Part shown: positions 1-64,000 of the stretch, piece by piece
Layout: the number at the start of each line of letters is the position of its first letter
Numbering within the stretch: position 1 is the stretch's first letter
Source of the DNA: Daucus carota subsp. sativus
Lineage: Eukaryota; Streptophyta; Magnoliopsida; Apiales; Apiaceae
Direction: 5' to 3'
Assembly: GCF_001625215.2 (NCBI RefSeq)
Contig: NC_030384.2
Location: 46,224,390 to 46,288,389 of the forward strand
DNA length: 64,000 nucleotides
Made by a program: the position numbers and the translations under genes
The notes under the pieces: generated by a model
Database searches by the model: none
Seen by the model: only the letters and a program-made list of their open reading frames with translations
What the model was told of the DNA's origin: nothing

Positions 1-168
1 CTCATTAAATATTTTTTCTAGTTTCTCACGGTCCTGAATATCTACGCACACTCGTATTAAAATGTAGCCAGTTTCCCTTGATCTTTAAGTTGATTGTAGT
101 GTAATATGACATTGTGATGTCTTGCATCCTGTGATCTGTTCTCCTATTATTCGTGATCCACCGTTCAG

Positions 169-1223
169 GTACCTGCGTCTTATTGTTGTGGAGGTTCTGC
201 GCTTATATCCACAGCCTCCATTGCTTATTAGACGTTCCCTCACATCGGATCAGTTACCAGGTAGCCCAGTTCAAATTCTGCAGTCTGCAAATCGAACTCC
301 AGTGATCTCTTTAAAGTATATTGATACATTAGTATTCTTTTTTAATACTAATACTTCAATCCTTTAGGAGGTTATAATGGAGACAAAAATGGTTACAATC
401 TTCCAGCTGGAACTGATGTTTTCATTTCTGTGAGTACCTTTTCCCCTTTGATACTCTTCTGAACTTAAAGAGCAAATGAGCTCCACATTGTGTATCGTGT
501 TTGCACATGATTTATATCATCTGGGCAGGTATATAATCTTCATAGATCTCCATACTTCTGGGACAAGCCCGATGAATTTGAACCTGAGAGGTTTCTAGTT
601 CAGAAACAAAGTGAAATCGATGGGTGGGCTGGTTTTGATCCATCTAAAAGTCCTGGAGCATTATACCCAAATGAGGTCACTTGCCATTCTATTTCTCCTA
701 TTGCTGTCTAGTTTTATTGTTTTCCCCATAATTGACTCTCACCTCTATTGATAGTAGTAATACTAGTATGCAGTGACACAATGCTCTTCTATATTGGCAT
801 TGTAATTTCACTTTCCTGCCATCAGGATTTTACTAAAAACGCTAAAAAGACGAGATATATTGCTACTGCATAGATTTTGATGAACGGGACTTGTTTGTGG
901 AAAAAAGGGAGTGCTGATTAGATAATGATGTCTGCCTAATGTCGCATATTTCTTTATGACATAACTGTTTGATGGATGCCGGCTATAAATTTATGCAGAT
1001 TATATCCGATTTTGCCTTCTTGCCATTTGGCGGAGGGCCAAGAAAATGCGTGGGAGACCAATTTGCACTCATGGAGTCAACTGTAGCATTGGCAATGCTG
1101 TTACAGAAGTTTGATGTTGAGCTCAGAGGATCTCCAGATTCAGTTGAACTGGTTACAGGGGCAACCATGCACACAAAGGACGGACTATGGTGCAAAGTTA
1201 AGAAGAGATCTAGTGTTCATTGA
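169..1223 (+). CDS. CYP97B: Cytochrome P450 CYP97B, 3' part (gene starts before the window)
   Basis: This is the C-terminal part of a plastid P450 of the CYP97B subfamily, the carotenoid-hydroxylase clan that includes Arabidopsis CYP97B3. Four exons join in frame with GT-AG borders: 169-260, 368-429, 529-675 and 999-1223. They encode a substrate-recognition and K-helix stretch ([16 protein letters not shown], with the ExxR motif at EVLR), then [12 protein letters not shown], the PERF-type motif EPERFL, and the haem-binding loop [10 protein letters not shown] with its cysteine ligand. The protein ends in VKKRSSVH. The stretch [20 protein letters not shown] is characteristic of CYP97B rather than CYP97A or CYP97C. 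The 5' half lies off the left edge. No frameshift or stop is seen, so the visible part looks functional. The exact substrate of CYP97B enzymes is less settled than for CYP97A and CYP97C. Confidence 0.93.
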
Positions 1224-1266
1224 ATGAGGCTTTGTAGGCAGAAATAGCGAGCTCTGGAGAATGGTG

Positions 1267-1480
1267 GTGTTTGGCAAATAAGCCATAACCAAAATAAGCC
1301 CTTATTTTATCTTAAAAAATGAATTTTGTTATAATTTTTTTGGATATAAATGTTAAAAAGGTGTTTTATATTCATTATTTGATAAAAGTAATAAAGATTT
1401 ATTTCAGAAAAAAATGAAGGTTTATGTATTTTTATTCAGAAATAAGTCCTCATTTCTGAAAAATAAGTTTACCCAAACGT
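1267..1480. mobile_element. Possible small hAT-like MITE 3' of CYP97B
   Basis: The segment begins near GTGTTTGGCAAATAAG and ends near AAATAAGTTTACCCAAACG. The two ends are therefore imperfect inverted repeats of the GTTTGG type common in plant MITEs. The interior is AT-rich and repeats the words AAATAAG and ATTTCAGAA. No target-site duplication was found, so the borders and class are uncertain. Confidence 0.35.
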
Positions 1481-1694
1481 ATATATGTTTGTTTAACGCT
1501 TAACATAAAAATGTAAGAATTCAAAAGAGATCTCATTTTTAGCCAAAATATCTCACTGCGCTTCTTTCTCAACATCTTGGCCAGTGTTTTGGGTGACCCC
1601 ATTTTTTGCCCATCTTTTCTTCCAGTAGCTTCTTGAATTGTGGTTATACTTTAAACCAACTTAAGCCCTCTATTTATAGGCTTAATGATCTTTA

Positions 1695-2076
1695 GAGCAT
1701 CTCCAAGAGATTCTTCATTTAGGCTCCTAACTTGAGATTTGAGGAGTGAGAACCAAAATGTTGCTCCAAGAGACTCTTAAGTGGCTCTTAAATCTTAAGA
1801 GCCTCTTGTTTCTCTCTCCTCTCTCCTCAAAGTTAAGAGCCACCACATGGCTCCTAACTTATTTTTTCACAATAAAAAAATCCTTCCATCCAATCAACCT
1901 CCATCTTTCCCTCTCTTTTGTTATAGTGGAGCCCAATATATGAATAAAATATGAAATAGAGAAGAGATGTAGAGAGTATTGTTGGAGTTTACACTCTTAA
2001 CTTTGTCCTAAATTACTAAGAGCCATATTTTTTATATTATATTTAGGAGCCAACAAGGAGGCTCTTGGAGATGCTC
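1695..2076. mobile_element. PIF/Harbinger-type MITE
   Basis: A 382-bp element with near-perfect terminal inverted repeats: GAGCATCTCCAAGAG at the left end and CTCTTGGAGATGCTC at the right. A 3-bp TTA direct repeat flanks it (1692-1694 and 2077-2079). The TTA/TAA duplication and a GAGCATCTCC terminus are typical of Tourist-like (PIF/Harbinger) MITEs. The interior also contains subterminal repeats of AAGAGCC and GGCTCTTA in both orientations, so the single strand can fold on itself. It has no coding capacity, and lies in the space between the convergent CYP97B and Hsp70 genes. Confidence 0.85.
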
Positions 2077-2317
2077 TTACACCTTTCATAGATCACAATG
2101 TCAATTGACGGGGTAAAATCGAGTTTGAACAAGTTAATATTAGACAAAGCCAACAACTATCTCTAAATCTGTATTAGAATATAAATTGTCCAGTAATCCA
2201 GGTAACATGATCTAAATTGTCATGTTGCAACCATCACACCTAAAGATTACAAAAAGTTCGAATTGGAAAATCGAAACAAAATAAACAACTTACATCTTGC
2301 AATCAAACAATGATTGT

Positions 2318-4927
2318 TCAACTTTCTGAATCTTGTGCACTGCCAGGAATGAGTTGACTGCAGGTTGCTTCAAACTGCCTCTTCTTGTATTCGTACTCGT
2401 AGGCTTCGGCATCTGGATTTGCATCTATCCATTGAGTAGCCTCTTTGAAATAATAACTGATCATACTCTTAACAGAAGCTTCAAGCTTGTCATTTTCTTC
2501 ACTCATGTCCCTAATCTTATATACACAGCCGTCGAAGGCTACCCTTGCCTTGACCTTACTAAACTCCTCATCTTCAGCCTTGAACTGTTTAGCATCCTTT
2601 ATCATTTTTTCAATCTCCTCCTCTGTAAGAATTCCTTCTCTCTTAATTGTTATGCTGTTCTTCGTTCCAGTAATCTTATTCTCAGCAGAAACATTTAGTA
2701 CCCCATCAGCATCAATTGTAAAGGTTACTTCCATTTCTACTTTAGCCCTTGGGGCAAGAGGCAGGTCAGAGAGTTCAAACTTCCCAAGTAATTTGTTGTC
2801 TGCCGCTCTTGCTCTCTCACCCTCGAAAACATTGAACCCAACGGTTGTTTGATTATCCCTGCTTGTATAACATTTTTCTGTCGTTGAATTGGGAATACTT
2901 GTGTTCCTTGGAATAATTACATGAAAGATTCCGCCATAATATCTGGCCCCAAGAGACAGAGGAGTAACATCAAGCAGCTCCAGGTTCATGATCTTCTGAT
3001 TATGCTCTCCACTTATGATAGCAGCTTGGACAGCTGCACCATAAGCAACAGCTTCCTCGGGATTTATATTCTTGCAAAGTTCCTTCCCATTGAAAAATTG
3101 TTGCAGTAGCTGTTGCACTTTGGGAATTCTTGTGGAACCACCCACAAGAACAACATCATCGACCTTACTCTTGTCCATTCCCGCATCTTCTAAACACTTC
3201 TTCACGGTGTCCACACAACTTCTAAACAAGTCCAAGTTCAAGTTCTCAAATTTGGCACGTGTAATTTTAGCAGAGTAATCAATTCCCTCATGCAAAGAAT
3301 CTACATTAATAGTTGTCGTACCAGTATGAGAAAGAAACCTCTTCGCCTTTTCACAAGCATTTCTCAATCTTCTTAGAGATTTAGCATCTCTACTAATATC
3401 CTTTTTGTACTTCGTTTTAAAATCTTCAACGACATGGTTTAACAAACGATTATCGAAGTCCTCACCGCCAAGGTGGGTGTCGCCTGCTGTAGCCAGTACC
3501 TTAACATTATCCTTTTTAATTTTAAGAAGGGAAACATCAAAAGTACCACCACCAAGATCAAATATAAGGACAACTTTCTCCCCTGCTGAACTACTTGTAA
3601 GCTGCTTGTCAAGACCATAAGCAACTGCAGCAGCTGTTGGCTCAACAAGAATGCGCAAAACATTGAGTCCGGCTATTCTTGCTGCATCTTTAGTAGCTTG
3701 CCTCTGTGAGTCACTGAAATGTGCGGGGACAGTGACAACAACATTGGTAACATTCTTTCCCAAATAGTCTTCGGCAATTTCCTTCATTCTAAGAAGGACC
3801 ATTGAAGACAACTCCTCAGGTGAGAATTGTCTCTCTACACCTTTGTAATTCACAACAATCTTAGGCTTCTTATCACAATCCCCGATCACCTTAAAAGGCC
3901 AGAACTTCATGTCACTTTGAACAGTTGAATCTGAGAATTTCCTTCCAATTAACCTTTTGGCATCTGTGTATAAATATAAACTTTACTATAATATCACAAT
4001 TAATTTTGGTCAAATTCAAAATCTGTGCTCACTTTGTGAATTGCTCTGGGAAAGATAAAGAGAGCACATTTAACTTAAGTGAAAGATTTTCATTGGCGGG
4101 GAAACTTGTGCATGCAGGGGCATCATTATTAATGAGATTGAAGCCAGCAAAAATCTACCACATTTAAGAAATAGTTGTTTATAATACAAAACGTGTCAAC
4201 ATATTTGTAGAACAATATCAAATCATTACTGACGAAAATGACAGATCAATACTAATGAATAAAAGTGCAAGAATAAGTACTCCAAGAGCATCTTCGACCT
4301 CGTCACTGATTACCTATAATTTTCCCACCTAAACAATTTAAAGTAACCATGCAAAATTACTGTAGTATTAATGTAAACCATTTTTTTGCTTCCTATATTT
4401 TAGGTAATCATTATTTTATTATATTTTGGTCGACCAAAATAGGATTTTCCTAGAAGATGCTAGTTGTATAAAAGTTTAGACTAATCTACAGTTCAGGGTT
4501 TATTCCTCATCAATTTAGGGATGGAGCATAAGTTTCAGACCTAGCTATAAGAAGTGTTACATATTTACATATACACTTACTTATCCCTTAAATACTAACT
4601 TAATCGGCATTTATATAACAATAACAATCCAAAATCAAGAAAACAAACTAAAGAAACTGATCAGAACTTTAAACAAATACTATAGTCACATACTAATCAA
4701 CTATAATAACAAGTACCAAAGACGGTGTTGAGAGGATTAAGAGCGGCCTGATTTGTAGCAGCTTCGCCAATGAAACGCTCCGTTTCGGTGAAAGCAACAC
4801 ATGATGGTGTAGTTCTGTTGCCAAGATCATTTGTAATAATTTCAACTCGATCATGTTGCCAAACTCCAACGCATGAATATGTTGTTCCTAGATCGATTCC
4901 AACAGCCACTTCATCACTATTAGACAT
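2318..4927 (-). CDS. Cytosolic-type Hsp70 chaperone without the EEVD tail
   Basis: An ATP-dependent Hsp70 of the plant cytosolic/nuclear type, about 618 residues. Exon 1 is 4717-4927 and exon 2 is 2318-3963; the 753-bp intron splits the Asp71 codon, the usual site in plant Hsc70 genes. The nucleotide-binding domain shows [28 protein letters not shown] and [16 protein letters not shown]. The substrate-binding domain follows, with [10 protein letters not shown] and [18 protein letters not shown]. It is divergent in places: the usual PAYFNDSQRQ reads [10 protein letters not shown] near residue 150, and IINEPTAAAIAYG reads [13 protein letters not shown]. The C-terminus stops at [13 protein letters not shown], so the Gly-rich tail and the EEVD motif bound by TPR co-chaperones are absent. 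The frame is intact. It may be a specialised or decaying copy. Confidence 0.93.
4282..4465. mobile_element. Possible MITE relic in the Hsp70 intron
   Basis: The intron contains GAGCATCTTCGACC near 4282 and the roughly inverted TAGAAGATGCTAG near 4452-4464. This resembles the ends of the PIF/Harbinger MITE at 1695. No clear target-site duplication was found, so it is offered only as a weak relic. Confidence 0.3.
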
Positions 4928-4998
4928 TTTAAAGAAAATATGAATAGTAGGTGATTTTCAAGGGGAGTTCTGAAGAAGAGTTCTTTACGGGAAGCGCA

Positions 4999-5007
4999 TT
5001 TATATAG
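4999..5007 (-). promoter_or_regulatory. TATA box of the Hsp70 gene
   Basis: On the minus strand this reads CTATATAAA, about 70 bp before the ATG at 4927, a normal distance for a plant leader. A canonical heat-shock element (alternating GAA and TTC with two-base spacing) was not seen in the bases just upstream, although single GAA and TTC words occur. The rest of the stretch to the copia LTR at 5301 holds nothing else recognisable. Confidence 0.55.
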
Positions 5008-5300
5008 CTCGCTCCACATCCTGCAAATTTATTTTACACTCAGAGAAGTGCAACAGCCTCAAATCTTGAGATCAGTGCACTTGGGATTGTTATATACGCT
5101 GGGAGTATGCTCTATAGTCGTCTATACATATGCTGGTTGTTTTTCTTAGCTTGAGATGTTGCTGGTAAAATATGTTTTGTATCATTAAAATTTTACGCTA
5201 AACATTCTACCATCTTAGAAAATCACGAAATTCTTAATTAAAAATTCTTAACATATATTATGAATAAAAAATATAAATATCATGTCTAAAAAACTTAACT

Positions 5301-5518
5301 TGTTATAAATTATATATTTATGTGGATGTCCTTTGTCTTTTCACTAGCTAGACTTTTGGCTTTTCACTAGCTAGTCCTTTGGTTTACTTGTAACTCACAT
5401 TTGTAGTCCTATATAAAGGATATTTGTGTAACCATATAAAAACACAACAATGATATCTACTTCTCTATCTCTTGTCTAGCTCTCTCAACTATCTTTCTGC
5501 ACATATTATTTCATAACA
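5301..5518 (+). repeat. Left (5') LTR of the copia element
   Basis: The repeat starts TGTTATAAAT and ends TTCATAACA, so its ends form the short inverted repeat TGTTAT/ATAACA. It contains the doubled word CTTTTCACTAGCTAG and a TATA box (CTATATAAAGGA near 5409). It has the same length as the right LTR. Confidence 0.92.
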
Positions 5519-7930
5519 CGTTATCAGCACGATCTGCTTTTTCATTTTGTTGTATGTTGTACGGCTCGCTCTTCTGCTTTGTTTGTAAGACTACTCTCCT
5601 GCTTTGTTCACAAATTCTTGTACTTGATATTCAAGAGGATCGATGAAGATTGTTCTTGTTGCGAGAAGTTTGTTGTTCTTCCGGATTAGTGGTTTTTCAA
5701 AGTCATTCTTGAAGTAGGGAATCTTGAACTCAAATAAATTGATCATCAAATTGTAAGATTTTAAGGTAAGCCTCCCTTCACCATTCTTTTCATTTTATGA
5801 TACTATACTAAATTTATATGTTGAGTGATGCTAGTTTTGATATTCTCCTAAAATTATACTAAATTAGTTGTACATTAAAATTGAGAGGTTTTGGATATTT
5901 TTGAAATAGTCCCTTAATTTTCTATAACTTAAACTAGTTAGTATTCTTGATATGATACATGTAAGTTGTGAATTCATCCAAGTATACATAAATTGCATCA
6001 TTTTAGATGTTTACATGTTTTAAAATTTGTTTTTGAATTTGCTTTTGGAATAATCGATTTTGAATATGTGGTTATTTATAGTTTTTGGAGTTAGTATAGA
6101 CTGATATGGATATGCTTTAGTCTCTTATGGATTTAAACACATTATTTGGATATTTTTGGATTTGAGTAAATTAATTTGACTCTTTTGGATTTGAATAATT
6201 CTTTTGGATTTCAATAAACTATTTTGGACCCTTTTGAAATTGGATGAAATATTTTGGAATTCTATTCTCGGCTCTCTTGGAATCTGAATATTTGTGAGAT
6301 ACTTGTTTTTACTAATGAAAATCATGTTGTTTTTTTTTCCCCTACCATATTATATTTTCAGTAATCATTATATATAATTTTGACGTACGATTACCTTCGG
6401 TGGTGGATTACTATAGATTTATATATTATGTCATTCTCAAATATGTGTAGAATTAATATGATTTTCTCACTTGCGTTCTCTTTGTCGCACACTACATTAT
6501 TTTAATTTGACGCATTTATATGTGTACATGTGATCAATTTATATTGTGTACATGTGATCAATTTATTCAAATGAATCAAAAAAGAAAAATCATAATTTAT
6601 TAGTGACTCTCTAATCCAAAAATTGTACATGATTAATAGATAGTAAGTTGCCTAATCTTTAAAAGGTCATGAGTCATATGCGCTCCACTCTATTCTAAAA
6701 AATGAATTTTTCTCAAGTCATTTATCTATTTCATATGAGTTTAAATTGGTAGTAAGCTTAATTAATGACTTGGCTAATTTTTCTATGAGAGATATAAAAG
6801 TTTCATATCGTTCTTATATCTATGTACATTATGTATAACCTCACCTCTGTCTTGGTCTATGTATCTCAGATTAATATATGCTACACAATTCCTTACTTGT
6901 CCATATTTAATCTTTCTATTTCGAGGACACCCCAAATTTTTAGATAGTCAAAACTTTATATATTATAGTTTGAAAGAGATGACTTATGGGCACACACGCT
7001 ATGTCTTGCTCACATATTATAGTATATTATATATGCATGCTTCAAATAAGTGATATTATGTGATCTCAATGTGAAATTCTTGATAATTGATAGAGTGTTA
7101 ACATCACTACTTGCCTTAAATTTATTGTTGATTTAAAATTAGTGTTGGTAAAAGTATTTTTTTTACCACTTAAGTTAAACGATGTTGATTTAATCGAAAA
7201 CTAATGGGTGATATTGTTTTTAATTAAATAATAATACATGATTGCAACCAGAAGTTGCACGTAATAACAACCAGAAAGTGTCTTTATATTATAAAATTCT
7301 TTTATTATCACTCAATGACATTGTGTTTAATTTTTATTAAATTTCTAAAAGATATTGGTCATATTTTTCATAGATATGATATTGAGCGATGTCTATAGAA
7401 TAAATGTTATGTGTTTAAACCCTTGATTACATTCCAGAAGAATGATATAGTAGTACAAATTATGAGCTTATCCTATATGATATAATATCCCTGAAGGATG
7501 GCTTTATATAAAAAGAATAGTATGATATTTGGATATAATAGATTTTAATTGATTAAATAAATATTATATTATGTCCCACAGATACAATATTATGCAATTG
7601 ATGAAATATTTGGGGTGTTAAATGCATGAGTTGATATGGTGACTAAATGTGGTTTACTAAATTTGAATTATTGATGAAAGGATTATGAATTGCAACAAAT
7701 GATATCGTACTATAATGTGACTGTATTAAAAAATCAAAGGTTATCAACCATGATAGTAGCAATAGTCATGACATAACAATACTTTAAGTCATATTTTTAT
7801 TATGTGTATAAGTAATATTTCTCTTGATTGTTATAAAGATGACTAGTATCAATACTTCATATCTAAAATGAGTCATCCAAAGGAGAGGATTATATAGAAT
7901 GCCTCATTATAGTTATTCTAAATATAAGAC

Positions 7931-8012
7931 TCGGGAAGAGAAAGTATAAAGCTCCGAAAGAGCGTATATAAGGCTCCTGAAGAGCATGTATAAAGCTCTT
8001 GAAGAACATGTA
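7931..8012. repeat. Short tandem repeat inside the copia interior
   Basis: Three to four imperfect units of 22-23 bp follow one another, each close to AAGAGCATGTATAAAGCTC. Another tandem duplication of about 34 bp, containing GAAGGATCTCC and AGAAGAGATTATAGACATG, occurs at about 9159-9227. Both lie in the decayed coding part and may be expansions made during reverse transcription. Confidence 0.6.
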
Positions 8013-10874
8013 TATTTTTTTATCTACTCTCTCAAGTACATTTTACTCTAGAAGAGCATGTATAGTATTGATACAATTATACCCCCTTAAGAAGATTGAA
8101 AAATGAAATTTGATATAATTTATCGCATTGAGATATCAAGTGCCTTTAAATATTGAGTCTAATTCAAGTGCAAGTTGGAGAAAGATTCTCCAGTAATTTA
8201 TAATAAGCATAATTGAAATTGATTTTGAAGTAAACAAGAAGTTTACTTATAAGCTTATTGTTTGGCGTGACTAATTAAGCCATCTCAATTTGTTAAGAAT
8301 GCGAATAATAATTTTATATGCACTTTTCTTGAAGAACCTGTAGATTCTTCTTCTCAGTGGTACATATGTTATTTGCTTATAAGGCAATAGTCATCACCAG
8401 CAAAGATATAGTTGTGATTTTTATCTTTGAGAATGAATAGATGAAGATATGACATGAGTTATAAATCTCCCTTTATTGAATAGTGAGATATTTTTTTAAA
8501 AATATGGTTGTATACGAATTTATTACCAACTTGCATCTTGAAGTATGCAAGATTCGTTGTTTGGAATATATGCTTATAATGCTGGTGAATCTCACAAGGA
8601 GTATTATCTCGTCCATAATAATATTTGAGTATTTTGTATCACATATTTATCGATTCGCATCATATAAACAATTTTTCTTAATCTCTCCCCATCATAAATA
8701 AATTATTTGGTCATCACAGATTTTCCACCACGTTAGTAAGATGGATTCCTCAATTGGATACGAGTGCATTTGGAATCATCAATATGTATTTGTTATGACT
8801 CGATTTAATGAGTTTGTTTTCTCAAAATCAGGGGGAGAAGATAAATAGCCGGTGAAAGTAGAAATATAAGAATGAATTATCATTGCCTCATCTTGATCCT
8901 CAAAATAAAGAATATGAACCAGAAGTTCGTAAGATAGTTCATTTTGATGACCAAAAAAATAGTGACTATGGCACAAACACCGGCTACATATGCTCCTATG
9001 ATATTAATGTCGCAGAAGAACAACCTCAAAATACTACTATGTCTAAAGAACGCCTGAAGCGTTATAGGAAAGTTGGTTCCATACATCTTATATATAAAAA
9101 AAAAAAATTGAAAAGGAGCAACAATTGATGATGGCTAGATTGAGAAATCAATAATTTTTGAAGGATCTCCGGAAGAGATCATAGACATGGCATTGAAGGA
9201 TCTCCAGAAGAGATTATAGACATGACAAACTAGAGAAAATAAAAGTAATGAAAAATATTGAGATCTCGATATATTATTCCTTGTCCAGAATGAAGTGGAA
9301 CCATAAATCAAATCGACGTCGATGATATTTATAGAACTTGAGGTTATTGATAATGAGGATCATGAAGCAGAATCTGTTAGAAAATATTGATATAATTGGC
9401 CAAAGACTAAAGGATATAATTGAGGCAATTATAAAAAAAAAATATTTTTGGACCAGTAGTCCTCTCACACCTGAAGTTGTGAAAATAGTGCACCCTACGA
9501 ATCATTATCTCTTGAAAATAGAGAAATAAACTGCAGTTAACACACCTAAAGGTGTAAAGTCAGTGGGATATGCTTGATTATTTGTGTGAAAACAAAATGA
9601 AGTTTCAGAAATTATGAATGTAAAGCTCAAATAATTGTATGATAACCTTGTGTTGGTTATGAAGAGTAATAGTTTTTGTGGTGGAAATGATTATTTGATT
9701 GTGAAATAGTCCCGCAATATGTGAAGGTTCAGTTTATATTTTATACGACCCACTTGACAATAATCATCCTAGAAGGATCTTAACTGCCAGAAGCAGTATA
9801 ACAAACTCTCGAGAATTATACCCTCTCAACTGGAAAAGGGATTTGGACCGGCAGTCCAACACAAAATACATGTTATCATTGTATACCAAATTATAGGTGA
9901 TAACTCATAAAGTCTCTGGCCAGAGCAGATGGATACTAGAATGTGTTTCTAGTTGACATTGAAATGAGTTGCACCTCATAATTAATATAGATCTATGTTA
10001 CTTTTGGTGATAAAATATTTCGTGGTGTATATATTGAAAGAATAATACCTCTCAATGAGTAATATTTTGTTATATGTAAATCCCAGAAGGATTATAAATA
10101 TTGTACACTGAACTTTGTGGACAGTTGAAAGAAAGAAATTCTCGGCCGTGGAGAACCGTACAAAAGTAAAACATGTTTTATTCAACATGTTTTGACATAA
10201 TTATAGATTTATTAAAAAGCAGAATTTCCGCTTTTGATTAGTACTCATTGCTAAGTAATTGCTCGCTCTAAAGGCGTGTGAATCCTGAAAATTTATTCAA
10301 TCTACACAAATCTATCTCATAAGGTTTTTAAGTTTATTTTGCAGGAGCAAAGTCCTCAACGGTTGATCAATATTGAATAAATTATATTAGAGTTTTTCCT
10401 TTGGTATAAAATGAGTTGTTGCAGGAACTTCTTATCACACTATTTTGACTTGGGCAATCTGAGATGACCAAAGCTGGCAAAACAGTATAGCATGGCAAGA
10501 TTATGACATTATGATGGGAACTCCACCAACTATATATATGAAAGCTCCACTGACTGCTTATGATGATAGCTACACAACTCAATGAAGGCACTTTTAACAT
10601 TTATATTTGAGAAGTTCTGGCACAAAGGAGCTCATCAACTAAAGAGATATTATTTGATATAATCATGAGGGGGAGCAAATGCACGCTGCACTCTTTTTCC
10701 CTTATCCATGGTTTTTCCCATTGGGTTTTCCTGGAAAGGTTTTTAATGAGGCAGCATCATGTGCACATTATGAAACTAATGTTTTTGTTCCTTCACTTGG
10801 TTTTTCTCCCAAAGGGTTTTTCCAGGAAGGCTATAACAAGACATTATTTCATTTGACGGACATCCAAGGGGGAG

Positions 10875-11092
10875 TGTTATAAATTATATATTTATGTGGA
10901 TGTCCTTTGTCTTTTCACTAGCTAGACTTTTGGCTTTTCACTAGCTAGTACTTTGGTTTACTTGTAACTCACATTTGTAGTCCTATATAAAGGATATTTG
11001 TGTAACCATATAAAAACACAACAATGATATCTACTTCTCTATCTCTTGTCTAGCTCTCTCAACTATCTTTCTGCACATATTATTTCATAACC
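10875..11092 (+). repeat. Right (3') LTR of the copia element
   Basis: The copy matches the left LTR over 218 bp with two substitutions: a C-to-A change inside CTAGTCCTTTGG, and the last base (AACA reads AACC). The terminal change spoils the usual CA end. Confidence 0.92.
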
Positions 11093-12151
11093 CAATATTA
11101 CATTATCTTTGCCCATAAATACAACCAACCTCCTCTTATTAGTAAAAAAAATATTATTTATTTATTATGTAAAATAATATGTTTTATTTATAACAATCTA
11201 AAATATTAATAAAATTTTTAAAATACATTCAATCAAATACTAATACCATAATATCTTACCGGTTCAATAAATTTTACGCAATGTCTTTACCCAATCAATT
11301 TTATCCAACCCCGTTAAATCTTTATTATTTTTAAATTACCATTAAATTAATAATTGTTATAAATTTCTTGGGAAATAGTCTAATATTTAATTTTTAGAAC
11401 TCACGGCATGGCTAAATAGTGAAAATAACACTTTTTTTTTCCAAATTTAATCTTTTACTTTAGTTTCTTCAAATTTGAATTATTTCCAAGCATCATAAAA
11501 AATTTAGATAACATATAATAAATTCCAAATTATTGGAAACTATAATTAATATATTAATAACTTTCCGAAATCAAATAAAATTTTCATCAAAATCTCTTAA
11601 GCACCTTTCTTCTTCATTTTGTGCATTATAATAATATTATAATTGTTACTTCGACGTTTTCTATTCGATCAGTAAGATTTTTATCTAAACTTACTAAGAC
11701 ATCTTTTCATGCGATCGGTTACGAAATTTTTTCAAAAAATTTCTTTTGAAAGAAGGAAATCTTTCCACTGGGATTGTATTTCCGTACAAATGTGAAAATG
11801 TCTACTGATAAAAAAAAAGAGAAAAAGATAACACTATGATTGTTAAATAATCACCATTCTAAAAATTAATTTTCATGGATTATATAATTTTTGAATCCAA
11901 CTTCAGGAATTTATGATATAATCAAGATAACAAAAATATTATTCTGAAAAATCATTATACTCATTATAAAGCACCATATTCAAGCAAAATAAACCCATAG
12001 CAAGTAGTAAGAAGCTCCAAATTACAATGACACAAGCACTAAGGCTAAACAGAGATATACACAACAAGAAAGTTTCAACAAAAAATGTATCATATTAATA
12101 ATAAGCAAAGGGTCAGAAGCTCCTGAATCTGTTATCAGCTCAATCTCAAGC
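11093..12151. other. AT-rich intergenic region 3' of FRS2
   Basis: There is no recognisable gene or element here. The sequence is very AT-rich and follows the copia insertion; the 3' UTR of FRS2 presumably reaches into the right-hand end. Confidence 0.5.
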
Positions 12152-15100
12152 CTACCTAAATATATGCTTCCCTTGCAAGTAATTCGAAGCACTATTCACA
12201 GTTTCTTCCTGCAGATAATGACCACAAACAAGTTTCATAGCTCTCCAGTGAATATCAAAACATTGATATACACTCCACTGCTTAATGTCATATCATACCA
12301 TATCATGAAGGCTATCCTGAAAGCCAAAATGCCCGTGCACAGTTGGTGCTGTGGAACTGACCTGTCCCTGCAGCTCAGGATTCCAATCCGAGTGTCAAAT
12401 GTCGTTCATATATACAACAAAACAAAGCAAAACTTTTTGAAAGAGACAGCCATCAAACCCTCATTACCAGTGCATGCAGGGTCTGATGAGCACTGAACTG
12501 ACCAAATCGAGATGTAATTGTATTTAACTGTTCCCAATTGCAAAATAAAAAAATAAATTAAATTCACAAGTCATAATTCATTAGTGTCAGGCTGTCAGCA
12601 TACACCAGATCAGTATAGTTTATCATATACCAGTCCATGCATGCCCTGTTGGTTGGTGTAATGCCCATCCTGCATCAAAGTTATCAAGTTCATCTCTTTC
12701 TATAATGATTTCTATATTAGAGAGACTAAACAGCAGTTAAATGGAAGATGAATATTAATCTAGGCTTCGTGAGGTGTTCAAATAATAGAAGAGGTACCTC
12801 TCCTTCAGCAGTCGGTTGGGAACTTAAATAGCCATCAAAATTTGGAGTTCTAGATCTAAAACCCTACAGTAAAGTGCAAAAAACACATCAATATCTATAT
12901 CTTTAACTTAAAAAGAGATGGTACAAAAATTTCTTATTGGCATACCTTCCGTTGCATTTCCTGTTGAGGAACATAAGAAATATCCGTATTACTTGCTCTT
13001 TCACCCAACACCTATAATCACAAAACACTGAAACGCATCAAAAAAAATTCTTTCATGAAGGTCACAAGAATGTCATTATCAACAAGAACCTATGTTAAAC
13101 ATTATTTTAATATAACTTTGTTAAATTAAAATCAAGAGATAACAAACCATTTGATTGGCAGCGACTTGTCTCCTAATTGCCATTAACTCAGTTTCAGTGC
13201 GTACCTACACTAAACTTCAAAATGGTAAGTACATAAGCATTTCAAATCTTCAGTGAAGTAAGAACATCCTCCCACCACTTTTAACCTTAGCTAACCTTCT
13301 GCTTCTTTTGTGTTTTTTTCCTTTTAGACGTCTTGCCAATATTGCTCCTTCCATTGTCTTCATTGACGTATAAAAGCCCCTGCTTGCGGATGGTAGATTC
13401 TGAAGTACCCTTACCAAAATTATTTACATCCACACAATGTTTCAAGGCTTCTTCAACTGCACAGAATGCAATATTGTAGCTTTCCTGAGACACGGCTCCT
13501 TCTTCACCCAGTTTTGCAGCAAGTTTACACAGATCATTAAACCTTTCAACCCTGTAATAAGGCCGTTTATAATTAACATCCAATGTCTGATTATTTTTTG
13601 CATCCTTCGTCCACCTTTTCAGTATATACTGAGATGGTATGTTGGATATACCAGAGAGCTGAAGAACTATCAATGCGTGTCTACAGAGAAAACCTCTGTA
13701 TTCAAATGAACGGCATGAACAACAAATGCTTGATTCTGCTTCACTCCAGCTTACACAGAAATTCCGTGTCCCTTCAAAATCATCAACCAGACATGTTAAT
13801 ACGGTCTTTCCTTGGTTTTCCTTTTGTATACTACAAGAATCTGTTTCTAATACTTCTACTTGGAATTCTTTGAATATTGCATGTGTATATACCACTGACA
13901 TTTGTTTCTCAAAAGGCGACAGGGTTCTTAATATGGGCTGTTTCTTTAGTATTTCGAAATCAGCTTTGTCCTCCTCCGCATACCTCTCATTCAGAAATAC
14001 TTTGTACTGATCAATAAACTCCTTAAATGTAATTTCGGCATTTATTTGTTTGTCAAAGAAAGAGGATATACTCTCGCAACGTTCAGTTGTAGAGAGTCCA
14101 GCCAAAGAAAAGTCCCTGATATAAGTTGGGACCCATTTTTTGCGATCTTTATACAAGGATTGAATCCACTCATTCTCGTTAAGTTCAAATCTACCAACCA
14201 GTTTTCGCCATCTTTTTTCAAATTCTTCATCAGTCCAACACTGAAGTGCACATTTTTTAAATTTCTTACTAAAATTTTCAACATTACTTACTGTCTGACC
14301 AAGGTTCTCAGGAATTTTCCTAAGTATATGCCAGAGACAAAAACAATGGTGTGTTTCTGGAAATACCTCCGAAGTTGCCTCCTTCAATGCCTCGTCTTCA
14401 TCAGTAATAACCACTGCAGGAGCTTGACCATTCATTGCTCTAAGCCAAGTGCGCATCAACCAAAGAAATGAAGACGTAGTTTCATCCCCAATTAAAGCAC
14501 ACCCAAACAATATGAACTGGAAGTGATGATTTACACCAAAAATTGGAGCAAATGGGATCTTATATTTCTGCCTTACATAATTCATATCAAAAAAGACTAC
14601 GTCAGAGAAGTTTTTGTAGTCATTTCTACCTTTTGCATCAACCCAAAACACATTTCTCATACGCTTTTCCTGATCCAAATCTATAGCATACAAGAAATTG
14701 GGATTTTCAGCTCGCGAAGTCATAAAGTATTCAAATAGAACTTGTACATCATCCTCATCTAAGGATAACTGAAGCCCTTTCTTTTGACCCGCAATAACAC
14801 CAGATTGCTCGCTCCTGCCTTTGGTGGCATGACTAAAGTTATCAGGGCAAATCTCATGATTATGCTCTTTAACAAAACTGTATATAAACCATGTCCCGTC
14901 ATTCCGTTTTTTTATATACATGCTTGCCTTGCAATCCGTCTTTGGACATGATCGGAAACTAGATATTGCACTTGTCTTGCGCTCATTTCCGAACCTAGAA
15001 CATGAAATTTTCACATCAATGAACTTTCCTGATTTTTTGGATCGACGACTGGCTTTTATAGTAATGCCGAATCCCACCAACCTGGCATATTCCCTGTAAA

Positions 15101-15359
15101 AAGAATACGCCGCCTCCTTTGATTCAAACTCCAACCCACATTGGGGCTCATTTATGTTAGCCCGACTACTGTCAGCTTGTAATACTTGGCCTCTCATCAC
15201 TATGTTTTCAGCCTCATTTCCAGCAGAGTTTCCAAGAACAGGTCCAGTATTTCTAGAATAATTCGTATCCACTTCCTCAGCAAGCATGAAAGTGCTTGTA
15301 TCTAATATCCTGTCTAATTTTCCTCCCTGTACAGACGGATGTTCAAGATCAATCTCCAT
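12152..15359 (-). CDS. FRS2: FAR1-related transcription factor FRS2 (domesticated MULE transposase)
   Basis: A nuclear transcription factor derived from a Mutator-like transposase, predicted at 805 residues. It starts at the ATG at 15359 (MEIDLEHPSV); the longer frame opens with GTG and is not used. Exons: 13296-15359, 13148-13204, 12946-13011, 12798-12863, 12631-12669, 12299-12367, 12152-12208, all phase 0. The FAR1 DNA-binding zinc finger spans about residues 80-170 (SYFG-type CSRFG, KTDCKAS, EHNHE). The MULE transposase core spans about 250-350. The SWIM finger is C547-x-C549 and C559-x-H561. The stretch GFGITIKASRRSKKSGKFID matches Arabidopsis FRS2 (At2g32250) better than FHY3. The big exon ends at AAG|GTTAGC; unspliced, it would stop two codons later. 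A 5' UTR intron is likely, with its donor near 15805. Confidence 0.92.
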
Positions 15360-15771
15360 CACGTTTTTCTTAATAAACAGACTCTCCACCTTTACAAGCT
15401 AAGAAATTTGACCAGTGACATGATCGATTAGAAACCGACTTGAGGCGGCAAACTAAGTGCAATAAACACATTTGTGAAACTGCAACACACCAAATAAAAA
15501 AAAAATGTGAGGTAAAATAGTATCAAAACTTGAAGCAAGCACTTTACATAGATTTATCTCATAATACAGCACTCCGTTATTTCAGCCCCAAATTACATGA
15601 GCATATTCAAATTCTGAACAACTAAACTTTTCCGTACATATAACAGGACAACACATAATAAAATCTACGATTTTGCATAATTTGGTTTTTCTTAACTTGC
15701 CGGTTGTAATAAAAATAAACAGCCATAGCAGAGTAAAATTTCCCTAACTTAATCAATTAAAAAGAAAAGAC

Positions 15772-15773
<2 letters not shown>

Positions 15774-15804
<31 letters not shown>
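15774..15804. repeat. (GA)n microsatellite in the FRS2 leader region
   Basis: About 15 GA units. On the FRS2 strand this is a CT run starting just after a likely donor GCAG|GTACCT, so it probably sits at the start of a 5' UTR intron. Confidence 0.85.
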
Positions 15805-15807
<3 letters not shown>

Positions 15808-16092
15808 CCTGCTAATTGTAAAGCAAAAACAAAAGGCAAGTAACAAGGGTGTTGTTGAGCAGAATAATGAGTCGCTGTAATGCTATAGATGGATCTGGAG
15901 AAGCAGCAGCATCAAGACTCGACTTGAAATGAAAAGGATAGACAGGAAACGAAATTCCTTTTTCTCAGGTGAAAGATCACTTCAGTTAGACTGAAAAATC
16001 ACACACAAAATAAACCAAAACATTTGGAGATTAGAAGTTTGGGGCAAAATTAAAAGTTTTAGGTATTTTAGAGGTTTGACCACTAAAATAAG

Positions 16093-16329
16093 CCGTGTTT
16101 GGTAGTTAGCAGATTGAAATAGATGTTTGGATCCAAAAAACTAATTTTGAAAAAGCTACTTTGAAGAGTTTTTTGGATTAGCCGTTTTGATTTATGTCAA
16201 AAAAAACTAATCAATCAGCTATTTATCAAACAATTTTACGAAAAACAGCTAATTCAATCCATTGGTCAAAACATCTGATTCAATCAGCTAGTCAAAACAG
16301 CTAATTCGATCCGCAATTTCCAAATAGGG
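16093..16329. mobile_element. Possible hAT-like MITE upstream of FRS2
   Basis: The left end reads CCGTGTTTGGTAGTTAGCAG and the right end, on the other strand, reads CCCTATTTGGAAATTGCGGA, so the ends are imperfect inverted repeats of the TGTTTGG type. The interior repeats the word CAGCTAATTCAATC. No convincing target-site duplication was seen. The rest of 15810-17035 between FRS2 and FHY3 is AT-rich with no gene recognised. Confidence 0.45.
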
Positions 16330-17035
16330 TCATAATAAATTTATAGTCTTCATATTTATTTGCCCTTGGCATAAATGATGTCATTTGTAATAAACATGTA
16401 ATATAATACTGAAAGATAATATCTGATTAATATTTAATTAATCACAACCATAGCTAAATTTAAACTTGAATATATAATACTTTTTTAACTGATAGCTTTC
16501 CATCAAATTCATGCATTCGGAATAGCCGATATATTTCTGTGCGGGGAATAATAAGTGAAAGTATTTTGTTATTAAAAAAATGCGATCTGCCTGAGAGTTA
16601 TCTCCGTCTCCGCGTCGGACGGATCACGGAACATTCCGCAGCTTCAGACTGTTATATCGTGCGGCTGTTTGACCAAAACAATAAATTCCTTATCAAAATA
16701 AAGACTTAATTTAAAAAAGAAAAACTACATAAAAATATATACTTTCAAAAAAATATTGAGAAAGTCTTTTTCGTAAAAATGTTTATATGTACCTATAAAC
16801 TCTTATTTCTAGAAAACCGATAATATTAGATAAAACTCAAAGAAGCCGACATCATTGGTCATCCTCTGTGTATCATAGTACATTTGGTACACAAAACTAA
16901 ATTTAGTTTCAATACAGAATTACAGATATATGAAGATGTATGAAGCTGTTTTCAAAAATATAAAACATTAAAAAAAATCTGTCTGCATTCTTGAGCCCGG
17001 TGCACCTAGTATCTATACCAAGCCGGGGAACTGTA

Positions 17036-20000
17036 TCATGGCTGTCTTGATCCGCCATCATGTGCTGCTCGTATATTGGCTTCATCCTGCAAAACATAGT
17101 AAAATCACTTTATACAGAGAAACTTGATGAGATTTATATATCTAGTCCAGAACAGTTGTTTATAACACTAACCCGAAGGGGATATGTAAAAGATGCTGGT
17201 CTGAAAAACTCCATCTGCCCCTGCAAGTAAAGATCAGATATTTTGTGATATCAAAGCATAATTCTAATAGAAAAATAAATACTTGATACCCTAATTATAA
17301 TGTACCATCTGATGTATGTTTGTCTGGTTTCCATAGTATCCGTCGTGATTTGGTGCAATGCTATTCAGTTGTCCCTAAGTAAGAGAAACAAAGAATCAAG
17401 TTAAAAGACATTTACTAGAATTGTCTTTGATTGTGAAAAAAATATATTGTCTGTATTTATTCTATATATTTTATATAATACTGTAATGATATGTACCAGC
17501 CCCTGAATATTCTGTTGTCCATAATAGTTATCACGTGATGGACCCATTAAGTTTAAAGGCACCTGCAAAAGAACAATCCTAGTTGAAGAAAAAGTTTATT
17601 ACCAATAATAACACAAAATAAATTATCAATTATAACATTCATACCATGCCTTGTTGAGTTCCAAAATAGCTATCCAGGTTGACAGGTCTGGAGTTCATTT
17701 TCTCCTAGAAAAAAATATTTAGAAGGTCACGCCAAGTGCTAAAAGTTTATAAGTGACCGTAAAACAAGTTATGTTCAATGCAACAATCATTATTTGCTAG
17801 CATCACTTTCAAGTTTAATCAAGTAGAACTGAACAAATTAGATATAGAAAATGTAAATTTCGGCGCACAAACCAGATTTTGCAAGCTGTCTTCTGCTCCA
17901 ACACCAATAATGTCGGGCTCTAAGTTTGTCTGCAAAACATATCGGCTTCAGCTGAATTACCTATGATATTGCACACATGCTTATGTCAATCACTGATTTT
18001 TACTAACCTTCCTTTTCTTAGTCGGATTCTTCTTTCTGTTGGTTTTGATCGTATTTGTGCTTCTACTTTGATTGTCGTCTTCAATAAGCAGACCATGATT
18101 ACCTGAGGTACCAGCATCCATGAGATCCCTATTGGAGTCGAGATTCAAAGTTCCAAAGGTATCTTCAAGTGCACGAAGTGCAATGTTATAACTTTGTTGA
18201 GATAAAGACCCTTCTTCACTCAACTTCAGTGCTCGTTGGCACAAGCTGTTGTAGCGCTGTACCCGTGACTGCACCAGTTCAGATCCTTCGACCATTAAAT
18301 GCCTGATCTTAGCATCTCTCGTCCATCGCTTTAGAACATATTGGGATGGTATGGAAGAAAGGCCACAAATTTGAAGAACAAGCAGAGTATGTCTACAAAG
18401 AAAACCTTTAAATTCAAACATATGACACATACAAAATACTTCTGACCTCAGTTTGTTACAAGTAACTATGAACTCTTGCTGCTTCTCAAGATCATGAATT
18501 CTATAAGTAGTGGTTGCTCCTTCCTCCCTCTCATTTCTAGGCATACAAGCAACTGCACCTAAAACCTCAGACTGGAATTTTTTGAACAATGCATAGGTGT
18601 ATATGCTAGATGCATGCTTCTCAAATGGTGATGGGGACCTCAATGCAGGCTGCTTGTTCCAGGTATCAGAATCTGCCTTAGATTCCTCTTCATACCTGTC
18701 CTGTAAAATGGTTTCATAATGTTTCAGAAAATCCTGGAGAGTGGTCTTTTTGTGCACATATTTGTCAAAGAAAGAGTTCACACTCTCAGATCTCTGTGCT
18801 GTAGACATCCCAGCTAATAAAGCCCCATTCATGTAGGTTGGCACCCATTGTCTGCGGTCATCATAGAGTGAATGTATCCAATCATTTTCTTTTAGCTCAA
18901 ACACATTCACAAACTTCTGCCACCTTTTGTCAAACTCCTCATCAGTCCATGATCTGTAAATACATTTCAACAGTTTTGACATGAACTTATCGTTCTGTTT
19001 AATTACATGACTTAAAGTTTCAGATATCTTCCCCAGTATATGCCACATAAAATAGCAATGACGAACAGATGGGAAAACCTCAGATATAACTGACTTCAGG
19101 GATCTGTCTTGGTCAGTAATTATATACTTTGGAGCCTGTCCACCCATTGCTTTTAACCATGTACGCATCACCCATGACAATGTGGTTGAACTTTCATCAG
19201 ACAGCAGTACACATCCGAGCAACATGAATTGATAGTGCTGATTAACCCCGACGAAAAGAGCTAGAGGCATTTTATAACTGTTTCGGAAATAGGTTGTGTC
19301 AAAAGAAACAACATCACAGAAATTGGTGTAATCATGCCTACTTTTGGCATCAACCCATAACACATTCTTTAGACGTTGCTCTTTGTTCACTTCTATTGCA
19401 TAGAAAAAATTGGAATTCATAGTCTGCATCTGCACACAGAAGTCTAGTAAGAAGTTTGCATCTCCTGATTCGAGTGCCAAACTAAGACCTTTATCAAATG
19501 GACTTTTAGAGTCATTCCTGAGACCAACAACATTCTTATACTCAGCAAATTGTCTTGCCATTGCAGCATACATCTTTCTAGTTTGTTCACTAATGGCCTG
19601 GGCAGGTAAAAGTTCATGATTGTGTTCTTTCACGAATCTATGTATAATCCATTTCCCATCGGATCTTCTCTTTACGTGCATACTGGCTTTGCAGTCTGTC
19701 TTTGAACACAATCTTCGGCTCGATGAATTTTCTGGATCTTGCTTGTTTCCTTGCCGACTTCGTTGTTTATTATATGATTTGTCATACTCACGCTTTGTGC
19801 CGTATCTGGAACATGCAAATTTTGCATCAATAAATTCTCTTGATGTCTTCGAACGACGGCTATTTTGTATCGCAGTATTGAAACCCATGGACCTGGCATA
19901 TTCTTGATAAAAAGAGTATGCTTCCCCATGAGACCCAAATTCCATTCCAGCAAGTGGCTCCAAATTTGAATCTTCGTTACCATCAAAAACATCCACGGCA

Positions 20001-20185
20001 TTAGAATTCATGCTTGCATCATCTTCCACGAGCACCATAGTGCTACTCAGTCCTGCACTCTGTAATTTATCTTCTTCACTCAATATTTTAACAAGTCCAT
20101 TTGGCTCATCTTCTTCCTCTTCCTCTTCTTCTTCTTCTTGTTCCTTTTCATATTCACCAGAAGGTAACCTAAGATCTATATCCAT
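17036..20185 (-). CDS. FHY3: FHY3 (FAR-RED ELONGATED HYPOCOTYL 3 / FAR1 clade) transcription factor
   Basis: A light-signalling transcription factor of the FHY3/FAR1 family, predicted at 842 residues (Arabidopsis FHY3 is 839). The ATG at 20185 gives [15 protein letters not shown], as in FHY3; the longer frame opens with GTG. Exons: 18008-20185, 17873-17929, 17645-17704, 17497-17562, 17306-17374, 17173-17220, 17036-17086, all phase 0. An acidic Glu run covers about residues 14-26. The FAR1 zinc-finger domain is at about 82-191, the MULE core at about 290-385 ([19 protein letters not shown]), and the SWIM finger C585-x-C587/C597-x-H599. The short exons encode FHY3's C-terminal repeats, such as [16 protein letters not shown] and [14 protein letters not shown], and end in [11 protein letters not shown]. 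In FHY3 the FAR1 domain binds DNA (CACGCGC sites) and the C-terminus activates transcription. A 5' UTR acceptor lies at 20234. Confidence 0.96.
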
Positions 20186-20540
20186 TACGAGAAAAAAGGA
20201 ATTGTTTCCCACTCACTCCTTTCCAGACGATGCCTGAAATGTAGAAAAGGTGTGGGCAACTATATATCACTTAATCACAAATAATGATAAAATAAAAAAA
20301 AAATTATTAATATGATGTATAAAACCCAATTATAATTAAATCTTGACCTGAATCTACATACTTGATCATGGAAGGCCTGTCTGATTTAAACAATTACTGG
20401 AAACATATAGAACCATGGGTCGCAAATATACAGATCAAGATTTGTCCATCTAAACAATGAGGTGATCAAGTCGCTAGTTCTATCAGTAGAGTTAAGACTA
20501 ATAATTTTATGTACGACAGATACCCATCATGAATTCTATG

Positions 20541-21500
20541 AATAACATATATTAATATTAAAATAACATATATTAATATTAAAATATACTTATAAATAGA
20601 TTTATTCTACTTCAAGAGAAACTAAAAATCAAATAAAGAATTTATAGAAATAAGCATGAATCTTCTTAACTCTAATGTCTTCTCCTACAAGAAAAACACG
20701 AAGTTATCATATAACTGATACAAGATAAATAACTTTCTTATTCTTATAAACAAAGAAATTAAAAATATGATTTATAATTAGTTAAAAAAATAGAAAAAAA
20801 ATACTATCAATAAAATATATTGATATTAAAAATACTTAAAAATATATGATAAAACTATATATTATTTCTACTACCATTTACAATATATAGATAAATATTG
20901 TAAAAGCTAAATCTATAAAAGAAAACATAATTAATTTGCCAATAATATTTAATCAAATTTCACTACACTACAGTTTTCTATTTAAAAAAAATAATGACGT
21001 TTAAATTCATATTATAAATATACAATTTTGTATTATATATTCGCTTGTGCTTTACACATGTTATCTCTTGAAAAAATATAAACAATTATATAAATAATGA
21101 GAGACAAATCAGCGAGTCTCTTCTTAATTATAATGTGTTCTACTCTAAAACAAACACGAGCCATCATATAACTCTTCTTAACTCTAATATGTTCTACTTT
21201 AAAACAAACACGAACCATCATGTAACCCTTTTTAACTTTAATGGTGTCTACTCTAGAACAAAGGAAGCCAATACATGATAAATAATATTTTTTTCCTTGT
21301 GCAAGATGAAAAATATGACTTAAAATTAATCGAAAAACACATGATCACATAATCACATATTAACATTAGAGAAATATTTACAAATAGATGTGATAAAAAT
21401 GTTTATTGTTTATAATACTGATTTACAATAAAAAAACTGTAAAAGCTAAATTTTCAAGAAAAAATATAATCAATCGGTTTATATTTTAATCAAACTTCAA
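20541..21500. repeat. Decayed AT-rich tandem repeats upstream of FHY3
   Basis: Several layers of repetition are visible. A 20-bp unit (AACATATATTAATATTAAAAT) is doubled at 20545-20585. A block of about 54-58 bp (CTTCTTAACTCTAATATGTT followed by CTACTTTAAAACAAACACG and ACCATCATGTAA) occurs about three times in a row at 21118-21275, with an older copy near 20659. Blocks 20650-20970 and 21110-21500 also resemble each other at larger scale (AAATATTGTAAAAGCTAAA appears in one, AAAACTGTAAAAGCTAAAT in the other). No gene is recognised in the surrounding 20234-21707 stretch. Confidence 0.55.
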
Positions 21501-21707
21501 TTCATTAATACTAAAGCACTAACAAAATGATGTTAAAAATTAAATTACAAATAATAAATTTCGAACAATATCTCCTGGGCCGATCACGACCAGAAAGGCG
21601 AAAGCTGATCTAAGCATTTGACCATCTGGCATGTAGAATTAAACAGAGGTGCGCGCGAAAGATAGATACCGTCATTAATAGACATATACACATTTATCAT
21701 ATACTTC

Positions 21708-22319
21708 CTAATTGAAACAAATGTCTGGTCCTGGAGGTATAAAAAAGGATGACAGACCATTCCCCGGTGGAACAAGATCTATGAGGTATTTTAAGTCCTC
21801 CGGTGTATGAACTTTAAGTTTCGACACTCCAACCTCAATTCCATGTTTGCATCTGAACTGTAACACAACATAGTCAAAAGATACTAAGGGCAGCCTAGCC
21901 CACTTATGACGTAAATTTACTTTATGACATCTAAACATGATACAAATGGTACAGCAAAAACCTACCCCAATAGGCTGACTTTAGTACTTGACAAAATCCA
22001 CCACATGAGTTCTTATGAACTCATATTCTTTGGTTAAAGACCACTGGTATATTTACTGGTCCTCCCACATACTAAGAACTTGTAACATAAAGCCGTGTGA
22101 AATTGTTCAGATATTTTTTAGGTAAAAAGGTAGCAAAAGAGGAGTTCGAATGCTGCACACACTAGAACAAAACCAATAATCTGCAATACCACTGGTATTC
22201 CCACCGCAATTACTATATTTGCTTTACACTTGGTTATGGTTTTTTAAGGCAGAAAATCAATGCCATGTACCTTGTCACCTTGATTAACTACTCTCTTCCA
22301 CTTGTTTTCCTTCCACCTC
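21708..22319 (-). CDS. Possible small gene of unknown function (two 3' exons)
   Basis: Two exons with good splice borders join in frame. The first, 22272-22319, reads RWKENKWKRVVNQGDK after a TTCAG acceptor and ends AAG|GTACAT. The second, about 21708-21857, reads FRCKHGIEVGVSKLKVHTPE and then DLKYLIDLVPPGNGLSSFF, ending IPPGPDICFN and a stop. The composition looks like real protein and the phases agree, but the family is not recognised. The start codon is unclear. An upstream ATG at 22471 keeps the frame open without an intron, or a first exon may lie near 22733-22830, where a donor TTTG|GTAATA is seen but no ATG. It could also be a decayed fragment. Confidence 0.35.
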
Positions 22320-22641
22320 TGAAGCCATAAACACATATTAATTAGTTCGAACAAGGCAATTACATACAAATCAATGATTCGGAACATAGTAGTACTTTCT
22401 GTTAGACCGTAATTGAACGAACTACCAGCTACACAGGTCAATAACACTTGCATATTAAGCTTGTAAATCATTATAACCTAAACCAAGTGATCAAAAAGTA
22501 AAATCTTTAATTCCATAAAAATCAAAGAACAATTCACAGTTATAAACAAAGGGTGTCAAAAAGATAGAAACTTTAGACAACCCAAGTCACAAATTACTCA
22601 TACTCAAATTACACTTGTGTGTGTGAATTGTGTGATATTAC

Positions 22642-22643
<2 letters not shown>

Positions 22644-22692
<49 letters not shown>
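22644..22692. repeat. (GA)n microsatellite
   Basis: More than 20 GA units in a row, followed by purine-rich sequence to about 22740. It lies upstream of the unknown small gene and FHY3, and could belong to a leader intron of either. Confidence 0.9.
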
Positions 22693-22694
<2 letters not shown>

Positions 22695-23693
22695 TTTGAA
22701 AGAGTCAAAGGAGATATAGAGAGAGTGGGGGAGAGGGGGGTGTATTACCAAAACAAGTATTTTCCGCAATCGTTCTGCCACGCGATGTGATCCGGCGAGT
22801 GACGGCTTTTCCCCCAAATGTATGTATGCTAATTAGGGTTTCAATACACGAACGCTCCTTAGTTTTGTAATAACACCCTTTCACTCGCTTGCTGTGTGTC
22901 TCACTACGTGTCACTCACACGCCCCCATCTGTGCTTTCCTGTTATCCTCTCCTACAATTTGGCCTTTTATGTTAAAAAACTGAATATTATTTAAACAAAA
23001 ATTAAAATTTCCTGGACCCAACAGCGGAACTATATTTATTAAACTTAATGTGATCCCCGATTTATAGATCTAGCTACTTCTTCATAAACGAACTTGCTAA
23101 AACAGATATAAATGTACTCAAAATAATAATGTACTCTCTGTCTCAAAATAAATTTCATTTTAACTTATTACACATAATTTAAGATGTACATATTATTTTT
23201 CAATTTTTTTATGAATAAAAAATATAAATGATAAATTTTTATTCAAATTATGTGAAAAAAGTTAAAACAACAGTTATCTGGGGACAATTTTTATAAAAAC
23301 TATGTATCTAATTTTATTAACTGATTATATTTCATTATAATACATAATAAATTGATAAAATATATTTTAAAAACCGATATACCCGGTAAGAACATTTTAC
23401 GTGAGATAGGGATTTATAATATCTACTTTATATTTTAATATTTCAACGTATATTTTTTAGTATTTAATGATTACTTTATTTAGTTTTATACTAGAGGCGT
23501 GTAGTTTTTCTTTTAGCTAGAATTTTTTTTTGTAATTTAAATAAATATAAATAATTTTATTAATTTGTTTGGACTAATATGTTTTAGTTAAATTTATTAA
23601 AACAGGTCTAAATATAAATAATCAAATTTGTTAAATTAACATTATATATAAATAAGTTTGTATTTAAGTTATCATTTTCAATATATTTTTGTT

Positions 23694-24145
23694 GGGTTAA
23701 TTATCAAATCGTTCACTAAAATGGGCTTAATGTATCAAGTTGGTCATTGAACTCAAAACGGTATCAACATGATCACTAAAGTCACCAAAAATATCAAACA
23801 AGTACCTTGAAATATGAAACAAATACCTTGAAATAAAGTTTTACAAATTATTTTTAAATGTTACCCCAACCAACTAAAACTTATAACTTCTGGTATTTAA
23901 AATAATAAACTTGATAAAATCTAAATATATTATCATAAATATTAGAAGTCATAACCTTTTACTTGGTTTTGGTAACATTCAAAAATAATGTGTAAAACTT
24001 TATAAATAATATTTTTTTCCTGCTTGAACTTATATTTCAAAATACTTGTTTGATATTTATGGCCAATCATCTTGATACCGTTTTGAGTTCAGTGACCAAT
24101 TTGATACATTAAGTTCATTTCAATGACCAACTTGATAACTAACCC
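23694..24145. mobile_element. Mutator-type foldback element (MULE-MITE) with long inverted repeats
   Basis: A 452-bp element whose two arms are inverted copies of each other over at least about 120 bp. Left arm GGGTTAATTATCAAATCG, with ATGTATCAAGTTGGTCATTG and AACTCAAAACGGTATCAA; the right arm carries the same words on the other strand. A 10-bp direct repeat flanks it: TATTTTTGTT at 23684-23693 and TATTTTTATT at 24146-24155, one mismatch. Long inverted repeats with a 9-10 bp target duplication point to the Mutator superfamily. No protein is encoded. The remaining sequence of 22320-24892 is AT-rich and carries no gene recognised apart from possible leader exons. Confidence 0.82.
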
Positions 24146-24892
24146 TATTTTTATTTGGGTTGAATCTTACTAAAATATATTTTTATATAACAAGAATTGT
24201 TAGTGATCAGATGATATATATTTTTCAAAAATTTTTATCTTTAATAAATATAATATAACGATGATATTGATGTGATTTCATTCCTATCAAACCAAAATAT
24301 ATTATAAAAATAAAGAAGTGCTTTAAAATTAATTTAATTATCTTTAATTTTTATTTCTATGTCATAATTTTTATTTCAATATTATCCCATACAAGAATCC
24401 GGAAAAATATAGCAAATATCCTAAAGCTGACTATATTTATAAGTTAAATGATACATTATTGGTGTTGGAATTTTTTTAACAATTTCTTCATGTTTTATAT
24501 ATTTAAGTAAATTAAATAATTTGTCGTGATCATGAACAATCATTCTCTCAAAAATGGGAAAAGGGAAAAAATCGAAAAAAAATCGACAATCATCGAGCAA
24601 CTTTGGAACATGTATTCGCAGTACTTTGTTGTCGCTATTTTGTTCTCCCCACTTTGCATCACTTTTCTCATTCTCCTCCTCTCTTCTTCTTCAATTCATT
24701 CTCTCAATTTCTGTCAATATTCGCTCACGTAAATACATGCAACCATCCTGATTCACTCAACCCACATTATGAAATCACTCTTTTTTTTATTCCCCATCAG
24801 AAACACTTTATATTTTGGCTGCTTGTAAATAATTATTTAGATTTCGAAAAAAAAAAAATTATTTGGGCGTGACGGTGCATTGCTTTTCAGCA

Positions 24893-27800
24893 ATGGTGAG
24901 GAAACATGGGTGGCAGCTACCTGCTCACACGTTTCAGGTTTTCTCTCTTTCTCTTCTCGTGCTGTATTAATTATTACATTATCTTACATTATGTCACTAT
25001 GTAAGCAACTAGAAGTTTATAAACCTCTAATTTTTTTGGTATTAATTGATGAAGAAATGACTAATGTTGCCGCAAAATAGAACTGCAATTCAATGCCGCT
25101 TATGCATACAGAGTCTATATCAACAACAATAAGTTATAAGCCATGATCCTGGACAAGTTGTTTGTATATAAAGGCATTGATATATACTCCCTTGAGCACT
25201 ACTTTGTTGCAAGTCGAAACAACACTGCACAAACCAATTGTTTCGCAAAGCTGCGGAGCTAATTGAGAAAGGAAACCAGAACCTTACTAGTTGGATATAC
25301 TTTAACACTTTATCCTTAATCTAGATTGTCAAAAAAGAATTATAGCGAGGAAAAGAATTTATCACTGTACTGATCAATGCAAATTCTTTATTTGCAACAG
25401 CTATTTATTGTTTTTTTGGAATGTGGAGAGTTGAATTGTGATGCTTTAACTGAATGTTTCTAGCATTTCCGCTTCCTCCTTATTCTTTGCTTTGATTTCA
25501 CGATAAGTATACTCTTTTGTATCCTTTTTTGGGACCTTTGGCTTTTGTAGTAATAGATTATTATTTGCAGACATGTATAATGTATTTATGTGATCAAAAA
25601 ATGCATGGATTCAAGTGTTAATGAGCACAAGTTCTATGCTGTAGAAGCATTGATGGATGTTGTTGAGTTTTTGCTTTTTGTAAATTAGTGTTCTGATTTC
25701 TTTGCCAAGCATTGTTTTTACAAAATGTTGAAACATGTTCTCTAATTTTAAATTTGACCTTGATAGATTGTTGCGATAACAGTATTTTGCCTGTTAGTTG
25801 TTGCATTCTACACCTTCTTTGCTCCATTTCTTGGTGGCCGCATTTGGGAGTATGCTCTGGTTGCCACATATTCTACAGCGGTATGCTAGTTTTTTTTTTC
25901 TCTCGTTTTTATAACTTCCTTCCTCTCTTGGCTTCAGAAAAAAGCGTAACTTCGTACATGGTAAAGCATTGAAAAAATCTGGAAAGAAAAACATTAATAA
26001 GGGCTGTGGGACTGTGGCTTTAAGTATTGTGCCTTTCCCGTACAAAATTGAAAACATGTCCTGATTTTTTATTTTAATATAGCTTTTGATTGATGCTCCA
26101 TATCATCAATTACATCTAGATAGGACCATACACAGACGTGCATATTTTAGTTTATCAGTAGTGAGTGTGAGACCCCCTGAAACAATATGCTCAAGTCATT
26201 ACATAATGTACAATAATGCAATTTTTAAGAGAGATGTTGGCTATTCAGTTTTAGGTAACAGTAGGATTTCACTTTTCTAATTGTTAGATTATTGGTCATG
26301 GTTAATTAGACAACTACGTCACTCATACGTGAACTTGTGATTGTTTCTATTTTTCTCAACTTTATTTTTCTAGCTTGCTCTGCCTCGTATAGTTATTCTG
26401 GAAAATGACTAGCCCTATATGATCAGTATTAAAAGTATTCAGTAGCTTTTCTTAATTTTTTCAGGAGCTTATTTTGAGGAAACATCCTTTTTATCGTATG
26501 CAGAGAAACTTATTCTATATATTTGACAATAATTATCTCATTTCAGGCACTGCTTGTTTTCATTCTCTATGTTAGGAGTACTGCAATTAATCCTGCAGAT
26601 CCTGGTATTATGTTCAGGTTTGATTCTGTAATGACGAATCAGGCCAAGAATATGCCAAGGCAAAACCATGAGAAAAGCACAGCAGTACATTCTTCTCTAT
26701 CAAGAGCTTCAAGAAGCCCGATACCGACACATAACTCCTTAAGAAAAGGATCAATAGAAGTAAATGAATATCAGATGGAAGCCTCGAAAAAGAAAACTGA
26801 GTGCACTGCTGGAGGGATATTATGTGCACTGTATGTACATGAAGATTGTCGCATAAATGTGACAGCGGAGTATGAAGGCACACGTGAAGATGCTTTGTTC
26901 TGCACATTATGCGATTCGGAGGTATTGTTTTTAAATTTTCCACAAGCAAGCAAATCGAAATCATTTATCATGTCCGGATTTTGGCTCTAGAACAAAAATT
27001 TACATAGAAAAAAAATTAAAATTCAGAGGTGTTGGACTGAGAATATAGAGGTTAGACTGTAAGAGAGTAATTTGGACTCAGCAGGAGGGAGATTAAATAG
27101 GGTCAGAATTCGTTTCTTATTATTTAAATCATTCATCAGTTAAACAAAATGATTACAGCCTCCCTATCTATTGACAACTAGTAGCTTAAAATAGCATCCA
27201 AGGTAACATACATATAAGTACACAAACCACAATAACTAATCAGCTCTATTATAAGATTCTCCCCTTCACCACAATTCCTTGCTTAAGAGTTGAAAATTAA
27301 GTGTAGGAACAACACATATTTACTTGAGGTTAAAGTGTGACCACCATCTTTTCTTTATCTGTTGTGTTCTTCCAGAAATGTCGACCTTATCTAGTTTTTA
27401 GGTATTACAAGACTGGCATATGATCTATCTCACCTAAAGGATATAGCACACTTCTACCTATCATCTGTTCTGTTTGTGAAATGCTCCTTCATATCACTTG
27501 TCCACATCTCCTACTTGTAATCTACCAGAGAGTTAATTATTTCAATCAATTTTTACGTATCGTAAGCATATGAATAATCTTTTAATATGTTCGGATCAGC
27601 TACAATATCCTTAAATGATATATATAAGCATTAGTGTGGAGAAAATATGACGCTACTGATGAAACTGCTAGATTGTTTTTAATTGATTTCTAAGAACATT
27701 GAGGCCAAAACTTTATTGGCGCAACATTGAGAGCCAAAACTTTATTGGCGCAACTGTTACCTATGAAGATCATCAGTGCTCTATCCTCTGGAATTATTGC

Positions 27801-30800
27801 TTTGGTTTAGATCCAGAAGCAAACTTTTATGCTTAATTGTATTATTTTATTAAAAAATATCAGAACAAGCGAGCTTGTTATAGGATGTGTTTGGCTGCCC
27901 TTTTTTTTTAATTTCTTCTAAACGAAACCAAACACCCCCACAGTTGCGAATATAAGGGAATAATAAATGACTTTTTACTCTAATTTTAAGATTGTTAGTA
28001 CTGAGGGTGGAATTTCCTCAACAGACATGTTTATATATATATGTGTGTGTATATATGTATATATCATCAAGAATTTATTCACACTTGAATATCGCAGATG
28101 CAACATAAAAAACAGAAATGCTGACTGATTTATAAGCTTCCACCTTTGTGTGTGCGAAAGGCACACCACAGGGCTTTCAGACTCACTTCAACATGACATG
28201 ACCTTCTGTTATTTTAATCCATATTTTTGTTTACAGATGTTACTTGTTAGTACTTGATTCGTAGTTTTATCTTATAGGTATATTTCTATATGACCGCTGA
28301 TGCAGGTGCGCAAATTCAGCAAACACTGCAGAAGTTGTGACAAGTGTGTGGATGGATTTGATCACCACTGCCGGGTATACTTCTTCTGATCTATGCTGAA
28401 GTGCTGAATGCATATTATAATTCTTATAACTTGGGCCTAACTTTTTCAGTTTGTGAAACAATATATATTAACTCCGTTTATTACTGAATGCAGTGGCTCA
28501 ACAACTGTGTTGGGCGGAAAAATTACATTACTTTTATCTCTCTTATGGCAATTAGTGTTCTTTGGGTATGCTCAGATTCAAACTAACAAGTGTGTTGCAA
28601 AACAAGGCTTTAAAATATCAATTATTCATTTCTCTTTTGTCTCCTCCTATTACAGTTAGCTATTGAGGCTGTAGTTGGCATTGCTGTTTTAGTTCGTTGC
28701 TTTGTCAGCAGGCAGAGTATGGAGGCTGACATAAATGACAAACTAGGAAATCGTTTCTCTCGTGCCCCATTTGCAGCTGTTGTGGTATGTTCATATATTG
28801 TCTTGGCTGCTTTTTGACAAACTCTGTTCTGTATTAATATGAAACTGAGCCCTTGTTCCTTAATAGTGTTATAATCCTTTAACAGGCTGTATTTACGGTA
28901 GTCTCTTTGGTAGCATGTCTACCGCTGGGTGAACTTTTGTGTTTTCACATGATACTTATTAGAAAGGTTAGTTTCCTTTCTGGTCATAGTTATACCTTTT
29001 ACATGTTCTATTCACATTTTTATAAATGGTTGGAAATTGCGAATGCAATATGAATGTTTCATTATAAGGTGCCAAAGCCATGGACTTTTAAACTAAAAAG
29101 AAACTCTCCAGACAACAACGGGAACCATCTATATTTTTTCAAAAGGAACTGAAGCATTTTTATTTATTTTTAATTATAATTAACTTGAAGATGTATTCTG
29201 CTTTTGGTTTTTTTCTCGGTTTCCTTTGATTAGGGTATTACAACCTATGAGTATGTGGTGGCTATGAGGGAAAAAAATGAGGCTCCTCCAGGAACACGTG
29301 TTGATGAGCAATTTGCAAACATCTTGTATTCCCCAAGTGGGTCTGCTACAACTGGCTACAGTGTTGGAAGTTCCTTAGGTCTTCACTACAAGGGGGCATG
29401 GTGCACTCCTCCTAGAGTGTTAGTGGATTACCAGGTAAATGTCTAACTCGATTGTATTATTGATTCAATTACAAATTTACAATACCATCTGTAACTTTAC
29501 GCTTTGTTTATGACAGAATATTTCCCTTCTAAGCTACAATTCTTGAAAGAAAATGCTCAATAGTGACTCTTTTTTCCCCTAAATTACGCAGTAGTGACAT
29601 TTACATCCACTAGTGTCAAAAATTACTTGAGAAATGATTTGATAGTATGCTCACTGAAAAGAAAAGTTTCATTTGAGTTTGTTTGCACAGAGATTGCTGC
29701 TGCTATGACTTGAATTCTCATAGAATTGTCATAGTAATCAATGTACAAATAACAAGGTTCTCTTAAAAATGTTGAAGTTTCTTAAGTACTTGCCTACCAC
29801 TAGAGACCTGATTCCTCGGTAAAAATAAGATGGAAAAATGTGGTTCATTTTAAGTATTTGTTTCTTTCTATTTTTGTCACAATAAATTAATTTCCTACAT
29901 TTTTCAATAGTTTAGAATTCCAAAATGCAGGTGTTAGGTTCCACGGATATGTACATAGAACTCAAGCCGAGTCGCTTTGAACTCCTTAATATTTTTTGAG
30001 TATTTATGCTTATGCAAAATGAAAATAGAAACTCATAGTCAAGTTGTATGTGCAATTTTTTTTGAAAAAACTGGATAATTCAGGAAGAAGTTGCACCTCA
30101 AATGGATCCTGGAATAATAGCATCAACAGTTAATCAGGAACCAGTGGGATCTACAGAGAAGAGAAACCAGGTGCTCAAAAAACCTGTTCGAATCAGTGCC
30201 TGGAAGCTTGCGAAACTGGATTCAGATAAGGCTGTAAAAGTAGCAGAGAAAGCAAGGGCATCATCTTCTGTACTGCGTCCTGTAAATAACCATGGTTCAG
30301 CAGATGCTGAACTGAGCTCCAGTGAAAGTGTGAGTGTCAGAAGCAGTTTTAGTGTTGACATAGGTCCAAATAAAGACACAAACAATGATGGGCTATTATC
30401 TTCTTCACGGAACTCTTTCCCTTTAAGCCAAGGTTGCAGGGATGAGTATGAATTAGGCAGTCAGAGTGCAAGTAGCTTCAGTAGTCCGAGTGATGTTCAC
30501 GAGTCTGTTGCTCTAAGCCCTATCCCACAGTCGCATGATTTGAGCCCCCGTATCCATGACCAGTCTTTAGCTTTGAAAACCACTTCCGCGAGTAACCAAA
30601 GTCCATTAATCCATACTTCTGTAGCAGGTCAAAATCAGATTATAGAAGGTAGTACTGCTCCACCAATGTCATCTCCTGCTCAAGCTCGGTCAGCTTCTCT
30701 GAATAGAGACTTTGAAAAGGTGTCTGTTGCATGGGACCAAGAAGCAGGAAGGTACATGTCGGTGCCTGTATCAGCTACAGACACTCAGACCAGATCATCC

Positions 30801-31073
30801 TTGCAGACAGGAGCATCTGGCAATCCTGATAGAAGTCCTGCATTTTCGCTTCAAGAACCTCTGCCTCATCGGGTTAAGCCTGAGACTGAGAAATCAGAAA
30901 AGCTTAGGCACACTGGAGAATCTATTTTCTTCGGAGGACCTTTCTTCAATCACCCCATTAGAGATAGTATAAGAAATAAAATGGGTTCAAGTTCACAAGA
31001 CAACTCTTCTCCAGAATCCAAAAGCGATCCGTCCTCAAAGCAACTTCCTGTCACAATCCCGGAGGGTTCCTAG
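24893..31073 (+). CDS. PAT20: DHHC protein S-acyltransferase, PAT20-like
   Basis: A membrane palmitoyltransferase of 691 residues that transfers palmitate to protein cysteines. Exons: 24893-24937, 25767-25880, 26547-26921, 28306-28374, 28494-28565, 28656-28784, 28886-28966, 29234-29434, 30084-31073; all phase 0. The start [15 protein letters not shown] is the plant subgroup's signature. Two N-terminal membrane segments (about 16-36 and 50-70) lead to INPADPGIM (the DPG motif). The cysteine-rich domain is split across exons: FCTLCDSE, then [16 protein letters not shown] with DHHC at 197-200, then [11 protein letters not shown]. Two more membrane segments follow, then the TTxE motif (TTYE, about 298-301). 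The last exon adds a Ser-rich cytosolic tail of about 330 residues. It lies divergent from FHY3, its neighbour in Arabidopsis too (At3g22170, At3g22180). Confidence 0.95.
27695..27751. repeat. Small tandem duplication in a PAT20 intron
   Basis: Two copies of a 28-29 bp unit (AACATTGAGGCCAAAACTTT, continuing ATTGGCGC) lie head to tail, with one extra AG in the second copy. Its recency suggests replication slippage. It lies in the intron between the third and fourth coding exons. Confidence 0.8.
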
Positions 31074-32868
31074 CAGAAATTTCATCCACGAGACCTAGTC
31101 CAGAGTAGTTAACTTGTACTTGTACATATGGCCCCTGGCTGTATCTTTTTGGAGCCCAAGAAACACAGAGGGTCGATTGCAACCCTCGTGTAATATGGTT
31201 CAAAATAGTTTACGAGGTTTATTCTTGTTGCCAGGATAGACGGATAGAATATTATAGTGTTCCACCCTGTACATCTCAAGTGATACACAACTACAAAAGA
31301 AAATACCTATTTAGCTATCAGACCTATTTTAATATATATTTTTTAATATTAAATCTAATAATTATAATATGTTTATTCTAATAATTTATATTTAAAATTT
31401 AATATTTCAATTTTAATATTACAGAAAAGTTATTTTAGGTAATATCATAAGGAAGTTTATAATATAGATTCATAGTACAAGGAAGTTCATATAGTACATA
31501 TTCAAAATTGAGAATAAGATTTTCAAAATTTTGGTATTTTTGAAAAATAATTAAAAGATGTAGTATTTTTGTAAAAACAATTTTGGATTTAGGTATTTAT
31601 GAGAAAACCCCTAAAATCAAATGTATATTCATATTTATTTCGTTGGTCATATGGATTCAATAATTATATGTAGTGTAAATATAGTTTTAAAAATATAAAT
31701 CAATGATCTAATAATTATTTATGATTTTGAATTTGATTTTTAAAATATAAATTTTGAAAGAAAAATATGTTCCTTAACTAGATACATTTATAATTATTCT
31801 CTATAATCTTTAAAATTACATAAATGTCATGTGTATATGCATATAAATCTCTTACCCGATCATTCCCATTTAAAACATTGTATTGAAAATATATGAACAA
31901 AACTTGTAAATATGTTTTCTTCAAAATTGGAACAATTATATTATGCTCAAACCTAATTTTTGTAATAAAAAAGATGATGAAGATAAAGTCATAAAGATGA
32001 CAAAAGTCAGGGTGAGTTTGGGCGAGCATTCCTATGCGAATCGATTACTTAAAATTTTATAGATTTGAAAGAAAAATATAAAATAAGACAAACACGCTGT
32101 CACTTTCTTCATTGTCTCAGTTCTCACGTTAGAGCCCGCCTGCTCATTCATGGATCAACCCTTTATATATTGTTTTGTTTTTAACAAATTTCTTTTCTTT
32201 TATCAAAAAAGATGCCTTTCTCCTTCTCCCCTTGTTTTTTTTTATTTATTCCTTCGAGGTGAGCTTTCTATACTTTTTTAATAAGTTTATTTATTTTAAT
32301 GTGACACGCAAGTTTCATATTTATCCTCATTTTCATTTAATATTTTAATTTTTAAGAGGAATTTTGCTTCTTAACTCCTAAAAATTATGCTAATGATAAA
32401 TTAAGAAGCCTTTCTTAGAAAAGTTATTATTCTACAATTATTTATGAGATTTAATTTATATGATTATAAAATACTTAAAATTTTCTATTAATTTTATTTA
32501 ATTGGGTTAATTGTAAACAGCGGTAATAGTACAAAAAAACTACCCATTGCAGGAGACATAACATGATTGTGTGTTTTCTGATTTAGTGGAATTGGTGACT
32601 GGTGCATTTAAAAGCATATACATCTTGATTTATTTGGTAGTTATATATTTTACAAACATTTGTGTGTGTGTCTGCCTGCAGTTTTTCTTTTCTTTTATTC
32701 ATTTATGATTCAGCCTTTTTACAGGATTCTGCTGGCTTCTTGTTCTTGATCCAGTTTCTTGTAGACCACCACTTGAACTAAACTTAAGAACAAACAAGTT
32801 GATCAAGTTCACTAGAAGAAGAGACACTAGCAAGTTCACAAGCACTAATACTGAAGTTTCTCAAGAAG
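31074..32868. other. Intergenic region between PAT20 and PICC
   Basis: The left end holds the 3' UTR of PAT20. The right end, from roughly 32700, is the likely leader of PICC, including the purine-rich AGAAGAAGAGACACTAGC just before the ATG. The middle is AT-rich with no gene or element recognised. Confidence 0.5.
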
Positions 32869-35800
32869 ATGGACAACTATACTGATCCCATTCAGGTAAC
32901 TTCTTGGTTTGTTACTTATTAGTATATCTTGTTAAATTTACTTAGATTTGGAAATTTATGTTGGCCCAGAATGATGGCTTTTTTTTTTTTTTTTTTTTTT
33001 GTAATAGGCTAAAGATGAGGAATCTAACTTAGATGCAGAGTTTATAAAGGTAGAGAAGGAATCTGTTTGTTCTGACAAATCATCACCTAGCAGAGACTTG
33101 TTAGAGGCCCAAGAAAAGGTTCAGGAACTTGAGCATGAATTAGTATCAGTTTGTGGGGATTTGAAGAAATCTGAATCTGAGGTGGCTAGGCTAAATGATG
33201 AAGTTTTGGTTGTTAACAAGAAGCTGCAAGAAAGTGAGAGGAAGTATGATGAGCTTGAGATTAGTAGCAAGGAATTGCAGAAGCAGATTTCTGAAGAAGG
33301 GGCGAAGCAGAAGGCGATGAATGATGTGCAGGAGGCTTATGATGATCTTCAACTTGAACTGGAGAGCTCGAAGAAGAAGATGCTGGAGGTGAACCAGGAC
33401 TTACAGATATCTGAGGGTGAGGCGTTGAAGTTTGAGGAGTTGCATAGGCAAAGTGGTGTCCATGCTGAGATTGAAATGAAGAAGGCGTTGGAGTTTGAGA
33501 GGTTACTTGAAATGGCGAAAGTGAGTGCTGTGGAAGTGGAAGATCAGATGGCTACATTGCAAGGAGAACTTATGGGGCTTTACAAGAAGATTGCTGAAAA
33601 TGAAAAGCTAGAAGAAGCATTAAGATTTACTACTGGTGAGCTCTCCACTGTTCAAGGGGAGTTGAAGCTTTCAAAATCACAAGTGGAGGAATTAGAGAAG
33701 AAGCTTGATTTGCAGAAGGATTTGATGAATAAAGTGGCGCTTTTGAATTCTGAACTGAGCTCCTCAACTGCACAGAAATCGGAGCTTGAGTTGCAGTTGA
33801 AGACTGCTATGGAGAAGGAAAAGGTTCTAAATGAAAGCTTGAATGCGACAACAGAAGAAAAGATGAATCTGGCAGATGCATTTAATAACACAACTGAAAA
33901 GCTTGTTGAAGCAGAAAATTCACTTCAATTCTTGGAGAATGAGTTGAATCTCACTTATCAGAAGTTAGGAAGTGCTGAGAGTAATTTAGAGGCTGCTGTT
34001 ATGAGAGAAAATGAGGTCTTGGAGAAGCTGAAGTTATCTGAGGAGCTTCTTGAGAAACATCGAGATTTGGAAGTCCAACTGCAAGAGGTTATTGCAAATT
34101 TCAACAACAAAGATTTTGAGGTGCAGGCACTTGAAGAGCAAGTGATGATTTACAAGGAACAAACAATGGAAGCAGCTGAAAGGTCTGCATCTTTGAAGGA
34201 TGAATTTGATCAGATTGCATTAAAACTGGCAAATTCAGAAAGCACCAATGAAGAACTCAGAAGAAGGGTCTCACAAGCAGAAGATCAAGCCACACAGTCT
34301 TTCTCAGAGATTGATATGTTAGTTGAGACAAATACACAGTTGAAGAGTAAGATTAATGAGCTTCAAGAACTACTAAATTCTGAGCATGCTGAAAAGGAAG
34401 AAACTTCCCAAAAACTGTCTTCTCACTTGAGCACTATAATGGAACTAAACGATCGGCACTCTAAGGCTTCTGAGCGAGCCGACTCTCATAAGATTGAACT
34501 GGAACAGACCCTGACAAGATTGAAGGATCTGGAAAGCATGGTTGAAGAACTACAAAACAGGTTCAGCCATTTTGAGAAAGAGTGTGAAGGACTAGCTGGG
34601 GTAAATTTTAATCTTACTCAGGAACTGTCCGAACATGAATCTAAACTGAATGATGTACAAACAAAACTTTCTGAAACATTATCCGATAGGGATGAAGCAA
34701 CTGAGAAGCTCCATGCTTCACAAAAAGAAGTAGAAGATTTAAAACTACAGCTTGATTCGGACAGTCAGCGATTACAGTCTCAGGTTCCTACTCATTGTTT
34801 TTGTTTTGTTTTGTGTGTGTGTGTGACGTTTGATGTAAAATATTTTCAGTATGATTTTCCCTGATATGCTTGCCAATACCTGCAGATATCTTCAGTGATG
34901 GAGGAGAACAATTTACTAACTGAAACACATCAAAATGCCAAGGTGGAGCTGCAGACTGCGGTAATTCAACTTGAAGGACAATTAAAACAACACATATCAA
35001 ATGAAAATGCTTTGACAAATGAGATTGAAAATCTGAAGGCTGAAATTGAAGGAAAATCCGTATTGAATGATCAAATAAAAGAGCTTGAAGAGAAATTAGC
35101 AATAGCTGAGGCTCGAGCCAAAGAAGAGGTAATATATTTTACAATGTAGGAATTAGTTGATCCAGATTTGATGTACAGTAACAAGATTCTTAAATAACAG
35201 TTGAAATTAAACAAGGGTGGTACTTTATAATCTTAAATATATACTCATTTCAACATTCAAGTTGATGTGCTTCCATAACACTGAATTTGATAGACCCCCA
35301 ATGGTTGAATACGCATGTCAGAATAATCTGTAACATTCCAAATTGTATGGTTTTTTATGTAACAGAAACAGGTGAACACACACAAAGAGATGGAAGCAGA
35401 AGCTAACAAGAAGGCTGTCTTTCTTCTTGAAAACCAACTCAAAGAACTAGAACAAAAGTTGCAGCAGGAGGACGCTAGTCATAAGGTCAGATTCTTTCAT
35501 AAACTTACTTTTTTCTGGACTCTGTATCTCAGTACAATGTTCATCATGGCTTGCAAAATAAGAAAGCTAAACAAATCACATAAAAAAAAAATCAAACAGC
35601 TGACCTTATACCCAACTCTTCCAAAAATCTCAAGGTTCTAGAAGAAGGCCTTAATTAAATCATATAATGTTTAACACTCACCCTCACTTATACGAGTGGA
35701 CAAATAGAGAACCGACCAACTAAGAAACAGATAAATTAGTTTAAGCAATTCAGTACTCGCGAATCTGCACAATACCATATTATAACCAACTCTCAGAAAA

Positions 35801-36416
35801 CCCTGAGGTGAGGCCTTAACTAGATCTATTATATTCAAGAAGCCTCAATAAACAGGAAGATTTGCCTGAAAGAAGAAGAAATTCATCCTCAGCTTGAATC
35901 ATAATATGAACCTCCTCTATTTGAACATCTAACGCAGTCATGTACGTGATTGTTAGAACAACATTGCAGGCATACTCTCCACATCCTGAGAAACAAGGAT
36001 GCTAATTTAGTAACAGCAAAAGCTGTTCTTAAAAACTTTACAAGATTTTAGGATTTCAGGCTTGAGCTTATTTGAGAATTCAGCAAAGAATGTCATAAGT
36101 ATAACTGCATCTATTACCAGTTAGCATAATTATTAAGGTTGATAGCTAGTTTTACTTAAGCTACACACCTTGATACATACTGCAGGATAATGGAGCAAGT
36201 CCGGCAGAGATGAAATCCAGGGAGATTGGATCCTCCATCCCAACTCCATCAAAGCACGGACATACAAGAAAGTTGGAAGAAGTTTCTACACAAACTTCAT
36301 CATTGGAAATACAGACGAAGACCACAGAGGTTTCATCAAGCATAAACTTCAAGTTTATATTGGTCGTGGCTCTTGTCTCAGTGATCATAGGCGCAATTCT
36401 TGGCAAACGGTACTAG
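32869..36416 (+). CDS. PICC: PICC-like coiled-coil, tail-anchored membrane protein
   Basis: A long coiled-coil protein with one membrane segment at its very end, matching Arabidopsis PICC (At2g32240), known as a PAMP-induced coiled-coil protein with a tail anchor. Five phase-0 exons give 798 residues: 32869-32895, 33008-34783, 34886-35128, 35366-35485, 36186-36416. Family signatures include LLEAQEKVQELEHEL, ESTNEELRRRVSQAE, LVETNTQLKSKINELQELLN, SVMEENNLLTETHQNAK and SREIGSSIPTPSKH. The tail is a hydrophobic helix (FKFILVVALVSVIIGAILG) ending in KRY, as in Arabidopsis. The Arabidopsis protein is remembered as about 1,330 residues, so this copy lacks a large part of the central coiled-coil region, probably repeats. 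Intron 1 has a long T run (32982-33000). Function here is inferred from the family only. Confidence 0.9.
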
Positions 36417-37642
36417 GTACCAACCATAGGTTTTTTCGATTTTGTTAAAGCCTAGAGGTTAAAAGTTGATCAAGGGACATAATATTCGTTAACATCCCTA
36501 ACAAATATTCCTAAAAATACTTATGGGTTAATTCAGTCAGTTTACTTTGATGATATATGTGATGATTACACCAAATATGGCACTAGTTTATTAGACTGGC
36601 ATTTACACTCGTTCTTCCCAGGTTTAAAAGCAGAAGGGAGAAGAACAGAAAAGATCATACAATTTTCTGTTCATTATTCAGATGAAAAAGGAGACACAAT
36701 ACACAAATTATCTATCATTCTTAAGTCATTATCCAAGAAATGAGGTTTCGAAAGAAATTTGCTCTGCTTTACATTCATTGTGTTATTTACGCATATTTAA
36801 AAGAATTATATCATTAATTTAATTAATTTATCAAATATAAAAACATTAAAATTAAAATTAAATAATTTTATATACTATTTATAGTAATTGATTGGTTATG
36901 TTTGTTAGAATATAAGATCCTGGTAGGGCCTCCTCCTAACACCTTGAGGTTTTAGGAGAATTGGAGCTTAGGCTCGCGGGAGACTCGAGTTCGACTCCCT
37001 GTGATCTCCAATATTCTCAGAATTTATTAGGGCCTCCTCTAACACCTAAAGAGTGATCTTATATTCTAACAATGTTGTACCCAGTTGTGGATTATTTTTC
37101 GCATTTACTATAAACAAATTTGTATTTTGTAGTTGTAGACTGGTTCCAGAACACGCGACTTTAAAAATATGTGCCCCTTTCCGTTCAAACAAAGTGGTTG
37201 AAAGTAAATTAGTTGAAAAGAAAAAATAGGTATATCCTGCAGTCATGTTATATCTTTTCATATTGAAGTGATGCTGTCATTTGGTCGACTTTTATGCATA
37301 TGCAATTATATACTCTATCACTTTTATATAATACATACATACATTATTATTATTATCAAACAACACCAAACATAGTGCAGATTTAAATCCCCTAGTCAAA
37401 TCAAATAAATCAAAGTATGCAAACTGCAATATTACGAAAATTTTAATAAACCATATAACAATACAATCAAATGAAAGCAATGAGGAACATAACAAAATAA
37501 ATCCTTCAGGCTTCAAGTTCATATAAAAAGTCCCTTTCCACACGTAAGAAAAACAAGTAATCAAGAGCTAAAGCCAGCTGACACGATACATCTATGCGAA
37601 TACACAATACATGATGATCGAGCTGAAAGACCCTGTGATGGA
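36417..37642. other. Intergenic region between PICC and the CYSTM gene
   Basis: It contains the 3' UTR of PICC and the solo LTR at 36903-37071. The rest, AT-rich, shows a short ATT microsatellite near 37345 and no other gene. Confidence 0.5.
36903..37071. mobile_element. Solo LTR (169 bp) with perfect 5-bp target duplication
   Basis: The segment starts TGTTAGAATATAAGATC and ends GATCTTATATTCTAACA, so it has TG...CA ends within a 17-bp inverted repeat. The direct repeat ATGTT flanks it exactly (36898-36902 and 37072-37076). TG...CA ends with a 5-bp duplication are what a solo LTR leaves behind. The small size fits a TRIM-type element. Inside are two copies of AGGGCCTCCTCTAACACC and a GAGTTCGACTCCC stretch that resembles a pol III B box. 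Confidence 0.75.
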
Positions 37643-37930
37643 TCAGAAACAGGCATCCAGGACGCAACAACAACACAGGGCAGCACAACACCCTTTCCAG
37701 AATCCATCACCTCTCGTCTCTGTTTCTGCCGGTCCAGCCGCCGCCGCCTCTGCCGCTGCTCCGCCTTCTTTCGTCGGGTACCCTGCCGGTGCCGGAGCTG
37801 CGTACGCTGCTGCATCATTAACATCATTCCAGTTAGTTCAATAAAAACAAATCCACAACTCAACAAAAACAAAAAAAAAAATAGTAACACACAACAAACC
37901 TTGTGGCTCAGCTTGATCAGTCTTATCCAT
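37643..37930 (-). CDS. CYSTM (cysteine-rich transmembrane module) small protein
   Basis: A 65-residue protein of the CYSTM family, whose members are small membrane-tethered stress proteins (PCC1 and relatives in Arabidopsis). Exon 1 is 37900-37930 (MDKTDQAEPQ plus one base) and exon 2 is 37643-37809; the junction gives an Ala codon. The order is typical: a short polar start, an Ala/Pro/Gly-rich linker containing AGYPTKEGG, then the conserved GDGFWKGCCAALCCCCVLDA end with a final CF. The cysteine-rich hydrophobic tail is the membrane module. The gene is too short and split to stand out as a plain reading frame. A CYSTM gene at this place agrees with CYSTM clusters near FHY3 and near PICC in Arabidopsis. 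Confidence 0.9.
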
Positions 37931-40900
37931 GATGGTCTAGTAATATGTGTGTTTAGATGAAGAAGTGAGGAGTTAAATAACGAGTTGGAAGTGGCAGGTT
38001 AGATATGCTGGGGTGGTTAGTGTTTGACGATATGACCTGGTTTATTAGTTGTGAGGAGATAGTTATATATAGAGAGTGAGGCAGGTGTTTTGGGAGGCAA
38101 GTTAAGCGAGGGCGGCTAATATGCAAACGCCGAATACCGCGTTTTGTAGGCATAGTCTAAACCTATTTAATTGCAAATTGCGTATCAAATCATGTTATCT
38201 CGGGTCCCATGCCCAACGCATCGTCCGATTTATCATTTCCAATCGTCGTCACTCACGCGTTTTAGCATTGTTAATTTCGGCTCTGTTGTTTTGTTCCTGC
38301 AAGTTAAGATCTTGGTTTGACTCCTAATCCTTACTCTCGTGGCGTTCATTCGTGGAGGAAGATTGGTTCATGTTAATACTAATGGAAACTATTCAAAGTT
38401 AGAATAATGGTTTTGCTTACGTTTTCCATTTGAATTCTAAATATATACTCACAATTTACTTGAATTCATATATCCTACGTAACTATGTATGCGTTAATGT
38501 TGGATTGTTTATGAGCGGTAAATAATAATCTGGTCTTTATTTATAAAACTTGTTGCGTGCAAGGAAGTAGACGAGGTACATGTTAACCTGACACGTATGT
38601 ATCTACTTATGAACAATCAGACATAATCATTTATGTATCTATTTCCCTATCCTCCTGGGTAAGTATATCATGTACGAGGCCAAGATTTTACGAGCATAAC
38701 CTAACTGTCGAAGGTTCATTGTTCGTTTATTTCTTGTAAAGTTGGAATAAAGCATTCGGTATAGCAATTACCGAATTGATTCTTCTAACTTTTCACCGAC
38801 TACGTTGTCTGCTCTCTGCATTCAAGTATTTATACAGATCTTATGTCTATTGATAAGTGATTATCATAGATGGATATCAGGTTTTGTATAATATCCCTCT
38901 AGTCGTTATTATAAGGCACCAAAATTTTTTGCACACAGTTTTAAGTGCTTTGACCACCTACTTAAAATTATTTATTTTAAAATTTTTCTTTTCTGAATTA
39001 AAATATATATCACATATTTTAATTCAGAAAAAGAAAAAATTAAAAACAATAATTTTAAATAAGTGGTCAAAACACTTAGAATTGCGTGCAAAAAATCTTG
39101 ATGCCTTATAATAAAGACCAGAGGGAGTATCACTTTGAGATAAATTAAATTGAGATTTTAAATTTTTTTCATTTATAAGTTTCTAATATATTCAATTTGA
39201 ATTTTAAAAAATATATCAAAATTTTGAATATTTAATTATATTCAAAAGTCAAATGGTATTCAATTAAGATTATTTAAATTTCATTAAAATTTGATGGTAT
39301 TCAAATGATGGTGGATATTTTTGAACTTCATAAAATGACAAATTTTGTGAGATTGATCGATGTATTTTATGTTTTTTGTCCCATTATCATAATAGTATCT
39401 TTGTGTTTAAATTTTTAAGACTCCACATGAATACTGCAACATATTATCAAGAATTTTTGTAAAATTAAGATCAAATAACTTTTCTCTTATCAAAATTTAT
39501 AAATAATCATTAATTTATTAATAAAATCATAATTGAAAACATACTCTGATTTTTATTTTTTATTTTCAGATTAGAATATTATAGTGATATGAAACGCACG
39601 CGCACTTCCTTTTCTATCCCTTAGATTTGGTTCTAGTTTCGTTTGTTCTTATCTAGTTAATATCCACAAAAATAATAGTTTCGTCATTCGTGGATTTGTT
39701 TGACATATGATATACGTAATTTTTGAATCAAACAGAAGAAAAAAGAAATCAAATCGAAGATGTTGAAAATTCATTTTAAACTTTCCTATAATATCTTAAA
39801 ATTTTAGATAAACAGATTCTCAATATGATATAATAATGTTTTATTTTTTTAACAAACATGATATCAAAATTTTGATTTTGACGGAGGTCTGGAATTTTAT
39901 TTTAGATGGATGGTTTTTTAATAGGCTAATTTTGAATTTAAATTGATTTTTGAATAAACAACACACCAAGAGTACATAGTTGAAAGTATTACTTTTTATT
40001 AATTTTAATTTATTATTTAATATTATTTGAAAATTAATTTCTAAGCCGATTTTGAATATATAGTTATAAAATATATACAATATTATTGAAACATCTGAAA
40101 ATTGTATATTCTTACGTTTTTTTAGAATGGTGTATTTTTACTTAGTATCAGTATTATCTCTTTTTTTTAAAGATATTACTTGATATTAGTATTAAAATGA
40201 CGATATCTATGGTTAAATCATTTCACTCATATAATATATTGACTTAAGATTACAAATGAGATTCTCAATCATGTTTTCCTTTGACTGACTCTTTAATCCT
40301 TGTGATGTTTTTCGTCAAAAATAATGTTTATTTTAATTGCACCTTAAAAAAAATTATTCAGTATTTTTTATTGTGTACTGTAGTTAAAACGGATCATAGA
40401 TTTTGGGCAATAAAAGAACAAAACAATGCGGATCATAAACACGCATCTTGTAAAGTGCTGACAAGGAACCGTTTGCTCGCCGCATGTCTTCCGTGAAGTG
40501 GTCGTTACTTTGACATTTGGTCCAAACCTCTTATCCAGTTCCAACTAATCTACCATTTCTTATTTATTTATTTTTCCTGTAAGCCTTTTTCTTCTTTTAC
40601 GTCTACTTCTCCGTTAACTTTTAAGCTATCTTTTTCTTTGAAAACTTTCTTTAAAGTTATATGCTATATAATACACACATATAAATTTACTGACACAGAC
40701 AAGTTTTCACAATCTGGGTATCTTTATTTTCTTCAATTAGGTAATTCTTTTTATTTGTTTCATTCTATATGTGTATGTTTCTTTCAATGCTTGATAATAA
40801 GCTGTAAATAGGATCATACTTGTTATAGGTGACTGATTGTTAATGAAGATGCTAAATTTATTTGTTTTTACAAGTGGGTTTTTATTGTGATTGATGTTTT

Positions 40901-40960
40901 GATTGTGTGATGTGAAATCTTGGTTGACTTGTTTGTTGGTTTTGTGTTGATGTACTTTAG
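37931..40960. other. Intergenic region between CYSTM and OTU genes
   Basis: The CYSTM promoter and the OTU gene 5' leader sit at the two ends. The Stowaway-like MITE is at 38894-39127. A CACGCGC word, the FHY3/FAR1 binding-site core, occurs at 39597-39603, but it lies 1.4 kb from the OTU start codon and may be chance. Most of the stretch is AT-rich and shows no gene. Confidence 0.5.
38894..39127. mobile_element. Stowaway-like MITE
   Basis: The ends are inverted: TCCCTCTAGTCGTTATTATA at the left and TATAATAAAGACCAGAGGGAG at the right, flanked by TA on both sides. CTCCCTC termini with a TA duplication are the mark of Stowaway (Tc1/mariner) MITEs. The inverted similarity runs through much of the length (GGCACCAAAATTTTTTGCAC at the left, mirrored by CGTGCAAAAAATCTTGATGCC at the right), so it can fold into one hairpin of over 100 bp per arm. 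Confidence 0.8.
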
Positions 40961-40973
40961 GGCTTGAGTTGGT

Positions 40974-43900
40974 ATGGGGGATTCTTATGGTGGTGCAAGT
41001 GCAAGGTTGAGCAGGAGCTCCAGTTCTAGTAGTAGTTCGAATGATACGGAGGATGATCAAACAATTGCTAGAATTTTAGCTGAAGAGGAAAATCCTAAAA
41101 GTCATGGGAAGCTTGGGAAGATGCTGTCTCATTTGGACTCTATCCCGGTATGACATACAAGTGCCTTGTATCATATGAGATTGTGGAATTTATTGTACCT
41201 CTGTTTATGGTTTTTGAATCGATGTTTTGCTGTATAAGTTCTGGTTGCCTGAGCTTGTGCCTTCTCTAAATTTTATTGTTGTGTGAATTAGAAAAAAATT
41301 ATTTTTAAAATCATAAAAATATTGTTACCTGTTGAAAAAAATAATATCTATGCACGTTAATATATCAACAAGTACCGTTCAAGATTCATCAGAGAACCAA
41401 AGTTCAAGTTCGCTAATTTGTATGTAACTATGTAAGCTATAAAAGCAACTAATGCTAGGCACAAGGACATAAATAGATATTCAAATCAAGCATATATAAT
41501 TGTTTATCTCATGATATCACTAACTATAACTGTGAGAAATGTGCCAGAAATCAAGAAGCTTCTATTAAAGCTGTGTTTAAAAACACATGCTGTGCTCCAA
41601 ACACGAATAAACAGTGAGCCCCTTTCCATTTAATGATCACTATAGCTAAACTCTTATCCTGTGCCGATATGACCTATATGAGTAAAAGAAGAGACACTTG
41701 TGTCAGAAGTCGATGGGGTTTTAAATTATCCACATGGAGTTCTTTTCATTTGAATAAGACTGATAACTAAGAAACAAAGACAATTTATATGTAATCTCAA
41801 TTTTTTATGAACATAGTCATTGAGTTTGTAGCCTGAACAAATTTTGAGGTTTCTGTTGAAGATCTGATAAAATTTTCAAAGTATTCCTAGTTTTGAAAAG
41901 AGGGTCATTGATATTGTGATGGCTCAAATAGAAAATAAGGACCTTTGATATTGGACACATGTATTATAATTTAAGAATATCTCCAAGATTGTGTTTATAT
42001 GTTTTTACTTCATACCATTTTGCTGTGTATTTCATTCATCTATCTGTATATATCTCCTCATCAATAATTAATGTTGGATATTTTGACCATGTCCATGTTG
42101 ACTGAATTACCTTGTTCACAGCACACTCCTCGGATTAATGGGGATATACCCGACATCAATGATGCAACCTTAGATCATGATACTCTCTCTGAAAGGTTAT
42201 GGAACGGCCAGCTTTAACTCCTAGGAGTCTAGCTTTTTTTGAATTTATGTTTTGGTAACAAAAAATTCTACAAGTTTAATTTCATAAATTTACGACGGTG
42301 ATAGTTTATAACTAGCACCTTTGTTCCTAATAGAAGTCTCTGTAGCATCATATTCATGATATTTCTGTTAGTCTTCGAGTTAAAATTAAAATGCTACTAT
42401 ATCTATGTTTAGCATTTTTTTGGTTTATAACTTGAAAATCGAATATTTTGACCATTACATTTTATATTAGTGAGCTGATATCTGAATATGTCTATTTTTT
42501 GATTTTACTAAATATTAACATCAAAAGTTTCCTTGGTGGTTAACACCTTTTGTTTATTCAGACTGGCAGCATATGATTTAGCTGAACTACAGATGGAGGG
42601 GGATGGAAACTGTCAGGTATTTAACTGAAACGAGCTTGTCTACTTTCTTCCACAGATGTCATCTATTGGATTCATACTAAGAAATCGATATTTCCACAAG
42701 CATACTATCATTTCCTCTAATGTACAGAGTACAATATATAAATGCTTATACTGTGGGGACTGGGGACCCCCTTGTGACTAACAAGAATTTGTGGAATCAC
42801 CAAATCATTCTTAAATATCAATACTTATTAGCATATGCATTGTCCTGATATAACAGTCTTTTATAATTCTTTTGCTTGCTCGATAGTTTCGAGCTCTTGC
42901 AGATCAGTTGTTCCATAATCCAGAATATCACAAACATGTAAGGAAGCAGGTCGTCAAACAGGTGCAGTTCATATTTTTCTTTTCAAGTCATTTCTGTTTT
43001 GAATGTACTTTCCTGTAAAATAGTGTTGGGTATGTCGTATGTCAAAATTTAAATAACATGTAAAGTTTTTTTCTTGGTGCTATGTATTTGAGCATAACCT
43101 TTATTCTGCTCATTTTCTGTTTTCTGGAGAACAGCAGAGAAAAAATCAAACTTTTTAGTCTAATAATCTCTGTGTGCCCCTCAAAATACAATACCTAGTT
43201 CTTTTGGAGATCAAAACAGTCATATGTTTTTGAACACAAGGTGTTTTATATATTGGAATATAAGACTTGAATTCCCTAAAAGGTACATCTGATCCACTGT
43301 GGATGAGTATGAATGAAGAGATACTTTGTTTTTGGTTAGTATTTTGAAGGTATCCTCATAGCCTAACTACTGCCGACCTGTAGTAACTTATTGTGTTTCA
43401 ACTTGCAAGTAATATCTTGGGGCTTTGTTTATGAAATTTTACTGAGAACAACTGTTTGTCACCAAATTTATCAGTAATTCATGCAACTGAGAACAATTTT
43501 TCTTCTAAGACCCTATTAACTATCCTCACAATTCCACTCTTCGGCTGTGCATGTCCAAATATCAACTCCTATGACTAGGATTTTCAAACAACTATGGACT
43601 AATTTTTGCCTTACAGAGAATTCTGAGATTCTATGCTAAATATGAACAGGGATTGCTTTATTTTTAAGGTCAAATCGTTAATGTTTCGTGAAATTACTTC
43701 CTAACTTCTTGTATATACTTATTATAACACTAAAACTCATTTTCAGCTCAAACATCACAGAAAATTATATGAAGGCTACATCCCGATGAAGTACAGAAGT
43801 TATTTGAAGACAATGAAAAGGTTATATGTTATAATCTGATGCATTTCAATATATGGCCCCCCCCTTCCCCCCAACAAAAAAAAGAAGCAGCATAAAATAA

Positions 43901-45566
43901 TAATAATAATAATAATCACACACAGACACACCCCTGAACTCAGTTTGTCATTGTTTCTGTGGCTCTCTATCTGACTTGAATACCATAATAACTGGACTAG
44001 ACTTGGAGAATGGGGAGATCATGTTACTCTACAAGCAGCAGCAGATCGGGTAAGTAAAAGTCAAATCATTTCCTCTACACTATATTTTGTAAAATGTTCT
44101 TTTTTTTTTGGATGCACAACAGTTGACTGCTATGCACAGATATTGTCCAACTCTATGTTAAGTACTGAAACCGATTTCCAAAATAGATAGACTAAGGCAT
44201 GCCAGCTAGTGATTGTCTATCACAGAGTTAGACCCTTTGTTGACGAATATAACTTTCCAGCTCCTAATAAATGAAGTCGGAGGATGTTTAATTCCTTAAT
44301 TTACATTATTTCACAATTTTAGTGTCCAAGACCAAGACCCGTGGTAGAAAATCCTGCATTTTACTTGATATGATGTACTATTACGGCCTTAAACCTTATG
44401 TGTCATCCTTGTAGCCATCTTGCAGTGCATGGAATATCCCTATGACCCCATAATATTAATTGTTTGATTTCTGTTTTGTTTACCTCTTATTGTTTAACTT
44501 TAGTGGCTCTTGACCCTGATTTGCAGTTCTCAGCAAAAATTTGTCTAGTTACCTCTTTTCGAGATTCAGGTTATATTGAGATTGTTCCCAAGGAAAAGAA
44601 TCCTATAAGAGGTAATCGTATTTATATAATTTTTCATTTTGGTTGTTTACTTGATTTAATTAATTTATTTTTGTTAAAGCTTTTAAGTTCTGTGATCTTT
44701 TGGTTGTCAGAGTATATCACCAGCTAGTTTAAAAGCTAATACGAGATCTACACTATTATTCTAAAGTTTTCTGTTATTAATGTTACACAAAAATACTAAA
44801 GGAATATTAAGAAGGTTAGTCTAAGTTTACTGTTATTGATATTACACATAAATTCCAAAGGAATATGAAGAGTTATAGAATATTTGCATGTTTTTGTGCA
44901 ACATACCTAATTTAATATACTATTCATTCTTCCCAGGCAGGTACATATGTTTATCTTATCTTAGTGCAACAAACATGATGAATAGGTTGGTTATGAGGCC
45001 TAATTTGTTGATCAACATGCTATATAACATAAGTGTGGGAATTGGGTACTTTTTAATAATCTTTGGTCAAATTTAATGATTTAACGTAGTGCAGTTACTC
45101 TAGTCAATAATGCTTTAAAGGGTGTTTTTTGAATGTTCATTGTTACTTTGTGGAATTTGGTTTGCTGTTCCTGTGCAACTCCTATCAATAAATTCAACAG
45201 ATTATCTGTTAATCTTTCAATGGTTATTAGTAGAAAATAAATATATAGTAAATATTTTTCATGCATAGATTGATATTTTGACATGTCAACTTGAGAGATG
45301 GCTACAGTTAAATGTCCCGCCTTTGTTTTGCTCACATATATATAAATAATCATTTGCAGAGTTATGGCTAAGCTTTTGGAGTGAAATACATTACAACTCA
45401 TTGTACGAAAGAGGAGGTGAAGAATCTACATACACGCATTGATGTTCTTTTATCTTATTTACAGCGTCCAAAGCTAACTGTTATCTTCTGTTTCAATCTA
45501 TTGCTAGATGTTCCTGTGAGAGCTGCGAAAAAGAAGCATTGGTATAATTTAGCTCCATTCAGATGA
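40974..45566 (+). CDS. OTU11: OTU-domain cysteine protease (deubiquitinase), OTU11-like
   Basis: A 233-residue OTU-family deubiquitinase, which removes ubiquitin from proteins. Nine exons join with correct phases: 40974-41147, 42122-42195, 42562-42616, 42887-42961, 43747-43820, 44001-44049, 44527-44611, 45360-45416, 45508-45566. A Ser-rich N-terminus is followed by LSHLDSIPHTPRINGDIPD. The catalytic motif MEGDGNCQFRALADQL has Asp97 and Cys100. Then come the conserved GEWGDHVTLQAAADRF, KICLVTSFRD, and the catalytic His206 in WSEIHYNSLY. The tail is PVRAAKKKHWYNLAPFR. The family in Arabidopsis comprises OTU9-OTU12; closeness to OTU11 (At3g22260) is judged from memory of the SHLDSIP and NDATLDH regions. 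An untranslated first exon probably lies near 40700, with an acceptor at 40960. Confidence 0.92.
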
Positions 45567-47847
45567 TTGCAAAATTAGTTGCAACATCAAGCTTTTCGTA
45601 CTTTTACCCTGCTGGGTGCTGGCTCTGTTTATGTACAGTTGTAAAGATATAAATGAATATATATACATCTAAGGTGGCCAAATCGATCTTTCTTGTAGTC
45701 CTACAGCCTAGTTCATCGAGCAAAGAATGCAAATCATGAGTAAGTTTCTAACTTAGAATTGTGAATATTGGCTTGAATTTGTTGACAGACTGTATTTCTT
45801 ATTTTTAAAGGGGAAAAAAAAAAACCATCTTGAACACTCTCCATCAGCCTCCTCTCCATCGTCCTTTCTATTAAGAGTTTTGTAAAATGATAAAGATGAG
45901 AATATCTTGACTGTGGAGAGAACCAGATGTGTTTATACAAACTTGAGATTACAACACAAAAAGAGTACTCCATAATTTACAGTACTATGAGCCACTTACA
46001 AGCCAATAACAGTACTAGCTGGACATAACAAAAAAGCAAGAAGACCGTAAGGTCCGTAACCAATCTATTAGCGTCCATTTGAAGTAATGGATCTGCACCG
46101 TCCACAAAGTCATATTATCCAAACAACATGAACTGCCGGATCGTGTATGATTCAGCTATTCTAGCCGGATCATAAATGAGATTTTACTTTTAGTACATGA
46201 ACCAATTTTTACATAAGTTAGCTATATGTATTATTTCCTCCATCTCCCGAGTTTGTACACGGACCGGGTATCCCGGATACAACATGCTACTATAAAGTTA
46301 ATAATATATGTTTAAGATTTTCTTTTCGACATTTAGATTTTTATTCATAAAAAAATTATAAATTATAAATAAATTATATAACTATATTTTTTTTTAAAAT
46401 TCAAAATCATTTCTAGAAGTGATTTTTGTGTTCGTCATGTTAGAAGATTAGCTAATAGGGCAGCCCATTGTAGGGCTCGTATCCCTTGTGAGCTAAACTT
46501 TTTTGTTGATGTTGTGAATCCTCCTCGAAATGTGTTGGATTCGGTGATGTTTGATGCGTTTTGAGTAATGAAAGCACTCATTTTTCTTTAAAAAAATAGT
46601 TAGAAATAATTTTTTTATACGATTTGCAATCAAATACAAACCAAAATAACTTTTTCGATTAAAAAATAAATTACTTTCAATGATCATATTGTATGCTAAT
46701 TTTTTGATCACATCAAGTTATATTTGGTTGTATAACCTTTTGCATCAGGTCGCATTTTATTGTAAAACAATGATTTTGAAGAAAGGTTCAAAACATAGGT
46801 TTTCCAGAATTTATTTGGAAAAAAAATGAAAAAGGGTCTCTCTTTTCCCCCCAAAACACCCTATTTTTTACCTAATTTTTTTATCGTTAGGTCAGACTTA
46901 TGAAAAAAGTGTAAAATAAATAATTTATGTTATAAAAACGTCCAAGCAGATAAATTTCAACTTGAAAAAAACAGTGGGCAACAATGGCTTTCCTTGAAGC
47001 CACGAGAAGAGGCTACATTCCCTCTCTATACATGTCTATCTCACAGCCTTCCGTCTCTTTCTCGCTCCATATATTTATCTCTCTCTATCTACATCTCTAC
47101 ATGCATGCCTCTTTTCTCTTCTTGTATTATTATCCCCCCGTATTTCCCGGCATTCATGCATTACATTCCTCACTAAGCCTCCCTTTCTCATTTTTTCCCC
47201 TCCAATTTGGCTGCCTTATTTTTCATTCAACAATTCTTCACTCTTTTCGTTTCGGAGATTTCATTATACACATTCTGTTCGCTTCAGGTACTCTCATTTA
47301 TTCTACCCTTTCTTTATTATTCTGTTTCTGCTCATCACATTTCAAGATCCTGTCAGCTTTGTGAATTTCCCCAACCCCTTTTGAAATTTTAATTTTTTGT
47401 TGGATATCGAAATGCTATTCTGGTTGTTAATCTTAATCTAGCTTTAATTACTGATCACAATGTTCTTTATCTCTTAATTGTAACAGATCATCTTATCTCT
47501 AACATATATCATAAAGAGGCGCTACTGCTGATCATACAGTATATTATTTGATCCTAAGATTATCCAAGGAAGCCCTCGATTTTTACATATTAAAAGGTGC
47601 GTGCTTTTTTTTTTTTGACTAGTTTACTGTCTGTTTATATGTATCATTTACCTCTGCTATCTTTAATTTAAGGTTTAGTCACAGGATTCTGCCTTTGATT
47701 TATGTACATGAGCACATCTGAATCAGCAATGGGAAATCATGATGTCAGAAATTAACTAGGGGATTGTTCAATTGTGAAATTTTACTGTTTTGTATTCGAA
47801 AGCTCCCTGATTAAGCAGACAGACTGAATTTGTTTAGGATTGCAGCC
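45567..47847. other. Intergenic region and CT-rich leader of the UXE gene
   Basis: Apart from the LINE relic there is no gene. The right part (about 46980-47300) is rich in CT and ends in GCTTCAG|GTACTC, a likely donor, so it is probably a 5' UTR exon of the following epimerase. It contains an open frame starting with ATG at 46984, treated here as leader sequence. Confidence 0.5.
46415..46564 (+). pseudogene. Relic of a LINE reverse transcriptase (RNase H-like C-terminus)
   Basis: A 49-codon open stretch reads RSDFCVRHVRRLANRAAH, then CRARIPCELNFF and NPPRNVLDSVMFDAF, and a stop. The VRR.ANRAAH block followed by a NPP..L motif is the end of the RNase H-like domain found at the C-terminus of plant non-LTR retrotransposon proteins. 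No other part of a LINE is seen nearby, so this is a small remnant. Confidence 0.65.
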
Positions 47848-50126
47848 ATGGATATTTTGGACTCAAGAAAAAGAACCAGATTCTCTGGAAAAGTTATGTT
47901 AACAGCTAGCATTGTCACGCTTTGCATTATTTATTTGAAGAGCTCAGCCGATTTCAGCAGCAATACCCGGGTATATCTCTGATTTCATGCATCCACCATT
48001 GGCTAGGCATGTCAATAGCGAAGACTCCTGGATTTCATATTTCTTTTCATTCAATATACTTGCAGTTTTCGGTTCATGAACCTGGGGTCACACATGTATT
48101 GGTTACTGGAGGAGCGGGCTATATAGGTTCACACGCTTCCCTTCGGCTCTTGAAGGATCAATATCGTGTAACTATAGTGGTATTTATCTTCTTTTCTAAG
48201 GAGGAACTCCTCATATTGGTTGTACATCACTGCTCTAGATCAAATCATGAATTCTTAAATATATGTCATTGCTAATTAATATTATTATTTCTTGACAGGA
48301 CAATCTTTCTCGTGGAAATATTGGTGCTGTGAGAGTTCTACAAAAGCTGTTTCCTGAGCCAGGGCGACTTCAATTCATTTACGCAGACCTTGGTGATGCA
48401 AAGGCTGTATCCCAATTAGATTAGCAAGTCCATATGAACTTCTGTTTTATTATTGCTTGTAGAATGAGCTAAATTGGTGCAACTTCTTCCTTAAATCGTA
48501 TATCAGGTAAACAAAATATTTGCAGAGAATGCATTTGATGCTGTGATGCATTTTGCAGCAGTTGCTTATGTAGGTGAAAGCACTGCTGAACCTCTGAGGT
48601 AGGTATCTTTAATATTTTCTTACTGTAGTACAGACTTCAATATAATGTGTATATATTTTAATTTTCCATTTCTGATAGTCAGTTTTTAAGGCATCATTCT
48701 CTACAGATCTAAAGATCAACTCTTTAGAACAAAATCAAGTAAAGAATTTCACAGGCTTGGCATTTCTAGATTGAAAAATCAGTGACATTTCCTTGAATTT
48801 GTACAGGTATTATCATAACATTACATCCAATACTCTGGTTGTTCTCAAGGCAATGGCATCATATAAAGTGAAGACATTAATTTATTCAAGTACCTGTGCC
48901 ACATATGGAGAGCCCGAGAAGATGCCTATCACGGAAGAAACTCCCCAAGTAACAATTACATAATGATTCCTGACAGTTAAAGTAGAGTGAAGATCTTAGT
49001 TGATTCCTTGTCTGTTTTCTACGCAGGTTCCGATCAATCCCTACGGGAAGGCTAAGAAGATGTCAGAAGATATCATACTGGACTATTCGAAGACATCCAA
49101 CATGGCAGTCATGATATTAAGGTACTAGAACACTATTTTGCATAACAAGCTACAAGCATCAGAAACTGACTGAATATTGATATGAGCAAAAAAAATGACA
49201 TGAAACTTATATGTTTTTACTGAAGAATGTGATGTATGAATGTGTTTGAAATTCATATTCTGAACAAAATGTTTGACATGGCATGGCTCAAAAAAGATTT
49301 CTGTTTTCAGTATTACATTCTAGCACAACCGATGTTACTTTATCTTGATTTGGTTATGAGTAGTTCCGGTCTTAGCATCTGATAGTTTATGTAATGTGAC
49401 AAAATATCAGATACTTCAATGTGATCGGCTCAGATCCAGAAGGAAGATTAGGGGAAGCTCCCAGACCAGAACTACGCGAGCAAGGCCGCATATCAGGCGC
49501 TTGTTTTGATGCCGCACGAGGCATTATTCCTGGTTTAAAGGTATATACCTAACTATCATGCCGAATAGAAATATTTTAGTCTTTACATACATGTTTTACA
49601 ACTTCATTTTTTAAAAAAATTTTAATTTGAATTATAGATCAGAGGAACAGATTACAAAACAGGTGATGGCACTTGTATTCGAGATTATATAGATGTTACT
49701 GATCTGGTAGATGCACATGTTAAAGCTCTTGCCCATGCTAAACCTGGGAAAGTTGGAATCTACAATGTTGGCACGGGAAAAGGTTGTTTCTTTTCTGCTT
49801 TATTATCTTCTCTATGTCTAAAGTTTCACTGAAAGACGAGCATTAAGAACTCAAGTAAAATGACGTGAATTTAGAAGTCTTATGTATTGATCCTTACAGG
49901 TAGTTCGGTAAAACAATTTGTTGAAGCATGTAAGAAGGCGACAGGAGTGGCCATAAAAGTTGAATATCTCAGCCGGAGGCCTGGAGATTATGCCGAAGTT
50001 TACAGCGATCCTTCTAAAATTCTCCGGGAACTGAATTGGCAAGCTACATTTACAAATCTTGAAGAGAGTCTTAGAACTGCATGGAGATGGCAGAAATCCC
50101 ATAGGAATGGATATGGATCCATGTGA
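47848..50126 (+). CDS. UXE: UDP-xylose 4-epimerase, MUR4/UXE type (Golgi)
   Basis: A type II membrane NAD-dependent sugar epimerase of 391 residues. In Arabidopsis MUR4 (UXE1) interconverts UDP-xylose and UDP-arabinose in the Golgi, supplying arabinose for cell walls. Nine exons: 47848-47970, 48066-48179, 48299-48406, 48507-48598, 48807-48948, 49027-49121, 49411-49540, 49638-49782, 49900-50126. A membrane anchor covers about residues 16-33 ([15 protein letters not shown]). The NAD-binding motif TGGAGYIGS spans 55-63. The catalytic Ser/Thr lies in [11 protein letters not shown], and the Tyr199-xxx-Lys203 pair lies in INPYGKAKK. The end is WKW-like [14 protein letters not shown]. The membrane anchor and the [20 protein letters not shown] region place it with UXE rather than with cytosolic UDP-glucose epimerases. 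It is slightly shorter at the N-terminus than MUR4. Confidence 0.94.
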
Positions 50127-50761
50127 AAATCGTGGTTGTGACGGTCCGTTAGACAAAGATTTTTGTGAACATGTATTATAGTACCAATATTTTCGGACAT
50201 TTGTAAAAATATATTCCGAATTTCTGTCAAGAAATTTTTAAATCTATTTTCTTGCATTTTAAACTAAAGGACACAATTTCATCTTCTGTTAGGTTTTGAC
50301 ATTAACTTTGTATCAGAAGCCTCTGTTTCACGTTAATTTTTTAAACTAACAAATTTTCATCCGCAGTGCTTTAATACGAGAACTAAAGTGATATGACATA
50401 ATTCATCCCAAACAACGATATATTTCACCGTATACAATCTTACAATATGGTCCATGAAAAAACTTTCCGCAACAGAAAGGACTAGAACTTCTATCTTGGT
50501 CAGTGTGTACATAATAAAATGCCACATGTATATAACTCTATTGATGATACAGCGTTCCCTCTCTTAAATTACAAATAAATATTAAGGACATGATGATTTC
50601 CCAAAAATGGCAAGAAAAAGTCTCCACCGGCCTGGAAATTTGGGGGTAACTCTATATGTGTACTACTTGAAATGCTGCCCAACCTCCAACTAACTAACCC
50701 TGCCTTCTCCCTTCTTGGGTGATGCCAGTTCTATGCTTCCGTGTATCATCTAGCTTTCCAT
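50127..50761. other. Short space between convergent UXE and HSP70-17
   Basis: The 3' UTRs of the two convergent genes meet here. No other gene or element was recognised. Confidence 0.55.
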
Positions 50762-53700
50762 TCACAACTCATCGTGAGGCTCAGAATCACCTTCTGCCTT
50801 CTCATTGGTTGAGCTCCCTGATTCCCCTTCTGTATCGTCCACTGGGGAGGTACTTTCCTTGGAGGATGACTCGTTTTGGTTGCTGCTATTATTCTCAGTA
50901 TTGCCTTCGGTTTCATTCTTAACAGGCTTGACAATTTTTGGTTTTGGCTTCGGAATCCTGTCAATGCTCGCAACCTGGATAATATTCACTTGTTAGAAAA
51001 CTTAAGTATCACTAATCTAATCTAGAGAAAGCAAACATAGATATGCATGTGATTACCTTTTCTTGAAGGTCTAAAACTTTTGCCAATACTTCTTCACTTG
51101 TAAATACTGGTGTGTTCATCGAAGAAGTCCTGTTAAATATATCATGTTTGACGAAATAAGGAACTCAGGAATTACATTCCTAGAGAATTCAAGAACAGAT
51201 GAAAGAAAAGAAATAGATAGGGTGATAATACACAAGACAACAATCCTAGATCCAATCTAGTTAAACACAAAAAAAGTAGATGTTCGACTTCAGCGCATAA
51301 CAGTATACCGAACACAATCAACCAGTATACTGCTATAAATAAATAACAGTATATAAAAGAACATAACAAAATCTACTCACTCATGCTATATTATATCATA
51401 CAATGAATGATGTTAAAATAAGAAGATTAATAAAAAGGTCATCATTTCTCAAATTAACCAAGAAAGAAGTTGGAGTTAAACATGATTAGAGGGGGTGTAA
51501 CAGAAGGCAAAGACAGAGACCCAAAATCTCATCAACTCCACATCAAGACCGAAAGACATTGAAAACAAAATATATATTTATAAGAGACCAGGAGTTCTTA
51601 AGTTGGTCAAATAAAATAAAGGAACTTACCTAGCCTGTTCAGCCTCTTTCTCCTCCAACCAGCTCTTGACCTTCTTGGAATCAAGTAATACCTTCAAGGA
51701 AAATTTTGTACTTGGTTAATCAGTGTTTACATATGTAACCAAAAAACTATTTTAGCACGCCAAATAAAGAAAGCTATAAATTGAAGGTAACTAAACACCT
51801 CGTCAATTCTTTGTTTCGGAAGCCAAGATTTCTTTGTTTCCCATCCTTGTACTATCTGAAGATACACAGAAAGAAACGTTTTACAACCACTACTGCAGAA
51901 CTAATGTGCAAAGATATATACAGATGAAATCTATCAACTCAAACGAATTCTTAGAAAAACCAAAGCAAGTTCTTCTTTTTTTTAATCATAGAGAGGAATT
52001 TGAGTGGTTATCGACTAAACACAGTGCTGCAGAGAGCAGACCCAACTCATCTGGCCAACTCTTCAAATAGCATGTACTGACACCAGCCTGTAAGTTTCCT
52101 CTTCCTCTGCCCCAATGTAAAACATCCTAAAACTCATGTTACCCTTTCTTACATACTTAGATCAATCTGTAGTTTAGTTTCCCTCTGCCCCCATAGACAA
52201 AACCCTAAAATAAATTATAACTTTCTTACATAGTTATACCAAATATTTCTAACAATTTAAAGTTTGCATCCCCCTCAGTTCTATCCTTCTGGGGTTCTTA
52301 CAAAGGTTTGCCAATAACCAAAGTAATATGAAAATCTTGTCACCTTGGTAGCTTATCTTTGTTATTTAGCAATAATTTAAGTAGTTTGTGATCGTCACTC
52401 TAATATTACCATTTAAGTGGGCCAGTTGTAGTTATTTCTAAGGTAATCATTTATGATTAATTGCTGTACTTCTAACTTCTTGAAGCAACACTACAGATGT
52501 GAGTAATTTTTATCAATATCATATCCACATACAATTTCTAAGCAATCTTCTATTTCCCTTTTTATATACATCAACTGCAAACCTTGCAACCAAAATCATA
52601 AGATATATATTATTAGCTACATAAAGTCTTTTGTACCTGTTGCAACTCAGCAAAATATTGTTTAGCGTGTTCAGATGCTGCTGGTCGTGCAGTAAGCTCA
52701 CTATATCTACAAAATCAGATTGAATGCAAGGAACTTTTTGACATGACAATGCTAATTTCATTTAAATGTCAGAATGGCAATTGAAGACGTACCTGAAGAA
52801 GATCGGGTCACCAATAGCTTTCAACAAATCCAGGCGCTTTTGAAATTCAGAAGCAGAAGCATCTTCACCATCATCGTACAACCAATTTTGCACCTGAAAG
52901 GAGGGTTTCATTTAGTTTATTGTTATAAGTAGCTGCTCCTCCTCCCCCACCCCACAAATTAAAAGGAGGAAATGGAGAATATAAAAACCCACAGGATAAG
53001 GGATAGACACAGAGACAGGAACTTATCATACCTCTTCAAGCTTTTGAATGAAAGATTGGCGTTCTTCACTGGATGAAATTTTTTCGTATTCATCCGAGTC
53101 AAGCTGAAAACAAAGTGTCATGAACATGAAATGGTAAAAAAGAAAAATTAGATCCAGCAATCCACTGAAAAGAATTCAAAAACAACAGCAGACCATTAAG
53201 AATGTATGGGGTTATAAACAGAACCACATACAAAAGGGAAGGACGTTCTTAGTAAACCTAGACAACTATTTATAAATTGCATTTAAAACACTATTAATTA
53301 CGCTGGTATGAAGCAATTTAAAGACTTACAAACGTTTAGAAATTGCAAACAAGTAGTACCTTATATAATGCAATGTCTACGTACCTTTTCCATAGTAGCA
53401 TAAATATACCCTTCCAAGTTGTTTTTTAACTCTTCGGTTCTTCTCCTTTCTGCATCCTTCCTAGCTAGTGCTTCCAATTTAAGTTTAGCTTCAGTAAAAG
53501 ATTCTTTGGAAATTGGCATTCCTGGCCCCATCGTCTTTTCAGTAATCTAAAAGGAGAAATCAAATAAAAATAACAGAGTTACACTGGTTTTTTTATTTTT
53601 ACTTAATCAATTTGATGCAAAGGGATTTAGCAGGAAAAATAGGTTGATGCAAAGGGAGAAATTTAGATGCTTATTTCTGACCTTGAGTGGAATCCTGAAA

Positions 53701-56700
53701 GTACGCTTCTTCAACTTCTTTTCTGTACCAAGATCTGTGTTGTTTTGATTATCTACACTTGCGTCTGTAATGTTCAACCCACCTTCGTTGTTCAAGTTTT
53801 CAGTGGTTTCTTCGGAGACATTCTGAGGACTACCTTCACCAGTTATGTTGGGGAATGCAGAAGTTGAGTTCTCCACGGTCAGCTTCTTTTTTGGAACTTC
53901 TACCCATTCAGAGATTTCAATGACTGCATCAGCTCTATCTAAAGAAAATACACCACTTCTACTTAAAGAAAAATGCAAGCTGGCCTTGATGGGGGAAGAC
54001 AAATTTCGCTCTGAATACCTAGAAAAAGGCACATATAATGGAACTCAGATTCCATCAAATACACTTATTACCTCTTTTGATAAGCATACGACAAGATACT
54101 TAGATTACTGAAATTAATAATTTTCTAGTTCTTACTTTATACTGGCATCAGTCAGACCAGATACATCATACTGAGCAAATGTAGGTGAAATAACACCAGG
54201 TGGTAATAAATCATCACTCTCATAGGATAGTGAAACTTTAAAATCCTTACTGTGAACAATGGATCTGAACATCTGCAAGGAAATAAAAAGGTGGCTAGTC
54301 AGTTAAGTATAGGATACAGAGTTATAAGCTTTTGATCGGTGACTAGTCTATACTAGTTTAAACACTAGACACCGCGTGGTTCACCTTAACAGGCAGTTTC
54401 TTCAGCCGCGGTACAATTAACTGTTTTGTGCTTTCACCTTTCAAAATATCGGGACCATCTAACTCATAAACAAATCCGTACATAGAACCGTCCACCATCC
54501 CAAGTTTGCGATTTAATTTTATCCCATCACTCAGATTGGCAGCATGTAACGATGCACCAAGAACTATAGCTTCATCAGCATCTAAATGTTTGTCCAGATC
54601 TTTTCTACCAAGAAATTCCTGAAGCTTTGCCTGTAATATAAATAATGATCAAGATATAAAGAGTGAATCAATGTCTCAAGGAAAAGTTAATATTCATATC
54701 GTTCAATGCAAATACTGCAGAAAATACAGAGTACAAAAATATGGAGAAGTAGGTTATTAGCGGGTTTGCGACTGTAAAAGAACTCACATAGCAAGGTCAG
54801 TCAGTCATTTTAGTTTTTTTCTTAAAAAAAATAGTTTTAGCAGGCTTGCGACTGTAAAAGAACTCACATAGCAAGGTCAATCAGTCATTTTAGTTTTTTT
54901 CTTAACTAAAATTAGTGAGTTCATGCTCGTACCACTTCCAAACAAACAATTAACTAGACTTTACAGTTATATTAAACTAATTAGCTGACAGCTGCATAAG
55001 AAAACGGTACAGAAATTTCTAGACATCAGTATATTGGCAAGTTAAATATGATATAAGCAACCTATTTGGTACCACTGCTGAATGCAGAAGCAAACTGCTA
55101 TAGTGAAAGTTGAGTGCTAAGGAAGGTAGTAAGAACCTGCAACTTTGGGACTCGGGTTGCGCCTCCAATCAGCTCTACTGCATGCAAATCATCAACCTTC
55201 AAACCAGAATGCTTAAGCACCTCCTTAAGGGGGATAAGAGATCTCTCCCATAGATCTTCACACAACTCCTCGAATTTCTCACGAGTTATGGTGCTCCTGG
55301 TCATCCATTAATAAAAAAGTATAACTGAAAGGGTACATGACTAGTTTTATACTTCAATGATTATTCAGTAACAAAAAACATGACACAAACTTTACGAAGC
55401 AGAAATATCAGCTTAGCACACAATATAATGAAGCATGTTCACTCCTATATTGAAATTACTTTTGTCTGCCAAACTTTTCGTGAATAAGAGATGCCATTCA
55501 CAGTTAAGACCAAAATCTTGTCAAAGAAATTCTTTATTTACACTACGTCCTTCCAGTACATACTTCATAATACTGTTAAAATCATTAATAAGATCAAACA
55601 TTAATTACATTTGGTACAAAACTACAGCTATGAAACAAACAGCTTTAATGTGCAAAATAAATTGAATTCAGAGGGTAATATTTAGTATCTTCTTCTCTGA
55701 GTAGGCATGTAATATATCAACAATCTAGAGCAAAAGAGACGGTGGAACAGGATAATATACTAAAAATAAGGCAATGAAACAAAAGAAGAATGTAAGTTCA
55801 GATCAGACAAACCTCAAGTCAATATCATCATAGATCGATTCAACCGAAATTGGAGCCATTGTGTTTGCACTAAGAATCTCTTTTGTACGCTTAACTTGTT
55901 TCTTCAATTTAGCCATTGACTTGGGAAACTTCCTGACGTCAACCCCATTTTGTTTGTTGAATTCATCAGCAAAGTATTCTACCAATCTTAGCTCCATAGT
56001 TTGACCTCCAAGTTCTGGATCCCATCTCACTTCCTTGACCTGCAACAGATTCGACTTTCAGCTAGCTACCACATCAAACGGCTTAAACTTCTAAATAACA
56101 CATTGAAAACAGGACATATATCACAAGAATTTTCCCCGAAAACTATAAGATTATAAGTAATAAAAATAAATATTAAAGTAGAAAAAATATAAAAAACAAC
56201 TAAGTTGAGAAAATGGTGAAAATAAGGGGAATTAGGATCATTCATGGGAATGGAAATGTGAGAATGAAGGGCATGGGAATGGAGATTAATGGGAATGATA
56301 TGAAATCCCAAGGTGTATTTAGGGACTGCTTTACCCATCTAATGGGTATGAAGTTCCCATTCCAAGCAACTAAATTCCTAATCCGAACACTATCACATGG
56401 GATTAAGGTTCCGAAGGCTCATTAAACAAGAACAAACGCACCCAAGATATACACTACATGTGTAAATCTCAAACTTCGCCTTAATGAAATCACGAACTCC
56501 AGTGATTACATTATGATTTACCATTTCTTATCTCTCAAAGTTTACTAGTATCTCCCACAGCAAATGTATATTTAGGGGTTCGTTAGTCCCATATTATGAA
56601 TACTACAGTTTCAAACTTTCAACTTCAAATCACGAAACAATCAAGAAAACACGATAACACAGTAATGCACAGGCACGTACGGTAACAGAAAAAATATACC

Positions 56701-57491
56701 ATTATTAATTGTTATAAAAATTGAATTATTACCTGAAACTGGTTCACATTAACAGTCTTTCCAAACTCCTTAGCCTTATAAGCCGAGAAATAAACAAGAG
56801 CAGCATACGTGCTCCCTGATCCCATATCGTAAAACACCACATTCCTCGACTCATTTGAGAAATCCTTATCAATCCCATACTGCAACGCCGCTCCGGAATG
56901 CTCATTAATTAGCGAAAGCACATTAATCCCCGCCAATTCCGCAGCCTGGATCAAACTCCTCCTCTCCGCCTGTCCAAAATAAGGCGGTACACTAATCACC
57001 GCATCTCGCACCGCAACTTTCGAGTGAAACTCCGCTAAACTCGAGCCATAACTCAACGCCATCGCAACCAACTCCTCGGGCGAATAACTCTCGTCATCAC
57101 TCACCTTAACCCTAGCCACACCTCTAACCGGATCAGTCACAACCTCAAACGGCAAGTACTGCGAATCCAGCGCTTTTTTCGCCAAATCAAACGGCTTCGC
57201 CATTAGGTCACGGAAACTCGAGAACACTTTGTTAGGATACCGCGCAGTCAATCCGGCGGCTTCTTCGCCGATCAATCGGTTGCCGGAGTGGAAAGCGACG
57301 AGCGCCGGTGACTTGCGCTTCGACATTTCGTTGATCGCGATCGATATCGGAATTTGGCCGGGTTTTAAGTTGACGACGGCGACTTTGAGCCATTCAGAAC
57401 CGAGATCTATACTCGACACAGCTGATTCAATCTTCACCGAATGAAAACATAACAATACATACAAAAATATGTATGTATATATTCGCGACAT
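50762..57491 (-). CDS. HSP70-17: ER-resident large Hsp70, HSP70-17 (GRP170/HYOU1 type)
   Basis: An ER-lumen chaperone of the GRP170 family, a nucleotide exchange factor and holdase for BiP, predicted at 891 residues. Fourteen exons, in gene order: 56733-57491, 55813-56039, 55137-55296, 54385-54630, 54136-54272, 53682-54018, 53385-53546, 53032-53103, 52793-52893, 52637-52706, 51799-51855, 51630-51691, 51057-51129, 50762-50974. It opens with a signal peptide (MSRIYTYIFLYVLLCFHS). The ATPase domain begins SSIDLGSEWLKVAVVNLKPG and includes VISVPPYFGQAERRSL, YDMGSGSTYAALV and LIGGATRVPKLQ. The middle has an Asn-rich loop with possible N-glycosylation sites (NIT, NVS, NNT). The protein ends in HDEL, the ER retrieval signal, after a Ser/Asn/Glu-rich tail. 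Most introns are short. Confidence 0.95.
54756..54904. repeat. 80-bp tandem duplication in an HSP70-17 intron
   Basis: The words GCGACTGTAAAAGAACTCAC and ATAGCAAGGTCAGTCAGTC recur at a spacing of exactly 80 bp, followed in both copies by ATTTTAGTTTTTTTCTTAA. Few differences separate the copies, so the duplication is recent. It lies between coding exons 3 and 4. Confidence 0.88.
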
Positions 57492-57620
57492 TGGGGTGGT
57501 TTCTAGGGTTTAAGATACACTAGTCGGAGAAGCAGATTGTTATTCAGTTTCACTGAACAAATTTATTTATTTATTATAATTATATATTTCAGTTTTTTGT
57601 TTTGTTTTGGGAAATATTGG

Positions 57621-57712
57621 GCTTTTATAGGTAGGAGATGAGAGAGCTGACATGGAGTGTACGTTTGAAGTCGAGCCAATCGTGTGATGACAGGTGGACG
57701 AAATGACACGTG
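57621..57712 (-). promoter_or_regulatory. HSP70-17 promoter: TATA box, CCAAT and G-box
   Basis: On the gene's strand CTATAAAAGC lies at 57621-57630, about 130 bp before the ATG. Farther upstream are a CCAAT box on the plus strand (57676-57680), two close CCACCT/CACGTG-like words and a perfect G-box, CACGTG, at 57707-57712 (GCCACGTGTC on the gene's strand). NF-Y and bZIP sites of this kind control plant ER-stress genes, but no exact ERSE or UPRE consensus was found. A GCGCGTG word (FHY3-type core on the other strand) sits at 57791-57797. Confidence 0.5.
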
Positions 57713-58545
57713 GCGGGTTCTGAAACGGCTGCTGCGTTGTAATAGCTGTTGTCGTAGATCTTCATGAGCTTTTGTGACACGGCGGGTGGGCGCGTGTATT
57801 GACCAATAACTAGGGGCGTCAACGACTAAATTACGATTCAAAATAATGATTTCAGTTTACAATAATTTATTAAATACTTTTTATTAATTTCGAATTTGCC
57901 AAGTTTAAATTCAATAGTCTTTCAAAACAATAAGACAGGAAAATAACTCAGAATGAAAAGTTTGTAAATTTTTCTGATTTTATTACATCTATCATGTTTG
58001 TTGAAATCGATAATCAAAACTAATCGGGTGTCCTCCAGTTATAGAAAATTTATCGAAAATTTTCTTTTTTATATATTAAGAATTTTTAATCAAATAAGAA
58101 TGTAATCGTTAAATTGGTGAAATTAGATGTAAAATAAATTAGAGATTTTCTAATAAATCAGATATTTTTTTAAACACTGCATCTCATTTGCTTTATAAAA
58201 TTTTAGAAATGTCAAATAACAATCTACTTTTGAACCTGCAAATATTTGCCATGTTTGTTGAGGAATAAACTGCACTTGAAAACTACAAGTAGAATGGTTA
58301 TCATATTCCCCTTCACTTGTTTACAGTTTCCATTTAATCAAGCTTTAGGAATACAAAGGCAATTCATCTCACAAATATGACAAGAATCAAAAAACATGCT
58401 GGATTATATTACAAACATAAACAAAGCTAGGCCTAAACACAAGAATGATAGTACTGTTGCAGTTGTGCGCACTCCTTGCCCGTTTCCACACATTCTCACC
58501 GTCACATATTCTTCGCTTCTGTACAATTTCGTGATCTCGGACTTG
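57713..58545. other. Intergenic region between HSP70-17 and NAGK
   Basis: The left end is distal promoter of HSP70-17 and the right end is the 3' UTR of NAGK. The AT-rich middle shows no gene. Confidence 0.5.
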
Positions 58546-61041
58546 TCAACTTCTGAGGGCATTTCTTCGTGATTGTTTCATCAGGATATTCCAAGCAAGC
58601 AGTGCTGCGCCTATAGCAGGCTCCACCTGTTTTTTACAGGAATGCAACACCAAATTGTAGTCAGAACAAAAAGTTGCAGAAACAAGTATAGCATACATTC
58701 AGATGGATAATGAGGGATAACACTTAACAGCAACTTGTAATTGGCCGGTAAAAGATACCTTTGGCCGAATTGGAAGAACTCCTGGGAAGTCCTTGGAGAT
58801 GCAGGCAATCACTTCTTTTCCTATGTCCCATCTTTTGTTGGCTTCAAGAATTCCGCCAACCATCACGAGAGGAAAATGCTCCTCTCCATCTAAAATAATT
58901 ATTCAAAGTGCCAACATCAGTTCATTAGTGTAGTTCAAAATATACTGACAAGCACACAAAAATAAGTCGTTTTTCTGTGGGAAATTAATCATACTAAGAA
59001 ACTGGGGATACTACTACTAACCAAAAAAGGACTCCTCTCAACTATCAGTACATATGGTGTGCAAAATACCTTTTCCACACAATTCGAGTCTTCTTACAAC
59101 AGCCTTCACACTTGAGGCCAGCTCCTGTACTGCATCTAACAAGATTTTGTTTGCAACTTGATCACCTGCTTCTGCACAAGTTATCACAACAGGAACAAGA
59201 GCTGCAATTCGAGCCCAAGACGGGTCAGCATAAGTCCACCTGCACTACAGCAGAAAAAATAGCTATGGTAAGAATCATCTTTTAACAGATTTATTATTGC
59301 ATTAAACGTATCTGTCATGTAAAGAGAGTGTGTAGAGTAGTAAATGGGAAAATTTTTCATATATGCTGTAACCAGTTCAAGGTTATATTTAATTTTCTTT
59401 CTATGATTTCTAGAGCCTGCTACCGAGATCTTTCATATTAAAGGTTCGCTATAAAAAGCACTGGAATTCAACTTGCAGCAAGTTTATAATTACTCCGTAG
59501 AAGCAAAGCAGCTTCAGCATTTCTGGATACAATGCATTGTTCTTGTATGTTTTAGTTTCTAGTTTTTAGAGTTTTTAGAAGCTGAGCTATATATCTCAAA
59601 TAAAAAAAAAATCAAATGTGAGAATGAACGTCCAAGTATTTACCCGATAAGTTCATCGGGTGAGATAAGATCAAGCTCTTGCAGGATACGACATACAAGA
59701 CTTGTATGCGGTCCACGACCATCATGAGCCCTGATTACTGCAGTTAATGCCTGTGCTGCAATGCCGTATCCACTACAAGTATAAAGGGAAACAAATGTTA
59801 TTACCGCATCAGAATACTCAGAACCGCAATAAACAAACACATAAAATCCTTTTTAAGTAACATTAATAGCTTTGACTGGGGCTCTTGTCATTATTGTTCG
59901 AGCATCAGAAACATTACCATAAAACAAGCACAGCAGAGGTTATTATGTATACCTTCCCCAGTCACCTAATATAGGCCCTGCACCAGAAGCCCGGGCATCT
60001 CTTCTATCCGACGTGAATCCATAAGCAATAGTGCCTGTACCAGCAATTAGAACACATCCGTGAAGTTCTCCTAATGTTCCACTTGCCAGAGCTGCCACAG
60101 CATCATTCTCAACAAATAGTTGGACGTGGCTCGGAAATATAGCACTGTACACATTACCAAATATTGTTGAGCTGTAATTATTTTGTCTGATGATAAAATG
60201 AAAATACATGAGTACACAAATCACGCCGGTGTAAAATGCTTGCACAAAATCAAGCCTGATATTACATAACTCAATTCCTTCTTGGACTAGGAAATCCACA
60301 GCCAGTTCATAGTAAGAAGATTAAAAACTTTAACAGGCTATGATAACAAAAAAAATAGAGTAGAGTACTTCACAACTATAAGGAGAAACTTGAATTAATC
60401 TTCAAATGTCAAACCTAAGCCAATTTAGTATTCTTTGCTGGTCTGTTGGATGGTTGACACCAGATACAGCCAAACAAACAGCTCGAACAGCTGACCGGGT
60501 TGAACCCGACTTAGAAAGAGCTTCGGCCATAACCTGCTCCAGCGTCTCCCTTGCAGCAGTTTCTGTTACATTACAAAAAAGCATCAACATTGAGAAAAGA
60601 AACACCACACCGGAATAACTATTTCTAATTCTAGAATTTGCAGGATTACTTAGGAAAATTAAAGGGCTTCAAATTAATATATCAAAATGGCATTATATCA
60701 GATTACATTCTTGATAATCTCCTAGTACACACATATTAGAAGCCACATCAACCAAAAAAAAACCAAAAGGGTAATGAAAATCAAAATCCAAAATTAATAA
60801 ATAACAAGAGTGTATCACCTCCAACACTGTTGTGATTGGAGCAGCCGGCCACAGCTCGTGCAAGAAGCGGAGGAGGGTCAGGCAGGTGATCCGTAAAAGG
60901 GACTATCGGTATACACACGCAGACAGTAGAAGTGGTTCCACCATCTAACCCAAGTATCACTTCTCGCCCCATACCCAGACCAGAAATCGCCATTTCGTGC
61001 TCAAAATCCCACACTTCTCCATTCCTATATCTCTTCTTCAT
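58546..61041 (-). CDS. NAGK: N-acetyl-D-glucosamine kinase
   Basis: A kinase of 357 residues that phosphorylates GlcNAc at O-6, feeding the salvage route to UDP-GlcNAc; it belongs to the BadF/BadG/BcrA ATPase fold family. Seven exons in gene order: 60819-61041, 60415-60562, 59953-60144, 59644-59772, 59070-59239, 58759-58889, 58546-58626, all with compatible phases. The phosphate-binding start is VILGLDGGTTSTVCVC. Then come AVRAVCLAVSGVNHPTDQ, the substrate loop FVENDAVAALASGT, the second phosphate motif VLIAGTGTIAYG, the conserved GAGPILGDWGSGYGIAAQAL (split across two exons), the adenosine-type motif PLVMVGGILEAN and the end PAIGAALLAWN. The ATG at 61041 gives MKKRYRNGEVWDFEHE. No break is seen, and the gene looks functional. 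Confidence 0.95.
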
Positions 61042-63878
61042 CTGGTATATTCAAGAAACAAGCAAAAGACTAACAAGAAACACAAGCAGCTAAAGAAGAA
61101 ATAAATAAGCACAAGGGGACTAAAGAATATAGTTTCCCTCAATATATATACTAAAATGTTTAGCAATTATTGTCATTGTAACGTATTGACTGATGCTGCT
61201 TATTTAACTATTGTACAGATATGGAATTCATCATACTATATTGTAATTAGTTTAAGTTGTAAAGAATAAGAGGAAGAAGCAGTTAGAAAAGGACAGGGAC
61301 CTCTGATTCGGCCGGCCGAAACGACCAAGAGCTAAGTGGTTAGTTCATGTCCCTGTTTTCTGTCTCATGTCAAGACTGCAAACTCAAAATGCTCATCATT
61401 TTAACTTTCCATACTTTAACTCGTAAACTCGTGGGACTGTTGGCCCAATCTATCACTTTTTTCAGGCATAAGGCCCCAAATATCACTATCGGAGAAGATG
61501 GACTCAAATAACACTTTACAATCCAAAACACGATATCCGCCGAGTGAACTACTCAGACAGCCAGAACCCGCTTGTCGCTATGTTTTTAACCTGCATGAAA
61601 AATCACACACACGTGAATTCGAAGCACCAAGTGTCAATTTTTACTACACGGAGGGAAAGTTATGCATCTTGACAGAGGTACACTTGTCACAGTTGAGGAA
61701 AACATAAAATATGCACAAAGTTACCAAACTGTGTTTCCTGGCATTACAAAAGACACTAGCAAGATGTTGCAGCCTCTTTAAACAAAGCGGAGCTAAAAAC
61801 ACTGGCTAAATGTCAAATGAGAAGAATGCAAGTTATATTATAAAAAAATAGTGGTAAAATTGGTTAGCTAGCTACATCAACTACACTTGTCCATTCCATC
61901 TCTGATCAATCACTTTTCAGTTTCTTTCACCATATATCCAAATAGGAGTTTCGCTTAAGATTACTTTGCAGGCTAGCGACTGTTTGTTTGGTTGAAAAGT
62001 TATCCCCTGGCCTTGAAGCAAACAGCTAGGAATCCAGTCTGTCATAATTTGTTTATTTATTACACTTTTTGCAATGTTTCTAGTTTTCTACGACGTTACC
62101 CTTTCTGGCAATATTACATTGTTCTGGTAACAAATACAAGCTCCGAACTTGTGAATGAAACATTGAGAATATTGAGGATGAGGAAACATAAATCATTAAT
62201 GATCCGTGTCACATCATGCTAACTATCTACGTTTACATAGTGTTTCGATTTCAAAATCCAAATGCAGTAGCAAGCTCTTTGACAACTACCCTGCTGGTGA
62301 CTCTTCAAAACTACTTTCTATAACATTGCTAATAATATTTAAGTAGCACTTCGTGAAAGCAATCCTCTTCCGGTCTTTATACCTGGTGATTGAAAAGAAA
62401 ATTGTCAAACAGGGAATGGGGAATTAGGTAAAGGTGACCAATATAAGCAATCTGAATTATACAACGAGATAAGTAAATTATATAGGTAAGCTTCAAATCA
62501 TTTAACCACAAGAAGCAAGGATGGAATTGCAAGATGAGGGTACTGCAGTCTGCAGAAGGTCATCGAGTGAATTTTATTTTACCCAGACATAGAATTTGTA
62601 TTTATGTTGCAGCTAGCCAGGCAGACTTCATGTTATTTTTTTAAACAATCACTAATAAGCTTACAACTCAAACTCATCAAAGGCGATCTAATCTCATCAA
62701 CCCTACCTATACTATCGATTAATCTCTAAAATCAGGCACAGGAAAACTTGTTAGTATCAAACCTTACTGGGATATTCCCCAACCATCTGATACTTATTCC
62801 TTACATAAAGGACAGTCACTTTATATTATTTCAAAATCAATCAAACAACTTGCCTATTGTTATATCTAACAAGTTCTTATGAATGTTGCAGCTTCTAACC
62901 GTCTCAGTATCCTGCTCTTATTTTCTAATATTTGTCCCATTGTAGATACTAGACAGCCTTCATAAATTTAAGCACAAAGAAATTCACACATGCTGCTCAG
63001 ACAGGCTCAAACTTCCTTAAATAAAGACGATTTGAGCAGGCTGGAACCAAAGATCCATAAAAATGCAAAAAACAGGATATATGAAGAAAAAAATAGTTGC
63101 CTCAATAGGCTAATAATTATATATGTTACTCGCTGCTTGTAAAAACTAGAAATTAAAACCTCAAATGTATCTGTATTGCTGCTAAAGGATTTTAGAAGTC
63201 TGTAGTTCTATATTTAAAACAGGCTGCCCCTCATAACATCACCACTTGATAAAAGCTTTAATTGGTCCATAGATTTGAGGGGGGGGGGGGGGGGGGGGGG
63301 GGAAGGATTTTTATGATAATTTTAAATAAAGATGATAAATAGAGTAATAGCAGGGTAAAGTCTTGGACTCAGGATGCTTCAGCTACTATAGCAATAGCAT
63401 CACTGGAGCAACTATACTTTCTCTGTTAAAAAGATTCAAATACTAACTTCCCAATGGATCTAGTTCAGTTGGACATTTTGCTGACCATATTATCAGACTT
63501 GGATAGGTCCGGCTAGCTAAGCCGGTTGATCTTGTGAAGCTAAAGGTGAAAAAAGTGTTTATAAGTGAATGAAGTTAAGGTATGAGTTCTTGAGAATTTT
63601 TTCGTTCATTAAGGAGATGCATATGCCCTTTGAGGAATATAAATTATAAGCTAGAGTACCTAACCACTTAATAAGTAAGTTTCATTTGGAGCTTCAAATA
63701 TAACTTTGAAGATGAAAAGAGGACAAAGACATGGTTTCAAATTAAGCAAACTAATTTTAAGACATAAATTAATAGAAAATAATCAAATATATCCACAAAT
63801 TTTAAAACTTGATCGATATTAAATTTACCTCTTATAGGAATAAAAAAACTTCCTCCCAGAATCATGATGACTGCCAAC
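61042..63878. other. Long intergenic region right of NAGK
   Basis: About 2.8 kb with no recognised gene. The NAGK promoter lies at the left. A run of 24 G bases occurs at 63279-63302. The short reading frames here (for example 61498-61707) show no family features. Confidence 0.5.
63279..63302. repeat. Poly-G homopolymer run
   Basis: A stretch of 24 consecutive G, rare in an AT-rich plant genome. It could be a real microsatellite or a sequencing or assembly artefact. Confidence 0.9.
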
Positions 63879-64000
63879 TTAGTCATCCACAGAGTCATTA
63901 AACCAACTGGAACGAGTGTCTTTACTAGAGTGTGAATCACCAAACCCACTTGAACGACCTGAAGCAGATTCTCCGAAACCATTTGAACGATCTGCACTGC
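63879..64000 (-). CDS. Possible last exon of an unidentified gene (Ser/Gly-rich end)
   Basis: On the minus strand, from the right edge, 39 codons are open to a TAA at 63879-63881. They read SADRSNGFGESASGRSSGFG, then DSHSSKDTRSSWFNDSVDD. The repeated GFG(E/D)S pattern resembles low-complexity tails of RNA-binding proteins, such as some DEAD-box helicases, but no domain is visible. Another frame is open for longer (to about 63737) and cannot be excluded. The call rests on amino-acid composition only. Confidence 0.35.
   Translation of the reverse strand, partial: SADRSNGFGESASGRSSGFGDSHSSKDTRSSWFNDSVDD

Follow-up and report, generated by a model that had tools for sequence, protein, structure and literature searches.

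The window, by which we mean the whole analyzed stretch of 64,000 nucleotides from carrot chromosome 4, harbors a row of genes that extends from 12.4 to 45.6 kb and comprises, in this order, an FRS2-type gene, FHY3, a DHHC S-acyltransferase, a PICC-type coiled coil protein, a CYSTM gene and an OTU gene. A gene of the CYP97 clan (1-1.2 kb) precedes the FRS2-type gene. These families and their order, as claimed in an earlier note on this DNA, were confirmed by Pfam, hand-spliced models, BLAST, PDB matches and a tree; the named families follow each other in the stated order, and gene content and order are real. The features are as follows.

1..1220, plus strand: CYP97-clan P450, C-terminal part, which seems to run off the left end of the window (Pfam p450 on 960-1220; two CYP97-type entries as best PDB matches)
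2321..4957, minus strand: HSP70 of cytosolic type, diverged, located between the CYP97 and FRS genes (Pfam HSP70 on 2321-3982; first exon 4700-4957 by eye)
12457..15359, minus strand: FAR1-RELATED SEQUENCE (FRS) gene, FRS2-type (Pfam FAR1, MULE, SWIM; main exon in ORF 13290-15398, small 3' exons by eye)
17039..20185, minus strand: FHY3 ortholog (Pfam FAR1, MULE, SWIM; main exon starting with the ATG at 20185 and five more pieces down to 17039; splice sites)
24893..31070, plus strand: DHHC protein S-acyltransferase (Pfam DHHC E 4e-31 with the hand-spliced protein; exon borders)
33008..36413, plus strand: long coiled coil protein of the PICC/PICL type, hydrophobic anchor at the C-terminus (BLAST and hydropathy; start codon not fixed)
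37646..37786, minus strand: last exon of a CYSTM gene, with the CYSTM module (Pfam CYSTM E 1.5e-12)
40974..45545, plus strand: OTU-domain deubiquitinase of OTU11/OTU12 size (Pfam OTU E 3.5e-13 with the hand-spliced protein; exon borders not all clean)
47910..50123, plus strand: NAD-dependent sugar-nucleotide epimerase, right of the block (Pfam Epimerase and GDP_Man_Dehyd)
53610..57509, minus strand: HSP70, right of the block (Pfam HSP70 on 56715-57509 only; other pieces and extent by eye)
59643..61050, minus strand: putative N-acetylglucosamine-kinase-like gene, right of the block (Pfam BcrAD_BadFG E 5.1e-27 with joined pieces of 59643-60668; first exon by eye)

Identity of the genes

The open reading frame 17993-20212 on the minus strand encodes the FAR1, MULE and SWIM domains, as does 13290-15398 on the same strand, and its product is the sister of Arabidopsis FHY3 with support 100/100 in a tree with a provisional Arabidopsis sequence. 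The three domains and the tree position together mark this gene as the FHY3 ortholog. Its FRS2-type neighbor, a candidate FRS2 ortholog, has no resolved placement among the subgroup I copies in the tree; its inferred first-intron donor reads AAG|GTTAGC. The donor inferred for the first intron takes a similar position in four of the six genes read, namely FHY3, FRS2, FAR1 and the copy at C4:40.12. Among solved structures no relative of the FAR1 family was found.

For the P450 (960-1220) the nearest solved structures are carotene epsilon-monooxygenase (77 bits) and LUTEIN DEFICIENT 5 (71 bits), which we take to be CYP97C1 and CYP97A3, followed by the next entry with 44.5 bits. The earlier assignment to CYP97B holds for the clan by Pfam p450 and these PDB matches, while its “B” is assumed by elimination. 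The next copy of this gene in the carrot genome is 57% identical.

The DHHC gene is presumably of the PAT19/PAT20 type, and in the 1.9 kb that separate it from the PICC gene no IQD5-like gene is apparent on inspection. The identity of the PICC gene is based on a BLAST comparison with provisional pieces of Arabidopsis PICC (E 1e-42; best value with the reversed window sequence 0.098), and none of its pieces matched a Pfam family. According to the hydropathy profile its long coiled coil product has a C-terminal hydrophobic stretch, a putative membrane anchor, followed by a short tail, and it is by these features that PICC and PICL are defined in a published study (PMC3581476). The CYSTM gene is one of two loci found in the carrot genome (10 scored candidates). 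The hand-spliced OTU model has 228 amino acids with the OTU domain at 96-204, i.e., it is a short protein with a C-terminal OTU domain like Arabidopsis OTU11 (At3g22260; 245 amino acids, OTU at 107-219). A Pfam search of the same region translated in three frames, each stop being written as X, yielded no match, whereas the hand-spliced model matched OTU.

Several genes lie outside the row. The HSP70 at 2321..4957, whose nearest full-length kin is 73% identical, was absent from the block of the earlier note. We take the epimerase to be of the UDP-arabinose 4-epimerase type, the right-hand HSP70 to be of the HYOU1/HSP70-17 type and the gene at 59643..61050 to be N-acetylglucosamine-kinase-like. 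A narrow literature search gave no published description of this carrot gene row among the matches listed. On the whole, the row is a case of conserved synteny of the usual kind, to which one useful refinement is added.

Counterparts in Arabidopsis and grape

In Arabidopsis, FHY3 and FAR1 presumably each lie beside a DHHC gene. We take chromosome 4 to contain a DHHC gene (At4g15080), FAR1 (At4g15090) and CYP97B3 (At4g15110), and the segment At2g32190-32250 on chromosome 2 to contain CYSTM and FRS2 genes. RPL27 is presumably present in all three Arabidopsis regions. With a provisional query it was not found in the window, and since it lies elsewhere in carrot (C3:0.37 and C8:27.29 Mb) this marker is of no help.

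Among the locus numbers put forward earlier, At3g22180 (DHHC), At2g32240 (PICC) and At3g22260 (OTU11) agree with papers, and the others are provisional. The chromosome 3 segment At3g22170-22260 shows the order FRS - DHHC - CYSTM - OTU (DHHC and OTU loci from papers, the rest provisional), but it differs from the window by IQD5, which follows the DHHC gene At3g22180, and it is not known to contain PICC or FRS2. A fourth piece was found on chromosome 1, where PICL (At1g05320; as At2g32240 for PICC, from PMC3581476) and CYSTM1 (AT1G05340) are two locus numbers apart. The chromosome 2 and chromosome 1 (At1g05320-05340) segments resemble the window in having PICC or PICL near CYSTM, on chromosome 2 presumably together with FRS2; in contrast with the window they are not known to contain FHY3, DHHC or OTU.

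In one study of grape (PMC12112247) the counterpart of FHY3 is VvFRS6 (Vitvi03g01239) and that of FAR1 is VvFRS7 (Vitvi03g01243), and in another (PMC12279613) Vitvi03g01244 (VvFRS8) is annotated as FRS2. These sources place all three genes within six consecutive locus numbers of chromosome 3, provided that number order reflects neighboring places. As in the window, the FHY3 ortholog and an FRS2-annotated gene of subgroup I are close to each other, but FAR1 is retained in the grape cluster whereas it is found on C1 in carrot. No loci for grape DHHC, PICC, CYSTM, OTU or CYP97B genes by the FRS cluster were found among the matches listed in a literature search. The earlier note had held that unlinked FRS2-PICC and FHY3-PAT-OTU groups in grape and other outgroups would make the linkage secondary; for the FRS part, on these published loci, such a separation did not occur, and the idea of an ancestral block survives the grape test made on the FRS members.

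A rearrangement in the carrot lineage that joined the FRS pair with the DHHC-PICC-CYSTM-OTU genes, with a merely coincidental match to Arabidopsis, would fit a grape linkage seen for FRS members alone as well as the dispersed carrot paralogs of the six families. We nevertheless consider it unlikely. All three Arabidopsis segments named in the earlier note map to the window order without inversion if FRS2, FAR1 and FHY3 are treated as one slot, for which the chance from order alone is 1/108 (P 0.009) if the partly provisional loci hold. Moreover, 7 family neighbors stand against a rough expectation of 0.1 (family sizes and loci provisional), and the PICC-CYSTM linkage on Arabidopsis chromosome 1 is known from papers.

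Age of FHY3 and FAR1 and probable losses in carrot

Carrot has separate orthologs of FHY3 and FAR1, one each, with support 100/100 in the tree (Arabidopsis sequences provisional). The FAR1 ortholog is absent from the window and located on C1. Silent-site differences, computed for two pairs, are saturated both for FHY3-FAR1 (pS 0.77) and for FHY3-FRS2 (pS 0.84), and both exceed the value of 0.63 implied by the published carrot gamma peak at Ks 1.39; with silent sites this saturated the dating is only coarse. Judged from these sequences, again with provisional Arabidopsis ones, the split of FHY3 and FAR1 is placed before the separation of carrot and Arabidopsis, and both genes appear older than any Arabidopsis duplication. 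A recent genome duplication as the origin of this pair was rejected because of the separate carrot orthologs, the saturated silent sites and the shared grape cluster.

The earlier note regarded the window as keeping the pre-duplication order. This was not borne out because carrot underwent two tetraploidizations after gamma, as stated in PMC6995200, and also FAR1 is missing. Far from being an unduplicated segment, the window is one among as many as four copies produced by these duplications, and it is itself fractionated, with FAR1 on another chromosome and block families dispersed elsewhere. It is improbable that an intact old order was kept here and that FHY3 and FAR1 are duplicates of one gene parted by an Arabidopsis whole-genome duplication (WGD). 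Their presumed position beside DHHC genes in Arabidopsis (only At3g22180 from a paper) would speak for such a history, but the two well-separated, saturated carrot orthologs, their single cluster in grape and a window without FAR1 in a twice-doubled genome speak against it.

No sister block was found elsewhere in the genome: at the 18 places listed, members of the six families compared (FRS, DHHC, PICC, OTU, CYSTM, CYP97) formed 0 cross-family pairs within 0.5 Mb; at none of these places were at least two of the families together. With HSP70 added, one pair 9.2 kb apart (C5:27.10 Mb) was obtained, which is not beyond chance. A paralog of PICC is located at C3:11.30 Mb. The 200 kb that surround FAR1 on C1 were searched at E 0.001 to 0.01 for the remaining block families, and none was detected; short exons limit the power of this search. 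Pfam named five of ten ORFs in these surroundings (NAD-kinase-type, BRCT, AMP-binding enzyme, receptor kinase and dioxygenase). Such dispersed single paralogs fit the gene loss of 71-92% per copy versus grape that PMC6995200 gives for the Dc-alpha and Dc-beta events, although no sister block of the row was found that combines two or more of these six families.

Origin of the row

The best explanation, to which we assign a probability of about two thirds, is that the window is a well-kept but incomplete copy of an old eudicot neighborhood, in which local duplication gave rise to the FRS array and whose copies were differently fractionated. The old row would have consisted of CYP97B, a tandem FRS array (FRS2, FAR1, FHY3), the DHHC transferase, PICC, CYSTM and OTU, and the array would probably predate the gamma triplication. 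The row would have been copied in subsequent genome doublings, and different members would have been lost from each copy. On carrot chromosome 4, FAR1 would have disappeared while FRS2, FHY3 and the right-hand genes remained, whereas Arabidopsis may have kept sets on four chromosomes (some loci provisional): FRS2 with PICC and CYSTM; FHY3 with transferase, CYSTM and OTU; FAR1 with transferase and CYP97B; and PICL with CYSTM1. We infer both that the entire row goes back to a common ancestor and that the differences arose by loss. The dispersed paralogs in carrot without a second block at the places listed, the unresolved placement of the FRS2-type gene and the location of the potato genes on two chromosomes speak against this explanation.

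That FHY3, FAR1 and FRS2 are gamma-triplication copies brought together later, and no tandem duplicates, is very improbable: saturated silent sites, which permit only coarse dating, leave some room for it, but gamma copies are expected on different chromosomes while the grape trio shares one within six locus numbers, and both pS values lie above the gamma level. Selection holding the row because its genes are regulated jointly in responses to light or stress is hardly credible, with the row presumably broken in Arabidopsis, the FRS array broken in potato and the roles of the families unrelated as far as known.

Within the favored neighborhood history, the most plausible reading of FHY3 and FAR1 is that of old tandem duplicates which later losses sorted differently; grape, which keeps part of the row, suggests that they began as neighbors and not as products of genome doubling. 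With slightly more than even confidence we lean to the view that both were old tandem neighbors of FRS2 and no ohnologs, and that reciprocal loss in the array beside duplicated DHHC genes mimics a WGD pair, the flanking synteny being real. The array would then have been sorted differently in carrot, with FRS2 and FHY3 still together and FAR1 at another place, and in potato, whose matches to FHY3 and FAR1 lie apart on chr07 and chr08.

FHY3 and FAR1 are light-signalling genes that are regarded as a classic pair of Arabidopsis paralogs. If the proposed history is true, synteny lists naming them as a WGD pair would have been led astray by reciprocal losses within a tandem array, and the estimates of their ages and functional divergence would refer to a pre-gamma event. 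The row would also provide a compact example of fractionation, open to checks in any eudicot genome.

Gene content and order

The row proposed from the sequence in an earlier note, i.e. (CYP97B) – FRS2 – FHY3 – DHHC transferase – PICC – CYSTM – OTU, is borne out in both its families and their order. The list of genes in the window (numbers are window positions) reads from left to right:

leftmost, plus strand: end of a CYP97-clan P450 gene
2321-4957, minus strand: first HSP70
after the first HSP70, minus strand: FRS2-type gene
17-20 kb, after the FRS2-type gene, minus strand: FHY3
after FHY3, plus strand: DHHC transferase
from 33008, after the DHHC gene, plus strand: PICC-type coiled coil
37646-37786, after PICC, minus strand: CYSTM gene
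after CYSTM, plus strand: OTU gene
after OTU, plus strand: epimerase
after the epimerase, minus strand: second HSP70
rightmost, minus strand: N-acetylglucosamine-kinase-like gene

These assignments follow from domain evidence, except that the PICC-type gene is without Pfam family and was recognized by a BLAST match to PICC pieces together with hydropathy. The gene models come from manual splicing, with approximate borders in parts of the OTU and FRS2 genes. Strands were absent from the list in the note; the CYSTM gene is found on the minus strand.

The window occupies C4:46,224,390-46,288,389 of the searched genome, which comprises 441,086,747 bases in 11 contigs, with the listed matches on chromosomes C1-C9 (C1 spans 56.3 Mb). 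Among 35 other listed genome matches the closest full-length relative of the HSP70 at 2321-4957 reaches 73% identity, which is low for a cytosolic HSC70. In the region of the HYOU1-type gene (54757-54912) two tandem copies of 80 bp are 93% alike. The family model detected two CYSTM loci, 37646-37786 (minus strand) and C5:9159816-9159959, among 10 candidates scored genome-wide, where introns may conceal more; Arabidopsis possesses more than these two. Genes of the Dau c 1 type form two large tandem clusters (C8:28.16-28.24 Mb and C7:0.31-0.44 Mb), and the best copies of the C8 cluster show 94-98% identity to a provisional sequence of the carrot allergen Dau c 1, which fits Daucus carota or a very close relative as host.

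Identity and age of the FRS genes

In a phylogenetic tree built with provisional reference sequences of Arabidopsis FHY3 and FAR1, FHY3 groups with the gene at 17-20 kb of the window and FAR1 with a gene at C1:45.64 Mb (support 100/100 each); with respect to these provisional references they are the carrot orthologs. The FRS2-type gene and a copy at C4:40.12 Mb stand beside FHY3/FAR1 without resolved position, and a copy at C2:39.47 Mb is next out. Judged from its neighbours and from grape, it is reasonable to regard the FRS2-type gene of the window as putative FRS2. A putative intron donor after the lysine-rich tail occurs in four of the six genes read (FHY3, FRS2-type, FAR1 and the C4:40.12 copy). 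Genome-wide there are many loci with a MULE transposase domain and long open frames (150 scored out of 813 candidates, the window FRS genes included).

Silent-site values, obtained by simple Nei-Gojobori counting on trimmed alignments, reveal saturated divergence, with pS 0.77 for FHY3-FAR1, 0.84 for FHY3-FRS2 and 0.73 for FRS2 and the C4:40.12 copy. Seven of ten FRS pairs (FRS2-FAR1 lies outside the ten) are saturated beyond correction and three have Ks 2.7-3.4. Since the carrot peak of gamma, the old eudicot triplication, lies at Ks 1.39 (PMC6995200), corresponding to pS about 0.63, the FRS genes most likely split before gamma. Other pairs differ: Ks is 0.87 between the window DHHC gene and its paralog at C6:5.60 Mb, and 1.05-1.48 between the window PICC gene and its counterpart at C3:11.30 Mb, values that would be compatible with the carrot doublings or with gamma. 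The genome contains two PICC-type genes, with an open frame of 1029 aa at C3:11.295-11.299 Mb versus 618 aa for 33008-34861 in the window, a contrast reminiscent of Arabidopsis, where PICC is long and PICL short. For other plants one PICC ortholog is given in PMC3581476.

Corresponding genes in Arabidopsis, grape and potato

If the locus numbers are taken as true and FRS2, FAR1 and FHY3 count as one slot, all three multi-gene Arabidopsis segments run collinear with the window, the joint chance being 1/108. A rough count with approximate family sizes gives seven family neighbours against 0.1 expected. Among the loci named in the note, At3g22180 (DHHC, with IQD5 at At3g22190; PMC4684048), At2g32240 (PICC; PMC3581476) and At3g22260 (OTU11; PMC3950621) agree with the literature; the other locus numbers of the block families are provisional. 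A fourth remnant, which the note did not list, is found on chr1, where PICL (At1g05320; PMC3581476) and CYSTM1 (AT1G05340; PMC13205671) are two locus numbers apart.

Grape is not known to have undergone a later whole-genome duplication, and its consecutive locus numbers presumably denote neighbouring places. On its chr3 VvFRS6 (Vitvi03g01239) corresponds to FHY3 and VvFRS7 (Vitvi03g01243) to FAR1 (PMC12112247), and a QTL study names Vitvi03g01243 FAR1 and Vitvi03g01244 FRS2 (PMC12279613); both sources together place three FRS genes in six consecutive locus numbers, as an ancestral array would predict. The note had held that unlinked groups in grape would speak against its reading; for the FRS part this cluster argues against such a separation. 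In potato, genes matched to FHY3 and FAR1 reside on chr07 and chr08 (PMC10347153), therefore the array is not universal.

Duplication, probable loss and a proposed ancestral row

That the window keeps a pre-duplication order, as the note supposed, does not hold, because carrot passed through two tetraploidizations after gamma (PMC6995200) and FAR1 is gone from the window, its ortholog sitting on C1. No other block family turned up in the 200 kb read around this ortholog. Paralogs are scattered: DHHC at C6:5.60 Mb, with a further, distant DHHC paralog at C4:41.7, PICC at C3:11.30 Mb, CYSTM at C5:9.16 and OTU kin on C6, C7 and C4. Among 18 listed places of the six families no cross-family pair lies within 0.5 Mb. 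This dispersion fits heavy post-duplication loss (71-92% of collinear genes per copy versus grape; PMC6995200) and yields no positive second block.

On C5 a CYP97-clan gene (27097991-27098161, 57% to that of the window) and an HSP70 (27107204-27108835, 63%) are 9.2 kb apart, resembling the adjacency at 1-5 kb of the window. Since random placement, with 34 HSP70 places, yields a comparable pair within 20 kb in 8% of cases, it is not counted as block evidence; the two genes may go back to an old duplication of the pair or be neighbours by coincidence. A MULE-domain ORF at C6:5579795-5581912 (853-aa open frame, 31% to window FHY3) lies 16 kb from the C6 DHHC paralog; since comparable ORFs at 31-32% exist elsewhere, it looks like a transposon copy rather than an FRS gene.

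These observations are best explained by an old tandem FRS array, which would have had CYP97B on one flank and DHHC-PICC-CYSTM-OTU on the other. Genome doublings would have copied array and flanks, and each lineage would have thinned its copies differently; both the former unity of the whole row and gene loss as the process are what we infer. The observation in the note is confirmed, and its ancestral-block reading is supported in part, with two corrections: the window is not pre-duplication, and FHY3 and FAR1 most likely predate the duplications in Arabidopsis. Synteny conserved in fractionated form is a well-known phenomenon. In Arabidopsis, FHY3 and FAR1 would then have ended up on different chromosomes, each next to a DHHC gene; they would look like a duplication pair, yet they probably do not derive from a single gene through that event, and it is this refinement that deserves a proper test.
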